A stretch of DNA of 64,000 nucleotides from Phorcus lineatus. Lineage: Eukaryota; Mollusca; Gastropoda; Trochida; Trochidae. This document shows, piece after piece, positions 1-64,000 of this stretch. The translations under genes were made by a program, and so were the position numbers. The number at the start of each line of letters is the position of its first letter. The stretch's first letter is position 1. Location of the stretch: positions 9,802,001 to 9,866,000 of the forward strand of contig OV121092.1 in assembly GCA_921293015.1 (NCBI GenBank), read 5' to 3'. The notes beneath the pieces were generated by a model. The model ran no database searches, was not told the DNA's origin, and saw nothing but the letters and a program-made list of their open reading frames with translations.

Positions 1-847
1 TGGCAATAACCTGTGGCACACCTCTATCATAGCGATTATGACTTCATATGGAGATATATCTTAATCACTGCACTTTTTCCCAAATGCAGCGTTCTTCTTC
101 TTCAGACATGATGTTTCCTAATTAAATGACTCCATGCTGTGATCTCACATGAGTCGAGACAGAATGTCTTTCATCATTCTTACGCTAGAAACACTCACAT
201 TGGTCATTGAGGCCAGGGGGTAGGGGTATTATCTTTTCGTTTAAATGTTTAAAGTTACAGAATATCTCTTTCCAAGTTCAGCGAAACTATTAACAAAAAA
301 ACGTATGTCAAAATTAAATATTACAATCGATTTCTGATTTGAAACTGTCAAATTTCTTTTCATCTTTTCAGATCAATGTCAGATGCCAGTTGATAGTATG
401 GACATGACACTGATACTTTTTGACAAATCAAAGAGTACACAAACATTATAAAATCACTATGGTCATATGACTTCCGCACCTTTTTTTTAACACATCATTT
501 ATGGTTTTCTAATTGTAAATTAACAGGGGCTCGTTTTGTTTTATTAGCGCCAAATGCGTCACCATCTATCAAAGTAAAGAGCGTCTGATGTAGGTTTCTT
601 GATGAAATGCTAGGAATAGATTGATAAATGCATGCTTTGTTTAGGAATTCTACTGCAGATATAATATTCAATGTCCTTGTATTATAAAGGGTTAGGAATG
701 GATTGGTTGTTTGTGAAATGGGCTTGGTAAGGTCAAAGTAGACTTCTTGAAGAACTTTAATACTGCCTTGCTAGTCCAAGTTAAACAGGACTTTTACATA
801 CAGACCACATGTTAGTTTTCATTATTTGTCATTTCACCATTTGAGTG

Positions 848-854
848 TGACTCA
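848..854. promoter_or_regulatory. AP-1-like TGACTCA site in spacer
   Basis: TGACTCA is the Jun/Fos-type consensus and recurs in the same position in the units I checked, about 125 bases from the CRE-like palindrome. A seven-base motif is expected by chance in this length, so it only matters in combination with the nearby CRE. Confidence 0.2.
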
Positions 855-976
855 TTAATCACTTTGGCTGTGATTGTTCAAGACTGAAGGGAAACGTGGC
901 TTTGCTAGTTTCTTTACAACCAGAGACAGACCACTGACGCAACAGAGGAAGATTTGGCACGAATGCGAAGCCAGTG

Positions 977-984
977 TGACGTCA
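977..984. promoter_or_regulatory. CRE-like palindrome TGACGTCA in spacer
   Basis: The sequence GTGACGTCAC is a perfect palindrome containing the full consensus site of CREB/ATF bZIP factors. It is present at the same place in every unit, for example 3173-3180, which is 1059 bases upstream of the copy-1 ATG. An enhancer role is inference. Confidence 0.35.
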
Positions 985-1752
985 CCTCAAATATTGCAAT
1001 TTCCTTGTTGCATATTTTTTTCTTCAACAAACCGTCTTGATTTAGTAACACTTATCATGGTCGACAAAGGCTGTATTTTAATGAGGAACGTATTTGATTT
1101 TGACTCTTTTAGCATACGCGGCACATTACTGAAGTAGTTGAAAAGTATGCAATGGCGTTGGATCCTTTTAAAGTGAAAATAGTTCTTCATGGCACTGATA
1201 TCAACAGTAGGTAAGTTTTCAAACCCGACACTGAAAGTGTGCACACCTAAAACAGTTTAGATAATGCAACATAGACTTGGAATGAAATTTCTTTTCTTAG
1301 TTTTCATTTCAGTAAATGGCGATCAAACCTGTTTCTTAGATTTATGCCAATTGTGTTATTTAGATTTGTTGGTTCATTTGGTGAAACATAATCGTGGTTG
1401 AGTAGAAAGACATCATAAGGGAGGTATTCAAAGTTCAAATTTACAGCTTGATTTCTTTTCTGAGATGATGCAAAACCACCCTTGACATGATGATTCATTT
1501 GAGTAAACCTACAGTTTTCAGCGTGAATCTTGAATTGGTCACTGGATATAGCATGTTTTTGTCTTTTCTATGATTTGGCTTTTCTCAGTTTGAGGAGCAA
1601 CTCACCTATTTTCTTCAAAGTGAGTATCAGTGATAATTCAAAACATACAAATATCTAGTTTGCAACGGTCATTTTATTCAAATAGCTGTTTGTTTGACTT
1701 TATCTTGACTGTCTGTCAGAAAAGATACAATCCGTTCTGCCGACAGGGAAAG

Positions 1753-1758
1753 TTTATT
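1753..1758 (-). terminator. AATAAA polyadenylation signal of copy 1 (same offset in every copy)
   Basis: The minus strand reads TGAAAGTGAATAAACTTTCC, so the signal begins five bases after the stop codon. This implies a very short 3' UTR ending about 15-25 bases further on. The stop codon of the overlapping +1 frame (GAA TAA) lies within this signal. The hexamer sits 6-11 bases beyond the stop in the other copies, including the truncated one at 52255-52260. Confidence 0.7.
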
Positions 1759-1969
1759 CACTTTCATCCGTGGTGACCCTTTCCTCCTTTACCCCCGTGG
1801 CCCTTTCCACCATGTCCTTTGCCTCCACCGTGACCTTTGCCTCCACCACGTCCTTTTCCTCCACCACGACCTTTTCCCCCTCCACGGCCCTTGCCTCCTC
1901 CTCCTCTTCCGCCGTGTCCAGCCATGGTAGTCCCAAATACGGCAGCAAGAACTGTAAGAGAAATTTCAT
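1754..1969 (-). other. Overlapping +1-frame ORF: signal peptide plus acidic tail (representative, copy 1)
   Basis: The ORF starts at a true ATG inside the intron, 17 nt before the acceptor, and covers exon 2 in the +1 frame. It encodes 71 residues: MKFLLQFLLPYLGLPWLDTA, a convincing signal-peptide-like segment, then 51 residues rich in Glu, Val, Ala and Lys with net charge about -11 and no Cys. The same ORF is intact in all 23 full-length copies; it gains or loses Glu codons in copies 2, 10 and 11 and has Gln-to-His in copy 13. Translation would need intron retention or a start site within the intron. G-rich Gly codons make the +1 frame open by composition alone, so the open frame is weak evidence. 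The signal-like start is the notable part. Confidence 0.25.
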
Positions 1970-2114
1970 GAGTAAGTGAAAATAAGTAAAATCGTTGAGA
2001 TATTGTTGTACAAATCAAAATGTCATATACACATCTGATAAAAGAAAATTGGACCCAAACATGTCCAATACACAAACCTGCTAAAACAAGAAGGGTGATG
2101 GTGAAAATCTGCAT
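1764..2114 (-). CDS. Copy 1: secreted Gly/Lys/His-rich basic protein, two exons
   Basis: Exon 1 codes from ATG at 2114 down to 2078. The intron is 1952-2077 (126 bp, GTTTGTG...CTTACAG, phase 1). Exon 2 runs 1951-1764 and ends GHHG-TGA. The joined protein has 74 residues. Residues 1-23 (MQIFTITLLVLAVLAAVFGT...) look like a signal peptide cleaved after TMA. The mature part of about 51 residues is built from R/H-GGG-K-G and HGGKG repeats, with 33 Gly, 8 Lys, 6 His and 4 Arg, and no acidic, aromatic or Cys residue. A TATA box lies 60-67 nt upstream of the ATG and AATAAA starts five bases after the stop, so this looks like a complete gene. I do not recognise a named family. Gly-rich basic secreted proteins include shell-matrix, adhesive and antimicrobial proteins; the sequence alone does not decide. 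If the intron is retained, frame 0 stays open (116 residues), so splicing is inferred from splice sites and signal-peptide continuity. Confidence 0.78.
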   Translation of the reverse strand: MQIFTITLLVLAGLCIGHVWVQFSFIRCVYDILICTTISQRFYLFSLTHEISLTVLAAVFGTTMAGHGGRGGGGKGRGGGKGRGGGKGRGGGKGHGGGKGHGGKGHGGKGGKGHHG

Positions 2115-2173
2115 ATTGATGTCTGTTCCTTGCTTCTGGTAGAATGCAATGAAAGAGTCGGAGTTGACTTTGT

Positions 2174-2181
2174 CTTTTATA
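2174..2181 (-). promoter_or_regulatory. TATA box of copy 1 (same offset in every copy)
   Basis: The minus strand reads CTATAAAAGAC, an excellent TATA box 60-67 nt upstream of the copy-1 ATG. Transcription should start near 2145-2150, leaving a short 5' UTR. The same TATAAAAG occurs 60-67 nt upstream of the ATG in the other copies, for example 50482-50489 for copy 23. The truncated copy 24 has none. Confidence 0.75.
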
Positions 2182-3930
2182 GAAATCTCTCAGCATGAAA
2201 GATATGGCAATAACCTGTGGCACACCTCTATCATAGCGATTATGACTTCATATGGAGATATATCTTAATCACTGCACTTTTTCCAAAATGCAGCGTTCTT
2301 CTTTTTCAGACATGATGTTTCTTAATTAAATGACTCCATGCTGTGATCTCACATGAGTCGAGACAGAATGTCTTTCATCATTCTTACGCTAGAAACACTC
2401 ACATTGGCCATTGAGGCCAGGGGGTATGGGTATTATTTTTTTGTTTAAGTGTTTAAAGTTACAGAATATTTCTTTCCAAGTGTAGCGAAACTATTAACAA
2501 AAAAACGTATGTCAAAATCAAATATTACAATCGATTTCTGATTTGAAACTGTCAAATTTCTTTTCAGATCAATGTCAGATGCCAGTTGCTAGTATGGACA
2601 TGACACTGATACTTTTTGACAAATCAAAGAGTACACAAACTTTGTAAAATCACTATGGTCATATGACTTCCGCACTTTTTTTTTAACACATCATTCATGG
2701 TTTTCTAATTGTAAATTAACAGGGGCTCGTTTTGTTTTATTAGCGCCAAATGCGTCACCATCTATCAAAGTAAAGAGCGTCTGATGTAGGTTTCTTGATG
2801 AAATGCTAGGAATAGATTGATAAATGCATGCTTTGTTTAGGAATTCTACTGCAGATATAATATTCAATGTCCTTGTATTATAAAGGGTTAGGAATGGATT
2901 GGTTGTTTGTGGAATGGGCTTGGTAAGGTCAAAGTAGACTTCTTGAAGAACTTTAATACTGCCTTGCTAGTCCAAGTTAAACAGGACTTTTACATACAGA
3001 CCACATGTTAGTTTTCATTATTTGTCATTTCACCATTTGAGTGTGACTCATTAATCACTTTGGCTGTGATTGTTCAAGACTGAAGGGAAACGTGGCTTTG
3101 CTAGTTTCTTTACAACCACAGACAGACCACTGACGCAACAGAGGAACATTTGGCACGAATGCGAAGCCAGTGTGACGTCACCTCAAATATTGCAATTTCC
3201 TTGTTGCATATTTTTTTCTTCAACAAACCGTCTTGATTTAGTAACACTTATCATGGTCGACAAAGGCTGTATTTTAATGAGGAACGTATTTGATTTTGAC
3301 TCTTTTAGCATACGCGGCACATTACTGAAGTAGTTGAAAAGTATGCAATGGCGTTGGATCCTTTTAAAGTGAAAATAGTTCTTCATGGCACTGATATCAA
3401 CAGTAGGTAAGTTTTCAAACCCGACACTGAAAGTGTGCACACCTAAAACAGTTTAGATAATGCAACATAGACTTGGAATGAAATTTCTTTTCTTAGTTTT
3501 CATTTCAGTAAATGGCGATCAAACCTGTTTCTTAGATTTATGCCAATTGTGTTATTTAGATTTGTTGGTTCATTTGGTGAAACATAATCGTGGTTGACTA
3601 GAAAGACATCATAAGGGAGGTATTCAAAGTTCAAATTTACAGCTTGATTTCTTTTCTGAGATGATGCAAAACCACCCTTGACATGATGATTCATTTGAGT
3701 AAACCTACAGTTTTCAGCGTGAATCTTGAATTGGTCACTGGATATAGCATGTTTTTGTCTTTTCTATGATTTGTCTTTTCTCAGTTTGAGGAGCAACTCA
3801 CCTATTTTCTTCAAAGTGAGTATCAGTGATAATTCAAAACATACAAATATCTAGTTTGCAACGGTCATTTTATTCAAATAGCTGTTTGTTTCACTTTATC
3901 TTGACTGTCTGACAGAAAACATTCAATCTG
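2182..3930. other. Representative 1.75-kb spacer between tandem genes
   Basis: The stretch lies between the copy-1 promoter and the copy-2 polyadenylation site, and its equivalents occur in every unit (1-1735 is the one cut by the window edge). It has no RNA gene or transposon that I recognise. It is AT-rich with several short ORFs shared between units only because the units are near-identical; many begin with TTG, GTG or CTG. It contains an AP-1-like and a CRE-like site, and weak spliced-exon-like segments on both strands. Units carry frameshifting one-base deletions here (near 29735, 34125, 36317, 38513, 40704), unlike the gene exons. Confidence 0.7.
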
Positions 3931-3960
3931 CTTTGTTGACAGGGGAAAGTTTATTCACTT

Positions 3961-4317
3961 TCATCCGTGGTGACCCTTTCCTCCTTTACCCCCGTGGCCC
4001 TTTCCACCATGTCCTTTGCCTCCACCGTGACCTTTGCCTCCACCACGTCCTTTTCCTCCACCACGACCTTTTCCCCCTCCACGGCCCTTGCCTCCTCCTC
4101 CTCCTCCTCTTCCGCCGTGTCCAGCCATGGTAGTCCCAAATACGGCAGCAAGAACTGTAAGAGAAATTTCATGAGTAAGTGAAAATGAGTAAAATCGTTG
4201 AGATATTGTTGTACAACTCAAAATGTCATATACACATCTGATAAAAGAAAATTGAACCCAAACATGTCCAATACACAAACCTGCTAAAACAAGAAGGGTG
4301 ATGGTGAAAATCTGCAT
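3961..4317 (-). CDS. Copy 2: secreted Gly/Lys/His-rich protein, two extra Gly
   Basis: Exon 1 is 4281-4317 and exon 2 is 3961-4154. This is the longest copy: the Gly run before the first Lys has two more GGA/GGC codons than the standard copy, giving 76 residues. Its 3' flank is of the second type (TTGTTGACAGGGG). Its intron carries base changes not seen in copy 1, while the coding bases otherwise match. Confidence 0.76.
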   Translation of the reverse strand: MQIFTITLLVLAGLCIGHVWVQFSFIRCVYDILSCTTISQRFYSFSLTHEISLTVLAAVFGTTMAGHGGRGGGGGGKGRGGGKGRGGGKGRGGGKGHGGGKGHGGKGHGGKGGKGHHG

Positions 4318-6170
4318 ATTGATGTCTGTTCCTTGCTTCTGGTAGACTGCAATGAAAGAGTCGGAGTTGACTTTGTCTTTTATAGAAATCTCTCAGCATG
4401 AAAGATATGGCAATAACCTGTGGCACACCTCTATCATAGCGATTATGACTTCATATGGAGATATATCTTAATCACTGCACTTTTTCCCAAATGCAGCGTT
4501 CTTCTTTTTCAGACATGATGTTTTCTAATCAAATGACTCCATGCTGTGATCTCACATGAGTCGAGACAGAATGTCTTTCATCATTCTTACGCTAGAAACA
4601 CTCACATTGGTCATTGAGGCCAGGGGGTAGGGGTATTATCTTTTCGTTTAAATGTTTAAAGTTACAGAATATCTCTTTCCAAGTTCAGCGAAACTATTAA
4701 CAAAAAAACGTATGTCAAAATTAAATATTACAATCGATTTCTGATTTGAAACTGTCAAATTTCTTTTCATCTTTTCAGATCAATGTCAGATGCCAGTTGA
4801 TAGTATGGACATGACACTGATACTTTTTGACAAATCAAAGAGTACACAAACATTATAAAATCACTATGGTCATATGACTTCCGCACCTTTTTTTTAACAC
4901 ATCATTTATGGTTTTCTAATTGTAAATTAACAGGGGCTCGTTTTGTTTTATTAGCGCCAAATGCGTCACCATCTATCAAAGTAAAGAGCGTCTGATGTAG
5001 GTTTCTTGATGAAATGCTAGGAATAGATTGATAAATGCATGCTTTGTTTAGGAATTCTACTGCAGATATAATATTCAATGTCCTTGTATTATAAAGGGTT
5101 AGGAATGGATTGGTTGTTTGTGAAATGGGCTTGGTAAGGTCAAAGTAGACTTCTTGAAGAACTTTAATACTGCCTTGCTAGTCCAAGTTAAACAGGACTT
5201 TTACATACAGACCACATGTTAGTTTTCATTATTTGTCATTTCACCATTTGAGTGTGACTCATTAACCACTTTGGCTGTGATTGTTCAAGACTGAAGGGAA
5301 ACGTGGCTTTGCTAGTTTCTTTACAACCACAGACAGACCACTGACGCAACAGAGGAACATTTGGCACGAATGCGAAGCCAGTGTGACGTCACCTCAAATA
5401 TTGCAATTTCCTTGTTGCATATTTTTTTCTTCAACAAACCGTCTTGATTTAGTAACACTTATCATGGTCGACAAAGGCTGTATTTTAATGAGGAACGTAT
5501 TTGATTTTGACTCTTTTAGCATACGCGGCACATTACTGAAGTAGTTGAAAAGTATGCAATGGCGTTGGATCCTTTTAAAGTGAAAATAGTTCTTCATGGC
5601 ACTGATATCAACAGTAGGTAAGTTTTCAAACCCGACACTGAAAGTGTGCACACCTAAAACAGTTTAGATAATGCAACATAGACTTGGAATGAAATTTCTT
5701 TTCTTAGTTTTCATTTCAGTAAATGGCGATCAAACCTGTTTCTTAGATTTATGCCAATTGTGTTATTTAGATTTCTTGGTTCATTTGGTGAAACATAATC
5801 GTGGTTGACTAGAAAGACATCATAAGGGAGGTATTCAAAGTTCAAATTTACAGCTTGATTTCTTTTCTGAGATGATGCAAAACCACCCTTGACATGATGA
5901 TTCATTTGAGTAAACCTACAGTTTTCAGCGTGAATCTTGAATTGGTCACTGGATATAGCATGTTTTTGTCTTTTCTATGATTTGGCTTTTCTCAGTTTGA
6001 GCAGCAACTCACCTATTTTCTTCAAAGTGAGTATCAGTGATAATTCAAAACATACAAATATCTAGTTTGCAACGGTCATTTTATTCAAATAGCTGTTTGT
6101 TTGACTTTATCTTGACTGTCTGTCAGAAAAGATACAATCCGTTCTGCCGACAGGGAAAGTTTATTCACTT

Positions 6171-6521
6171 TCATCCGTGGTGACCCTTTCCTCCTTTACC
6201 CCCGTGGCCCTTTCCACCATGTCCTTTGCCTCCACCGTGACCTTTGCCTCCACCACGTCCTTTTCCTCCACCACGACCTTTTCCCCCTCCACGGCCCTTG
6301 CCTCCTCCTCCTCTTCCGCCGTGTCCAGCCATGGTAGTCCCAAATACGGCAGCAAGAACTGTAAGAGAAATTTCATGAGTAAGTGAAAATAAGTAAAATC
6401 GTTGAGATATTGTTGTACAAATCAAAATGTCATATACACATCTGATAAAAGAAAATTGGACCCAAACATGTCCAATACACAAACCTGCTAAAACAAGAAG
6501 GGTGATGGTGAAAATCTGCAT
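6171..6521 (-). CDS. Copy 3: secreted Gly/Lys/His-rich protein
   Basis: Exon 1 is 6485-6521 and exon 2 is 6171-6358. The coding sequence is the standard 74-residue form. The 3' flank is of the first type (TTCTGCCGACAGGG), like copies 1 and 5, which supports a two-unit higher-order repeat on the left side of the array. Confidence 0.77.
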   Translation of the reverse strand: MQIFTITLLVLAGLCIGHVWVQFSFIRCVYDILICTTISQRFYLFSLTHEISLTVLAAVFGTTMAGHGGRGGGGKGRGGGKGRGGGKGRGGGKGHGGGKGHGGKGHGGKGGKGHHG

Positions 6522-8368
6522 ATTGATGTCTGTTCCTTGCTTCTGGTAGAATGCAATGAAAGAGTCGGAGTTGACTTTGTCTTTTATAGAAATCTCTCAG
6601 CATGAAAGATATGGCAATAACCTGTGGCACACCTCTATCATAGCGATTATGACTTCATATGGAGATATATCTTAATCACTGCACTTTTTCCAAAATGCAG
6701 CGTTCTTCTTTTTCAGACATGATGTTTCTTAATTAAATGACTCCATGCTGTGATCTCACATGAGTCGAGACAGAATGTCTTTCATCATTCTTACGCTAGA
6801 AACACTCACATTGGCCATTGAGGCCAGGGGGTATGGGTATTATTTTTTTGTTTAAGTGTTTAAAGTTACAGAATATTTCTTTCCAAGTGTAGCGAAACTA
6901 TTAACAAAAAAACGTATGTCAAAATCAAATATTACAATCGTTTTCTGATTTGAAACTGTCAAATTTCTTTTCAGATCAATGTCAGATGCCAGTTGCTAGT
7001 ATGGACATGACACTGATACTTTTTGACAAATCAAAGAGTACACAAACTTTGTAAAATCACTATGGTCATATGACTTCCGCACCTTTTTTTTTAACACATC
7101 ATTTATGGTTTTCTAATTGTAAATTAACAGGGGCTCGTTTTGTTTTATTAGCGCCAAATGCGTCACCATCTATCAAAGTAAAGAGCGTCTGATGTTGGTT
7201 TCTTGATGAAATGCTAGGAATAGATTGATAAATGCATGCTTTGTTTAGGAATTCTACTGCAGATATAATATTCAATGTCCTTGTATTATAAAGGGTTAGG
7301 AATGGATTGGTTGTTTGTGGAATGGGCTTGGTAAGGTCAAAGTAGACTTCTTGAAGAACTTTAATACTGCCTTGCTAGTCCAAGTTAAACAGGACTTTTA
7401 CATACAGACCACATGTTAGTTTTCATTATTTGTCATTTCACCATTTGAGTGTGACTCATTAATCACTTTGGCTGTGATTGTTCAAGACTGAAGGGAAACG
7501 TGGCTTTGCTAGTTTCTTTACAACCACAGACAGACCACTGACGCAACAGAGGAACATTTGGCACGAATGCGAAGCCAGTGTGACGTCACCTCAAATATTG
7601 CAATTTCCTTGTTGCATATTTTTTTCTTCAACAAACCGTCTTGATTTAGTAACACTTATCATGGTCGACAAAGGCTGTATTTTAATGAGGAACGTATTTG
7701 ATTTTGACTCTTTTAGCATACGCGGCACATTACTGAAGTAGTTGAAAAGTATGCAATGGCGTTGGATCCTTTTAAAGTGAAAATAGTTCTTCATGGCACT
7801 GATATCAACAGTAGGTAAGTTTTCAAACCCGACACTGAAAGTGTGCACACCTAAAACAGTTTAGATAATGCAACATAGACTTGGAATGAAATTTCTTTTC
7901 TTAGTTTTCATTTCAGTAAATGGCGATCAAACCTGTTTCTTAGATTTATGCCAATTGTGTTATTTAGATTTGTTGGTTCATTTGGTGAAACATAATCGTG
8001 GTTGACTAGAAAGACATCATAAGGGAGGTATTCAAAGTTCAAATTTACAGCTTGATTTCTTTTCTGAGATGATGCAAAACCACCCTTGACATGATGATTC
8101 ATTTGAGTAAACCTACAGTTTTCAGCGTGAATCTTGAATTGGTCACTGGATATAGCATGTTTTTGTCTTTTCTATGATTTGTCTTTTCTCAGTTTGAGGA
8201 GCAACTCACCTATTTTCTTCAAAGTGAGTATCAGTGATAATTCAAAACATACAAATATCTAGTTTGCAACGGTCATTTTATTCAAATAGCTGTTTGTTTC
8301 ACTTTATCTTGACTGTCTGACAGAAAACATTCAATCTGCTTTGTTGACAGGGGAAAGTTTATTCACTT

Positions 8369-8719
8369 TCATCCGTGGTGACCCTTTCCTCCTTTACCCC
8401 CGTGGCCCTTTCCACCATGTCCTTTGCCTCCACCGTGACCTTTGCCTCCACCACGTCCTTTTCCTCCACCACGACCTTTTCCCCCTCCACGGCCCTTGCC
8501 TCCTCCTCCTCTTCCGCCGTGTCCAGCCATGGTAGTCCCAAATACGGCAGCAAGAACTGTAAGAGAAATTTCATGAGTAAGTGAAAATGAGTAAAATCGT
8601 TGAGATATTGTTGTACAACTCAAAATGTCATATACACATCTGATAAAAGAAAATTGGACCCAAACATGTCCAATACACAAACCTGCTAAAACAAGAAGGG
8701 TGATGGTGAAAATCTGCAT
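8369..8719 (-). CDS. Copy 4: secreted Gly/Lys/His-rich protein
   Basis: Exon 1 is 8683-8719 and exon 2 is 8369-8556. It has the standard length. It shares the copy-2 type of 3' flank and the same intron variants, but without the two extra Gly codons, so the expansion in copy 2 is recent. Confidence 0.77.
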   Translation of the reverse strand: MQIFTITLLVLAGLCIGHVWVQFSFIRCVYDILSCTTISQRFYSFSLTHEISLTVLAAVFGTTMAGHGGRGGGGKGRGGGKGRGGGKGRGGGKGHGGGKGHGGKGHGGKGGKGHHG

Positions 8720-10571
8720 ATTGATGTCTGTTCCTTGCTTCTGGTAGACTGCAATGAAAGAGTCGGAGTTGACTTTGTCTTTTATAGAAATCTCTCAGCA
8801 TGAAAGATATGGCAATAACCTGTGGCACACCTCTATCATAGCGATTATGACTTCATATGGAGATATATCTTAATCACTGCACTTTTTCCCAAATGCAGCG
8901 TTCTTCTTTTTCAGACATGATGTTTCCTAATCAAATGACTCCATGCTGTGATCTCACATGAGTCGAGACAGAATGTCTTTCATCATTCTTACGCTAGAAA
9001 CACTCACATTGGTCATTGAGGCCAGGGGGTAGGGGTATTATCTTTTCGTTTAAATGTTTAAAGTTACAGAATATCTCTTTCCAAGTTCAGCGAAACTATT
9101 AACAAAAAAACGTATGTCAAAATTAAATATTACAATCGATTTCTGATTTGAAACTGTCAAATTTCTTTTCATCTTTTCAGATCAATGTCAGATGCCAGTT
9201 GATAGTATGGACATGACACTGATACTTTTTGACAAATCAAAGAGTACACAAACATTATAAAATCACTATGGTCATATGACTTCCGCACCTTTTTTTTAAC
9301 ACATCATTTATGGTTTTCTAATTGTAAATTAACAGGGGCTCGTTTTGTTTTATTAGCGCCAAATGCGTCACCATCTATCAAAGTAAAGAGCGTCTGATGT
9401 AGGTTTCTTGATGAAATGCTAGGAATAGATTGATAAATGCATGCTTTGTTTAGGAATTCTACTGCAGATATAATATTCAATGTCCTATTATTATAAAGGG
9501 TTAGGAATGGATTGGTTGTTTGTGGAATGGGCTTGTAAGGTCAAAGTAGACTTCTTGAAGAACTTTAATACTGCCTTGCTAGTCCAAGTTAAACAGGACT
9601 TTTACATACAGACCACATGTTAGTTTTCATTATTTGTCATTTCACCATTTGAGTGTGACTCATTAACCACTTTGGCTGTGATTGTTCAAGACTGAAGGGA
9701 AACGTGGCTTTGCTAGTTTCTTTACAACCACAGACAGACCACTGACGCAACAGAGGAACATTTGGCACGAATGCGAAGCCAGTGTGACGTCACCTCAAAT
9801 ATTGCAATTTCCTTGTTGCATATTTTTTTCTTCAACAAACCGTCTTGATTTAGTAACACTTATCATGGTCGACAAAGGCTGTATTTTAATGAGGAACGTA
9901 TTTGATTTTGACTCTTTTAGCATACGCGGCACATTACTGAAGTAGTTGAAAAGTATGCAATGGCGTTGGATCCTTTTAAAGTGAAAATAGTTCTTCATGG
10001 CACTGATATCAACAGTAGGTAAGTTTTCAAACCCGACACTGAAAGTGTGCACACCTAAAACAGTTTAGATAATGCAACATAGACTTGGAATGAAATTTCT
10101 TTTCTTAGTTTTCATTTCAGTAAATGGCGATCAAACCTGTTTCTTAGATTTATGCCAATTGTGTTATTTAGATTTGTTGGTTCATTTGGTGAAACATAAT
10201 CGTGGTTGACTAGAAAGACATCATAAGGGAGGTATTCAAAGTTCAAATTTACAGCTTGATTTCTTTTCTGAGATGATGCAAAACCACCCTTGACATGATG
10301 ATTCATTTGAGTAAACCTACAGTTTTCAGCGTGAATCTTGAATTGGTCACTGGATAAAGTATGTTTTTGTCTTTTCTATGATTTGTCTTTTCTCAGTTTG
10401 AGCAGCAACTCACCTATTTTCTTCAAAGTGAGTATCAGTGATAATTCAAAACATACAAATATCTAGTTTGCAACGGTCATTTTATTCAAATATCAGTTTG
10501 TTTGACTTTATCTTGACTGTCTGTCAGAAAAGATACAATCCGTTCTGCCGACAGGGAAAGTTTATTCACTT

Positions 10572-10922
10572 TCATCCGTGGTGACCCTTTCCTCCTTTAC
10601 CCCCGTGGCCCTTTCCACCATGTCCTTTGCCTCCACCGTGACCTTTGCCTCCACCACGTCCTTTTCCTCCACCACGACCTTTTCCCCCTCCACGGCCCTT
10701 GCCTCCTCCTCCTCTTCCGCCGTGTCCAGCCATGGTAGTCCCAAATACGGCAGCAAGAACTGTAAGAGAAATTTCATGAGTAAGTGAAAATAAGTAAAAT
10801 CGTTGAGATATTGTTGTACAAATCAAAATGTCATATACACATCTGATAAAAGAAAATTGGACCCAAACATGTCCAATACACAAACCTGCTAAAACAAGAA
10901 GGGTGATGGTGAAAATCTGCAT
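10572..10922 (-). CDS. Copy 5: secreted Gly/Lys/His-rich protein
   Basis: Exon 1 is 10886-10922 and exon 2 is 10572-10759. The coding sequence is standard. The 5' UTR has AATTCAATG in place of AATGCAATG on the plus strand, and the spacer just downstream has its own variants near 10356 and 10490. The 3' flank is of the first type. Confidence 0.77.
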   Translation of the reverse strand: MQIFTITLLVLAGLCIGHVWVQFSFIRCVYDILICTTISQRFYLFSLTHEISLTVLAAVFGTTMAGHGGRGGGGKGRGGGKGRGGGKGRGGGKGHGGGKGHGGKGHGGKGGKGHHG

Positions 10923-12768
10923 ATTGATGTCTGTTCCTTGCTTCTGGTAGAATTCAATGAAAGAGTCGGAGTTGACTTTGTCTTTTATAGAAATCTCTCA
11001 GCATGAAAGATATGGCAATAACCTGTGGCACACCTCTATCATAGCGATTATGACTTCATATGGAGATAAATCTTAATCACTGCACTTTTTCCAAAATGCA
11101 GCGTTCTTCTTTTTCAGACATGATGTTTCTTAATTAAATGACTCCATGCTGTGATCTCACATGAGTCGAGACAGAATGTCTTTCATCATTCTTACGCTAG
11201 AAACACTCACATTGGCCATTGAGGCCAGGGGGTATGGGTATTATTTTTTTGTTTAAGTGTTTAAAGTTACAGAATATTTCTTTCCAAGTGTAGCGAAACT
11301 ATTAACAAAAAAACGTATGTCAAAATCAAATATTACAATCGATTTCTGATTTGAAACTGTCAAATTTCTTTTCAGATCAATGTCAGATGCCAGTTGCTAG
11401 TATGGACATGACACTGATACTTTTTGACAAATCAAAGAGTACACAAACTTTGTAAAATCACTATGGTCATATGACTTCCGCACTTTTTTTTTAACACATC
11501 ATTTATGGTTTTCTAATTGTAAATTAACAGGGGCTCGTTTTGTTTTATTAGCGCCAAATGCGTCACCATCTATCAAAGTAAAGAGCGTCTGATGTAGGTT
11601 TCTTGATGAAATGCTAGGAATAGATTGATAAATGCATGCTTTGTTTAGGAATTCTACTGCAGATATAATATTCAATGTCCTTGTATTATAAAGGGTTAGG
11701 AATGGATTGGTTGTTTGTGGAATGGGCTTGGTAAGGTCAAAGTAGACTTCTTGAAGAACTTTAATACTGCCTTGCTAGTCCAAGTTAAACAGGACTTTTA
11801 CATACAGACCACATGTTAGTTTTCATTATTTGTCATTTCACCATTTGAGTGTGACTCATTAATCACTTTGGCTGTGATTGTTCAAGACTGAAGGGAAACG
11901 TGGCTTTGCTAGTTTCTTTACAACCACATACAGACCACTGACGCAACAGAGGAACATTTGGCACGAATGCGAAGCCAGTGTGACGTCACCTCAAATATTG
12001 CAATTTCCTTGTTGCATATTTTTTTCTTCAACAAACCGTCTTGATTTAGTAACACTTATCATGGTCGACAAAGGCTGTATTTTAATGAGGAACGTATTTG
12101 ATTTTGACTCTTTTAGCATACGCGGCACAATACTGAAGTAGTTGAAAAGTATGCAATGGCGTTGGATCCTTTTAAAGTGAAAATAGTTCTTCATGGCACT
12201 GATATCAACAGTAGGTAAGTTTTCAAACCCGACACTGAAAGTGTGCACACCTAAAACAGTTTAGATAATGCAACATAGACTTGGAATGAAATTTCTTTTC
12301 TTAGTTTTCATTTCAGTAAATGGCGATCAAACCTGTTTCTTAGATTTATGCCAATTGTGTTATTTAGATTTGTTGGTTCATTTGGTGAAACATAATCGTG
12401 GTTGAGTAGAAAGACATCATAAGGGAGGTATTCAAAGTTCAAATTTACAGCTTGATTTCTTTTCTGAGATGATGCAAAACCACCCTTGACATGATGATTC
12501 ATTTGAGTAAACCTACAGTTTTCAGCGTGAATCTTGAATTGGTCACTGGATATAGCATGTTTTTGTCTTTTCTATGATTTGTCTTTTCTCAGTTTGAGCA
12601 GCAACTCACCTATTTTCTTCAAAGTGAGTATCAGTGATAATTCAAAACATACAAATATCTAGTTTGCAACGGTCATTTTATTCAAATAGCTGTTTGTTTC
12701 ACTTTATCTTGACTGTCTGACAGAAAACATTCAATCTGCTTTGTTGACAGGGGAAAGTTTATTCACTT

Positions 12769-13119
12769 TCATCCGTGGTGACCCTTTCCTCCTTTACCCC
12801 CGTGGCCCTTTCCACCATGTCCTTTGCCTCCACCGTGACCTTTGCCTCCACCACGTCCTTTTCCTCCACCACGACCTTTTCCCCCTCCACGGCCCTTGCC
12901 TCCTCCTCCTCTTCCGCCGTGTCCAGCCATGGTAGTCCCAAATACGGCAGCAAGAACTGTAAGAGAAATTTCATGAGTAAGTGAAAATAAGTAAAATCGT
13001 TGAGATATTGTTGTACAAATCAAAATGTCATATACACATCTGATAAAAGAAAATTGGACCCAACCATGTCCAATACACAAACCTGCTAAAACAAGAAGGG
13101 TGATGGTGAAAATCTGCAT
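12769..13119 (-). CDS. Copy 6: secreted Gly/Lys/His-rich protein
   Basis: Exon 1 is 13083-13119 and exon 2 is 12769-12956. The coding sequence is standard. A private intron change (CAACCATG for CAAACATG near 13062) leaves both splice sites intact. This is the last copy with the second type of 3' flank. Confidence 0.77.
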   Translation of the reverse strand: MQIFTITLLVLAGLCIGHGWVQFSFIRCVYDILICTTISQRFYLFSLTHEISLTVLAAVFGTTMAGHGGRGGGGKGRGGGKGRGGGKGRGGGKGHGGGKGHGGKGHGGKGGKGHHG

Positions 13120-14964
13120 ATTGATGTCTGTTCCTTGCTTCTGGTAGAATGCAATGAAAGAGTCGGAGTTGACTTTGTCTTTTATAGAAATCTCTCAGCA
13201 TGAAAGATATGGCAATAACCTGTGGCACACCTCTATCATAGCGATTATGACTTCATATGGAGATATATCTTAATCACTGCACTTTTTCCAAAATGCAGCG
13301 TTCTTCTTTTTCAGACATGATGTTTCCTAATTAAATGACTCCATGCTGTGATCTCACATGAGTCGAGACAGAATGTCTTTCATCATTCTTACGCTAGAAA
13401 CACTCACATTGGTCATTGAGGCCAGGGGGTAGGGGTATTATCTTTTCGTTTAAGTGTTCAAAGTTACAGAATATTTATTTCCAAGTTCAGCGAAACTATT
13501 AACAAAAAAACGTATGTCAAAATTAAATATTACAATCGATTTCTGATTTGAAACTGTCAAATTTCTTTTCAGATCATTGTCAGATGCCAGTTGATAGTAT
13601 GGACATGACACTGATACTTTTTGACAAATCAAAGAGTACACAAACTTTGTAAAATCACTATGGTCATATGACTTCCGCACTTTTTTTTTAACACATCATT
13701 TATGGTTTTCTAATTGTAAATTAACAGGGGCTCGTTTTGTTTTATTAGCGCCAAATGCGTCACCATCTATCAAAGTAAAGAGCGTCTGATGTAGGTTTCT
13801 TGATGAAATGCTAGGAATAGATTGATAAATGCATGCTTTGTTTAGGAATTCTACTGCAGATATAATATTCAATGTCCTTGTATTATAAAGGGTTAGGAAT
13901 GGATTGGTTGTTTGTGGAATGGGCTTGGTAAGGTCAAAGTAGACTTCTTGAAGAACTTTAATACTGCCTTGCTAGTCCAAGTTAAACAGGACTTTTACAT
14001 ACAGACCACATGTTAGTTTTCATTATTTGTCATTTCACCATTTGAGTGTGACTCATTAATCACTTTGGCTGTGATTGTTCAAGACTGAAGGGAAACGTGG
14101 CTTTGCTAGTTTCTTTACAACCACAGACAGACCACTGACGCAACAGAGGAACATTTGGCACGAATGCGAAGCCAGTGTGACGTCACCTCAAATATTGCAA
14201 TTTCCTTGTTGCATATTTTTTTCTTCAACAAACCGTCTTGATTTAGTAACACTTATCATGGTCGACAAAGGCTGTATTTTAATGAGGAACGTATTTGATT
14301 TTGACTCTTTTAGCATACGCGGCACATTACTGAAGTAGTTGAAAAGTATGCAATGGCGTTGGATCCTTTTAAAGTGAAAATAGTTCTTCATGGCACTGAT
14401 ATCAACAGTAGGTAAGTTTTCAAACCCGACACTGAAAGTGTGCACACCTAAAACAGTTTAGATAATGCAACATAGACTTGGAATGAAATTTCTTTTCTTA
14501 GTTTTCATTTCAGTAAATGGCGATCAAACCTGTTTCTTAGATTTATGCCAATTGTGTTATTTAGATTTGTTGGTTCATTTGGTGAAACATAATCGTGGTT
14601 GAGTAGAAAGACATCATAAGGGAGGTATTCAAAGTTCAAATTTACAGCTTGATTTCTTTTCTGAGATGATGCAAAACCACCCTTGACATGATGATTCATT
14701 TGAGTAAACCTACAGTTTTCAGCGTGAATCTTGAATTGGTCACTGGATATAGCATGTTTTTGTCTTTTCTATGATTTGGCTTTTCTCAGTTTGAGCAGCA
14801 ACTCACCTATTTTCTTCAAAGTGAGTATCAGTGATAATTCAAAACATACAAATATCTAGTTTGCAACGGTCATTTTATTCAAATAGCTGTTTGTTTGACT
14901 TTATCTTGACTGTCTGTCAGAAAAGATACAATCCGCTGTGCCGACAGGGAAAGTTTATTCACTT

Positions 14965-15315
14965 TCATCCGTGGTGACCCTTTCCTCCTTTACCCCCGTG
15001 GCCCTTTCCACCATGTCCTTTGCCTCCACCGTGACCTTTGCCTCCACCACGTCCTTTTCCTCCACCACGACCTTTTCCCCCTCCACGGCCCTTGCCTCCT
15101 CCTCCTCTTCCGCCGTGTCCAGCCATGGTAGTCCCAAATACGGCAGCAAGAACTGTAAGAGAAATTTCATGAGTAAGTGAAAATAAGTAAAATCGTTGAG
15201 CTATTGTCGTACAAATCAAAATGTCATATACACATCTGATAAAAGAAAATTGGACCCAAACATGTCCAATACACAAACCTGCTAAAACAAGAAGGGTGAT
15301 GGTGAAAATCTGCAT
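14965..15315 (-). CDS. Copy 7: secreted Gly/Lys/His-rich protein
   Basis: Exon 1 is 15279-15315 and exon 2 is 14965-15152. This is the first copy with the third 3' flank type (TGTGCCGACAGGG), which then persists to the array end. Intron variants GAGCTATTGTCG near 15199 are shared only with copy 9, two units away. Confidence 0.77.
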   Translation of the reverse strand: MQIFTITLLVLAGLCIGHVWVQFSFIRCVYDILICTTIAQRFYLFSLTHEISLTVLAAVFGTTMAGHGGRGGGGKGRGGGKGRGGGKGRGGGKGHGGGKGHGGKGHGGKGGKGHHG

Positions 15316-17158
15316 ATTGATGTCTGTTCCTTGCTTCTGGTAGAATGCAATGAAAGAGTCGGAGTTGACTTTGTCTTTTATAGAAATCTCTCAGCATGAA
15401 AGATATGGCAATAACCTGTGGCACACCTCTATCATAGCGATTATGACTTCATATGGAGATATATCTTAATCACTGCACTTTTTCCAAAATGCAGCGTTCT
15501 TCTTTTTCAGACATGATGTTTCCTAATTAAATGACTCCATGCTGTGGTCTCACATGAGTCGAGACAGAATGTCTTTCATCATTCTTACGCTAGAAACACT
15601 CACATTGGTCATTGAGGCCAGGGGGTAGGGGTATTATCTTTTCGTTTAAGTGTTTAAAGTTACAGAATATCTCTTTCCAAGTTCAGCGAAACTATTAACA
15701 AAAAAACGTATGTCAAAATTAAATATTACAATTGATTACTGATTTGAAACTGTCAAATTTCTTTTCAGATCAATGTCAGATGCCAGTTGATAGTATGGAC
15801 ATGACACTGATACTTTTTGACAAATCAAAGAGTACACAAACTTTGTAAAATCACTATGGTCATATGACTTCCGCACTTTTTTTTAACACATCATTTATGG
15901 TTTTCTAATTGTAAATTAACAGGGGCTCGTTTTGTTTTATTAGCGCCAAATGCGTCACCATCTATCAAAGTAAAGAGCGTCTGATGTAGGTTTCTTGATG
16001 AAATGCTAGGAATAGATTGATAAATGCATGCTTTGTTTAGGAATTCTACTGCAGATATAATATTCAATGTCCTATTATTATAAAGGGTTAGGAATGGATT
16101 GGTTGTTTGTGGAATGGGCTTGTAAGGTCAAAGTAGACTTCTTGAAGAACTTTAATACTGCCTTGCTAGTCCAAGTTAAACAGGACTTTTACATACAGAC
16201 CACATGTTAGTTTTCATTATTTGTAATTTCACCATTTGAGTGTGACTCATTAATCACTTTGGCTGTGATTGTTCAAGACTGAAGGAAAACGTGGCTTTGC
16301 TAGTTTCTTTACAACCACAGATAGACCACTGACGCAACAGAGGAACATTTGGCACGAATGCGAAGCCAGTGTGACGTCACCTCAAATATTGCAATTTCCT
16401 TGTTGCATATGTTTTTCTTCAACAAACCGTCTTGATTTAGTAACACTTATCATGGTCGACAAAGGCTGTATTTTAATGAGGAACGTATTTGATTTTGACT
16501 CTTTTAGCATACGCGGCACATTACTGAAGTAGTTGAAAAGTATGCAATGGCGTTGGATCCTTTTAAAGTGAAAATAGTTCTTCATGGCACTGATATCAAC
16601 AGTAGGTAAGTTTTCAAACCCGACACTGAAAGTGTGCACACCTAAAACAGTTTAGATAATGCAACATAGACTTGGAATGAAATTTCTTTTCTTAGTTTTC
16701 ATTTCAGTAAATGGCGATCAAACCTGTTTCTTAGATTTATGCCAATTGTGTTATTTAGATTTGTTGGTTCATTTGGTGAAACATAATCGTGGTTGACTAG
16801 AAAGACATCATAAGGGAGGTATTCAAAGTTCAAATTTACAGCTTGATTTCTTTTCTGAGATGATGCAAAACCACCCTTGACATGTTGATTCATTTGAGTA
16901 AACCTACAGTTTTCAGCGTGAATCTTGAATTGGTCACTGGATATAGCATGTTTTTGTCTTTTCTATGATTTGGCTTTTCTCAGTTTGAGCAGCAACTCAC
17001 CTATTTTCTTCAAAGTGAGTATCAGTGATAATTCAAAACATACAAATATCTAGTTTGCAACGGTCATTTTATTCAAATAGCTGTTTGTTTGACTTTATCT
17101 TGACTGTCTGTCAGAAAAGATACAATCCGCTGTGCCGACAGGGAAAGTTTATTCACTT

Positions 17159-17509
17159 TCATCCGTGGTGACCCTTTCCTCCTTTACCCCCGTGGCCCTT
17201 TCCACCATGTCCTTTGCCTCCACCGTGACCTTTGCCTCCACCACGTCCTTTTCCTCCACCACGACCTTTTCCCCCTCCACGGCCCTTGCCTCCTCCTCCT
17301 CTTCCGCCGTGTCCAGCCATGGTAGTCCCAAATACGGCAGCAAGAACTGTAAGAGAAATTTCATGAGTAAGTGAAAATAAGTAAAATCGTTGAGATATTG
17401 TTGTACAAATCAAAATGTCATATACACATCTGATAAAAGAAAATTGGACCCAAACATGTCCAATACACAAACCTGCTAAAACAAGAAGGGTGATGGTGAA
17501 AATCTGCAT
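17159..17509 (-). CDS. Copy 8: secreted Gly/Lys/His-rich protein
   Basis: Exon 1 is 17473-17509 and exon 2 is 17159-17346. The coding sequence and splice sites are standard. The spacer on its 3' side carries CCTATTATTATAAAG near 16072, which recurs near 20461 and 22652. Confidence 0.77.
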   Translation of the reverse strand: MQIFTITLLVLAGLCIGHVWVQFSFIRCVYDILICTTISQRFYLFSLTHEISLTVLAAVFGTTMAGHGGRGGGGKGRGGGKGRGGGKGRGGGKGHGGGKGHGGKGHGGKGGKGHHG

Positions 17510-19354
17510 ATTGATGTCTGTTCCTTGCTTCTGGTAGAATGCAATGAAAGAGTCGGAGTTGACTTTGTCTTTTATAGAAATCTCTCAGCATGAAAGATAT
17601 GGCAATAACCTGTGGCACACCTCTATCATAGCGATTATGACTTCATATGGAGATATATCTTAATCACTGCACTTTTTCCAAAATGCAGCGTTCTTCTTTT
17701 TCAGACATGATGTTTCCTAATTAAATGACTCCATGCTGTGATCTCACATGAGTCGAGACAGAATGTCTTTCATCATTCTTACGCTAGAAACACTCACATT
17801 GGTCATTGAGGCCAGGGGGTAGGGGTATTATCTTTTCGTTTAAGTGTTCAAAGTTACAGAATATTTCTTTCCAAGTTCAGCGAAACTATTAACAAAAAAA
17901 CGTATGTCAAAATTAAATATTACAATCGATTTCTGATTTGAAACTGTCAAATTTCTTTTCAGATCAATGTCAGATGCCAGTTGATAGTATGGACATGACA
18001 CTGATACTTTTTGACAAATCAAAGAGTACACAAACTTTGTAAAATCACTATGGTCATATGACTTCCGCACTTTTTTTTTAACACATCATTTATGGTTTTC
18101 TAATTGTAAATTAACAGGGGCTCGTTTTGTTTTATTAGCGCCAAATGCGTCACCATCTATCAAAGTAAAGAGCGTCTGATGTAGGTTTATTGATGAAATG
18201 CTAGGAATAGATTGATAAATGCATGCTTTGTTTAGGAATTCTACTGCAGATATAATATTCAATGTCCTTGTATTATAAAGGGTTAGGAATGGATTGGTTG
18301 TTTGTGGAATGGGCTTGGTAAGGTCAAAGTAGACTTCTTGAAGAACTTTAATACTGCCTTGCTAGTCCAAGTTAAACAGGACTTTTACATACAGACCACA
18401 TGTTAGTTTTCATTATTTGTCATTTCACCATTTGAGTGTGACTCATTAATCACTTTGGCTGTGATTGTTCAAGACTGAAGGGAAACGTGGCTTTGCTAGT
18501 TTCTTTACAACCACAGACAGACCACTGACGCAACAGAGGAACATTTGGCACGAATGCGAAGCCAGTGTGACGTCACCTCAAATATTGCAATTTCCTTGTT
18601 GCATATTTTTTTCTTCAACAAACCGTCTTGATTTAGTAACACTTATAATGGTCGACAAAGGCTGTATTTTAATGAGGAACGTATTTGATTTTGACTCTTT
18701 TAGCATACGCGGCACATTACTGAAGTAGTTGAAAAGTATGCAATGGCGTTGGATCCTTTTAAAGTGAAAATAGTTCTTCATGGCACTGATATCAACAGTA
18801 GGTAAGTTTTCAAACCCGACACTGAAAGTGTGCACACCTAAAACAGTTTAGATAATGCAACATAGACTTGGAATGAAATTTCTTTTCTTAGTTTTCATTT
18901 CAGTAAATGGCGATCAAACCTGTTTCTTAGATTTATGCCAATTGTGTTATTTAGATTTGTTGGTTCATTTGGTGAAACATAATCGTGGTTGAGTAGAAAG
19001 ACATCATAAGGGAGGTATTCAAAGTTCAAATTTACAGCTTGATTTCTTTTCTGAGATGATGCAAAACCACCCTTGACATGATGATTCATTTGAGTAAACC
19101 TACAGTTTTCAGCGTGAATCTTGAATTGGTCACTGGATATAGCATGTTTTTGTCTTTTCTATGATTTGGCTTTTCTCAGTTTGAGCAGCAACTCACCTAT
19201 TTTCTTCAAAGTGAGTATCAGTGATAATTCAAAACATACAAATATCTAGTTTGCAACGGTCATTTTATTCAAATAGCTGTTTGTTTGACTTTATCTTGAC
19301 TGTCTGTCAGAAAAGATACAATCCGCTGTGCCGACAGGGAAAGTTTATTCACTT

Positions 19355-19705
19355 TCATCCGTGGTGACCCTTTCCTCCTTTACCCCCGTGGCCCTTTCCA
19401 CCATGTCCTTTGCCTCCACCGTGACCTTTGCCTCCACCACGTCCTTTTCCTCCACCACGACCTTTTCCCCCTCCACGGCCCTTGCCTCCTCCTCCTCTTC
19501 CGCCGTGTCCAGCCATGGTAGTCCCAAATACGGCAGCAAGAACTGTAAGAGAAATTTCATGAGTAAGTGAAAATAAGTAAAATCGTTGAGCTATTGTCGT
19601 ACAAATCAAAATGTCATATACACATCTGATAAAAGAAAATTGGACCCAAACATGTCCAATACACAAACCTGCTAAAACAAGAAGGGTGATGGTGAAAATC
19701 TGCAT
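19355..19705 (-). CDS. Copy 9: secreted Gly/Lys/His-rich protein
   Basis: Exon 1 is 19669-19705 and exon 2 is 19355-19542. It is the closest relative of copy 7 by shared intron changes (GAGCTATTGTCG). This indicates that a two-unit (about 4.39 kb) block was duplicated. Confidence 0.77.
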   Translation of the reverse strand: MQIFTITLLVLAGLCIGHVWVQFSFIRCVYDILICTTIAQRFYLFSLTHEISLTVLAAVFGTTMAGHGGRGGGGKGRGGGKGRGGGKGRGGGKGHGGGKGHGGKGHGGKGGKGHHG

Positions 19706-21548
19706 ATTGATGTCTGTTCCTTGCTTCTGGTAGAATGCAATGAAAGAGTCGGAGTTGACTTTGTCTTTTATAGAAATCTCTCAGCATGAAAGATATGGCA
19801 ATAACCTGTGGCACACCTCTATCATAGCGATTATGACTTCATATGGAGATATATCTTAATCACTGCACTTTTTCCAAAATGCAGCGTTCTTCTTTTTCAG
19901 ACATGATGTTTCCTAATTAAATGACTCCATGCTGTGGTCTCACATGAGTCGAGACAGAATGTCTTTCATCATTCTTACGCTAGAAACACTCACATTGGTC
20001 ATTGAGGCCAGGGGGTAGGGGTATTATCTTTTCGTTTAAGTGTTTAAAGTTACAGAATATCTCTTTCCAAGTTCAGCGAAACTATTAACAAAAAAACGTA
20101 TGTCAAAATTAAATATTACAATCGATTACTGATTTGAAACTGTCAAATTTCTTTTCAGATCAATGTCAGATGCCAGTTGATAGTATGGACATGACACTGA
20201 TACTTTTTGACAAATCAAAGAGTACACAAACTTTGTAAAATCACTATGGTCATATGACTTCCGCACTTTTTTTTAACACATCATTTATGGTTTTCTAATT
20301 GTAAATTAACAGGGGCTCGTTTTGTTTTATTAGCGCCAAATGCGTCACCATCTATCAAAGTAAAGAGCGTCTGATGTAGGTTTCTTGATGAAATGCTAGG
20401 AATAGATTGATAAATGCATGCTTTGTTTAGGAATTCTACTGCAGATATAATATTCAATGTCCTATTATTATAAAGGGTTAGGAATGGATTGGTTGTTTGT
20501 GGAATGGGCTTGTAAGGTCAAAGTAGACTTCTTGAAGAACTTTAATACTGCCTTGCTAGTCCAAGTTAAACAGGACTTTTACATACAGACCACATGTTAG
20601 TTTTCATTATTTGTAATTTCACCATTTGAGTGTGACTCATTAATCACTTTGGCTATGATTGTTCAAGACTGAAGGAAAACGTGGCTTTGCTAGTTTCTTT
20701 ACAACCACAGATAGACCACTGACGCAACAGAGGAACATTTGGCACGAATGCGAAGCCAGTGTGACGTCACCTCAAATATTGCAATTTCCTTGTTGCATAT
20801 TTTTTTCTTCAACAAACCGTCTTGATTTAGTAACACTTATCATGGTCGACAAAGGCTGTATTTTAATGAGGAACGTATTTGATTTTGACTCTTTTAGCAT
20901 ACGCGGCACATTACTGAAGTAGTTGAAAAGTATGCAATGGCGTTGGATCCTTTTAAAGTGAAAATAGTTCTTCATGGCACTGATATCAACAGTAGGTAAG
21001 TTTTCAAACCCGACACTGAAAGTGTGCACACCTAAAACAGTTTAGATAATGCAACATAGACTTGGAATGAAATTTCTTTTCTTAGTTTTCATTTCAGTAA
21101 ATGGCGATCAAACCTGTTTCTTAGATTTATGCCAATTGTGTTATTTAGATTTGTTGGTTCATTTGGTGAAACATAATCGTGGTTGACTAGAAAGACATCA
21201 TAAGGGAGGTATTCAAAGTTCAAATTTACAGCTTGATTTCTTTTCTGAGATGATGCAAAACCACCCTTGACATGTTGATTCATTTGAGTAAACCTACAGT
21301 TTTCAGCGTGAATCTTGAATTGGTCACTGGATATAGCATGTTTTTGTCTTTTCTATGATTTGGCTTTTCTCAGTTTGAGCAGCAACTCACCTATTTTCTT
21401 CAAAGTGAGTATCAGTGATAATTCAAAACATACAAATATCTAGTTTGCAACGGTCATTTTATTCAAATAGCTGTTTGTTTGACTTTATCTTGACTGTCTG
21501 TCAGAAAAGATACAATCCGCTGTGCCGACAGGGAAAGTTTATTCACTT

Positions 21549-21896
21549 TCATCCGTGGTGACCCTTTCCTCCTTTACCCCCGTGGCCCTTTCCACCATGT
21601 CCTTTGCCTCCACCGTGACCTTTGCCTCCACCACGTCCTTTTCCTCCACCACGACCTTTTCCCCCTCCACGGCCCTTGCCTCCTCCTCTTCCGCCGTGTC
21701 CAGCCATGGTAGTCCCAAATACGGCAGCAAGAACTGTAAGAGAAATTTCATGAGTAAGTGAAAATGAGTAAAATCGTTGAGATATTGTTGTACAAATCAA
21801 AATGTCATATACACATCTGATAAAAGAAAATTGGATCCAAACATGTCCAATACACAAACCTGCTAAAACAAGAAGGGTGATGGTGAAAATCTGCAT
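21549..21896 (-). CDS. Copy 10: secreted Gly/Lys/His-rich protein, one Gly fewer
   Basis: Exon 1 is 21860-21896 and exon 2 is 21549-21733. The Gly run before the first Lys is one codon shorter, giving 73 residues. A private intron substitution lies near 21836. The short-run allele is shared with copy 11. Confidence 0.76.
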   Translation of the reverse strand: MQIFTITLLVLAGLCIGHVWIQFSFIRCVYDILICTTISQRFYSFSLTHEISLTVLAAVFGTTMAGHGGRGGGKGRGGGKGRGGGKGRGGGKGHGGGKGHGGKGHGGKGGKGHHG

Positions 21897-23739
21897 ATTG
21901 ATGTCTGTTCCTTGCTTCTGGTAGACTGCAATGAAAGAGTCGGAGTTGACTTTGTCTTTTATAGAAATCTCTCAGCATGAAAGATATGGCAATAACCTGT
22001 GGCACACCTCTATCATAGCGATTATGACTTCATATGGAGATATATCTTAATCACTGCACTTTTTCCAAAATGCAGCGTTCTTCTTTTTCAGACATGATGT
22101 TTCCTAATTAAATGACTCCATGCTGTGGTCTCACATGAGTCGAGACAGAATGTCTTTCATCATTCTTACGCTAGAAACACTCACATTGGTCATTGAGGCC
22201 AGGGGGTAGGGGTATTATCTTTTCGTTTAAGTGTTTAAAGTTACAGAATATCTCTTTCCAAGTTCAGCGAAACTATTAACAAAAAAACGTATGTCAAAAT
22301 TAAATATTACAATCGATTACTGATTTGAAACTGTCAAATTTCTTTTCAGATCAATGTCAGATGCCAGTTGATAGTATGGACATGACACTGATACTTTTTG
22401 ACAAATCAAAGAGTACACAAACTTTGTAAAATCACTATGGTCATATGACTTCCGCACTTTTTTTTAACACATCATTTATGGTTTTCTAATTGTAAATTAA
22501 CAGGGGCTCGTTTTGTTTTATTAGCGCCAAATGCGTCACCATCTATCAAAGTAAAGAGCGTCTGATGTAGGTTTCTTGATGAAATGCTAGGAATAGATTG
22601 ATAAATGCATGCTTTGTTTAGGAATTCTACTGCAGATATAATATTCAATGTCCTATTATTATAAAGGGTTAGGAATGGATTGGTTGTTTGTGGAATGGGC
22701 TTGTAAGGTCAAAGTAGACTTCTTGAAGAACTTTAATACTGCCTTGCTAGTCCAAGTTAAACAGGACTTTTACATACAGACCACATGTTAGTTTTCATTA
22801 TTTGTAATTTCACCATTTGAGTGTGACTCATTAATCACTTTGGCTATGATTGTTCAAGACTGAAGGAAAACGTGGCTTTGCTAGTTTCTTTACAACCACA
22901 GATAGACCACTGACGCAACAGAGGAACATTTGGCACGAATGCGAAGCCAGTGTGACGTCACCTCAAATATTGCAATTTCCTTGTTGCATATTTTTTTCTT
23001 CAACAAACCGTCTTGATTTAGTAACACTTATCATGGTCGACAAAGGCTGTATTTTAATGAGGAACGTATTTGATTTTGACTCTTTTAGCATACGCGGCAC
23101 ATTACTGAAGTAGTTGAAAAGTATGCAATGGCGTTGGATCCTTTTAAAGTGAAAATAGTTCTTCATGGCACTGATATCAACAGTAGGTAAGTTTTCAAAC
23201 CCGACACTGAAAGTGTGCACACCTAAAACAGTTTAGATAATGCAACATAGACTTGGAATGAAATTTCTTTTCTTAGTTTTCATTTCAGTAAATGGCGATC
23301 AAACCTGTTTCTTAGATTTATGCCAATTGTGTTATTTAGATTTGTTGGTTCATTTGGTGAAACATAATCGTGGTTGACTAGAAAGACATCATAAGGGAGG
23401 TATTCAAAGTTCAAATTTACAGCTTGATTTCTTTTCTGAGATGATGCAAAACCACCCTTGACATGTTGATTCATTTGAGTAAACCTACAGTTTTCAGCGT
23501 GAATCTTGAATTGGTCACTGGATATAGCATGTTTTTGTCTTTTCTATGATTTGGCTTTTCTCAGTTTGAGCAGCAACTCACCTATTTTCTTCAAAGTGAG
23601 TATCAGTGATAATTCAAAACATACAAATATCTAGTTTGCAACGGTCATTTTATTCAAATAGCTGTTTGTTTGACTTTATCTTGACTGTCTGTCAGAAAAG
23701 ATACAATCCGCTGTGCCGACAGGGAAAGTTTATTCACTT

Positions 23740-24087
23740 TCATCCGTGGTGACCCTTTCCTCCTTTACCCCCGTGGCCCTTTCCACCATGTCCTTTGCCT
23801 CCACCGTGACCTTTGCCTCCACCACGTCCTTTTCCTCCACCACGACCTTTTCCCCCTCCACGGCCCTTGCCTCCTCCTCTTCCGCCGTGTCCAGCCATGG
23901 TAGTCCCAAATACGGCAGCAAGAACTGTAAGAGAAATTTCATGAGTAAGTGAAAATGAGTAAAATCGTTGAGATATTGTTGTACAAATCAAAATGTCATA
24001 TACACATCTGATAAAAGAAAATTGGACCCAAACATGTCCAATACACAAACCTGCTAAAACAAGAAGGGTGATGGTGAAAATCTGCAT
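23740..24087 (-). CDS. Copy 11: secreted Gly/Lys/His-rich protein, one Gly fewer
   Basis: Exon 1 is 24051-24087 and exon 2 is 23740-23924, giving 73 residues. It shares the Gly deletion with the adjacent copy 10, pointing to a single-unit duplication or conversion. Confidence 0.76.
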   Translation of the reverse strand: MQIFTITLLVLAGLCIGHVWVQFSFIRCVYDILICTTISQRFYSFSLTHEISLTVLAAVFGTTMAGHGGRGGGKGRGGGKGRGGGKGRGGGKGHGGGKGHGGKGHGGKGGKGHHG

Positions 24088-25932
24088 ATTGATGTCTGTT
24101 CCTTGCTTCTGGTAGAATGCAATGAAAGAGTCGGAGTTGACTTTGTCTTTTATAGAAATCTCTCAGCATGAAAGATATGGCAATAACCTGTGGCACACCT
24201 CTATCATAGCGATTATGACTTCATATGGAGATATATCTTAATCACTGCACTTTTTCCAAAATGCAGCGTTCTTCTTTTTCAGACATGATGTTTCCTAATT
24301 AAATGACTCCATGCTGTGATCTCACATGAGTCGAGACAGAATGTCTTTCATCATTCTTACGCTAGAAACACTCACATTGGTCATTGAGGCCAGGGGGTAG
24401 GGGTATTATCTTTTCGTTTAAGTGTTTAAAGTTACAGAATATTTCTTTCCAAGTTCAGCGAAACTATTAACAAAAAAACGTATGTCAAAATTAAATATTA
24501 CAATCGATTTCTGATTTGAAACTGTCAAATTTCTTTTCAGATCAATGTCAGATGCCAGTTGATAGTATGGACATGACACTGATACTTTTTGACAAATCAA
24601 AGAGTACACAAACTTTGTAAAATCACTATGGTCATATGACTTCCGCACTTTTTTTTAACACATCATTTATGGTTTTCTAATCGTAAATTAACAGGGGCTC
24701 GTTTTGTTTTATTAGCGCCAAATGCGTCACCATCTATCAAAGTAAAGAGCGTCTGATGTAGGTTTCTTGATGAAATGGTAGGAATAGATTGATAAATGCA
24801 TACTTTGTTTAGGAATTCTACTGCAGATATAATATTCAATGTCCTTGTATTATAAAGGGTTAGGAATGGATTGGTTGTTTGTGGAATGGGCTTGGTAAGG
24901 TCAAAGTAGACTTCTTGAAGAACTTTAATACTGCCTTGCTAGTCCAAGTTAAACAGGACTTTTACATACAGACCACATGTTAGTTTTCATTATTTGTAAT
25001 TTCACCATTTGAGTGTGACTCATTAATCACTTTGGCTGTGATTGTTCAAGACTGAAGGAAAACGTGGCTTTTTCTAGTTTCTTTACAACCACAGACAGAC
25101 CACTGACGCAGCAGAGGAACATTTGGCACGAATGCGAAGCCAGTGTGACGTCACCTCAAATATTGCAATTTCCTTGTTGCATAATTTTTTCTTCAACAAA
25201 CCGTCTTGATTTAGTAACACTTATCATGGTCGACAAAGGCAGTATTTTAATGAGCAACGTATTTGATTTTGACTCTTTTAGCATACGCGGCACATTACTG
25301 AAGTAGTTGAAAAGTATGCAATGGCGTTGGATCCTTTTATAGTGAAAATAGTTCTTCATGGCACTGATATCAACAGTAGGTAAGTTTTCAAACCCGACAC
25401 TGAAAGTGTGCACACCTAAAACAGTTTAGATAATGCAACATAGACTTGGAATGAAATTTCTTTTCTTAGTTTTCATTTCAGTAAATGGCGATCAAACCTG
25501 TTTCTTAGATTTATGCCAATTGTGTTATTTAGATTTGTTGGTTCATTTGGTGAAACATAATCGTGGTTGACTAGAAAGACATCATAAGGGAGGTATTCAA
25601 AGTTCAAATTTACAGCTTGATTTCTTTTCTGAGATGATGCAAAACCACCCTTGACATGATGATTCATTTGAGTAAACCTACAGTTTTCAGCGTGAATCTT
25701 GAATTGGTCACTGGATATAGCATGTTTTTGTCTTTTCTATGATTTGGCTTTTCTCAGTTTGAGCAGCAACTCACCTATTTTCTTCAAAGTGAGTATCAGT
25801 GATAATTCAAAACATACAAATATCTAGTTTGCAACGGTCATTTTATTCAAATAGCTGTTTGTTTGACTTTATCTTGACTGTCTGTCAGAAAAGATACAAT
25901 CCGCTGTGCCGACAGGGAAAGTTTATTCACTT

Positions 25933-26283
25933 TCATCCGTGGTGACCCTTTCCTCCTTTACCCCCGTGGCCCTTTCCACCATGTCCTTTGCCTCCACCGT
26001 GACCTTTGCCTCCACCACGTCCTTTTCCTCCACCACGACCTTTTCCCCCTCCACGGCCCTTGCCTCCTCCTCCTCTTCCGCCGTGTCCAGCCATGGTAGT
26101 CCCAAATACGGCAGCAAGAACTGTAAGAGAAATTTCATGAGTAAGTGAAAATAAGTAAAATCGTTGAGATATTGTTGTACAAATCAAAATGTCATATACA
26201 CATCTGATAAAAGAAAATTGGACCCAAACATGTCCAATACACAAACCTGCTAAAACAAGAAGGGTGATGGTGAAAATCTGCAT
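25933..26283 (-). CDS. Copy 12: secreted Gly/Lys/His-rich protein
   Basis: Exon 1 is 26247-26283 and exon 2 is 25933-26120. The coding sequence is standard. The 5' UTR carries GCTCCTGG and GAATCGG variants shared with copies 13, 14, 15 and 18. With copy 13 it forms a two-unit block repeated as copies 14-15. Confidence 0.77.
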   Translation of the reverse strand: MQIFTITLLVLAGLCIGHVWVQFSFIRCVYDILICTTISQRFYLFSLTHEISLTVLAAVFGTTMAGHGGRGGGGKGRGGGKGRGGGKGRGGGKGHGGGKGHGGKGHGGKGGKGHHG

Positions 26284-28127
26284 ATTGATGTCTGTTCCTT
26301 GCTCCTGGTAGAATGCAATGAAAGAATCGGAGTTGACTTTGTCTTTTATAGAAATCTCTCAGCATGAAAGATATGGCAATAACCTGTGGCACACCTCTAT
26401 CATAACGATTATGACTTCATATGGAGATATATCTTAATCACTGCACTTTTTCCAAAATGCAGCGTTCTTCTTTTTCAGACATGATGTTTCCTAATTAAAT
26501 GACTCCATGCTGTGATCTCACATGAGTCGAGACAGAATGTCTTTCATCATTCTTACGCTAGAAACACTCACATTGGTCATTGAGGCCAGGGGGTAGGGGT
26601 ATTATCTTTTCGTTTAAGTGTTTAAAGTTACAGAATATTTCTTTCCAAGTTCAGCGAAACTATTAACAAAAAAACGTATGTCAAAATTAAATATTACAAT
26701 CGATTTCTGATTTGAAACTGTCAAATTTCTTTTCAGATCAATGTCAGATGCCAGTTGATAGTATGGACATGACACTGATACTTTTTGACAAATCAAAGAG
26801 TACACAAACTTTGTAAAATCACTATGGTCATATGACTTCCGCACTTTTTTTTAACACATCATTTATGGTTTTCTAATTGTAAATTAACAGGGGCTCGTTT
26901 TGTTTTATTAGCGCCAAATGCGTCACCATCTATCAAAGTAAAGAGCGTCTGATGTAGGTTTCTTGATGAAATGGTAGGAATAGATTAATAAATGCATACT
27001 TTGTTTAGGAATTCTACTGCAGATATAATATTCAATGTCCTTGTATTATAAAGGGTTAGGAATGGATTGGTTGTTTGTGGAATGGGCTTGGTAAGGTCAA
27101 AGTAGACTTCTTGAAGAACTTTAATACTGCCTTGCTAGTCCAAGTTAAACAGGACTTTTACATACAGACCACATGTTAGTTTTCATTATTTGTAATTTCA
27201 CCATTTGAGTGTGACTCATTAATCACTTTGGCTGTGATTGTTCAAGACTGAAAGAAAACGTGGCTTTGCTAGTTTCTTTACAACCACAGACAGACCACTG
27301 ACGCAGCAGAGGAACATTTGGCACGAATGCGAAGCCAGTGTGACGTCACCTCAAATATTGCAATTTCCTTGTTGCATATTTTTTTCTTCAACAAACCGTC
27401 TTGATTTAGTAACACTTATCATGGTCGACAAAGGCTGTATTTTAATGAGGAACGTATTTGATTTTGACTCTTTTAGCATACGCGGCACATTACTGAAGTA
27501 GTTGAAAAGTATGCAATGGCGTTGGATCCTTTTAAAGTGAAAATAGTTCTTCATGGCACTGATATCAACAGTAGGTAAGTTTTCAAACCCGACACTGAAA
27601 GTGTGCACACCTAAAACAGTTTAGATAATGCAACATAGACTTGGAATGAAATTTCTTTTCTTAGTTTTCATTTCAGTAAATGGCGATCAAACCTGTTTCT
27701 TAGATTTATGCCAATTGTGTTATTTAGATTTGTTGGTTCATTTGGTGAAACATAATCGTGGTTGACTAGAAAGACATCATAAGGGAGGTATTCAAAGTTC
27801 AAATTTACAGCTTGATTTCTTTTCTGAGATGATGCAAAACCACCCTTGACATGATGATTCATTTGAGTAAACCTACAGTTTTCAGCGTGAATCTTGAATT
27901 GGTCACTGGATATAGCATGTTTTTGTCTTTTCTATGATTTGGCTTTTCTCAGTTTGAGCAGCAACTCACCTGTTTTCTTCAAAGTGAGTATCAGTGATAA
28001 TTCAAAACATACAAATATCTAGTTTGCAACGGTCATTTTATTCAAATAGCTGTTTGTTTGACTTTATCTTGACTGTCTGTCAGAAAAGATACAATCCGCT
28101 GTGCCGACAGGGAAAGTTTATTCACTT

Positions 28128-28478
28128 TCATCCGTGGTGACCCTTTCCTCCTTTACCCCCGTGGCCCTTTCCACCATGTCCTTTGCCTCCACCGTGACCT
28201 TTGCCTCCACCACGTCCTTTTCCTCCACCACGACCTTTTCCCCCTCCACGGCCCTTGCCTCCTCCTCCTCTTCCGCCGTGTCCAGCCATGGTAGTCCCAA
28301 ATACGGCAGCAAGAAATGTAAGAGAAATTTCATGAGTAAGTGAAAATAAGTAAAATCGTTGAGATATTGTTGTACAAATCAAAATGTCATATACACATCT
28401 GATAAAAGAAAATTGGACCCAAACATGTCCAATACACAAACCTGCTAAAACAAGAAGGGTGATGGTGAAAATCTGCAT
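28128..28478 (-). pseudogene. Copy 13: Gly/Lys/His-rich gene with destroyed splice acceptor
   Basis: Exon 1 is 28442-28478 and the exon 2 equivalent is 28128-28315. At 28316 the plus-strand base is A where the other full-length copies have C, so the acceptor TTACAG reads TTACAT on the minus strand. The next AG downstream is about 38 nt into exon 2, beyond the second half of the signal peptide. Normal splicing should fail. Intron retention would still give a 116-residue in-frame product. The overlapping +1 frame survives with one Gln-to-His change. All other coding bases match the functional copies, so the loss is recent. Confidence 0.7.
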
Positions 28479-30322
28479 ATTGATGTCTGTTCCTTGCTCC
28501 TGGTAGAATGCAATGAAAGAATCGGAGTTGACTTTGTCTTTTATAGAAATCTCTCAGCATGAAAGATATGGCAATAACCTGTGGCACACCTCTATCATAG
28601 CGATTATGACTTCATATGGAGATATATCTTAATCACTGCACTTTTTCCAAAATGCAGCGTTCTTCTTTTTCAGACATGATGTTTCTTAATTAAATGACTC
28701 CATGCTGTGATCTCTCATGAGTCGAGACAGAATGTCTTTCATCATTCTTACGCTAGAAACACTCACATTGGTCATTGAGGCCAGGGGGTAGGGGTATTAT
28801 CTTTTCGTTTAAGTGTTTTTAAAGTTACAGAATATTTCTTTCCAAGTTCAGCGAAACTATTAACAAAAAAACGTATGTCAAAATTAAATATTACAATCGA
28901 TTTCTGATTTGAAACTGTCAAATTTCTTTTCAGATCAATGTCAGATGCCAGTTGATAGTATGGACATGACACTGATACTTTTTGACAAATCAAAGAGTAC
29001 ACAAACTTTGTAAAATCACTATGGTCATATGACTTCCGCACTTTTTTTAACACATCATTTATGGTTTTCTAATTGTAAATTAACAGGGGCTCGTTTTGTT
29101 TTATTAGCGCCAAATGTGTCACCATCTATCAAAGTAAAGAGCGTCTGATGTAGGTTTCTTGATGAAATGCTAGGAATAGATTGATAAATGCATGCTTTGT
29201 TTAGGAATTCTACTGCAGATATAATATTCAATGTCCTTGTATTATAAAGGGTTAGGAATGGATTGGTTGTTTGTGGAATGGGCTTGGTAAGGTCAAAGTA
29301 GACTTCTTGAAGAACTTTAATACTGCCTTGCTAGTCCAAGTGAAACAGGACTTTTACATACAGACCACATGTTAGTTTTCATTATTTGTAATTTCACCAT
29401 TTGAGTGTGACTCATTAATCACTTTGGCTGTGATTGTTCAAGACTGAAGGGAAACGTGGCTTTGCTAGTTTCTTTACAACCACAGACAGACCACTGACGC
29501 AACAGAGGAACATTTGGCATGAATGCGAAGCCAGTGTGACGTCACCTCAAATATTGCAATTTCCTTGTTGCATATTTTTTTCTTCAACAAACCGTCTTGA
29601 TTTAGTAACACTTATCATGGTCGACAAAGGCTGTATTTTAATGAGGAACGTATTTGATTTTGACTCTTTTAGCATACGCGGCACATTACTGAAGTAGTTG
29701 AAAAGTATGCAATGGCGTTGGATCCTTTTAAAGTGAAATAGTTCTTCATGGCACTGATATCAACAGTAGGTAAGTTTTCAAACCCGACACTGAAAGTGTG
29801 CACACCTAAAACAGTTTAGATAATGCAACATAGACTTGGAATGAAATTTCTTTTCTTAGTTTTCATTTCAGTAAATGGCGATCAAACCTGTTTCTTAGAT
29901 TTATGCCAATTGTGTTATTTAGATTTGTTGGTTCATTTGGTGAAACATAATCGTGGTTGACTAGAAAGACATCATAAGGGAGGTATTCAAAGTTCAAATT
30001 TACAGCTTGATTTCTTTTCTGAGATGATGCAAAACCACCCTTGACATGATGATTCATTTGAGTAAACCTACAGTTTTCAGCGTGAATCTTGAATTGGTCA
30101 CTGGATATAGCATGTTTTTGTCTTTTCTATGATTTGGCTTTTCTCAGTTTGAGCAGCAACTCACCTATTTTCTTCAAAGTGAGTATCAGTGATAATTCAA
30201 AACATACAAATATCTAGTTTGCAACGGTCATTTTATTCAAATAGCTGTTTGTTTGACATTATCTTGACTGTCTGTCAGAAAAGATACAATCCGCTGTGCC
30301 GACAGGGAAAGTTTATTCACTT

Positions 30323-30673
30323 TCATCCGTGGTGACCCTTTCCTCCTTTACCCCCGTGGCCCTTTCCACCATGTCCTTTGCCTCCACCGTGACCTTTGCC
30401 TCCACCACGTCCTTTTCCTCCACCACGACCTTTTCCCCCTCCACGGCCCTTGCCTCCTCCTCCTCTTCCGCCGTGTCCAGCCATGGTAGTCCCAAATACG
30501 GCAGCAAGAACTGTAAGAGAAATTTCATGAGTAAGTGAAAATAAGTAAAATCGTTGAGATATTGTTGTACAAATCAAAATGTCATATACACATCTGATAA
30601 AAGAAAATTGGACCCAAACATGTCCAATACACAAACCTGCTAAAACAAGAAGGGTGATGGTGAAAATCTGCAT
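30323..30673 (-). CDS. Copy 14: secreted Gly/Lys/His-rich protein
   Basis: Exon 1 is 30637-30673 and exon 2 is 30323-30510. It is nearly the same as copy 12, 4390 bp away, including CATAACGATT upstream of the promoter. Unlike copy 13 its acceptor is intact. Confidence 0.77.
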   Translation of the reverse strand: MQIFTITLLVLAGLCIGHVWVQFSFIRCVYDILICTTISQRFYLFSLTHEISLTVLAAVFGTTMAGHGGRGGGGKGRGGGKGRGGGKGRGGGKGHGGGKGHGGKGHGGKGGKGHHG

Positions 30674-32517
30674 ATTGATGTCTGTTCCTTGCTCCTGGTA
30701 GAATGCAATGAAAGAATCGGAGTTGACTTTGTCTTTTATAGAAATCTCTCAGCATGAAAGATATGGCAATAACCTGTGGCACACCTCTATCATAACGATT
30801 ATGACTTCATATGGAGATATATCTTAATCACTGCACTTTTTCCAAAATGCAGCGTTCTTCTTTTTCAGACATGATGTTTCCTAATTAAATGACTCCATGC
30901 TGTGATCTCACATGAGTCGAGACAGAATGTCTTTCATCATTCTTACGCTAGAAACACTCACATTGGTCATTGAGGCCAGGGGGTAGGGGTATTATCTTTT
31001 CGTTTAAGTGTTTAAAGTTACAGAATATTTCTTTCCAAGTTCAGCGAAACTATTAACAAAAAAACGTATGTCAAAATTAAATATTACAATCGATTTCTGA
31101 TTTGAAACTGTCAAATTTCTTTTCAGATCAATGTCAGATGCCAGTTGATAGTATGGACATGACACTGATACTTTTTGACAAATCAAAGAGTACACAAACT
31201 TTGTAAAATCACTATGGTCATATGACTTCCGCACTTTTTTTTAACACATCATTTATGGTTTTCTAATTGTAAATTAACAGGGGCTCGTTTTGTTTTATTA
31301 GCGCCAAATGCGTCACCATCTATCAAAGTAAAGAGCGTCTGATGTAGGTTTCTTGATGAAATGGTAGGAATAGATTAATAAATGCATACTTTGTTTAGGA
31401 ATTCTACTGCAGATATAATATTCAATGTCCTTGTATTATAAAGGGTTAGGAATGGATTGGTTGTTTGTGGAATGGGCTTGGTAAGGTCAAAGTAGACTTC
31501 TTGAAGAACTTTAATACTGCCTTGCTAGTCCAAGTTAAACAGGACTTTTACATACAGACCACATGTTAGTTTTCATTATTTGTAATTTCACCATTTGAGT
31601 GTGACTCATTAATCACTTTGGCTGTGATTGTTCAAGACTGAAGGAAAACGTGGCTTTGCTAGTTTCTTTACAACCACAGACAGACCACTGACGCAGCAGA
31701 GGAACATTTGGCACGAATGCGAAGCCAGTGTGACGTCACCTCAAATATTGCAATTTCCTTGTTGCATATTTTTTTCTTCAACAAACCGTCTTGATTTAGT
31801 AACACTTATCATGGTCGACAAAGGCTGTATTTTAATGAGGAACGTATTTGATTTTGACTCTTTTAGCATACGCGGCACATTACTGAAGTAGTTGAAAAGT
31901 ATGCAATGGCGTTGGATCCTTTTAAAGTGAAAATAGTTCTTCATGGCACTGATATCAACAGTAGGTAAGTTTTCAAACCCGACACTGAAAGTGTGCACAC
32001 CTAAAACAGTTTAGATAATGCAACATAGACTTGGAATGAAATTTCTTTTCTTAGTTTTCATTTCAGTAAATGGCGATCAAACCTGTTTCTTAGATTTATG
32101 CCAATTGTGTTATTTAGATTTGTTGGTTCATTTGGTGAAACATAATCGTGGTTGACTAGAAAGACATCATAAGGGAGGTATTCAAAGTTCAAATTTACAG
32201 CTTGATTTCTTTTCTGAGATGATGCAAAACCACCCTTGACATGATGATTCATTTGAGTAAACCTACAGTTTTCAGCGTGAATCTTGAATTGGTCACTGGA
32301 TATAGCATGTTTTTGTCTTTTCTATGATTTGGCTTTTCTCAGTTTGAGCAGCAACTCACCTGTTTTCTTCAAAGTGAGTATCAGTGATAATTCAAAACAT
32401 ACAAATATCTAGTTTGCAACGGTCATTTTATTCAAATAGCTGTTTGTTTGACTTTATCTTGACTGTCTGTCAGAAAAGATACAATCCGCTGTGCCGACAG
32501 GGAAAGTTTATTCACTT

Positions 32518-32868
32518 TCATCCGTGGTGACCCTTTCCTCCTTTACCCCCGTGGCCCTTTCCACCATGTCCTTTGCCTCCACCGTGACCTTTGCCTCCAC
32601 CACGTCCTTTTCCTCCACCACGACCTTTTCCCCCTCCACGGCCCTTGCCTCCTCCTCCTCTTCCGCCGTGTCCAGCCATGGTAGTCCCAAATACGGCAGC
32701 AAGAACTGTAAGAGAAATTTCATGAGTAAGTGAAAATAAGTAAAATCGTTGAGATATTGTTGTACAAATCAAAATGTCATATACACATCTGATAAAAGAA
32801 AATTGGACCCAAACATGTCCAATACACAAACCTGCTAAAACAAGAAGGGTGATGGTGAAAATCTGCAT
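32518..32868 (-). CDS. Copy 15: secreted Gly/Lys/His-rich protein
   Basis: Exon 1 is 32832-32868 and exon 2 is 32518-32705. It is the partner of copy 13 in the duplicated two-unit block: both have AAGTGTTTTTAAAG in the upstream spacer, near 28811 and 33201. Its acceptor is intact, so the splice-site loss in copy 13 probably came after the block duplication or was repaired here. Confidence 0.77.
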   Translation of the reverse strand: MQIFTITLLVLAGLCIGHVWVQFSFIRCVYDILICTTISQRFYLFSLTHEISLTVLAAVFGTTMAGHGGRGGGGKGRGGGKGRGGGKGRGGGKGHGGGKGHGGKGHGGKGGKGHHG

Positions 32869-34712
32869 ATTGATGTCTGTTCCTTGCTCCTGGTAGAATG
32901 CAATGAAAGAATCGGAGTTGACATTGTCTTTTATAGAAATCTCTCAGCATGAAAGATATGGCAATAACCTGTGGCACACCTCTATCATAGCGATTATGAC
33001 TTCATATGGAGATATATCTTAATCACTGCACTTTTTCCAAAATGCAGCGTTCTTCTTTTTCAGACATGATGTTTCTTAATTAAATGACTCCATGCTGTGA
33101 TCTCACATGAGTCGAGACAGAATGTCTTTCATCATTCTTACGCTAGAAACACTCACATTGGTCATTGAGGCCAGGGGGTAGGGGTATTATCTTTTCGTTT
33201 AAGTGTTTTTAAAGTTACAGAATATTTCTTTCCAAGTTCAGCGAAACTATTAACAAAAAAACGTATGTCAAAATTAAATATTACAATCGATTTCTGATTT
33301 GAAACTGTCAAATTTCTTTTCAGATCAATGTCAGATGCCAGTTGATAGTATGGACATGACACTGATACTTTTTGACAAATCAAAGAGTACACAAACTTTG
33401 TAAAATCACTATGGTCATATGACTTCCGCACTTTTTTTAACACATCATTTATGGTTTTCTAATTGTAAATTAACAGGGGCTCGTTTTGTTTTATTAGCGC
33501 CAAATGCGTCACCATCTATCAAAGTAAAGAGCGTCTGATGTAGGTTTCTTGATGAAATGCTAGGAATAGATTGATAAATGCATGCTTTGTTTAGGAATTC
33601 TACTGCAGATATAATATTCAATGTCCTTGTATTATAAAGGGTTAGGAATGGATTGGTTGTTTGTGGAATGGGCTTGGTAAGGTCAAAGTAGACTTCTTGA
33701 AGAACTTTAATACTGCCTTGCTAGTCCAAGTGAAACAGGACTTTTACATACAGACCACATGTTAGTTTTCATTATTTGTAATTTCACCATTTGAGTGTGA
33801 CTCATTAATCACTTTGGCTGTGATTGTTCAAGACTGAAGGGAAACGTGGCTTTGCTAGTTTCTTTACAACCACAGACAGACCACTGACGCAACAGAGGAA
33901 CATTTGGCATGAATGCGAAGCCAGTGTGACGTCACCTCAAATATTGCAATTTCCTTGTTGCATATTTTTTTCTTCAACAAACCGTCTTGATTTAGTAACA
34001 CTTATCATGGTCGACAAAGGCTGTATTTTAATGAGGAACGTATTTGATTTTGACTCTTTTAGCATACGCGGCACATTACTGAAGTAGTTGAAAAGTATGC
34101 AATGGCGTTGGATCCTTTTAAAGTGAAATAGTTCTTCATGGCACTGATATCAACAGTAGGTAAGTTTTCAAACCCGACACTGAAAGTGTGCACACCTAAA
34201 ACAGTTTAGATAATGCAACATAGACTTGGAATGAAATTTCTTTTCTTAGTTTTCATTTCAGTAAATGGCGATCAAACCTGTTTCTTAGATTTATGCCAAT
34301 TGTGTTATTTAGATTTGTTGGTTCATTTGGTGAAACATAATCGTGGTTGACTAGAAAGACATCATAAGGGAGGTATTCAAAGTTCAAATTTACAGCTTGA
34401 TTTCTTTTCTGAGATGATGCAAAACCACCCTTGACATGATGATTCATTTGAGTAAACCTACAGTTTTCAGCGTGAATCTTGAATTGGTCACTGGATATAG
34501 CATGTTTTTGTCTTTTCTATGATTTGGCTTTTCTCAGTTTGAGCAGCAACTCACCTATTTTCTTCAAAGTGAGTATCAGTGATAATTCAAAACATACAAA
34601 TATCTAGTTTGCAACGGTCATTTTATTCAAATAGCTGTTTGTTTGACTTTATCTTGACTGTCTGTCAGAAAAGATACAATCCGCTGTGCCGACAGTGAAA
34701 GTTTATTCACTT

Positions 34713-35063
34713 TCATCCGTGGTGACCCTTTCCTCCTTTACCCCCGTGGCCCTTTCCACCATGTCCTTTGCCTCCACCGTGACCTTTGCCTCCACCACGT
34801 CCTTTTCCTCCACCACGACCTTTTCCCCCTCCACGGCCCTTGCCTCCTCCTCCTCTTCCGCCGTGTCCAGCCATGGTAGTCCCAAATACGGCAGCAAGAA
34901 CTGTAAGAGAAATTTCATGAGTAAGTGAAAATAAGTAAAATCGTTGAGATATTGTTGTACAAATCAAAATGTCATATACACATCTGATAAAAGAAAATTG
35001 GACCCAAACATGTCCAATACACAAACCTGCTAAAACAAGAAGGGTGATGGTGAAAATCTGCAT
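34713..35063 (-). CDS. Copy 16: secreted Gly/Lys/His-rich protein
   Basis: Exon 1 is 35027-35063 and exon 2 is 34713-34900. The coding sequence is standard. The 3' UTR has GACAGTGAAAG in place of GACAGGGAAAG, shared with copy 23. The upstream spacer has CTTGAGTCCAGACAG near 35302, shared with copy 17. Confidence 0.77.
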   Translation of the reverse strand: MQIFTITLLVLAGLCIGHVWVQFSFIRCVYDILICTTISQRFYLFSLTHEISLTVLAAVFGTTMAGHGGRGGGGKGRGGGKGRGGGKGRGGGKGHGGGKGHGGKGHGGKGGKGHHG

Positions 35064-36905
35064 ATTGATGTCTGTTCCTTGCTTCTGGTAGAATGCAATG
35101 AAAGAGTCGGAGTTGACTTTGTCTTTTATAGAAATCTCTCAGCATGAAAGATATGGCAATAACCTGTGTCACACCTCTATCATAGCGATTATGACTTCAT
35201 ATGGAGATATATCTTAATCAATGCACTTTTTCCCAAATGCAGCGTTCTTCTTTTTCAGACATGATGTTTCCTAATTAAATGACTCCATGCTGTGATCTCA
35301 CTTGAGTCCAGACAGAATGTCTTTCATCATTCTTACGCTAGAAACACTCACATTGGTCATTGAGGCCAGGGGGTAGGGGTATTATCTTTTCGTTTAAGTG
35401 TTTAAAGTTACAGAATATTTCTTTCCAAGTTCAACGAAACTATTAACAAAAAAACGTATGTCAAAATTAAATATTACAATCGATTTCTGATTTGAAACTG
35501 TCAAATTTCTTTTCAGATCAATGTCAGATGCCAGTTGATAGTATGGACATGACACTGATACTTTTTGACAAATCAAAGAGTACACAAACTTTGTAAAATC
35601 ACTATGGTCATATGACTTCCGCACTTTTTTTAACACATCATTTATGGTTTTCTAATTGTAAATTAACAGGGGCTCGTTTTGTTTTATTAGCGCCAAATGT
35701 GTCACCATCTATCAAAGTAAAGAGCGTCTGATGTAGGTTTCTTGATGAAATGCTAGGAATAGATTGATAAATGCATGCTTTGTTTAGGAATTCTACTGCA
35801 GATATAATATTCAATATCCTTGTATTATAAAGGGTTAGGAATGGATTGGTTGTTTGTGGAATGGGCTTGGTAAGGTCAAAGTAGACTTCTTGAAGAACTT
35901 TAATACTGCCTTGCTAGTCCAAGTTAAACAGGACTTTTACATACAGACCACATGTTAGTTTTCATTATTTGTAATTTCACCATTTGAGTGTGACTCATTA
36001 ATCACTTTGTCTGTGATTGTTCAAGACTGAAGGGAAACGTGGCTTTGCTAGTTTCTTTACAACCACAGACAGACCACTGACGCAACAGAGGAACATTTGG
36101 CACGAATGCGAAGCCAGTGTGACGTCACCTCAAATATTGCAATTTCCTTGTTGCATATTTTTTTCTTCAACAAACCGTCTTGATTTAGTAACACTTATCA
36201 TGGTCGACAAAGGCTGTATTTTAATGAGGAACGTATTTGATTTTGACTCTTTTAGCATACGCGGCACATTACTGAAGTAGTTGAAAAGTATGCAATGGCG
36301 TTGGATCCTTTTAAAGTGAAATAGTTCTTCATGGCACTGATATCAACAGTAGGTAAGTTTTCAAACCCGACACTGAAAGTGTGCACACCTAAAACAGTTT
36401 AGATAATGCAACATAGACTTGGAATGAAATTTCTTTTCTTAGTTTTCATTTCAGTAAATGGCGATCAAACCTGTTTCTTAGATTTATGCCAATTGTGTTA
36501 TTTAGATTTGTTGGTTCATTTGGTGAAACATAATCGTGGTTGACTAGAAAGACATCATAAGGGAGGTATTCAAAGTTCAAATTTACAGCTTGATTTCTTT
36601 TCTGAGATGATGCAAAACCACCCTTGACATGATGATTCATTTGAGTAAACCTACAGTTTTCAGCGTGAATCTTGAATTGGTTACTGGATATAGCATGTTT
36701 TTGTCTTTTCTATGATTTGGCTTTTCTCAGTTTGAGCAGCAACTCACCTATTTTCTTCAAAGTGAGTATCAGTGATAATTCAAAACATACAAATATCTAG
36801 TTTGCAACGGTCATTTTATTCAAATAGCTGTTTGTTTGACTTTATCTTGACTGTCTGTCAGAAAAGATACACTCCGCTGTGCCGACAGGGAAAGTTTATT
36901 CACTT

Positions 36906-37256
36906 TCATCCGTGGTGACCCTTTCCTCCTTTACCCCCGTGGCCCTTTCCACCATGTCCTTTGCCTCCACCGTGACCTTTGCCTCCACCACGTCCTTTTC
37001 CTCCACCACGACCTTTTCCCCCTCCACGGCCCTTGCCTCCTCCTCCTCTTCCGCCGTGTCCAGCCATGGTAGTCCCAAATACGGCAGCAAGAACTGTAAG
37101 AGAAATTTCATGAGTAAGTGAAAATAAGTAAAATCGTTGAGATATTGTTGTACAAATCAAAATGTCATATACACATCTGATAAAAGAAAATTGGACCCAA
37201 ACATGTCCAATACACAAACCTGCTAAAACAAGAAGGGTGATGGTGAAAATCTGCAT
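36906..37256 (-). CDS. Copy 17: secreted Gly/Lys/His-rich protein
   Basis: Exon 1 is 37220-37256 and exon 2 is 36906-37093. It is a sister of copy 16: the two units share several upstream spacer changes and differ little, so this is a recent single-unit duplication. Confidence 0.77.
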   Translation of the reverse strand: MQIFTITLLVLAGLCIGHVWVQFSFIRCVYDILICTTISQRFYLFSLTHEISLTVLAAVFGTTMAGHGGRGGGGKGRGGGKGRGGGKGRGGGKGHGGGKGHGGKGHGGKGGKGHHG

Positions 37257-39098
37257 ATTGATGTCTGTTCCTTGCTTCTGGTAGAATGCAATGAAAGAGT
37301 CGGAGTTGACTTTGTCTTTTATAGAAATCTCTCAGCATGAAAGATATGGCAATAACCTGTGTCACACCTCTATCATAGCGATTATGACTTCATATGGAGA
37401 TATATCTTAATCAATGCACTTTTTCCCAAATGCAGCGTTCTTCTTTTTCAGACATGATGTTTCCTAATTAAATGACTCCATGCTGTGATCTCACTTGAGT
37501 CCAGACAGAATGTCTTTCATCATTCTTACGCTAGAAACACTCACATTGGTCATTGAGGCCAGGGGGTAGGGGTATTATCTTTTCGTTTAAGTGTTTAAAG
37601 TTACAGAATATTTCTTTCCAAGTTCAACGAAACTATTAACAAAAAAACGTATGTCAAAATTAAATATTACAATCGATTTCTGATTTGAAACTGTCAAATT
37701 TCTTTTCAGATCAATGTCAGATGCCAGTTGATAGTATGGACATGACACTGATACTTTTTGACAAATCAAAGAGTACACAAACTTTGTAAAATCACTATGG
37801 TCATATGACTTCCGCACTTTTTTTAACACATCATTTATGGTTTTCTAATTGTAAATTAACAGGGGCTCGTTTTGTTTTATTAGCGCCAAATGTGTCACCA
37901 TCTATCAAAGTAAAGAGCGTCTGATGTAGGTTTCTTGATGAAATGCTAGGAATAGATTGATAAATGCATGCTTTGTTTAGGAATTCTACTGCAGATATAA
38001 TATTCAATATCCTTGTATTATAAAGGGTTAGGAATGGATTGGTTGTTTGTGGAATGGGCTTGGTAAGGTCAAAGTAGACTTCTTGAAGAACTTTAATATT
38101 GCCTTGCTAGTCCAAGTTAAACAGGACTTTTACATACAGACCACATGTTAGTTTTCATTATTTGTAATTTCACCATTTGAGTGTGACTCATTAATCACTT
38201 TGGCTGTGATTGTTCAAGACTGAAGGGAAACGTGGCTTTGCTAGTTTCTTTACAACCACAGACAGACCACTGACGCAACAGAGGAACATTTGGCACGAAT
38301 GCGAAGCCAGTGTGACGTCACCTCAAATATTGCAATTTCCTTGTTGCATATTTTTTTCTTCAACAAACCGTCTTGATTTAGTAACACTTATCATGGTCGA
38401 CAAAGGCTGTATTTTAATGAGGAACGTATTTGATTTTGACTCTTTTAGCATCCGCGGCACATTACTGAAGTAATTGAAAAGTATGCAATGGCGTTGGATC
38501 CTTTTAAAGTGAAATAGTTCTTCATGGCACTGATATCAACAGTAGGTAAGTTTTCAAACCCGACACTGAAAGTGTGCACACCTAAAACAGTTTAGATAAT
38601 GCAACATAGACTTGGAATGAAATTTCTTTTCTTAGTTTTCATTTCAGTAAATGGCGATCAAACCTGTTTCTTAGATTTATGCCAATTGTGTTATTTAGAT
38701 TTGTTGGTTCATTTGGTGAAACATAATCGTGGTTGACTAGAAAGACATCATAAGGGAGGTATTCAAAGTTCAAATTTACAGCTTGATTTCTTTTCTGAGA
38801 TGATGCAAAACCACCCTTGACATGATGATTCATTTGAGTAAACCTACAGTTTTCAGCGTGAATCTTGAATTGGTCACTGGATATAGCATGTTTTTGTCTT
38901 TTCTATGATTTGGCTTTTCTCAGTTTGAGCAGCAACTCACCTATTTTCTTCAAAGTGAGTATCAGTGATAATTCAAAACATACAAATATCTAGTTTGCAA
39001 CGGTCATTTTATTCAAATAGCTGTTTGTTTGACTTTATCTTGACTGTCTGTCAGAAAAGATACAATCCGCTGTGCCGACAGGGAAAGTTTATTCACTT

Positions 39099-39449
39099 TC
39101 ATCCGTGGTGACCCTTTCCTCCTTTACCCCCGTGGCCCTTTCCACCATGTCCTTTGCCTCCACCGTGACCTTTGCCTCCACCACGTCCTTTTCCTCCACC
39201 ACGACCTTTTCCCCCTCCACGGCCCTTGCCTCCTCCTCCTCTTCCGCCGTGTCCAGCCATGGTAGTCCCAAATACGGCAGCAAGAACTGTAAGAGAAATT
39301 TCATGAGTAAGTGAAAATAAGTAAAATCGTTGAGATATTGTTGTACAAATCAAAATGTCATATACACATCTGATAAAAGAAAATTGGACCCAAACATGTC
39401 CAATACACAAACCTGCTAAAACAAGAAGGGTGATGGTGAAAATCTGCAT
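39099..39449 (-). CDS. Copy 18: secreted Gly/Lys/His-rich protein
   Basis: Exon 1 is 39413-39449 and exon 2 is 39099-39286. The coding sequence and splice sites are standard. The spacer on its upstream side carries CGTATGCCAAAAT near 39841, also present upstream of copies 20-22. Confidence 0.77.
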   Translation of the reverse strand: MQIFTITLLVLAGLCIGHVWVQFSFIRCVYDILICTTISQRFYLFSLTHEISLTVLAAVFGTTMAGHGGRGGGGKGRGGGKGRGGGKGRGGGKGHGGGKGHGGKGHGGKGGKGHHG

Positions 39450-41290
39450 ATTGATGTCTGTTCCTTGCTCCTGGTAGAATGCAATGAAAGAATCGGAGTT
39501 GACTTTGTCTTTTATAGAAATCTCTCAGCATGAAAGATATGGCAATAACCTGTGGCACACCTCTATCATAGCGATTATGACTTCATATGGAGATATATCT
39601 TAATCACTGCACTTTTTCCAAAATGCAGCGTTCTTCTTTTTCAGACATGATGTTTCTTAATTAAATGACTCCATGCTGTGATCTCACATGAGTCGAGACA
39701 GAATGTCTTTCATCATTCTTACGCTAGAAACACTCACATTGGTCATTGAGGCCAGGGGGTAGGGGTATTATCTTTTCGTTTAAGTGTTTAAAGTTACAGA
39801 ATATTTCTTTCCAAGTTTAGCGAAACTATTAACAAAAAAACGTATGCCAAAATTAAATATTACAATCGATTTCTGATTTGAAACTGTCAAATTTCTTTTC
39901 AGATCAATGTCAGATGCCAGTTGATAGTATGGAAATGACACTGATACTTTTTGACAAATCAAAGAGTACACAAACTTTGTAAAATCACTATGGTCATATG
40001 ACTTCCGCACTTTTTTTAACACATCATTTATGGTTTTCTAATTGTAAATTAACAGGGGCTCGTTTTGTTTTATTAGCGCCAAATGTGTCACCATCTATCA
40101 AAGTAAAGAGCGTCTGATGTAGGTTTCTTGATGAAATGGTAGGAATAGATTGATAAATGCATGCTTTGTTTAGGAATTCCACTGCAGATATAATATTCAA
40201 TATCCTTGTATTATAAAGGGTTAGGAATGGATTGGTTGTTTGTGGAATGGGCTTGGTAAGGTCAAAGTAGACTTCTTGAAGAACTTTAATACTGCCTTGC
40301 TAGTCCAAGTTAAACAGGACTTTTACATACAGACCACATGTTAGTTTTCATTATTTGTAATTTCACCATTTGAGTGTGACTCATTAATCACTTTGGCTGT
40401 GATTGTTCAAGACTGAAGGAAAACGTGGCTTTGCTAGTTTCTTTACAACCACAGACAGACCACTGACGCAGCAGAGGAACATTTGGCACGAATGCGAAGC
40501 CAGTGTGACGTCACCTCAAATATTGCAATTTCCTTGTTGCATATTTTTTCTTCAACAAACCGTCTTGATTTAGTAACACTTATCATGGTCGACAAAGGCT
40601 GTATTTTAATGAGGAACGTATTTGATTTTGACTCTTTTAGCATACGCGGCACATTACTGAAGTAGTTGAAAAGTATGCAATGGTGTTGGATCCTTTTAAA
40701 GTGAAATAGTTCTTCATGGCACTGATATCAACAGTAGGTAAGTTTTCAAACCCGACACTGAAAGTGTGCACACCTAAAACAGTTTAGATAATGCAACATA
40801 GACTTGGAATGAAATTTCTTTTCTTAGTTTTCATTTCAGTAAATGGCGATCAAACCTGTTTCTTAGATTTATGCCAATTGTGTTATTTAAATTTGTTGGT
40901 TCATTTGGTGAAACATAATCGTGGTTGAGTAGAAAGACATCATAAGGGAGGTATTCAAAGTTCAAATTTACAGCTTGATTTCTTTTCTGAGATGATGCAA
41001 AACCACCCTTGACATGATGATTCATTTGAGTAAACCTACAGTTTTCAGCGTGAATCTTGAATTGGTCACTGGATATAGCATGTTTTTGTCTTTTCTATGA
41101 TTTGGCTTTTCTCAGTTTGAGCAGCAACTCACCTATTTTCTTCAAAGTGAGTATCAGTGATAATTCAAAACATACAAATATCTAGTTTGCAACGGTCATT
41201 TTATTCAAATAGCTGTTTGTTTGACTTTATCTTGACTGTCTGTCAGAAAAGATACAATCCGCTGTGCCGACAGGGAAAGTTTATTCACTT

Positions 41291-41641
41291 TCATCCGTGG
41301 TGACCCTTTCCTCCTTTACCCCCGTGGCCCTTTCCACCATGTCCTTTGCCTCCACCGTGACCTTTGCCTCCACCACGTCCTTTTCCTCCACCACGACCTT
41401 TTCCCCCTCCACGGCCCTTGCCTCCTCCTCCTCTTCCGCCGTGTCCAGCCATGGTAGTCCCAAATACGGCAGCAAGAACTGTAAGAGAAATTTCATGAGT
41501 AAGTGAAAATAAGTAAAATCGTTGAGATATTGTTGTACAAATCAAAATGTCATATACACATCTGATAAAAGAAAATTAGACCCAAACATGTCCAATACAC
41601 AAACCTGCTAAAACAAGAAGGGTGATGGTGAAAATCTGCAT
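41291..41641 (-). CDS. Copy 19: secreted Gly/Lys/His-rich protein; intron has in-frame stop
   Basis: Exon 1 is 41605-41641 and exon 2 is 41291-41478. A G-to-A change near 41578 (AAATTAGACCC) creates TAA in frame 0 within the intron. This is the only full-length copy whose intron-retained frame is closed, while its spliced product is unchanged. That is what splicing predicts, and it is mild evidence that the intron is normally removed. Confidence 0.77.
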
Positions 41642-43483
41642 ATTGATGTCTGTTCCTTGCTCCTGGTAGAATGCAATGAAAGAGTCGGAGTTGACTTTGT
41701 CTTTTATAGAAATCTCTCAGCATGAAAGATATGGCAATAACCTGTGGCACACCTCTATCATAGCGATTATGACTTCAAATGGAGATATATCTTAATCACT
41801 GCACTTTTTCCAAAATGCAGCGTTCTTCTTTTTCAGACATGATGTTTCTTAATTAAATGACTCCATGCTGTGATCTCACATGAGTCGAGACAGAATGTCT
41901 TTCATCATTCTTACGCTAGAAACACTCACATTGGTCATTGAGGCCAGGGGGTAGGGGTATTATCTTATCGTTTAAGTGTTTAAAGTTACAGAATATTTCT
42001 TTCCAAGTTCAACGAAACTATTAACAAAAAAACGTATGTCAAAATTAAATATTACAATCGATTTCTGATTTGAAACTGTCAAATTTCTTTTCAGATCAAT
42101 GTCAGATGCCAGTTGATAGTATGGACATGACACTGATACTTTTTGACAAATCAAAGAGTACACAAACTTTGTAAAATCACTATGGTCATATGACTTCCGC
42201 ACTTTTTTTAACACATCATTTATGGTTTTCTAATTGTAAATTAACAGGGGCTCGTTTTGTTTTATTAGCGCCAAATGTGTCACCATCTATCAAAGTAAAG
42301 AGCGTCTGATGTAGGTTTCTTGATGAAATGGTAGGAATAGATTGATAAATGCATGCTTTGTTTAGGAATTCTACTGCAGATATAATATTCAATATCCTTG
42401 TATTATAAAGGGTTAGGAATGGATTGGTTGTTTGTGGAATGGGCTTGGTAAGGTCAAAGTAGACTTCTTGAAGAACTTTAATACTGCCTTGCTAGTCCAA
42501 GTTAAACAGGACTTTTACATACAGACCACATGTTAGTTTTCATTATTTGTAATTTCACCATTTGAGTGTGACTCATTAATCACTTTGGCTGTGATTGTTC
42601 AAGACTGAAGGGAAACGTGGCTTTGCTAGTTTCTTTACAACCACAGACAGACCACTGACGCAGCAGAGGAACATTTGGCACGAATGCGAAGCCAGTGTGA
42701 CGTCACCTCAAATATTGCAATTTCCTTGTTGCATATTTTTTCTTCAACAAACCGTCTTGATTTAGTAACACTTATCATGGTCGACAAAGGCTGTATTTTA
42801 ATGAGGAACGTATTTGATTTTGACTCTTTTAGCATACGCGGCACATTACTGAAGTAGTTGAAAAGTATGCAATGGCGTTGGATCCTTTAAAAGTGAAAAT
42901 AGTTCTTCATGGCACTGATATCAACAGTAGGTAAGTTTTCAAACCCGACACTGAAAGTGTGCACACCTAAAACAGTTTAGATAATGCAACATAGACTTGG
43001 AATGAAATTTCTTTTCTTAGTTTTCATTTCAGTAAATGGCGATCAAACCTGTTTCTTAGATTTATGCCAATTGTGTTATTTAAATTTGTTGGTTCATTTG
43101 GTGAAACATAATCGTGGTTGAGTAGAAAGACATCATAAGGGAGGTATTCAAAGTTCAAATTTACAGCTTGATTTCTTTTCTGAGATGATGCAAAACCACC
43201 CTTGACATGTTGATTTATTTGAGTAAACCTACAGTTTTCAGCGTGAATCTTGAATTGGTCACTGGATATAGCATGTTTTTGTCTTTTCTATGATTTGGCT
43301 TTTCTCAGTTTGAGCAGCAACTCACCTATTTTCTTCAAAGTGAGTATCAGTGATAATTCAAAACATACAAATATCTAGTTTGCAACGGTCATTTTATTCA
43401 AATAGCTGTTTGTTTGACTTTATCTTGACTGTCTGTCAGAAAAGATACAATCCGCTGTGCCGACAGGGAAAGTTTATTCACTT

Positions 43484-43834
43484 TCATCCGTGGTGACCCT
43501 TTCCTCCTTTACCCCCGTGGCCCTTTCCACCATGTCCTTTGCCTCCACCGTGACCTTTGCCTCCACCACGTCCTTTTCCTCCACCACGACCTTTTCCCCC
43601 TCCACGGCCCTTGCCTCCTCCTCCTCTTCCGCCGTGTCCAGCCATGGTAGTCCCAAATACGGCAGCAAGAACTGTAAGAGAAATTTCATGAGTAAGTGAA
43701 AATAAGTAAAATCGTTGAGATATTGTTGTACAAATCAAAATGTCATATACACATCTGATAAAAGAAAATTGGACCCAAACATGTCCAATACACAAACCTG
43801 CTAAAACAAGAAGGGTGATGGTGAAAATCTGCAT
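43484..43834 (-). CDS. Copy 20: secreted Gly/Lys/His-rich protein
   Basis: Exon 1 is 43798-43834 and exon 2 is 43484-43671. The coding sequence is standard. It groups with copies 21 and 22 by spacer changes, such as CTCTCATGAGTCG near 44069. Confidence 0.77.
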   Translation of the reverse strand: MQIFTITLLVLAGLCIGHVWVQFSFIRCVYDILICTTISQRFYLFSLTHEISLTVLAAVFGTTMAGHGGRGGGGKGRGGGKGRGGGKGRGGGKGHGGGKGHGGKGHGGKGGKGHHG

Positions 43835-45678
43835 ATTGATGTCTGTTCCTTGCTTCTGGTAGAATGCAATGAAAGAGTCGGAGTTGACTTTGTCTTTTAT
43901 AGAAATCTCTCAGCATGAAAGATATGGCAATAACCTGTGGCACACCTCTATCATAGCGATTATGACTTCATATGGAGATATATCTTAATCACTGCACTTT
44001 TTCCAAAATGCAGCGTTCTTCTTTTTCAGACATGATGTTTCCTAATTAAATGACTCCATGCTGTGATCTCTCATGAGTCGAGACAGAATGTCTTTCATCA
44101 TTCTTACGCTAGAAACACTCACATTGGTCATTGAGGCCAGGGGGTAGGGGTATTATCTTTTCGTTTAAGTGTTTAAAGTTACAGAATATTTCTTTCCAAG
44201 TTTAGCGAAACTATTAACAAAAAAACGTATGCCAAAATTAAATATTACAATCGATTTCTGATTTGAAACTGTCAAATTTCTTTTCAGATCAATGTCAGAT
44301 GCCAGTTGATAGTATGGACATGACACTGATACTTTTTGACAAATCAAAGAGTACACAAACTTTGTAAAATCACTATGGTCATATGACTTCCGCACTTTTT
44401 TTTAAACACATCATTTATGGTTTTCTAATTGTAAATTAACAGGGGCTCGTTTTGTTTTATTAGCGCCAAATGTGTCACCATCTATCAAAGTAAAGAGCGT
44501 CTGATGTAGGTTTCTTGATGAAATGGTAGGAATAGATTGATAAATGAATGCTTTGTTTAGGAATTCTACTGCAGATATAATATTCAATGTCCTTGTATTA
44601 TAAAGGGTTAGGAATGGATTGGTTGTTTGTGGAATGGGCTTGGTAAGGTCAAAGTAGACTTCTTGAAGAACTTTAATACTGCCTTGCTAGTCCAAGTTAA
44701 ACAGGACTTTTACATACAGACCACATGTTAGTTTTCATTATTTGTAATTTCACCATTTGAATGTGACTCATTAATCACTTTGGCTGTGATTGTTCAAGAC
44801 TGAAGGGAAACGTGGCTTTGCTAGTTTCTTTACAACCACAGACAGACCACTGACGCAGCAGAGGAACATTTGGCACGAATGCGAAGCCAGTGTGACGTCA
44901 CCTCAAATATTGCAATTTCCTTGTTGCATATTTTTTCTTCAACAAACCGTCTTGATTTAGTAACACTTATCATGGTCGACAAAGGCTGTATTTTAATGAG
45001 GAACGTATTTGATTTTGACTCTTTTAGCATACGCGGCACATTACTGAAGTAGTTGAAAAGTATGCAATGGCGTTGGATCCTTTAAAAGTGAAAATAGTTC
45101 TTCATGGCACTGATATCAACAGTAGGTAAGTTTTCAAACCCGACACTGAAAGTGTGCACACCTAAAACAGTTTAGATAATGCAACATAGACTTGGAATGA
45201 AATTTCTTTTCTTAGTTTTCATTTCAGTAAATGGCGATCAAACCTGTTTCTTAGATTTATGCCAATTGTGTTATTTAAATTTGTTGGTTCATTTGGTGAA
45301 ACATAATCGTGGTTGAGTAGAAAGACATCATAAGGGAGGTATTCAAAGTTCAAATTTACAGCTTGATTTCTTTTCTGAGATGATGCAAAACCACCCTTGA
45401 CATGTTGATTTATTTGAGTAAACCTACAGTTTTCAGCGTGAATCTTGAATTGGTCACTGGATATAGCATGTTTTTGTCTTTTCTATGATTTGGCTTTTCT
45501 CAGTTTGAGCAGCAACTCACCTATTTTCTTCAAAGTGAGTATCAGTGATAATTCAAAACATACAAATATCTAGTTTGCAACGGTCATTTTATTCAAATAG
45601 CTGTTTGTTTGACTTTATCTTGACTGTCTGTCAGAAAAGATACAATCCGCTGTGCCGACAGGGAAAGTTTATTCACTT

Positions 45679-46029
45679 TCATCCGTGGTGACCCTTTCCT
45701 CCTTTACCCCCGTGGCCCTTTCCACCATGTCCTTTGCCTCCACCGTGACCTTTGCCTCCACCACGTCCTTTTCCTCCACCACGACCTTTTCCCCCTCCAC
45801 GGCCCTTGCCTCCTCCTCCTCTTCCGCCGTGTCCAGCCATGGTAGTCCCAAATACGGCAGCAAGAACTGTAAGAGAAATTTCATGAGTAAGTGAAAATAA
45901 GTAAAATCGTTGAGATATTGTTGTACAAATCAAAATGTCATATACACATCTGATAAAAGAAAATTGGACCCAAACATGTCCAATACACAAACCTGCTAAA
46001 ACAAGAAGGGTGATGGTGAAAATCTGCAT
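45679..46029 (-). CDS. Copy 21: secreted Gly/Lys/His-rich protein
   Basis: Exon 1 is 45993-46029 and exon 2 is 45679-45866. It is nearly identical to copy 20 at unit scale (period 2195 bp). Confidence 0.77.
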   Translation of the reverse strand: MQIFTITLLVLAGLCIGHVWVQFSFIRCVYDILICTTISQRFYLFSLTHEISLTVLAAVFGTTMAGHGGRGGGGKGRGGGKGRGGGKGRGGGKGHGGGKGHGGKGHGGKGGKGHHG

Positions 46030-47873
46030 ATTGATGTCTGTTCCTTGCTTCTGGTAGAATGCAATGAAAGAGTCGGAGTTGACTTTGTCTTTTATAGAAA
46101 TCTCTCAGCATGAAAGATATGGCAATAACCTGTGGCACACCTCTATCATAGCGATTATGACTTCATATGGAGATATATCTTAATCACTGCACTTTTTCCA
46201 AAATGCAGCGTTCTTCTTTTTCAGACATGATGTTTCCTAATTAAATGACTCCATGCTGTGATCTCTCATGAGTCGAGACAGAATGTCTTTCATCATTCTT
46301 ACGCTAGAAACACTCACATTGGCCATTGAGGCCAGGGGGTAGGGGTATTATCTTTTCGTTTAAGTGTTTAAAGTTACAGAATATTTCTTTCCAAGTTTAG
46401 CGAAACTATTAACAAAAAAACGTATGCCAAAATTAAATATTACAATCGATTTCTGATTTGAAACTGTCAAATTTCTTTTCAGATCAATGTCAGATGCCAG
46501 TTGATAGTATGGACATGACACTGATACTTTTTGACAAATCAAAGAGTACACAAACTTTGTAAAATCACTATGGTCATATGACTTCCGCACTTTTTTTTAA
46601 ACACATCATTTATGGTTTTCTAATTGTAAATTAACAGGGGCTCGTTTTGTTTTATTAGCGCCAAATGTGTCACCATCTATCAAAGTAAAGAGCGTCTGAT
46701 GTAGGTTTCTTGATGAAATGGTAGGAATAGATTGATAAATGCATGCTTTGTTTAGGAATTCTACTGCAGATATAATATTCAATGTCCTTGTATTATAAAG
46801 GGTTAGGAATGGATTGGTTGTTTGTGGAATGGGCTTGGTAAGGTCAAAGTAGACTTCTTGAAGAACTTTAATACTGCCTTGCTAGTCCAAGTTAAACAGG
46901 ACTTTTACATACAGACCACATGTTAGTTTTCATTATTTGTAATTTCACCATTTGAGTGTGACTCATTAATCACTTTGGCTGTGATTGTTCAAGACTGAAG
47001 GGAAACGTGGCTTTGCTAGTTTCTTTACAACCACAGACAGACCACTGACGCAGCAGAGGAACATTTGGCACGAATGCGAAGCCAGTGTGACGTCACCTCA
47101 AATATTGCAATTTCCTTGTTGCATATTTTTTCTTCAACAAACCGTCTTGATTTAGTAACACTTATCATGGTCGACAAAGGCTGTATTTTAATGAGGAACG
47201 TATTTGATTTTGACTCTTTTAGCATACGCGGCACATTACTGAAGTAGTTGAAAAGTATGCAATGGCGTTGGATCCTTTAAAAGTGAAAATAGTTCTTCAT
47301 GGCACTGATATCAACAGTAGGTAAGTTTTCAAACCCGACACTGAAAGTGTGCACACCTAAAACAGTTTAGATAATGCAACATAGACTTGGAATGAAATTT
47401 CTTTTCTTAGTTTTCATTTCAGTAAATGGCGATCAAACCTGTTTCTTAGATTTATGCCAATTGTGTTATTTAAATTTGTTGGTTCATTTGGTGAAACATA
47501 ATCGTGGTTGAGTAGAAAGACATCATAAGGGAGGTATTCAAAGTTCAAATTTACAGCTTGATTTCTTTTCTGAGATGATGCAAAACCACCCTTGACATGA
47601 TGATTCATTTGAGTAAACCTACAGTTTTCAGCGTGAATCTTGAATTGGTCACTGGATATAGCATGTTTTTGTCTTTTCTATGATTTGGCTTTTCTCAGTT
47701 TGAGCAGCAACTCACCTATTTTCTTCAAAGTGAGTATCAGTGATAATTCAAAACATACAAATATCTAGTTTGCAACGGTCATTTTATTCAAATAGCTGTT
47801 TGTTTGACTTTATCTTGACTGTCTGTCAGAAAAGATACAATCCGCTGTGCCGACAGGGAAAGTTTATTCACTT

Positions 47874-48224
47874 TCATCCGTGGTGACCCTTTCCTCCTTT
47901 ACCCCCGTGGCCCTTTCCACCATGTCCTTTGCCTCCACCGTGACCTTTGCCTCCACCACGTCCTTTTCCTCCACCACGACCTTTTCCCCCTCCACGGCCC
48001 TTGCCTCCTCCTCCTCTTCCGCCGTGTCCAGCCATGGTAGTCCCAAATACGGCAGCAAGAACTGTAAGAGAAATTTCATGAGTAAGTGAAAATAAGTAAA
48101 ATCGTTGAGATATTGTTGTACAAATCAAAATGTCATATACACATCTGATAAAAGAAAATTGGACCCAAACATGTCCAATACACAAACCTGCTAAAACAAG
48201 AAGGGTGATGGTGAAAATCTGCAT
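47874..48224 (-). CDS. Copy 22: secreted Gly/Lys/His-rich protein
   Basis: Exon 1 is 48188-48224 and exon 2 is 47874-48061. The gene itself is standard. Its upstream spacer contains a small private patch at about 48549-48560, where TTTCGTTTAA is replaced by TCCCCTTTTTA. This extends an unrelated antisense ORF and has no obvious role. Confidence 0.77.
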   Translation of the reverse strand: MQIFTITLLVLAGLCIGHVWVQFSFIRCVYDILICTTISQRFYLFSLTHEISLTVLAAVFGTTMAGHGGRGGGGKGRGGGKGRGGGKGRGGGKGHGGGKGHGGKGHGGKGGKGHHG

Positions 48225-50071
48225 ATTGATGTCTGTTCCTTGCTTCTGGTAGAATGCAATGAAAGAGTCGGAGTTGACTTTGTCTTTTATAGAAATCTCT
48301 CAGCATGAAAGATATGGCAATAACCTGTGGCACACCTCTATCATAGCGATTATGACTTCATATGGAGATATATCTTAATCACTGCACTTTTTCCAAAATG
48401 CAGCGTTCTTCTTTTTCAGACATGATGTTTCCTAATTAAATGACTCCATGCTGTGATCTCTCATGAGTCGAGACAGAATGTCTTTCATCATTCTTACGCT
48501 AGAAACACTCACATTGGCCATTGAGGCCAGGGGGTAGGGGTATTATCTTTCCCCTTTTTAGTGTTTAAAGTTACAGAATATTTCTTTCCAAGTTTAGCGA
48601 AACTATTAACAAAAAAACGTATGCCAAAATTAAATATTACAATCGATTTCTGATTTGAAACTGTCAAATTTCTTTTCAGATCAATGTCAGATGCCAGTTG
48701 ATAGTATGGACATGACACTGATACTTTTTGACAAATCAAAGAGTACACAAACTTTGTAAAATCACTATGGTCATATGACTTCCGCACTTTTTTTTAAACA
48801 CATCATTTATGGTTTTCTAATTGTAAATTAACAGGGGCTCGTTTTGTTTTATTAGCGCCAAATGTGTCACCATCTATCAAAGTAAAGAGCGTCTGATGTA
48901 GGTTTCTTGATGAAATGGTAGGAATAGATTGATAAATGAATGCTTTGTTTAGGAATTCTACTGCAGATATAATATTCAATGTCCTCGTATTATAAAGGGT
49001 TAGGAATGGATTGGTTGTTTGTGGAATGGGCTTGGTAAGGTCAAAGTAGACTTCTTGAAGAACTTTAATACTGCCTTGCTAGTCCAAGTTAAACAGGACT
49101 TTTACATACAGACCACATGTTAGTTTTCATTATTTGTAATTTCACCATTTGAGTGTGACTCATTAATCACTTTGGCTGTGATTGTTCAAGACTGAAGGGA
49201 AACGTGGCTTTGCTAGTTTCTTTACAACCACAGACAGACCACTGACGCAACAGAGGAACATTTGGCATGAATGCGAAGCCAGTGTGACGTCACCTCAAAT
49301 ATTGCAATTTCCTTGTTGCATATTTTTTTCTTCAACAAACCGTCTTGATTTAGTAACACTTATCATGGTCGACAAAGGCTGTATTTTAATGAGGAACGTA
49401 TTTGATTTTGACTCTTTTAGCATACGCGGCACATTACTGAAGTAGTTGAAAAGTATGCAATGGCGTTGGATCCTTTAAAAGTGAAAATAGTTCTTCATGG
49501 CACTGATATCAACAGTAGGTAAGTTTTCAAACCCGACACTGAAAGTGTGCACACCTAAAACAGTTTAGATAATGCAACATAGACTTGGAATGAAATTTCT
49601 TTTCTTAGTTTTCATTTCAGTAAATGGCGATCAAACCTGTTTCTTAGATTTATGCCAATTGTGTTATTTAGATTTGTTGGTTCATTTGGTGAAACATAAT
49701 CGTGGTTGACTAGAAAGACATCATAAGGGAGGTATTCAAAGTTCAAATTTACAGCTTGATTTCTTTTCTGAGATGATGCAAAACCACCCTTGACATGATG
49801 ATTCATTTGAGTAAACCTACAGTTTTCAGCGTGAATCTTGAATTGGTCACTGGATATAGCATGTTTTTGTCTTTTCTATGATTTGGCTTTTCTCAGTTTG
49901 AGCAGCAACTCACCTATTTTCTTCAAAGTGAGTATCAGTGATAATTCAAAACATACAAATATCTAGTTTGCAACGGTCATTTTATTCAAATAGCTGTTTG
50001 TTTGACTTTATCTTGACTGTCTGTCAGAAAAGATACAATCCGCTGTGCCGACAGTGAAAGTTTATTCACTT

Positions 50072-50422
50072 TCATCCGTGGTGACCCTTTCCTCCTTTAC
50101 CCCCGTGGCCCTTTCCACCATGTCCTTTGCCTCCACCGTGACCTTTGCCTCCACCACGTCCTTTTCCTCCACCACGACCTTTTCCCCCTCCACGGCCCTT
50201 GCCTCCTCCTCCTCTTCCGCCGTGTCCAGCCATGGTAGTCCCAAATACGGCAGCAAGAACTGTAAGAGAAATTTCATGAGTAAGTGAAAATGAGTAAAAT
50301 CGTTGAGATATTGTTGTACAAATCAAAATGTCATATACACATCTGATAAAAGAAAATTGGACCCAAACATGTCCAATACACAAACCTGCTAAAACAAGAA
50401 GGGTGATGGTGAAAATCTGCAT
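50072..50422 (-). CDS. Copy 23: last full-length Gly/Lys/His-rich gene of the array
   Basis: Exon 1 is 50386-50422 and exon 2 is 50072-50259. The coding sequence is standard, the TATA box is at 50482-50489 and AATAAA is at 50061-50066. A complete spacer lies upstream, followed by the truncated 24th copy. Confidence 0.77.
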   Translation of the reverse strand: MQIFTITLLVLAGLCIGHVWVQFSFIRCVYDILICTTISQRFYSFSLTHEISLTVLAAVFGTTMAGHGGRGGGGKGRGGGKGRGGGKGRGGGKGHGGGKGHGGKGHGGKGGKGHHG

Positions 50423-52254
50423 ATTGATGTCTGTTCCTTGCTTCTGGTAGAATGCAATGAAAGAGTCGGAGTTGACTTTGTCTTTTATAGAAATCTCTCA
50501 GCATGAAAGATATGGCAATAACCTGTGGCACACCTCTATCATAGCGATTATGACTTCATATGGAGATATATCTTAATCACTGCACTTTTTCCAAAATGCA
50601 GCGTTCTTCTTTTTCAGACATGATGTTTCCTAATTAAATGACTCCATGCTGTGATCTCTCATGAGTCGAGACAGAATGTCTTTCATCATTCTTACGCTAG
50701 AAACACTCACATTGGCCATTGAGGCCAGGGGGTAGGGGTATTATCTTTTCGTTTAAGTGTTTAAAGTTACAGAATATTTCTTTCCAAGTTTAGCGAAACT
50801 ATTAACAAAAAACGTATGTCAAAATTAAATATTACAATCGATTTCTGATTTGAAACTGTCAAATTTCTTTTCAGATCAATGTCAGATGCCAGTTGATAGT
50901 ATGGACATGACACTGATACTTTTTGACAAATCAAAGAGTACACAAACTTTGTAAAATCACTATGGTCATATGACTTCCGCACTTTTTTTTAACACATCAT
51001 TTATGGTTTTCTAATTGTAAATTAACAGGGGCTCGTTTTGTTTTATTAGCGCCAAATGTGTCACCATCTATCAAAGTAAAGAGCGTCTGATGTAGGTTTC
51101 TTGATGAAATGGTAGGAATAGATTGATAAATGCATGCTTTGTTTAGGAATTCTACTGCAGATATAATATTCAATGTCCTTGTATTATAAAGGGTTAGGAA
51201 TGGATTGGTTGCTTGTGGAATGGGCTTGGTAAGGTCAAAGTAGACTTCTTGAAGAACTTTAATACTGCCTTGCTAGTCCAAGTTAAACAGGACTTTTACA
51301 TACAGACCACATGTTAGTTTTCATTATTTGTCATTTCACCATTTGAGTGTGACTCATTAATCACTTTGGCTGTGATTGTTCAAGACTGAAGGGAAACGTG
51401 GCTTTGCTAGTTTCTTTACAACCACAGACAGACCACTGACGCAACAGAGGAACATTTGGCATGAATGCGAAGCCAGTGTGACGTCACCTCAAATATTGCA
51501 ATTTCCTTGTTGCATATTTTTTTCTTCAACAAACCGTCTTTATTTAGTAACACTTATCATGGTCGACAAAGGCTGTATTTTAATGAGGAACGTATTTGAT
51601 TTTGACTCTTTTAGCATACGCGGCACATTACTGAAGTAGTTGAAGAGTATGCAATGGCTTTGGATCCTTTTAAAGTGAAAATAGTTCTTCATGGCACTGA
51701 TATCAACAGTAGGTAAGTTTTCAAACCCGACACTGAAAGTGTGCACACCTAAAACAGTTTAGATAATGCAACATAGACTTGGAATGAAATTTCTTTTCTT
51801 AGTTTTCATTTCAGTAAATGGCGATCAAACCTGTTTCTTAGATTTATGCCAATTGTGTTATTTAGATTTGTTGGTTCATTTGGTGAAACATAATCGTGGT
51901 TGACTAGAAAGACATCATAAGGGAGGTATTCAAAGTTCAAATTTACAGCTTGATTTCTTTTCTGAGATGATGCAAAACCACCCTTGACATGATGATTCAT
52001 TTGAGTAAACCTACAGTTTTCAGCGTGAATCTTGAATTGGTCACTGGATATAGCATGTTTTTGTCTTTTCTATGATTTGGCTTTTCTCAGTTTGAGCAGC
52101 AACTCACCTATTTTCTTCAAAGTGAGTATCAGTGATAATTCAAAACATACAAATATCTAGTTTGCAACGGTCATTTTATTCAAATAGCTGTTTGTTTGAC
52201 TTTATCTTGACTGTCTGTCAGAAAAGATACAATCCGCTGTGCCGACAGGGAAAG

Positions 52255-52366
52255 TTTATTCACTTTCATCCGTGGTGACCCTTTCCTCCTTTACCCCCGT
52301 GGCCCTTTCCACCATATCCTTTGCCTCCACCGTGACCTTTGCCTCCACCACGTCCTTTTCCTCCAC
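52255..52366 (-). pseudogene. Copy 24: truncated 3' end of the Gly/Lys/His-rich gene
   Basis: Only the last 101 nt of coding sequence (52266-52366, through TGA) and the AATAAA (52255-52260) remain. Exon 1, the intron, the signal peptide and the promoter are missing because the sequence switches to a 48-bp minisatellite. Upstream of the junction the gene's own frame meets TAA within nine bases, so this remnant cannot make the original protein. It carries one His-to-Tyr change (CAT to TAT), the only coding substitution I see among the 24 copies, as expected for a copy free of constraint. Confidence 0.88.
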
Positions 52367-52839
52367 TCACTTGTTACCCGATATGACAACTGCTTCTCCA
52401 GCTCCTGATGATACTCCCTTGTTACCTGATATGACAACTGTTTCTCCAGCTCCTGATGATACTCACTTGTTACCCGATATGACAACTGCTTCTTCAGCTC
52501 CTGATGATACTCCCTTGTTACCTGATATGACAACTGCTTCTCCAGCTCCTGATGATACTCACTTGTTACCCGATATGACAAATGCTTCTTCAGCTCCTGA
52601 TGATACTCACTTGTTACCTGATATGACAAATGCTTCTCCAGCTCCTGATGATACTCACTTGTTACCCGATATGACAACTGCTTCTCCAGCTCCTGATGAT
52701 ACTCCCTTGTTACCTGATATGACAACTGCTTCTCCAGCTCCTGATGATACTCACTTGTTACCCGATATGACAACTGCTTCTTCAGCTCCTCAAAACCAAA
52801 GATGTATACCATCATCAGGCAAATCACTACATCGATCAT
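52291..52839 (-). CDS. Hypothetical chimeric repeat protein at array boundary
   Basis: This 182-codon ORF starts at ATG 52839. It begins with a hydrophobic segment (MIDVVICLMMVYIFGF), continues with about nine 16-residue repeats (EYHQELEKQLSYRVTS type, probably helical), then enters the broken gene copy in a shifted frame and ends in a Trp/Arg-rich tail (EWRKRTWWRQRSRWRQRIWW). An AATAAA inherited from the dead copy lies 31 bases past the stop. No TATA box is visible upstream. The opposite strand also has a 215-codon open frame across the same DNA, and repeats with a period divisible by three are often open by chance, so expression is doubtful. Confidence 0.25.
   Translation of the reverse strand: MIDVVICLMMVYIFGFEELKKQLSYRVTSEYHQELEKQLSYQVTREYHQELEKQLSYRVTSEYHQELEKHLSYQVTSEYHQELKKHLSYRVTSEYHQELEKQLSYQVTREYHQELKKQLSYRVTSEYHQELEKQLSYQVTREYHQELEKQLSYRVTSEWRKRTWWRQRSRWRQRIWWKGPRG
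52365..52790. repeat. 48-bp minisatellite at the array edge (about 8.9 units)
   Basis: The unit ACTCACTTGTTACCCGATAT...CCTGATGAT is 48 bp. Many units alternate between CACTTGTTACCCGAT and CCCTTGTTACCTGAT, giving a 96-bp higher-order period. Because 48 is a multiple of three, one frame per strand stays open: a Thr/Pro/Asp repeat (THLLPDMTTASPAPDD) on plus and EYHQELEKQLSYRVTS on minus. The left end abuts the broken gene copy with a two-base overlap (AC). Confidence 0.93.
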
Positions 52840-55230
52840 TTGAAGGAAATAATACCAACCTTTCCCATTTATGTCAATACTGTTAGCGGTAATATCAATT
52901 CTGTTACTGGCAACATTTTAACTTGCCCACAAGTCTTGCTTTAGATTTGAAAAAAACATGTAGAAAGAGTTTATGGGGATATAATTCCAAAAGATAAATG
53001 GCGGAGTGTTATTAGAATATATTTTAGAGATCTTCTATGTATTTTTTCAAAAATAAACTTTCCATTCTGTTACCGCAACTGTCAAAACTGTTGCTGTCAA
53101 AAGTTATTACTGTTATTTGCTAATAATTAAGATTGAGTAATCAAAAACATGTTAATTGCAATTATTTCAGAATGGTGTTAGTAAAGCTTTGTTTGCCAAA
53201 GTAAATATGAAGAGTAAACAATTGTCATGCAGCAATTAAGTATGATATAGGAAATGTTAAACATCTGTTAATTGTCTTTTAATGAGTACAGATACTTTTC
53301 AATGATTTTATTACATATTTTGTAAACTTGTACTAATCATAAAGGTGCTTAATCATTTTACGTGATTATTTCCTCTTACAAGTTATATAAGAGAACAAAA
53401 CTTGAATTATCTTATTGTTTAAAATCGTTTTACAAGGTTGGTAATAGTACTAACATGATGACTACCAATTAGCGCATTTACTGTTAATTGCCCGTTAATT
53501 AGGCTAGATTATGCGTACATATTTCACATAGGTAAAATTACACATATATCCTTTATTTTTTTGCAAAAGAACTTCAAAATAAACAACAAAAACGGTTTGG
53601 TTTTTCTCTCCTTGAAAATGGTACCTTTTTCAAAATTTAGTCATATAACCAGTAGGAAATTTCGGAACAAAATGTGTACTTTGAGTTTAAGGGGTCGCTG
53701 ATATGTGTATGGTTACGTCAAGAGATGTGAGAGTGAGAGATGAAATGTTCATCACTGTTTACACAGGATTGTCCATTCGTATATGCATTCTTTAGAATTT
53801 GTGCATTTATGAAGGAATGTGTGATATTATTTAGGGCTGTAATAGCGAAAATTTCCCAGATTTGTCATGATGTTCTTACAATCACAAAATATTTATTCTA
53901 TTATGGTTCTCTGATTTCTTTATCTCATTTATCATATCATTTTCATGGTAAATAGAGAAAGTCTATAGAGACATAGCAATTGCACTTTTTTCGATTCCAA
54001 TTACAAAGGAAAATCCCAAAAGCGTTGTCTCTCCTTTCCTGTGAGAAGGACACTAGATATTCAAATTATGCGATAGTTGAAAAATATTATCGAGTAAATT
54101 CCTGCTGTCATCTCCCAAGTTTTGTTTTTAAAGTTTTTTTTTCTTTTTCTTATCCTTTTTGTTTAACATACAAGGCCGTCAAACATAATCACAATGCGTA
54201 TATACAGCTTCATGCGGGAAGTTTTCTGAGTGAAAATATCATGTAATTTTGTTTTAGTTTGGAGATCAATAAAATAACTTTAGCAGTACTGACAGAGTGT
54301 CGCCCATTTACCATATGCAAATTAGCAATGCTCTAATTAATTTAGGGATCATCTGGTCTCTCGCGCAAGAACTTGAATGTTGACATGATAGGGGTCGTAT
54401 TTTCGAAATTCCTAAAATTGTATTTGTTAAATGTTGGGTATGATATATTATTGCGTTAAGTTATATTTGATCTTCACTTCTGCATAAAAATTCAATATTA
54501 TCCGTATGTTTGTTGCATTGATGCGATGCCTGAAAGACAATATAAATTCGAATAATATTATATTTACACAGGTATGTGAACAAACGTTTGGTATGCAGCT
54601 ATATGACGAAATGGCAATATAAAAAGAAGTGTGAAAATTTCTCTTTTTTTAAGAAATCATTCACTGATTTGAAGGGTAAACATTCCGTAACATGCCCTTT
54701 TTCTTTTTTACTTTTGAAATTACTTATTCATTTTGAAAATGCCAAATACCAACAAGTTTACATTTATTTAGATTACTGGTACCAACTTCTTTAAGTTATG
54801 TTCTTTATCAAATGTATTATATATTTCATCAAATTATCAATTGTTTTGGTTTAATATTGATTTCGTCATCAAATGATTTCTCAATTACAGTTCATTTACA
54901 ATTATTCGTTCGGCTTTTTAATCAAGTTATTTTACCATAATTTCCAAATTATTTATTTTCTTTTTATGGAAATAGAGTTTCTTGAGCACCGTCTAGTTTA
55001 ATAACAAAACCGGAAGATCGAATAAGAAAAATCATTAATCATAAGATATTACATTTTTATCGTCACAGGTTTAAAAGAAGAACTCAACGATGTTTTCTCT
55101 ATCAATACTGCATGATACACGAACGTAAACGGGTTTGAAGAGTAACTCATTTTATTCATACTCGCTCACTTCATTCACTCTTTAATTCCTTAAAAAATGT
55201 TACAATGAGAAACAATTTCAAATCATCCAG
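52791..55230. other. AT-rich intergenic region, nothing recognised
   Basis: Short ORFs of 70-90 codons occur on the plus strand (53740-54246, 54576-54794), but they have no plausible start context, splice pattern or domain. A degenerate 21-bp direct repeat (ATGTCAATACTGTTAGCGGT then ATCAATTCTGTTACTGGCAA) lies at 52870-52911, with related words near 53065-53110. Confidence 0.5.
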
Positions 55231-55233
55231 TTG

Positions 55234-55241
55234 TATATAAG
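55234..55241 (+). promoter_or_regulatory. Possible TATA box (TATATAAG)
   Basis: TATATAAG is followed 71 bases later by ATG at 55312, which opens only a 28-codon ORF (MHPIGVLSHFTQ...). It may be the promoter of a spliced or noncoding transcript, or chance in AT-rich DNA. Confidence 0.12.
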
Positions 55242-55600
55242 CAAATAACGTGACAAAATCCCACAAAACAGTCATTTTCAAACGACGACAAACTTGAGCT
55301 TACTGGGGACCATGCACCCCATAGGAGTGCTGAGTCATTTTACACAAAACAAGGCACATATTGTAAGAATGATACCCCTTATAGGATTGTTCATATAATA
55401 TATAATAATGATTTCTTACAATAATGAAATCTTAAAAGTCATGTTATCTCTGTCAAGACTGTACGATGCACTAACGTAAGAGAGAAGTAAGGCCACCACA
55501 GCAAATAGACTTGATCATAATCTATTACAATAAAGCTCTGGGATTAGCTGGTTCAGTAGACCTACATCTTAAAGTAAAATTATCTCAAAATAAATTTTAA

Positions 55601-55935
55601 AAAGTGACACAGAGTATGTTTCTAAATTTTGTATATTTATAGATAAGAGCCAAAATACATTTTTTCCAGGGTTAAGATATCTTCCCTATACGTGCACCGA
55701 GGGCGATAAACGTCAGAATTATAATGTTTCCTTGTTTTCAATGATAATACCAAAACGGTCATGAAGATGTTAATAAGTCGAAAATTTGCGTCCAATCTTC
55801 ATGAGTATTAGTTATAAAGACCTTCTAAACACTACCAATCCCTATTTGTCTTTTCATCTACTGTAAATAAGTTTCCGGGTTTACGTTTGAGTCATTGGCG
55901 GGTGTCATTGTTTGAATCACAAACATACGAACGAT
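55601..55935 (+). repeat. Old dispersed repeat fragment (CACAGAGTATGTT family)
   Basis: AAAGTGACACAGAGTATGTT at the left end matches 60161-60180 at 18 of 20 bases. Near its right end ACGTTTGAGTCATTGGCG (55883-55900) matches 58788-58805. It appears to be part of a degenerate transposon or MITE family with at least three fragments in the window. Confidence 0.4.
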
Positions 55936-55936
55936 G

Positions 55937-55944
55937 GTATATAA
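55937..55944 (+). promoter_or_regulatory. Possible TATA box (TATATAAA)
   Basis: GGTATATAAACG lies about 80 bases before the ATG of the small ORF at 56020, a usual spacing for a short 5' UTR. The surrounding DNA contains old repeat sequence, so the evidence is weak. Confidence 0.2.
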
Positions 55945-56019
55945 ACGTTATATGTTCACACAAACGCCAAAAGACAACATCCGCACCAAAAAATATCATT
56001 CCAAACCAGAGAAGCCGAT

Positions 56020-56157
56020 ATGAGTTGGTGGGTTACTCATTTAAATTTGAAAACATATAATGAAGATGATTTTGTGGCACATGTTTATTTTCGTTTTCAT
56101 GACATTGTAAAACAATATCACATAGCATCCGATCATTTGGCTTACGAGACACATTAA
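56020..56157 (+). CDS. Hypothetical 45-residue small ORF behind a TATA box
   Basis: The ORF begins MSWWVTHLNLKTYNEDDF and ends LAYETH-stop. It has no signal peptide or membrane segment and I recognise no family. Its support is limited to the TATA box at the right distance and a balanced amino-acid composition. No clear AATAAA follows closely; AATACA lies near 56212. It could be a first exon or chance. Confidence 0.18.
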   Translation: MSWWVTHLNLKTYNEDDFVAHVYFRFHDIVKQYHIASDHLAYETH

Positions 56158-56690
56158 AACATTTGCATCACAAATGGTAAAATGTATACATATACCGGTA
56201 GATAACATACAATACATTTTCACCCCTCACACCTAGTCGCCCATTCCCCCCACAATGCCTATCTAAATATGTTTTACTGTTGCGAACAATATAGATTAAC
56301 CGAACTGAGGAAAAATGAGATTGAATAAACATTATAACAAGGAAACACTTTTTCCAGAACTGTCCAATTACCTATACAATATCGTCAACCATTGGACAAA
56401 GTGCAATATATATGTTGCCGTTCGTGAGTACAAACATTATCACAAATCTAGCGAATTAGGATAAGCCCGATGAATGTAACCTAGATCTGAAACAATGCTA
56501 AATAAAGTAAAGGTTATTATCAACCCATTTACCAGAGTGATCGGATAGATCTACTGCATGAAGTAAAAATCTATCGATAAAGCGTGTTTGTTGAAAGCAA
56601 CGCTGTGATAAGTTGTGTAAAGCCATTTAATTGCATTTGCACATAAATAGATTTGCATTGTATGTCGTAGTGCCATGCTAATGGCATAGA

Positions 56691-56697
56691 ATAAAAG
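56691..56697 (+). promoter_or_regulatory. TATA-like element of the acidic secreted protein gene
   Basis: ATAAAAG lies 50-56 bases before the ATG at 56747, so the 5' UTR would be about 25 bases. A perfect octamer ATTTGCAT (56651-56658), the core of POU-factor sites, and a palindrome TGCCATGCTAATGGCA (56671-56686) lie just upstream. Confidence 0.45.
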
Positions 56698-56746
56698 GTG
56701 AAAAGTTGACTTTAGTATACAGAATTTGCCGGTCGTGACAGCCACG

Positions 56747-58037
56747 ATGTCTGGTAAGTTAAATTCTAATTTGTTTGTAACTTAATGTGTAGTCTCACAA
56801 TGATACTAAAATTATTGAACATCTGCTTTTCGTAGTGACTGGTGTTTGTTTAATTCGCTTTTAAATTTTGAAAAAACATTAGGAAATTTTAAAAAAGACA
56901 GGTAGGAACAACTGATTGATCGCGCTTATAGTTTTAGATATTTAATTATGTTCATAACTCAATAGGGAAATCTAGAGGAAAAAATCTCGAATCCAGTTAC
57001 AAGTGGATATAACCGGAATTCGATAACTAAAAAAAACATCTTCACTAATAATTGTTTAGATTTCATTTTACTGCAATCTGAAAATTAGTGAAACGACGAT
57101 TGATTTCAAGTGAACAGTAAGACATGTAAACGATATTAAAGGAAATCGTGTCAGCAACAAAATACTATTTAATTTTGGAAGGTAAACGGATGAACGCCGT
57201 GCAGACAACCTGGTCTAAAGAATTGAAACTAAAAGGGAATTTTTAAAGAATAAAATTATCGAAAACTCAAAAAGAACACGTGATAGTCAATGTGATAAGT
57301 TTATAAGAAATGACCTATCCTCCTCATTAAAAGTGAAGACACATCTGTTTTTTTCTTGAACATTTTTCCAACCAGTGTGTTTCGATATACTTTAAAATGG
57401 TTTTGCAATTATCAATCTAGTTTCAAGGCACACATCAATAATCAAAGTAATAATTCTGATATCTTATCAATCTGTTTAGAATAGATTAACATAAATTTAC
57501 AAACAATATCATTCATTCTCTATGTCCTATTTCCTTTTTACAGGCAATTTCAAATCATTCCTCATTTTCCTGGCACTTCTCTCTGCTACCATTCAATGGA
57601 ACGAGGACAACGCAACCTTAAGCTCCGAGGATAAATACGGGGACGAAGGTCCGTTTCCTTCAAGAGCGAAGACAGAACTCGATTCTGGAACTCTTCCCCC
57701 TGATGTGCAGACACCAAAAGACAATACTGAAATAGAATTGGACTTAGATGAGCGAAGAATGAACAATCATCTCACAGCGGCTGATCAAGATAATGTTACA
57801 GAAAACCAGAAATCAGATGAGCAAAGGTTTCAAAATACAAGTACTGACACGGGAAACCAAGAAACTGGTGTAACGGGTTCCGAATATGAAGTCGAGACTA
57901 AAACCTCTGACATGAATTTTGGAAACTTTGGAGGTCTTATAGAGGAAGGATCCTCCGAGTATATCGAGTCATTGATGAATGGTACAAACCTGGATTCTTT
58001 GGGTATGTTCGGCATTTCATTTAATCATCGTTATTAA
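56747..58037 (+). CDS. Secreted acidic Asn/Asp/Glu/Thr-rich protein, two exons
   Basis: Exon 1 contributes only ATG TCT G (56747-56753) before a consensus donor GTAAGTT. The intron is 56754-57543 with acceptor TTCCTTTTTACAG, phase 1. Exon 2 is 57544-58037. The joined protein has 166 residues and begins MSGNFKSFLIFLALLSATIQ, a good signal peptide that appears only after splicing. The remainder is hydrophilic, rich in Asp, Glu, Asn, Ser and Thr, lacks Cys, and has N-glycosylation sequons at Asn 25, 86, 100 and 148 and a possible basic cleavage site (DERR, 71-74). I recognise no domain. Acidic secreted proteins of this kind occur in biomineral matrices and mucus, but that is only analogy. The last codons lie in a 129-bp tandem duplication, and GTATGT near 58003 could be a donor to a further exon, so the C-terminus is uncertain. 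Confidence 0.6.
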
Positions 58038-58248
58038 TGTGATTTTTCGTAGGGTTGTATTTTGTGGAAATGAAATAGGAAGCGATAATCGCGACTGTAA
58101 AGTGATGCTATTGCAAACCTGGATTCTTTTGGTCTGTTCGACATTTCTGTATTTAATCCTCGTTATGAGGGGGAATGTTTGTAGAGCCGTATTTTAAGGA
58201 AATGAAATACGAAGCGATAATCGCGACTGTAAGTTAATAATATTGCTA
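57985..58248 (+). repeat. 129-bp tandem duplication at the 3' end of the acidic-protein gene
   Basis: The segment starting CAAACCTGGATTCTTTGGGT at 57985 recurs at 58114 with a few changes, and both copies carry GATAATCGCGACTGTAA. The first contains the last 16 codons of the protein (NLDSLGMFGISFNHRY). The second preserves a related reading, NLDSFGLFDISVFNPRYEGE, before a stop. Confidence 0.85.
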
Positions 58249-58548
58249 TTTTTCGTACCTCGCTGTATGTCTAATCTGAATTTTCTCCGCTCCATGAGGT
58301 TCGTGTAAGGTGCTCTCATCTGTGATATCTCACCTGCCGTGATTCGAACAACCAGAGGCCTTTAAATATCAAACGGTTCATCTGCTTTTCTATTAAGGTC
58401 ACTGATTGACTGGAGTGCAAAGGTTACCTGACCTTATGGAGCAGTAATCAGATCAGAATAGAAGCGAGGTACATGTGGTACATTTTTACCTGATTTTAAT
58501 GAGACGGATACTATTGATGCATTGAGCAGTTAAAAAAACTATTCATTC
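58249..58548. other. Intergenic stretch without a recognised feature
   Basis: A third exon of the acidic-protein gene could lie here or further on, but no acceptor stands out. GTGATTCGAACAACC near 58335 looks slightly like a reversed tRNA B box, without any fold to support it. Confidence 0.4.
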
Positions 58549-58612
58549 TAGCTCATCAGCCCTGAAATGGGTTTATGTGATATCGGGCGCCCGTCCGTCT
58601 GTCAGTCCATCT
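58549..58612. repeat. Fragment resembling a common molluscan GTCCGTC repeat
   Basis: TAGCTCATCAGCCC...GGGTTTATGTGATATCGGGC and then GCCCGTCCGTCTGTCAG resemble a dispersed element I know from mollusc genomes (AGCTCA...TTGTGATC...CCGTCCGTC). The resemblance is from memory and partial. It is the main taxonomic hint in the window. Confidence 0.35.
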
Positions 58613-58779
58613 TAAATTTGTGCTTTTCAAACTTCTTCTCTTGTACCACTGACTATAGAAATCTGATATTTTCTGTACAAACTCCTTAACTAATAAGGAT
58701 TTTAAGTTTTGTATTTTGTGACGCTATGGTTCTTCATATAGTGAACCTATTTGTATTTAAGTCTGATGTAACTTAGTTT

Positions 58780-58964
58780 CCAAAATTACGTTTGAGCCAC
58801 TGGCGCTCTGTATTGTCCGGTATCGATCACAAATCAAGACTTCAATCCGCTTATTGTAACTATACTGATCTGATAAGCACTAAGATAGCGATTTTCGTAA
58901 TTGATCACTACTTCAGGACAGAATTGCACAATTCATGAAGTTTGACAACATACTCTGTGGCCCT
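58780..58964 (-). repeat. Old dispersed repeat fragment (CACAGAGTATGTT family, inverted end)
   Basis: ACATACTCTGTGGCCCT (58948-58964) is the exact reverse complement of AGGGCCACAGAGTATGT at 60163-60179. The other end shares ACGTTTGAGCCACTGGCG with 55883-55900. One reading is that the family has CACAGAGTATGTT at both ends as terminal inverted repeats. Confidence 0.4.
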
Positions 58965-60160
58965 CTAAGGGTAGGTACAATGCTATTTTCAATCATACCC
59001 AAGAATTAGGGACATTCGCAGGGGAGGTAACTTTTCAAAATTTTGAAGCGTGAAGCCATTTAAAATCTACTAAATTCAATTTTCAAGGGGGATAATTCTT
59101 CAAGGCGTCCTTGATTTTATTTCACCAGCGTTTCATACACTTTTCATTAGAAATTACCTAGTTTTGTGGGATGATTCCTATCTTTATTTCAGTTTTTAAT
59201 CCATTAGATAGTTGTTCCATTTTGTAAATAAAAATTGTATTTAATACCTATAAGAATGACATTGATTACGCTCATTCTGCTTATTAAAAGTAGTTAAAAG
59301 TAGTATCATTCATACGTGAATTGAAATCTCCATGCGCGAACGTTTCTTATTTTAAAACATGAATTCAATTAATGAATGGATCACACCATCATGCTGATAG
59401 AATTTGTAAGAAATTATATGAGAATATACTCCTAACAAAAGAATAAGCAACAAATAAAGTTTTGAACACTTGTCCCGACTCTTCGCTTGATAGTTTTGAA
59501 TAAAACTGGGTTTTTTATTATTCCATAGTGTCATATTTGATAACTAAAGCAACAAATTCAATGCTGGTAGCAAACATGTAAGGGAAAGGCTGGGTTTTCT
59601 TTTATTTATTGGGTCATAAACAATGTGTCAGCTGCACATATCTTGACCATGCCAGCAAATTGTTTCCATCCTGATTTGGCAAAAGTGGACTTAAGCGGTT
59701 CCTTTAGACGAACATTTAGTCAATGAAATATTTAGATAAAGCAGGACTCCAAAGGTTCCAAACTAGGTTCTCAACTAGAATCCTTCCAGACTTGTAGTTA
59801 TTTTTAGATTTCTTAGACTTGCTAAGTTTGTTACAAGGGGTTTTAAGAAACATTGTTTGATAACAAGACCTTAGACTTTAGACATCGAGAGAAAGGCTTC
59901 TTATCAATAGTGCAAGGCACAGCTGCTACGTCATATGATACTACCACCGGTCACTGAAACAGATCAGAAATGAAGCGTGAGCACTATGAGATTGAACCCT
60001 GATGTTGCTGATAATCGCTCTGTTGTATATGGCTGTCTTATGACTGTGTATAGATTATAGTAACAAAGAAAATCAAAATGAAAAGTTGATATTATACTTG
60101 TAATTCACTTTTGTAAATGGTTTAAAGGAAGCAGGTTTTTGTTAATTGTGCAATGAATTT
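58965..60160. other. Intergenic DNA, no gene recognised
   Basis: AT-rich with many stops. An AATAAA at 59227-59232 on the plus strand is 1.2 kb beyond the acidic-protein gene and might serve a longer transcript. Otherwise I see nothing in it. Confidence 0.4.
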
Positions 60161-60490
60161 AAAGGGCCACAGAGTATGTTTTACGTTCATGTGGCTTTGA
60201 TAAGAATCAAAATACTATCTTTACTGAGTTAATTTCAAATATCCAACCTAAACGTCCCTCTCCCTGTAATGACAAAATTTTAAGAATTTAACAACTTAGC
60301 TTTAGTCATTTTGAAGTTTTTAGTAATGAAAGTCGTGACGGTATTTCGAATTGACACTAAACTATTAACCCTCTATCAATATATCGTTTCAATATCCCCA
60401 TCAATCGCAACGTATGTCAACCAAAACAAATTAAAAGGATTCAAATGAACATCCACTTCCAGATTTCAAATATTATGTTACTTTTCATGG
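60161..60490 (+). repeat. Old dispersed repeat fragment (CACAGAGTATGTT family)
   Basis: AAAGGGCCACAGAGTATGTT at the left matches 55601-55620. Further similarity continues for some tens of bases (GATAAGAATCAAAATAC against GATAAGAGCCAAAATAC) and then fades. The right limit is approximate. Confidence 0.35.
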
Positions 60491-61882
60491 ACCTTCGGTT
60501 TTAATGTGACAATTTCTTCAGAGAAAAAGAATATGTATAATGATAGTCGGGCATGATTAGGAAAACAAGGACTAAGCAAGTCTAGACTAAGCCACTACTG
60601 AAGTCAGAGGAACCGAACGCTGGGTTACTCTGAGGGAAGGCAATTCATTTAGTATGATATATATTTGAAAAGGAGTCCTGAGCAATACTAAGTTTGTAGA
60701 ACATGGACAATTAACTAGGCTTGCCTTAATTGTCTAGGTTAAGGTTCTATTCATTTTTTTTTGCTGTTGGTTTTGGAAGATATGAGGACAATTTATAGTT
60801 GATCTTTGGGAGGTTTGTGAGATCATTGTATATCAGAAATAATATGTCACTAAGTTTATTGGCAAGTCCTTTATGAATGGATGTCCTCATAAAATCATAC
60901 ACTATCATTTTAATTTCACTGCTTGATTGGATTTTATTCATGAATTCAATAAAGTATTCATAAGTGGTATTTTTGACTCTATGGCCAGATTTAATTCTTT
61001 CACATTGCCTGAATGTTGTAGTAAATATTATTATATGAAAGACACGATAAATTAACAATTTGTTATGTACATGTTATTTTTGTTTTGTCAACTTCGTCCC
61101 CCATATCAACATGAATAATATGCCATTACAGTCGGAAAATATTTGGGTTGACGTCAATACGGTTAGTTTCATGGATCATGTCGGATTGAACATATACATG
61201 TAGCACACTAGAATAATTTCAGTACACTGAATGATAAAATGGATTGTGAACACACTGCCTATCTCAGAATTGAATGGAAAGTACCGAGCATCAACATGTG
61301 GTGGTACGTAATCAGTATGTTTAAATAACCCGTTGGCACAATAGCACCCGCTGTGAATAGCATGGTTCACTGAAGAGAAGTATCCCATTACCAGATACAA
61401 TCAGTTTGAAAATAGAGTGCTTAGTTAAACCGGAAATGATCTAATAACATTTGCCATTTAGTGTTGTAGTAATGACTTAAACGTAACAAATTCACTTTGC
61501 ACACAATAAATATGTTATACTTTGTCGTAGCCGTAAAGTATGATATTTGATCTGGAATTTTGGAATATTTGTCATGTGATAATTGAATCTTGCATTGTTT
61601 AATTAAGTTTGATACACAATATAGCCGTTACTTATATGATTTTACTAAATAAATTAATTAAATTCCTCATGTAATTAATTTATTAAATGAGTTTGGATTT
61701 ATAAAAATGTTTTATGTGCAATACTTTGAGTGTTACAAATAGTCGCTAAGATTGAATCTTTCAATTTTGTATAAGATAAGATTGTTTTAAGTTGTCTTCA
61801 GAATATAGATAAATCTAATGTTATCTAATTTAATATATATAATAAATATATTAAAACACTATGTTTGCATTTTAGCAAAAGA
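60491..61882. other. Intergenic DNA, no gene recognised
   Basis: The longest open stretch is about 100 codons on the minus strand (60747-61058). It starts with TTG, has no recognisable motif and is AT-rich, so it is probably chance or a transposon relic. Confidence 0.4.
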
Positions 61883-62009
61883 ATTATCCTTGGTCCAACA
61901 TTAAGCAGTTTCCTTTTTTTGATACATATATATCCAATAAATCAAAACATTTGTTCGAGTATTTGCGGATCAAAAATAGTAAGTTGCTAAATGTTGGTCC
62001 AAGGATAAT
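61883..62009. mobile_element. MITE-like fold-back element, 127 bp
   Basis: The left arm ATTATCCTTGGTCCAACATT (from 61883) and the right arm AATGTTGGTCCAAGGATAAT (to 62009) form near-perfect 28-29-bp terminal inverted repeats around an AT-rich centre with ATATATAT. There is no coding capacity. No clear target-site duplication is visible. It would fold into a long hairpin in single-stranded form. Confidence 0.7.
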
Positions 62010-64000
62010 CAAACACAAACTCGTAAACCTAAGTTGTCTTGTTGGTCACGGCTAGGTAAAGGGGAGCAACCCAGTTACTACGTTGAGGCTGCGATATTTT
62101 TTTTGGTGCCTATTTTTAACTGGCGGGCGCACCATGACACTAAAGTTAAAATTAAATATTTTTACATTTTTGTATCTATCGATATCTGAAGAACATTAAT
62201 TGATGCTGGCACGAGTGCTCAAACTTATAGTTTTATCACAAATGAAATCCAAAAATGGGCAAATTGGTCATTTTCTTAAAAATAGCATGGCGTTGTACAG
62301 AACTGACATGATTGTTTTGTTTTACAAATGGCACCATGGGTATTCACTTTAAAAATATTTAAAAAATATCCTTTTGTAGGAAATTGAATGTAGTTTCCTA
62401 ATTGATGCTGGCACGATGTGTCACATGAACGGTTTAGCAGATACATGGCTTCAAAAACATAGTCCTACAGAAACGATCACCATTTCGCGGTTCACTGATT
62501 CGAGCGCTTCGCTCACTTTGCCAGCTTTGAATGTCCCTGATTCTTGGACATGCGGCAGTTAAACTTTGTTAGAAGTTCCTGACTGTACTAAACTATGGTG
62601 CCACTGCATGATCTCCCTTTGCGAAAAGACTAACAGTGTGAAATAATCATGAAAATAACAAATGAAAGACACATTACACAATCCTTTCTCTTTTATATTA
62701 AATGGAAGGTCATTTGCAAACCCTACCGATAGGACATGGTTGATATTTTTCGAACAGACGGATAGTAATGTTGAGAGTCACAACTAACTGAACAACCCTT
62801 TTTCAGGCCTTTAAGTTGAAATGCATTGTCGAGTATGCAGTTCACTTGAATTGCACATCACCAACGGTGAATCACCTTCACACATTCCTTGATTCAAGCT
62901 GCATGTGGTTTTAGTAACCCCAGTAGATGGAGTCCTCAAAGTAACTGATGAATGAGTCAGGCTTGTAAAAGGTATCCAGAAGATGGAAACCAATGGCCAA
63001 TAGGTTGATTTCTTCTAGAAATAACAAGGTATGCCTCAGCACAATAAAAAAAACAATGTTCTAGACTCAATTAAGTTACATAATCAAACCATATGTGACC
63101 AATCTAAACAATGCAACAATGTAGTACAACGTTGAACTTATGAATGCATACATTCTAGTAACACACTGGACATAAATACACAATAAAAATGAAATTGAAG
63201 ACCGTTCAATACCACAAAATTCAAATATATGATGTAGAAAATGTTTTAAATTTACAACACACAGCAATGTCTTGTAGGATTAAAGGAACTGTAGCACGTT
63301 TGAAGGTAATCAAAGTGATCTCTCGAAAACGAAAGTTAATATTACCAATGACACGGGAATATTGTTTAATCAAAAGAAACCTTTCACAAACGAATGCAAC
63401 GAACGCAAATTCAGTTCCCAACCTTCAATGATTAAAATGTCTTCACGCTAAAATCCGGCAGGAGATTACCATAATCAGGTCGAGAAATTATGTGTTTGAC
63501 CTTCTTACTGTAATGCTTTTGGTATAAACTTATATTTATTGAATGAAATTTGAAGAAAAATATTGAGAAAATGCTAGTGCCCTCTAAGGCAAATTAAAAA
63601 TCCTAAGGTGCAAAGTCAGTTCGAACTCCAAACAAAACTTTGCAAATGCAATTTGAGAATGAGCATGCGGACACTAAAGAGCAATCAAGCAGGTGCGCCT
63701 TTAATCCTTGAGAACCAACAGCTTAATGAGGTCATCTGTGAGTTGTTGCAGTCGTGTATACTGAACGTTAATAATGGTGTAATGTAGACGATTAGATAAG
63801 ACAAACTGCAAATTTTCATTTCAAACTAATCTGTTTAGTATGGTGACAATATGAGGCTATAAAATAGCGATTTTATTCGAATCCCGGGCAATGACTTGTG
63901 TAAATTGTTCAAAAGGAATTGTCCTTTGGGGATGTTTTGAATTTAGTTCAACATATATGGCATTTTGCTTCGTATCAAAGCCAATCAAAATGCTATTCAA
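62010..64000. other. Intergenic DNA with a 17-bp direct repeat, no gene recognised
   Basis: AATTGATGCTGGCACGA occurs at 62198-62214 and again at 62400-62416. Short ORFs of 60-80 codons on both strands (62811-62993, 63076-63431) have no signal peptide, domain or convincing splice context. Confidence 0.4.

Follow-up and report, generated by a model that had tools for sequence, protein, structure and literature searches.

What does a 2.2-kb unit encode that is repeated head to tail across tens of kilobases, and why should so many copies of it be kept? We examined this for a stretch of Phorcus lineatus DNA of 64,000 nucleotides (the window), in which an initial annotation had noticed tandem copies of a gene for a tiny secreted protein.

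Layout of the array and anatomy of its genes

The window contains 23 complete gene copies, head to tail and all on the minus strand, with ATGs at plus coordinates 2114 (leftmost copy) to 50422 and a unit spacing of 2191–2204 bp; with the truncated 24th copy at the right end this agrees with the at least 23 copies claimed at the outset. Base 1 already falls inside the repeat (over its first ~60 bases the window matches what lies upstream in the next unit), and therefore the array extends to the left of the window; the earlier description of more than 52 kb running off the left edge was thus borne out. Units are 98.2–99.9% identical (mean 98.95% over 2.2 kb, 23 units), a similarity that exceeds chance, and 121 variable positions give each unit its own signature. 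Features of the array, and of the leftmost gene copy unless another is named, are as follows.

1..52366, minus strand: tandem array of 23 complete units and one 5'-truncated fragment, open at left (repeat and gene-copy mapping)
50573..52366, minus strand: right-end partial unit (24th copy), cut inside exon 2 (alignment to units)
52365..52790, no strand: 48-bp tandem repeat, 8.9 copies, overlapping the end of the array by 2 bp (AC)
2174..2181, minus strand: TATA box TATAAAAG, starting 67 nt upstream of the ATG, common to 23/23 copies
2078..2114, minus strand: coding part of exon 1, 37 nt, first part of the predicted signal peptide
1952..2077, minus strand: GT-AG intron, 126 nt, 9/126 positions variable across 23 copies
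1764..1951, minus strand: coding part of exon 2 with stop, 188 nt, end of the predicted signal peptide and mature peptide, 0/188 variable in 23 copies
1753..1758, minus strand: AATAAA polyadenylation signal, 5 nt after the stop, common to 23/23 copies
28316..28316, minus strand: splice acceptor AG changed to AT in copy U13 (ATG at 28478), from comparison of the 23 copies
5579..5896, no strand: second nearly invariant block, 318 bp, as it lies in unit U03 (unit positions 776–1093), 3/318 variable in 23 copies

Judged by these motifs, the 2.2-kb units resemble complete RNA polymerase II genes, and what is repeated would be the whole transcription unit and not just its exons, as had been proposed. 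The 15-nt context of the TATA box is identical in all 23 complete copies, so that the claim of a separate promoter and polyadenylation signal for each copy holds at the level of motifs; the splice that had been placed from 2078 to 1951 matches a candidate GT-AG intron, intact in 22/23 copies. The 74-aa product of U13 is conditional, since its acceptor is changed. The precursor is 74 aa long in 20/23 copies, which share one sequence, 73 aa in two and 76 aa in one. The 24th copy ends at 52364–52366, keeps 99 of the 188 exon-2 positions, and is without promoter, exon 1 and intron. Diverged unit copies were sought in the right flank by blastn, where no match was better than E 0.26. The right flank also holds an acidic ORF (exon about 57544–58002, pI 4.05), which we record as a neighbour only; among viral contigs no relative of it was confirmed.

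Relatedness among units is ordered along the array. The nearest relative of a unit lies two units away in 11 of the 23 cases, one unit away in 8, three in 3 and four in 1; of 10,000 shuffles of unit order, none reached the mean lag-2 identity, 50 reached that at lag 1, and 44 the difference between the two. The closest units are thus mostly two or one apart, a spacing that unequal exchange would be expected to leave, and the rapid copy-number evolution suggested in the initial annotation gains some support from this two-unit periodicity.

Signs of coding constraint, composition and other content of the unit

None of the 225 coding positions is substituted across the 23 copies, compared with 9/126 in the intron (Fisher P 8e-5) and 6.1 per 100 positions elsewhere, and the three copies that vary in length all keep the frame (one is 6 bp longer, two are 3 bp shorter). 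The one coding substitution seen, CAT to TAT (His to Tyr), is in the promoterless 24th copy, a single fragment (n=1). Invariance of the coding sequence could in part reflect homogenisation, because the 318-bp block is nearly as invariant, and the coding exon shares its invariance with two overlapping ORFs in other frames. The Gly-rich frame is singled out only by the codon positions at which the internal repeats differ. The five hexapeptide repeats within the gene show 0, 6 and 32 pairwise differences at codon positions 1, 2 and 3 (0, 1 and 6 variable columns, of 6 each), a pattern which argues for the Gly-rich reading frame whether or not the array is young. The coding status of this frame is thus supported, as far as sequence comparison goes.

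With the cut placed by us after residue 23 (the cleavage site is uncertain), the predicted mature peptide has 51 residues, 33 Gly, 8 Lys, 6 His and 4 Arg and no other, i.e., 64.7% Gly with a charge of +12.3 at pH 7 and +17.5 at pH 5, close to the 65% and +12 first estimated. It is without hydrophobic, aromatic or acidic residues (no Cys, Phe, Tyr, Asp or RGD), repeats the hexapeptide GGGKG(R/H) five times, and ends GHHG. Ahead of it lies a hydrophobic stretch (Kyte-Doolittle up to 3.27 over 11 residues) followed by an abrupt polar change; the signal peptide predicted here has no basic N-region and is split by the intron, with 12 of its ~23 residues in exon 1 and the remainder in exon 2. These properties support a 74-aa precursor of a small secreted-type Gly/Lys/His/Arg protein, as initially described, secretion being a prediction.

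The peptide found 0 families in Pfam at E up to 5 and 0 in NCBIfam at E up to 1, which is weak evidence because low-complexity proteins are badly covered by profiles. The PDB gave five weak matches, with a best E of 0.084 and no antifreeze protein among them, which were dismissed as low complexity, and the earlier statement that the product could not be placed in a named family stands in view of the Pfam, NCBIfam and PDB results. Strings from the peptide occurred 0 times in a literature collection of 5.39 million papers, literature searches matched no publication to this gene, and one exact piece of the unit had 0 matches in viral contigs and 0 in prokaryote genomes.

The remainder of the unit was scanned in U03, within unit borders, for ATG-to-stop ORFs of at least 40 aa, and nine were found (6 minus, 3 plus). 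The minus 151–501 ORF is the Gly-rich gene read through its intron. Five others were rejected as genes: minus 1075–1278 (stop in 4 copies), minus 767–961 (ATG lost in 2), minus 1902–2024 (stop in 3), minus 69–242 (stop in 1 copy; 9 changing and 0 silent variants) and plus 123–245 (stops in 2). The two that overlap the coding exon, minus 296–511 (71 aa) and plus 286–453 (55 aa), have 1 change each. The plus 864–1001 ORF (45 aa), inside the 318-bp block, has a hydrophobic start and carries 2 changing and 0 silent variants; it is not supported as a gene. A hypothetical plus-strand spliced ORF of the unit gave no Pfam match; its exon variants, placed by hand, looked amino-acid-changing. Among the Pfam matches listed for the other ORFs of unit and flank, all were below cut-off except PF07639 (YTV), which scored 23.3 bits (cut-off 21) when the 48-bp repeat was read on the minus strand; the matches of that reading (25 of 27 families listed) were taken as repeat-driven. 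Rfam had 0 matches at gathering scores over the whole window (a mir-2355 match in one unit, 19.9 bits against a gathering score of 80, E 0.75, was taken as chance), and a tRNA scan with bacterial settings found none. On neither strand does the 318-bp block fold better than its shuffles (z +1.27 and +1.13).

A gene-dosage reading and its alternatives

The best reading, to which we give a probability of about one half, is a gene-dosage array through which a disordered polycation would be secreted in bulk, as an adhesive, mucus or matrix component. Each unit would supply a TATA box, a ~36-nt leader, a signal peptide split by the 126-nt intron, and a very short 3' end with AATAAA; unequal exchange and conversion would multiply the units and keep them alike, and therefore all copies would deliver one product. 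The identical TATA and AATAAA motifs in 23/23 complete copies favour this dosage reading, in which we infer secretion, expression, the dosage role and disorder of the product. The product, an unstructured extracellular bulk material, may bind or condense acidic partners (mucins, acidic proteins, sulphated polysaccharide or mineral surfaces), and His may tune its charge between an acidic granule and the outside; this polyelectrolyte role is the least supported part. Polycation/polyanion coacervation is described for sandcastle-worm glue (PMC4275877), antifreeze-protein gene arrays are a precedent for dosage arrays (PMC13032017), and spider silk genes are clustered, with expression demand proposed as the reason (PMC9779670), each as given in the available portion of these sources.

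The composition fits equally a Gly-rich cationic antimicrobial peptide, whose gene would be amplified to keep defence constantly high in blood cells, skin mucus or egg fluid, and this is the main rival, which we consider unlikely on balance. In size, Gly content and charge the product would resemble known Gly-rich peptides, and its five GGG-led hexapeptides recall armadillidin, which also repeats one; the available text of PMC5031766 gives armadillidin H as 53 aa with 47.2% Gly, a charge of +7 and a sixfold repeated GGGF(H/N)(R/S), and Gly contents of 64.1% for holotricin 3 and about 72% for acanthoscurrins. However, the mature part lacks Phe and every other hydrophobic or aromatic residue, and membrane damage of the armadillidin type is therefore harder to see. 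Nor do the copies diversify (one sequence in 20/23), whereas many immune families do diversify theirs.

A more far-reaching version of the dosage idea, doubtful in our estimation, takes the unit as an rDNA-like dosage cassette, in which a module that expresses a four-letter polycation autonomously is joined to a second constrained element; the 318-bp block would be an enhancer or insulator keeping copies active, or an opposite-strand minigene, and the peptide, made of G, K, H and R only, would be a new natural polyelectrolyte of minimal composition that condenses with acidic secreted partners.

Binding of metal or another ligand by the secreted peptide is improbable. Six of 51 residues are His, with GHHG at the end, and a signal cut one residue earlier would expose an N-terminal Ala-Gly-His, which we take to be a Cu/Ni-binding motif; but Lys and Arg outnumber His 2:1 and the cleavage site is uncertain. 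That copy number was inflated during assembly from one or a few real units is highly improbable. Tandem arrays are hard to assemble (the assembly paths of one antifreeze array differed by 64 copies; PMC13032017, in part) and the right junction falls inside an exon, but the 121 variable positions are unit-specific signatures, and related units are placed non-randomly, tending to lie two apart. Least probable is a satellite with a dead or fortuitous reading frame and an irrelevant gene product, for which the changed U13 acceptor, the truncated right-end copy and the second invariant block could speak, but against which stand the unvarying coding positions, internal repeats that differ mainly at silent positions, and TATA, intron signals and AATAAA correctly placed in 22 to 23 of 23 copies.

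To return to the dosage array, it looks like a means of making a single positively charged product in very large quantity. With four residue types, none hydrophobic, a repeated hexapeptide and a charge that depends on pH, the peptide comes close to a designed polymer. Should it be part of a glue, mucus or matrix, it would offer wet adhesives or coacervates a minimal template; should it be antimicrobial, it would be an unusual member of its class, without hydrophobic residues.

Comparison with known systems

Silk-like proteins, including molluscan shematrins, combine a signal peptide with Gly-rich repeats, where the present product has such repeats and a putative signal peptide; shematrins have a Gly/Tyr character and a few paralogues, whereas here there is no Tyr, only 51 aa, and at least 23 nearly identical copies. 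The 51-aa mature part is too short for the 80-residue window of the SilkSlider rule (at least 25% Gly in 80 residues, or alternatively 35% in 28; PMC4944945, in part), so the 28-residue setting applies, and its 64.7% Gly over 51 aa is above that threshold with the rule applied by hand. KRMP shell matrix proteins have Lys-rich and Gly/Tyr-rich regions (PMC4498902, in part), whereas the mature part here has no Tyr.

The SpTransformer (Sp185/333) genes of sea urchins are likewise small two-exon genes in tight clusters, with the leader in exon 1, while exon 2 encodes the mature part, which has repeats and regions rich in Gly and in His (PMC5491942, as far as the available text describes them). The signal peptide predicted here is instead split over both exons, and the RGD of most SpTransformer members, their separate His-rich region and their mosaic diversity are absent from our nearly uniform copies.

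Gly-rich antimicrobial peptides (armadillidin, acanthoscurrin, ctenidin, holotricin 3, tenecin 3, shepherins) are likewise very Gly-rich, often cationic and of low complexity (PMC5031766, in part). The present peptide belongs with Gly-rich linear cationic peptides (33/51 Gly, no Cys, +12.3 at pH 7), an antimicrobial role being putative; it differs in having no hydrophobic or aromatic residue, and its GGGKG(R/H) repeat is without the Phe of the armadillidin GGGF(H/N)(R/S). In isopods, one armadillidin sequence per transcriptome is reported, except in one species (PMC7017220, in part).

Protein-coding arrays as uniform as this one (2.2-kb units, 98–100% alike, at least 23 copies) are, to our knowledge, uncommon outside histone and antifreeze genes. 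The type III antifreeze protein arrays of polar fishes (Zoarcoidei) are likewise tandem, of small protein genes and high in copy number, and selection in the cold is proposed for their high-copy haplotypes (PMC13032017, in the available part); that protein differs in being folded and crystallised (same source), and the PDB search found no sequence relation to it. As in the antifreeze arrays, the array described here consists of complete, nearly identical gene units lying head to tail.

Layout and anatomy of the array

The minus strand carries 23 complete two-exon gene copies in head-to-tail order, with start codons at 2114, 4317, and so on to 50422, a unit spacing of 2191–2204 bp and a unit-to-unit identity of 98.2–99.9% (mean 98.95%); the window contains no Ns. 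Since window base 1 falls within repeated sequence, the array extends leftward past the window. At the right, a 24th unit ends within exon 2 and adjoins a 48-bp tandem repeat, the two overlapping by 2 bp (52365–52366). Both strands of this repeat are open, the plus strand reading as a mucin-like 16-residue repeat, THLLPDMTTASPAPDD.

Features of the array unit and its right flank
Exon 1, coding part: 37 nt
Intron: 126 nt, GT-AG in 22 of 23 copies
Exon 2, coding part: 185–194 nt across copies
Unit positions 776–1093 (5579–5896 in unit U03): second nearly invariant block, present in every complete unit
52365–52790: 48-bp tandem repeat, 8.9 copies, abutting the cut array end
56748–58002, plus strand: what may be the first two exons of a secreted and very acidic protein, hydrophobic at its start, then with pI 4.05
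57985–58232: 132-bp sequence, 1.9 repeats, beginning within the end of the acidic exon
61883–62009: imperfect palindrome, a 128-column self-match to the reverse strand at 75% identity

All 23 copies have TATAAAAG beginning 67 nt upstream of the ATG, within an identical 15-nt context, and AATAAA 5 nt past the stop; if the transcription start lies about 31 nt downstream of the first base of the TATA box, the leader would be about 36 nt. The one splice exception, the unit with its ATG at 28478 (U13), has AT instead of AG as acceptor at 28316; despite this change, it matches the other copies exactly over the coding sequence. Of the 23 copies, 20 encode a precursor of 74 aa, two one of 73 aa and one a 76-aa form, the variants differing solely in the extent of one Gly run.

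Signs of coding constraint and the second block

Substitutions were counted over the 23 complete copies, leaving out gaps and the 24th fragment, and 121 of 2204 positions varied. The coding part had 0 variable positions in 225, versus 9 in 126 for the intron (Fisher P 8e-5); the upstream stretch had 9 in 150, and variability outside the coding part was 6.1 per 100 positions. Coding length variants were all in frame (+6 bp in one copy, -3 bp in two). The promoterless right-end fragment, a single case, retains 99 exon-2 positions, one of which has a coding change that turns a His into Tyr. A line of coding evidence separate from this between-copy invariance came from the five GGGKG(R/H) hexapeptide repeats within the gene, where differences summed over ten pairs, which are not independent, were 0, 6 and 32 at codon positions 1, 2 and 3; the variable columns were 0, 1 and 6 (of 6 each), and the single one at position 2 corresponds to the Arg/His switch. 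In 22 of 23 copies the exon-1 frame runs on through the intron without a stop, and 7 of the intron's 9 variants would change an amino acid if translated; it was taken as non-coding because its variation matches the rest of the unit and is mostly amino-acid-changing if read.

The coding invariance could also come from homogenisation, and two other-frame ORFs overlapping the coding exon share it. Counted against the coding reading is a second stretch, of no assigned function, that is almost as invariant: 3 of 318 positions vary in block 776–1093 versus 118 of 1661 across the other non-coding positions (23 copies; Fisher P 1.3e-6, a value that is too small because the block was picked after the data were seen). 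The longest invariant run, around exon 2, measured 204 bp and the next, inside the block, 191 bp; when variable positions were permuted 20,000 times, longest and second-longest runs of these sizes arose at frequencies of 0.00045 and 0.00005. None of the block's ORFs was supported by variants in the 23 copies, its folding was not unusual, with no stable fold accounting for it, and an Rfam search gave 0 matches at the gathering score. The block may be a cis-element, a small gene or a conversion effect.

Proposed exchange among units, and the right flank

The nearest relative of a unit lay at lag two in 11 of 23 cases, at one in 8, at three in 3 and at four in 1, and mean identity was 99.34% between units two apart and 99.12% between adjacent ones. 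Among 10,000 order shuffles, 0 reached the observed lag-2 identity, 50 the lag-1 identity and 44 the lag difference. Units at the left end alternate between two types, many variants occurring only in U02, U04 and U06 and others only in U01, U03 and U05. Unequal exchange by two-unit steps would be expected to give this pattern, which argues against a simple assembly stutter; the copy number itself is an assembly count.

The nearest gene-like ORF right of the array is the putatively secreted acidic exon (about 57544–58002), whose 136-aa part past the hydrophobic start has a computed pI of 4.05 and charge of -22; a Pfam search with this ORF gave no match. Any functional link between the acidic neighbour and the cationic array peptide is speculation. 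The palindrome is possibly a small mobile element.

The peptide and its comparison with known systems

Precursor residues 1–23 are hydrophobic, and a putative signal cleavage was placed after Ala23 by the -3/-1 rule for such sites, applied by hand in place of a dedicated predictor. The 51-residue remainder consists of 33 G, 8 K, 6 H and 4 R, with no other residue type and thus no hydrophobic, aromatic or acidic residues; its computed net charge is +12.3 at pH 7 and +17.5 at pH 5, and from its composition it should be unstructured. Pfam (E up to 5) and NCBIfam (E up to 1) gave 0 matches to the peptide, a PDB search gave none that was convincing, and the peptide strings tried were absent from a literature text search. 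The peptide may well have relatives, or an existing annotation in its species. Both kinds have precedents, Gly-rich secreted proteins as well as tandem arrays of genes for small secreted proteins; what is notable in this array is its uniformity, its copy number and the four-letter composition of the peptide.

A dosage array encoding a cationic, unstructured peptide would provide for bulk secretion of a polyelectrolyte, and we regard this as the simplest account of the array and the peptide properties together, at a probability of about 0.5. The main rival, that the product is a glycine-rich antimicrobial peptide of the class outlined in PMC5031766, seems rather unlikely. For bulk secretion there are comparisons in three papers: PMC4275877 discusses, for the glue of the sandcastle worm, polycation–polyanion coacervation within acidifying granules; for clustered silk genes, PMC9779670 proposes high demand; and antifreeze arrays offer a parallel, selection of high copy number in the cold being proposed for them (PMC13032017).
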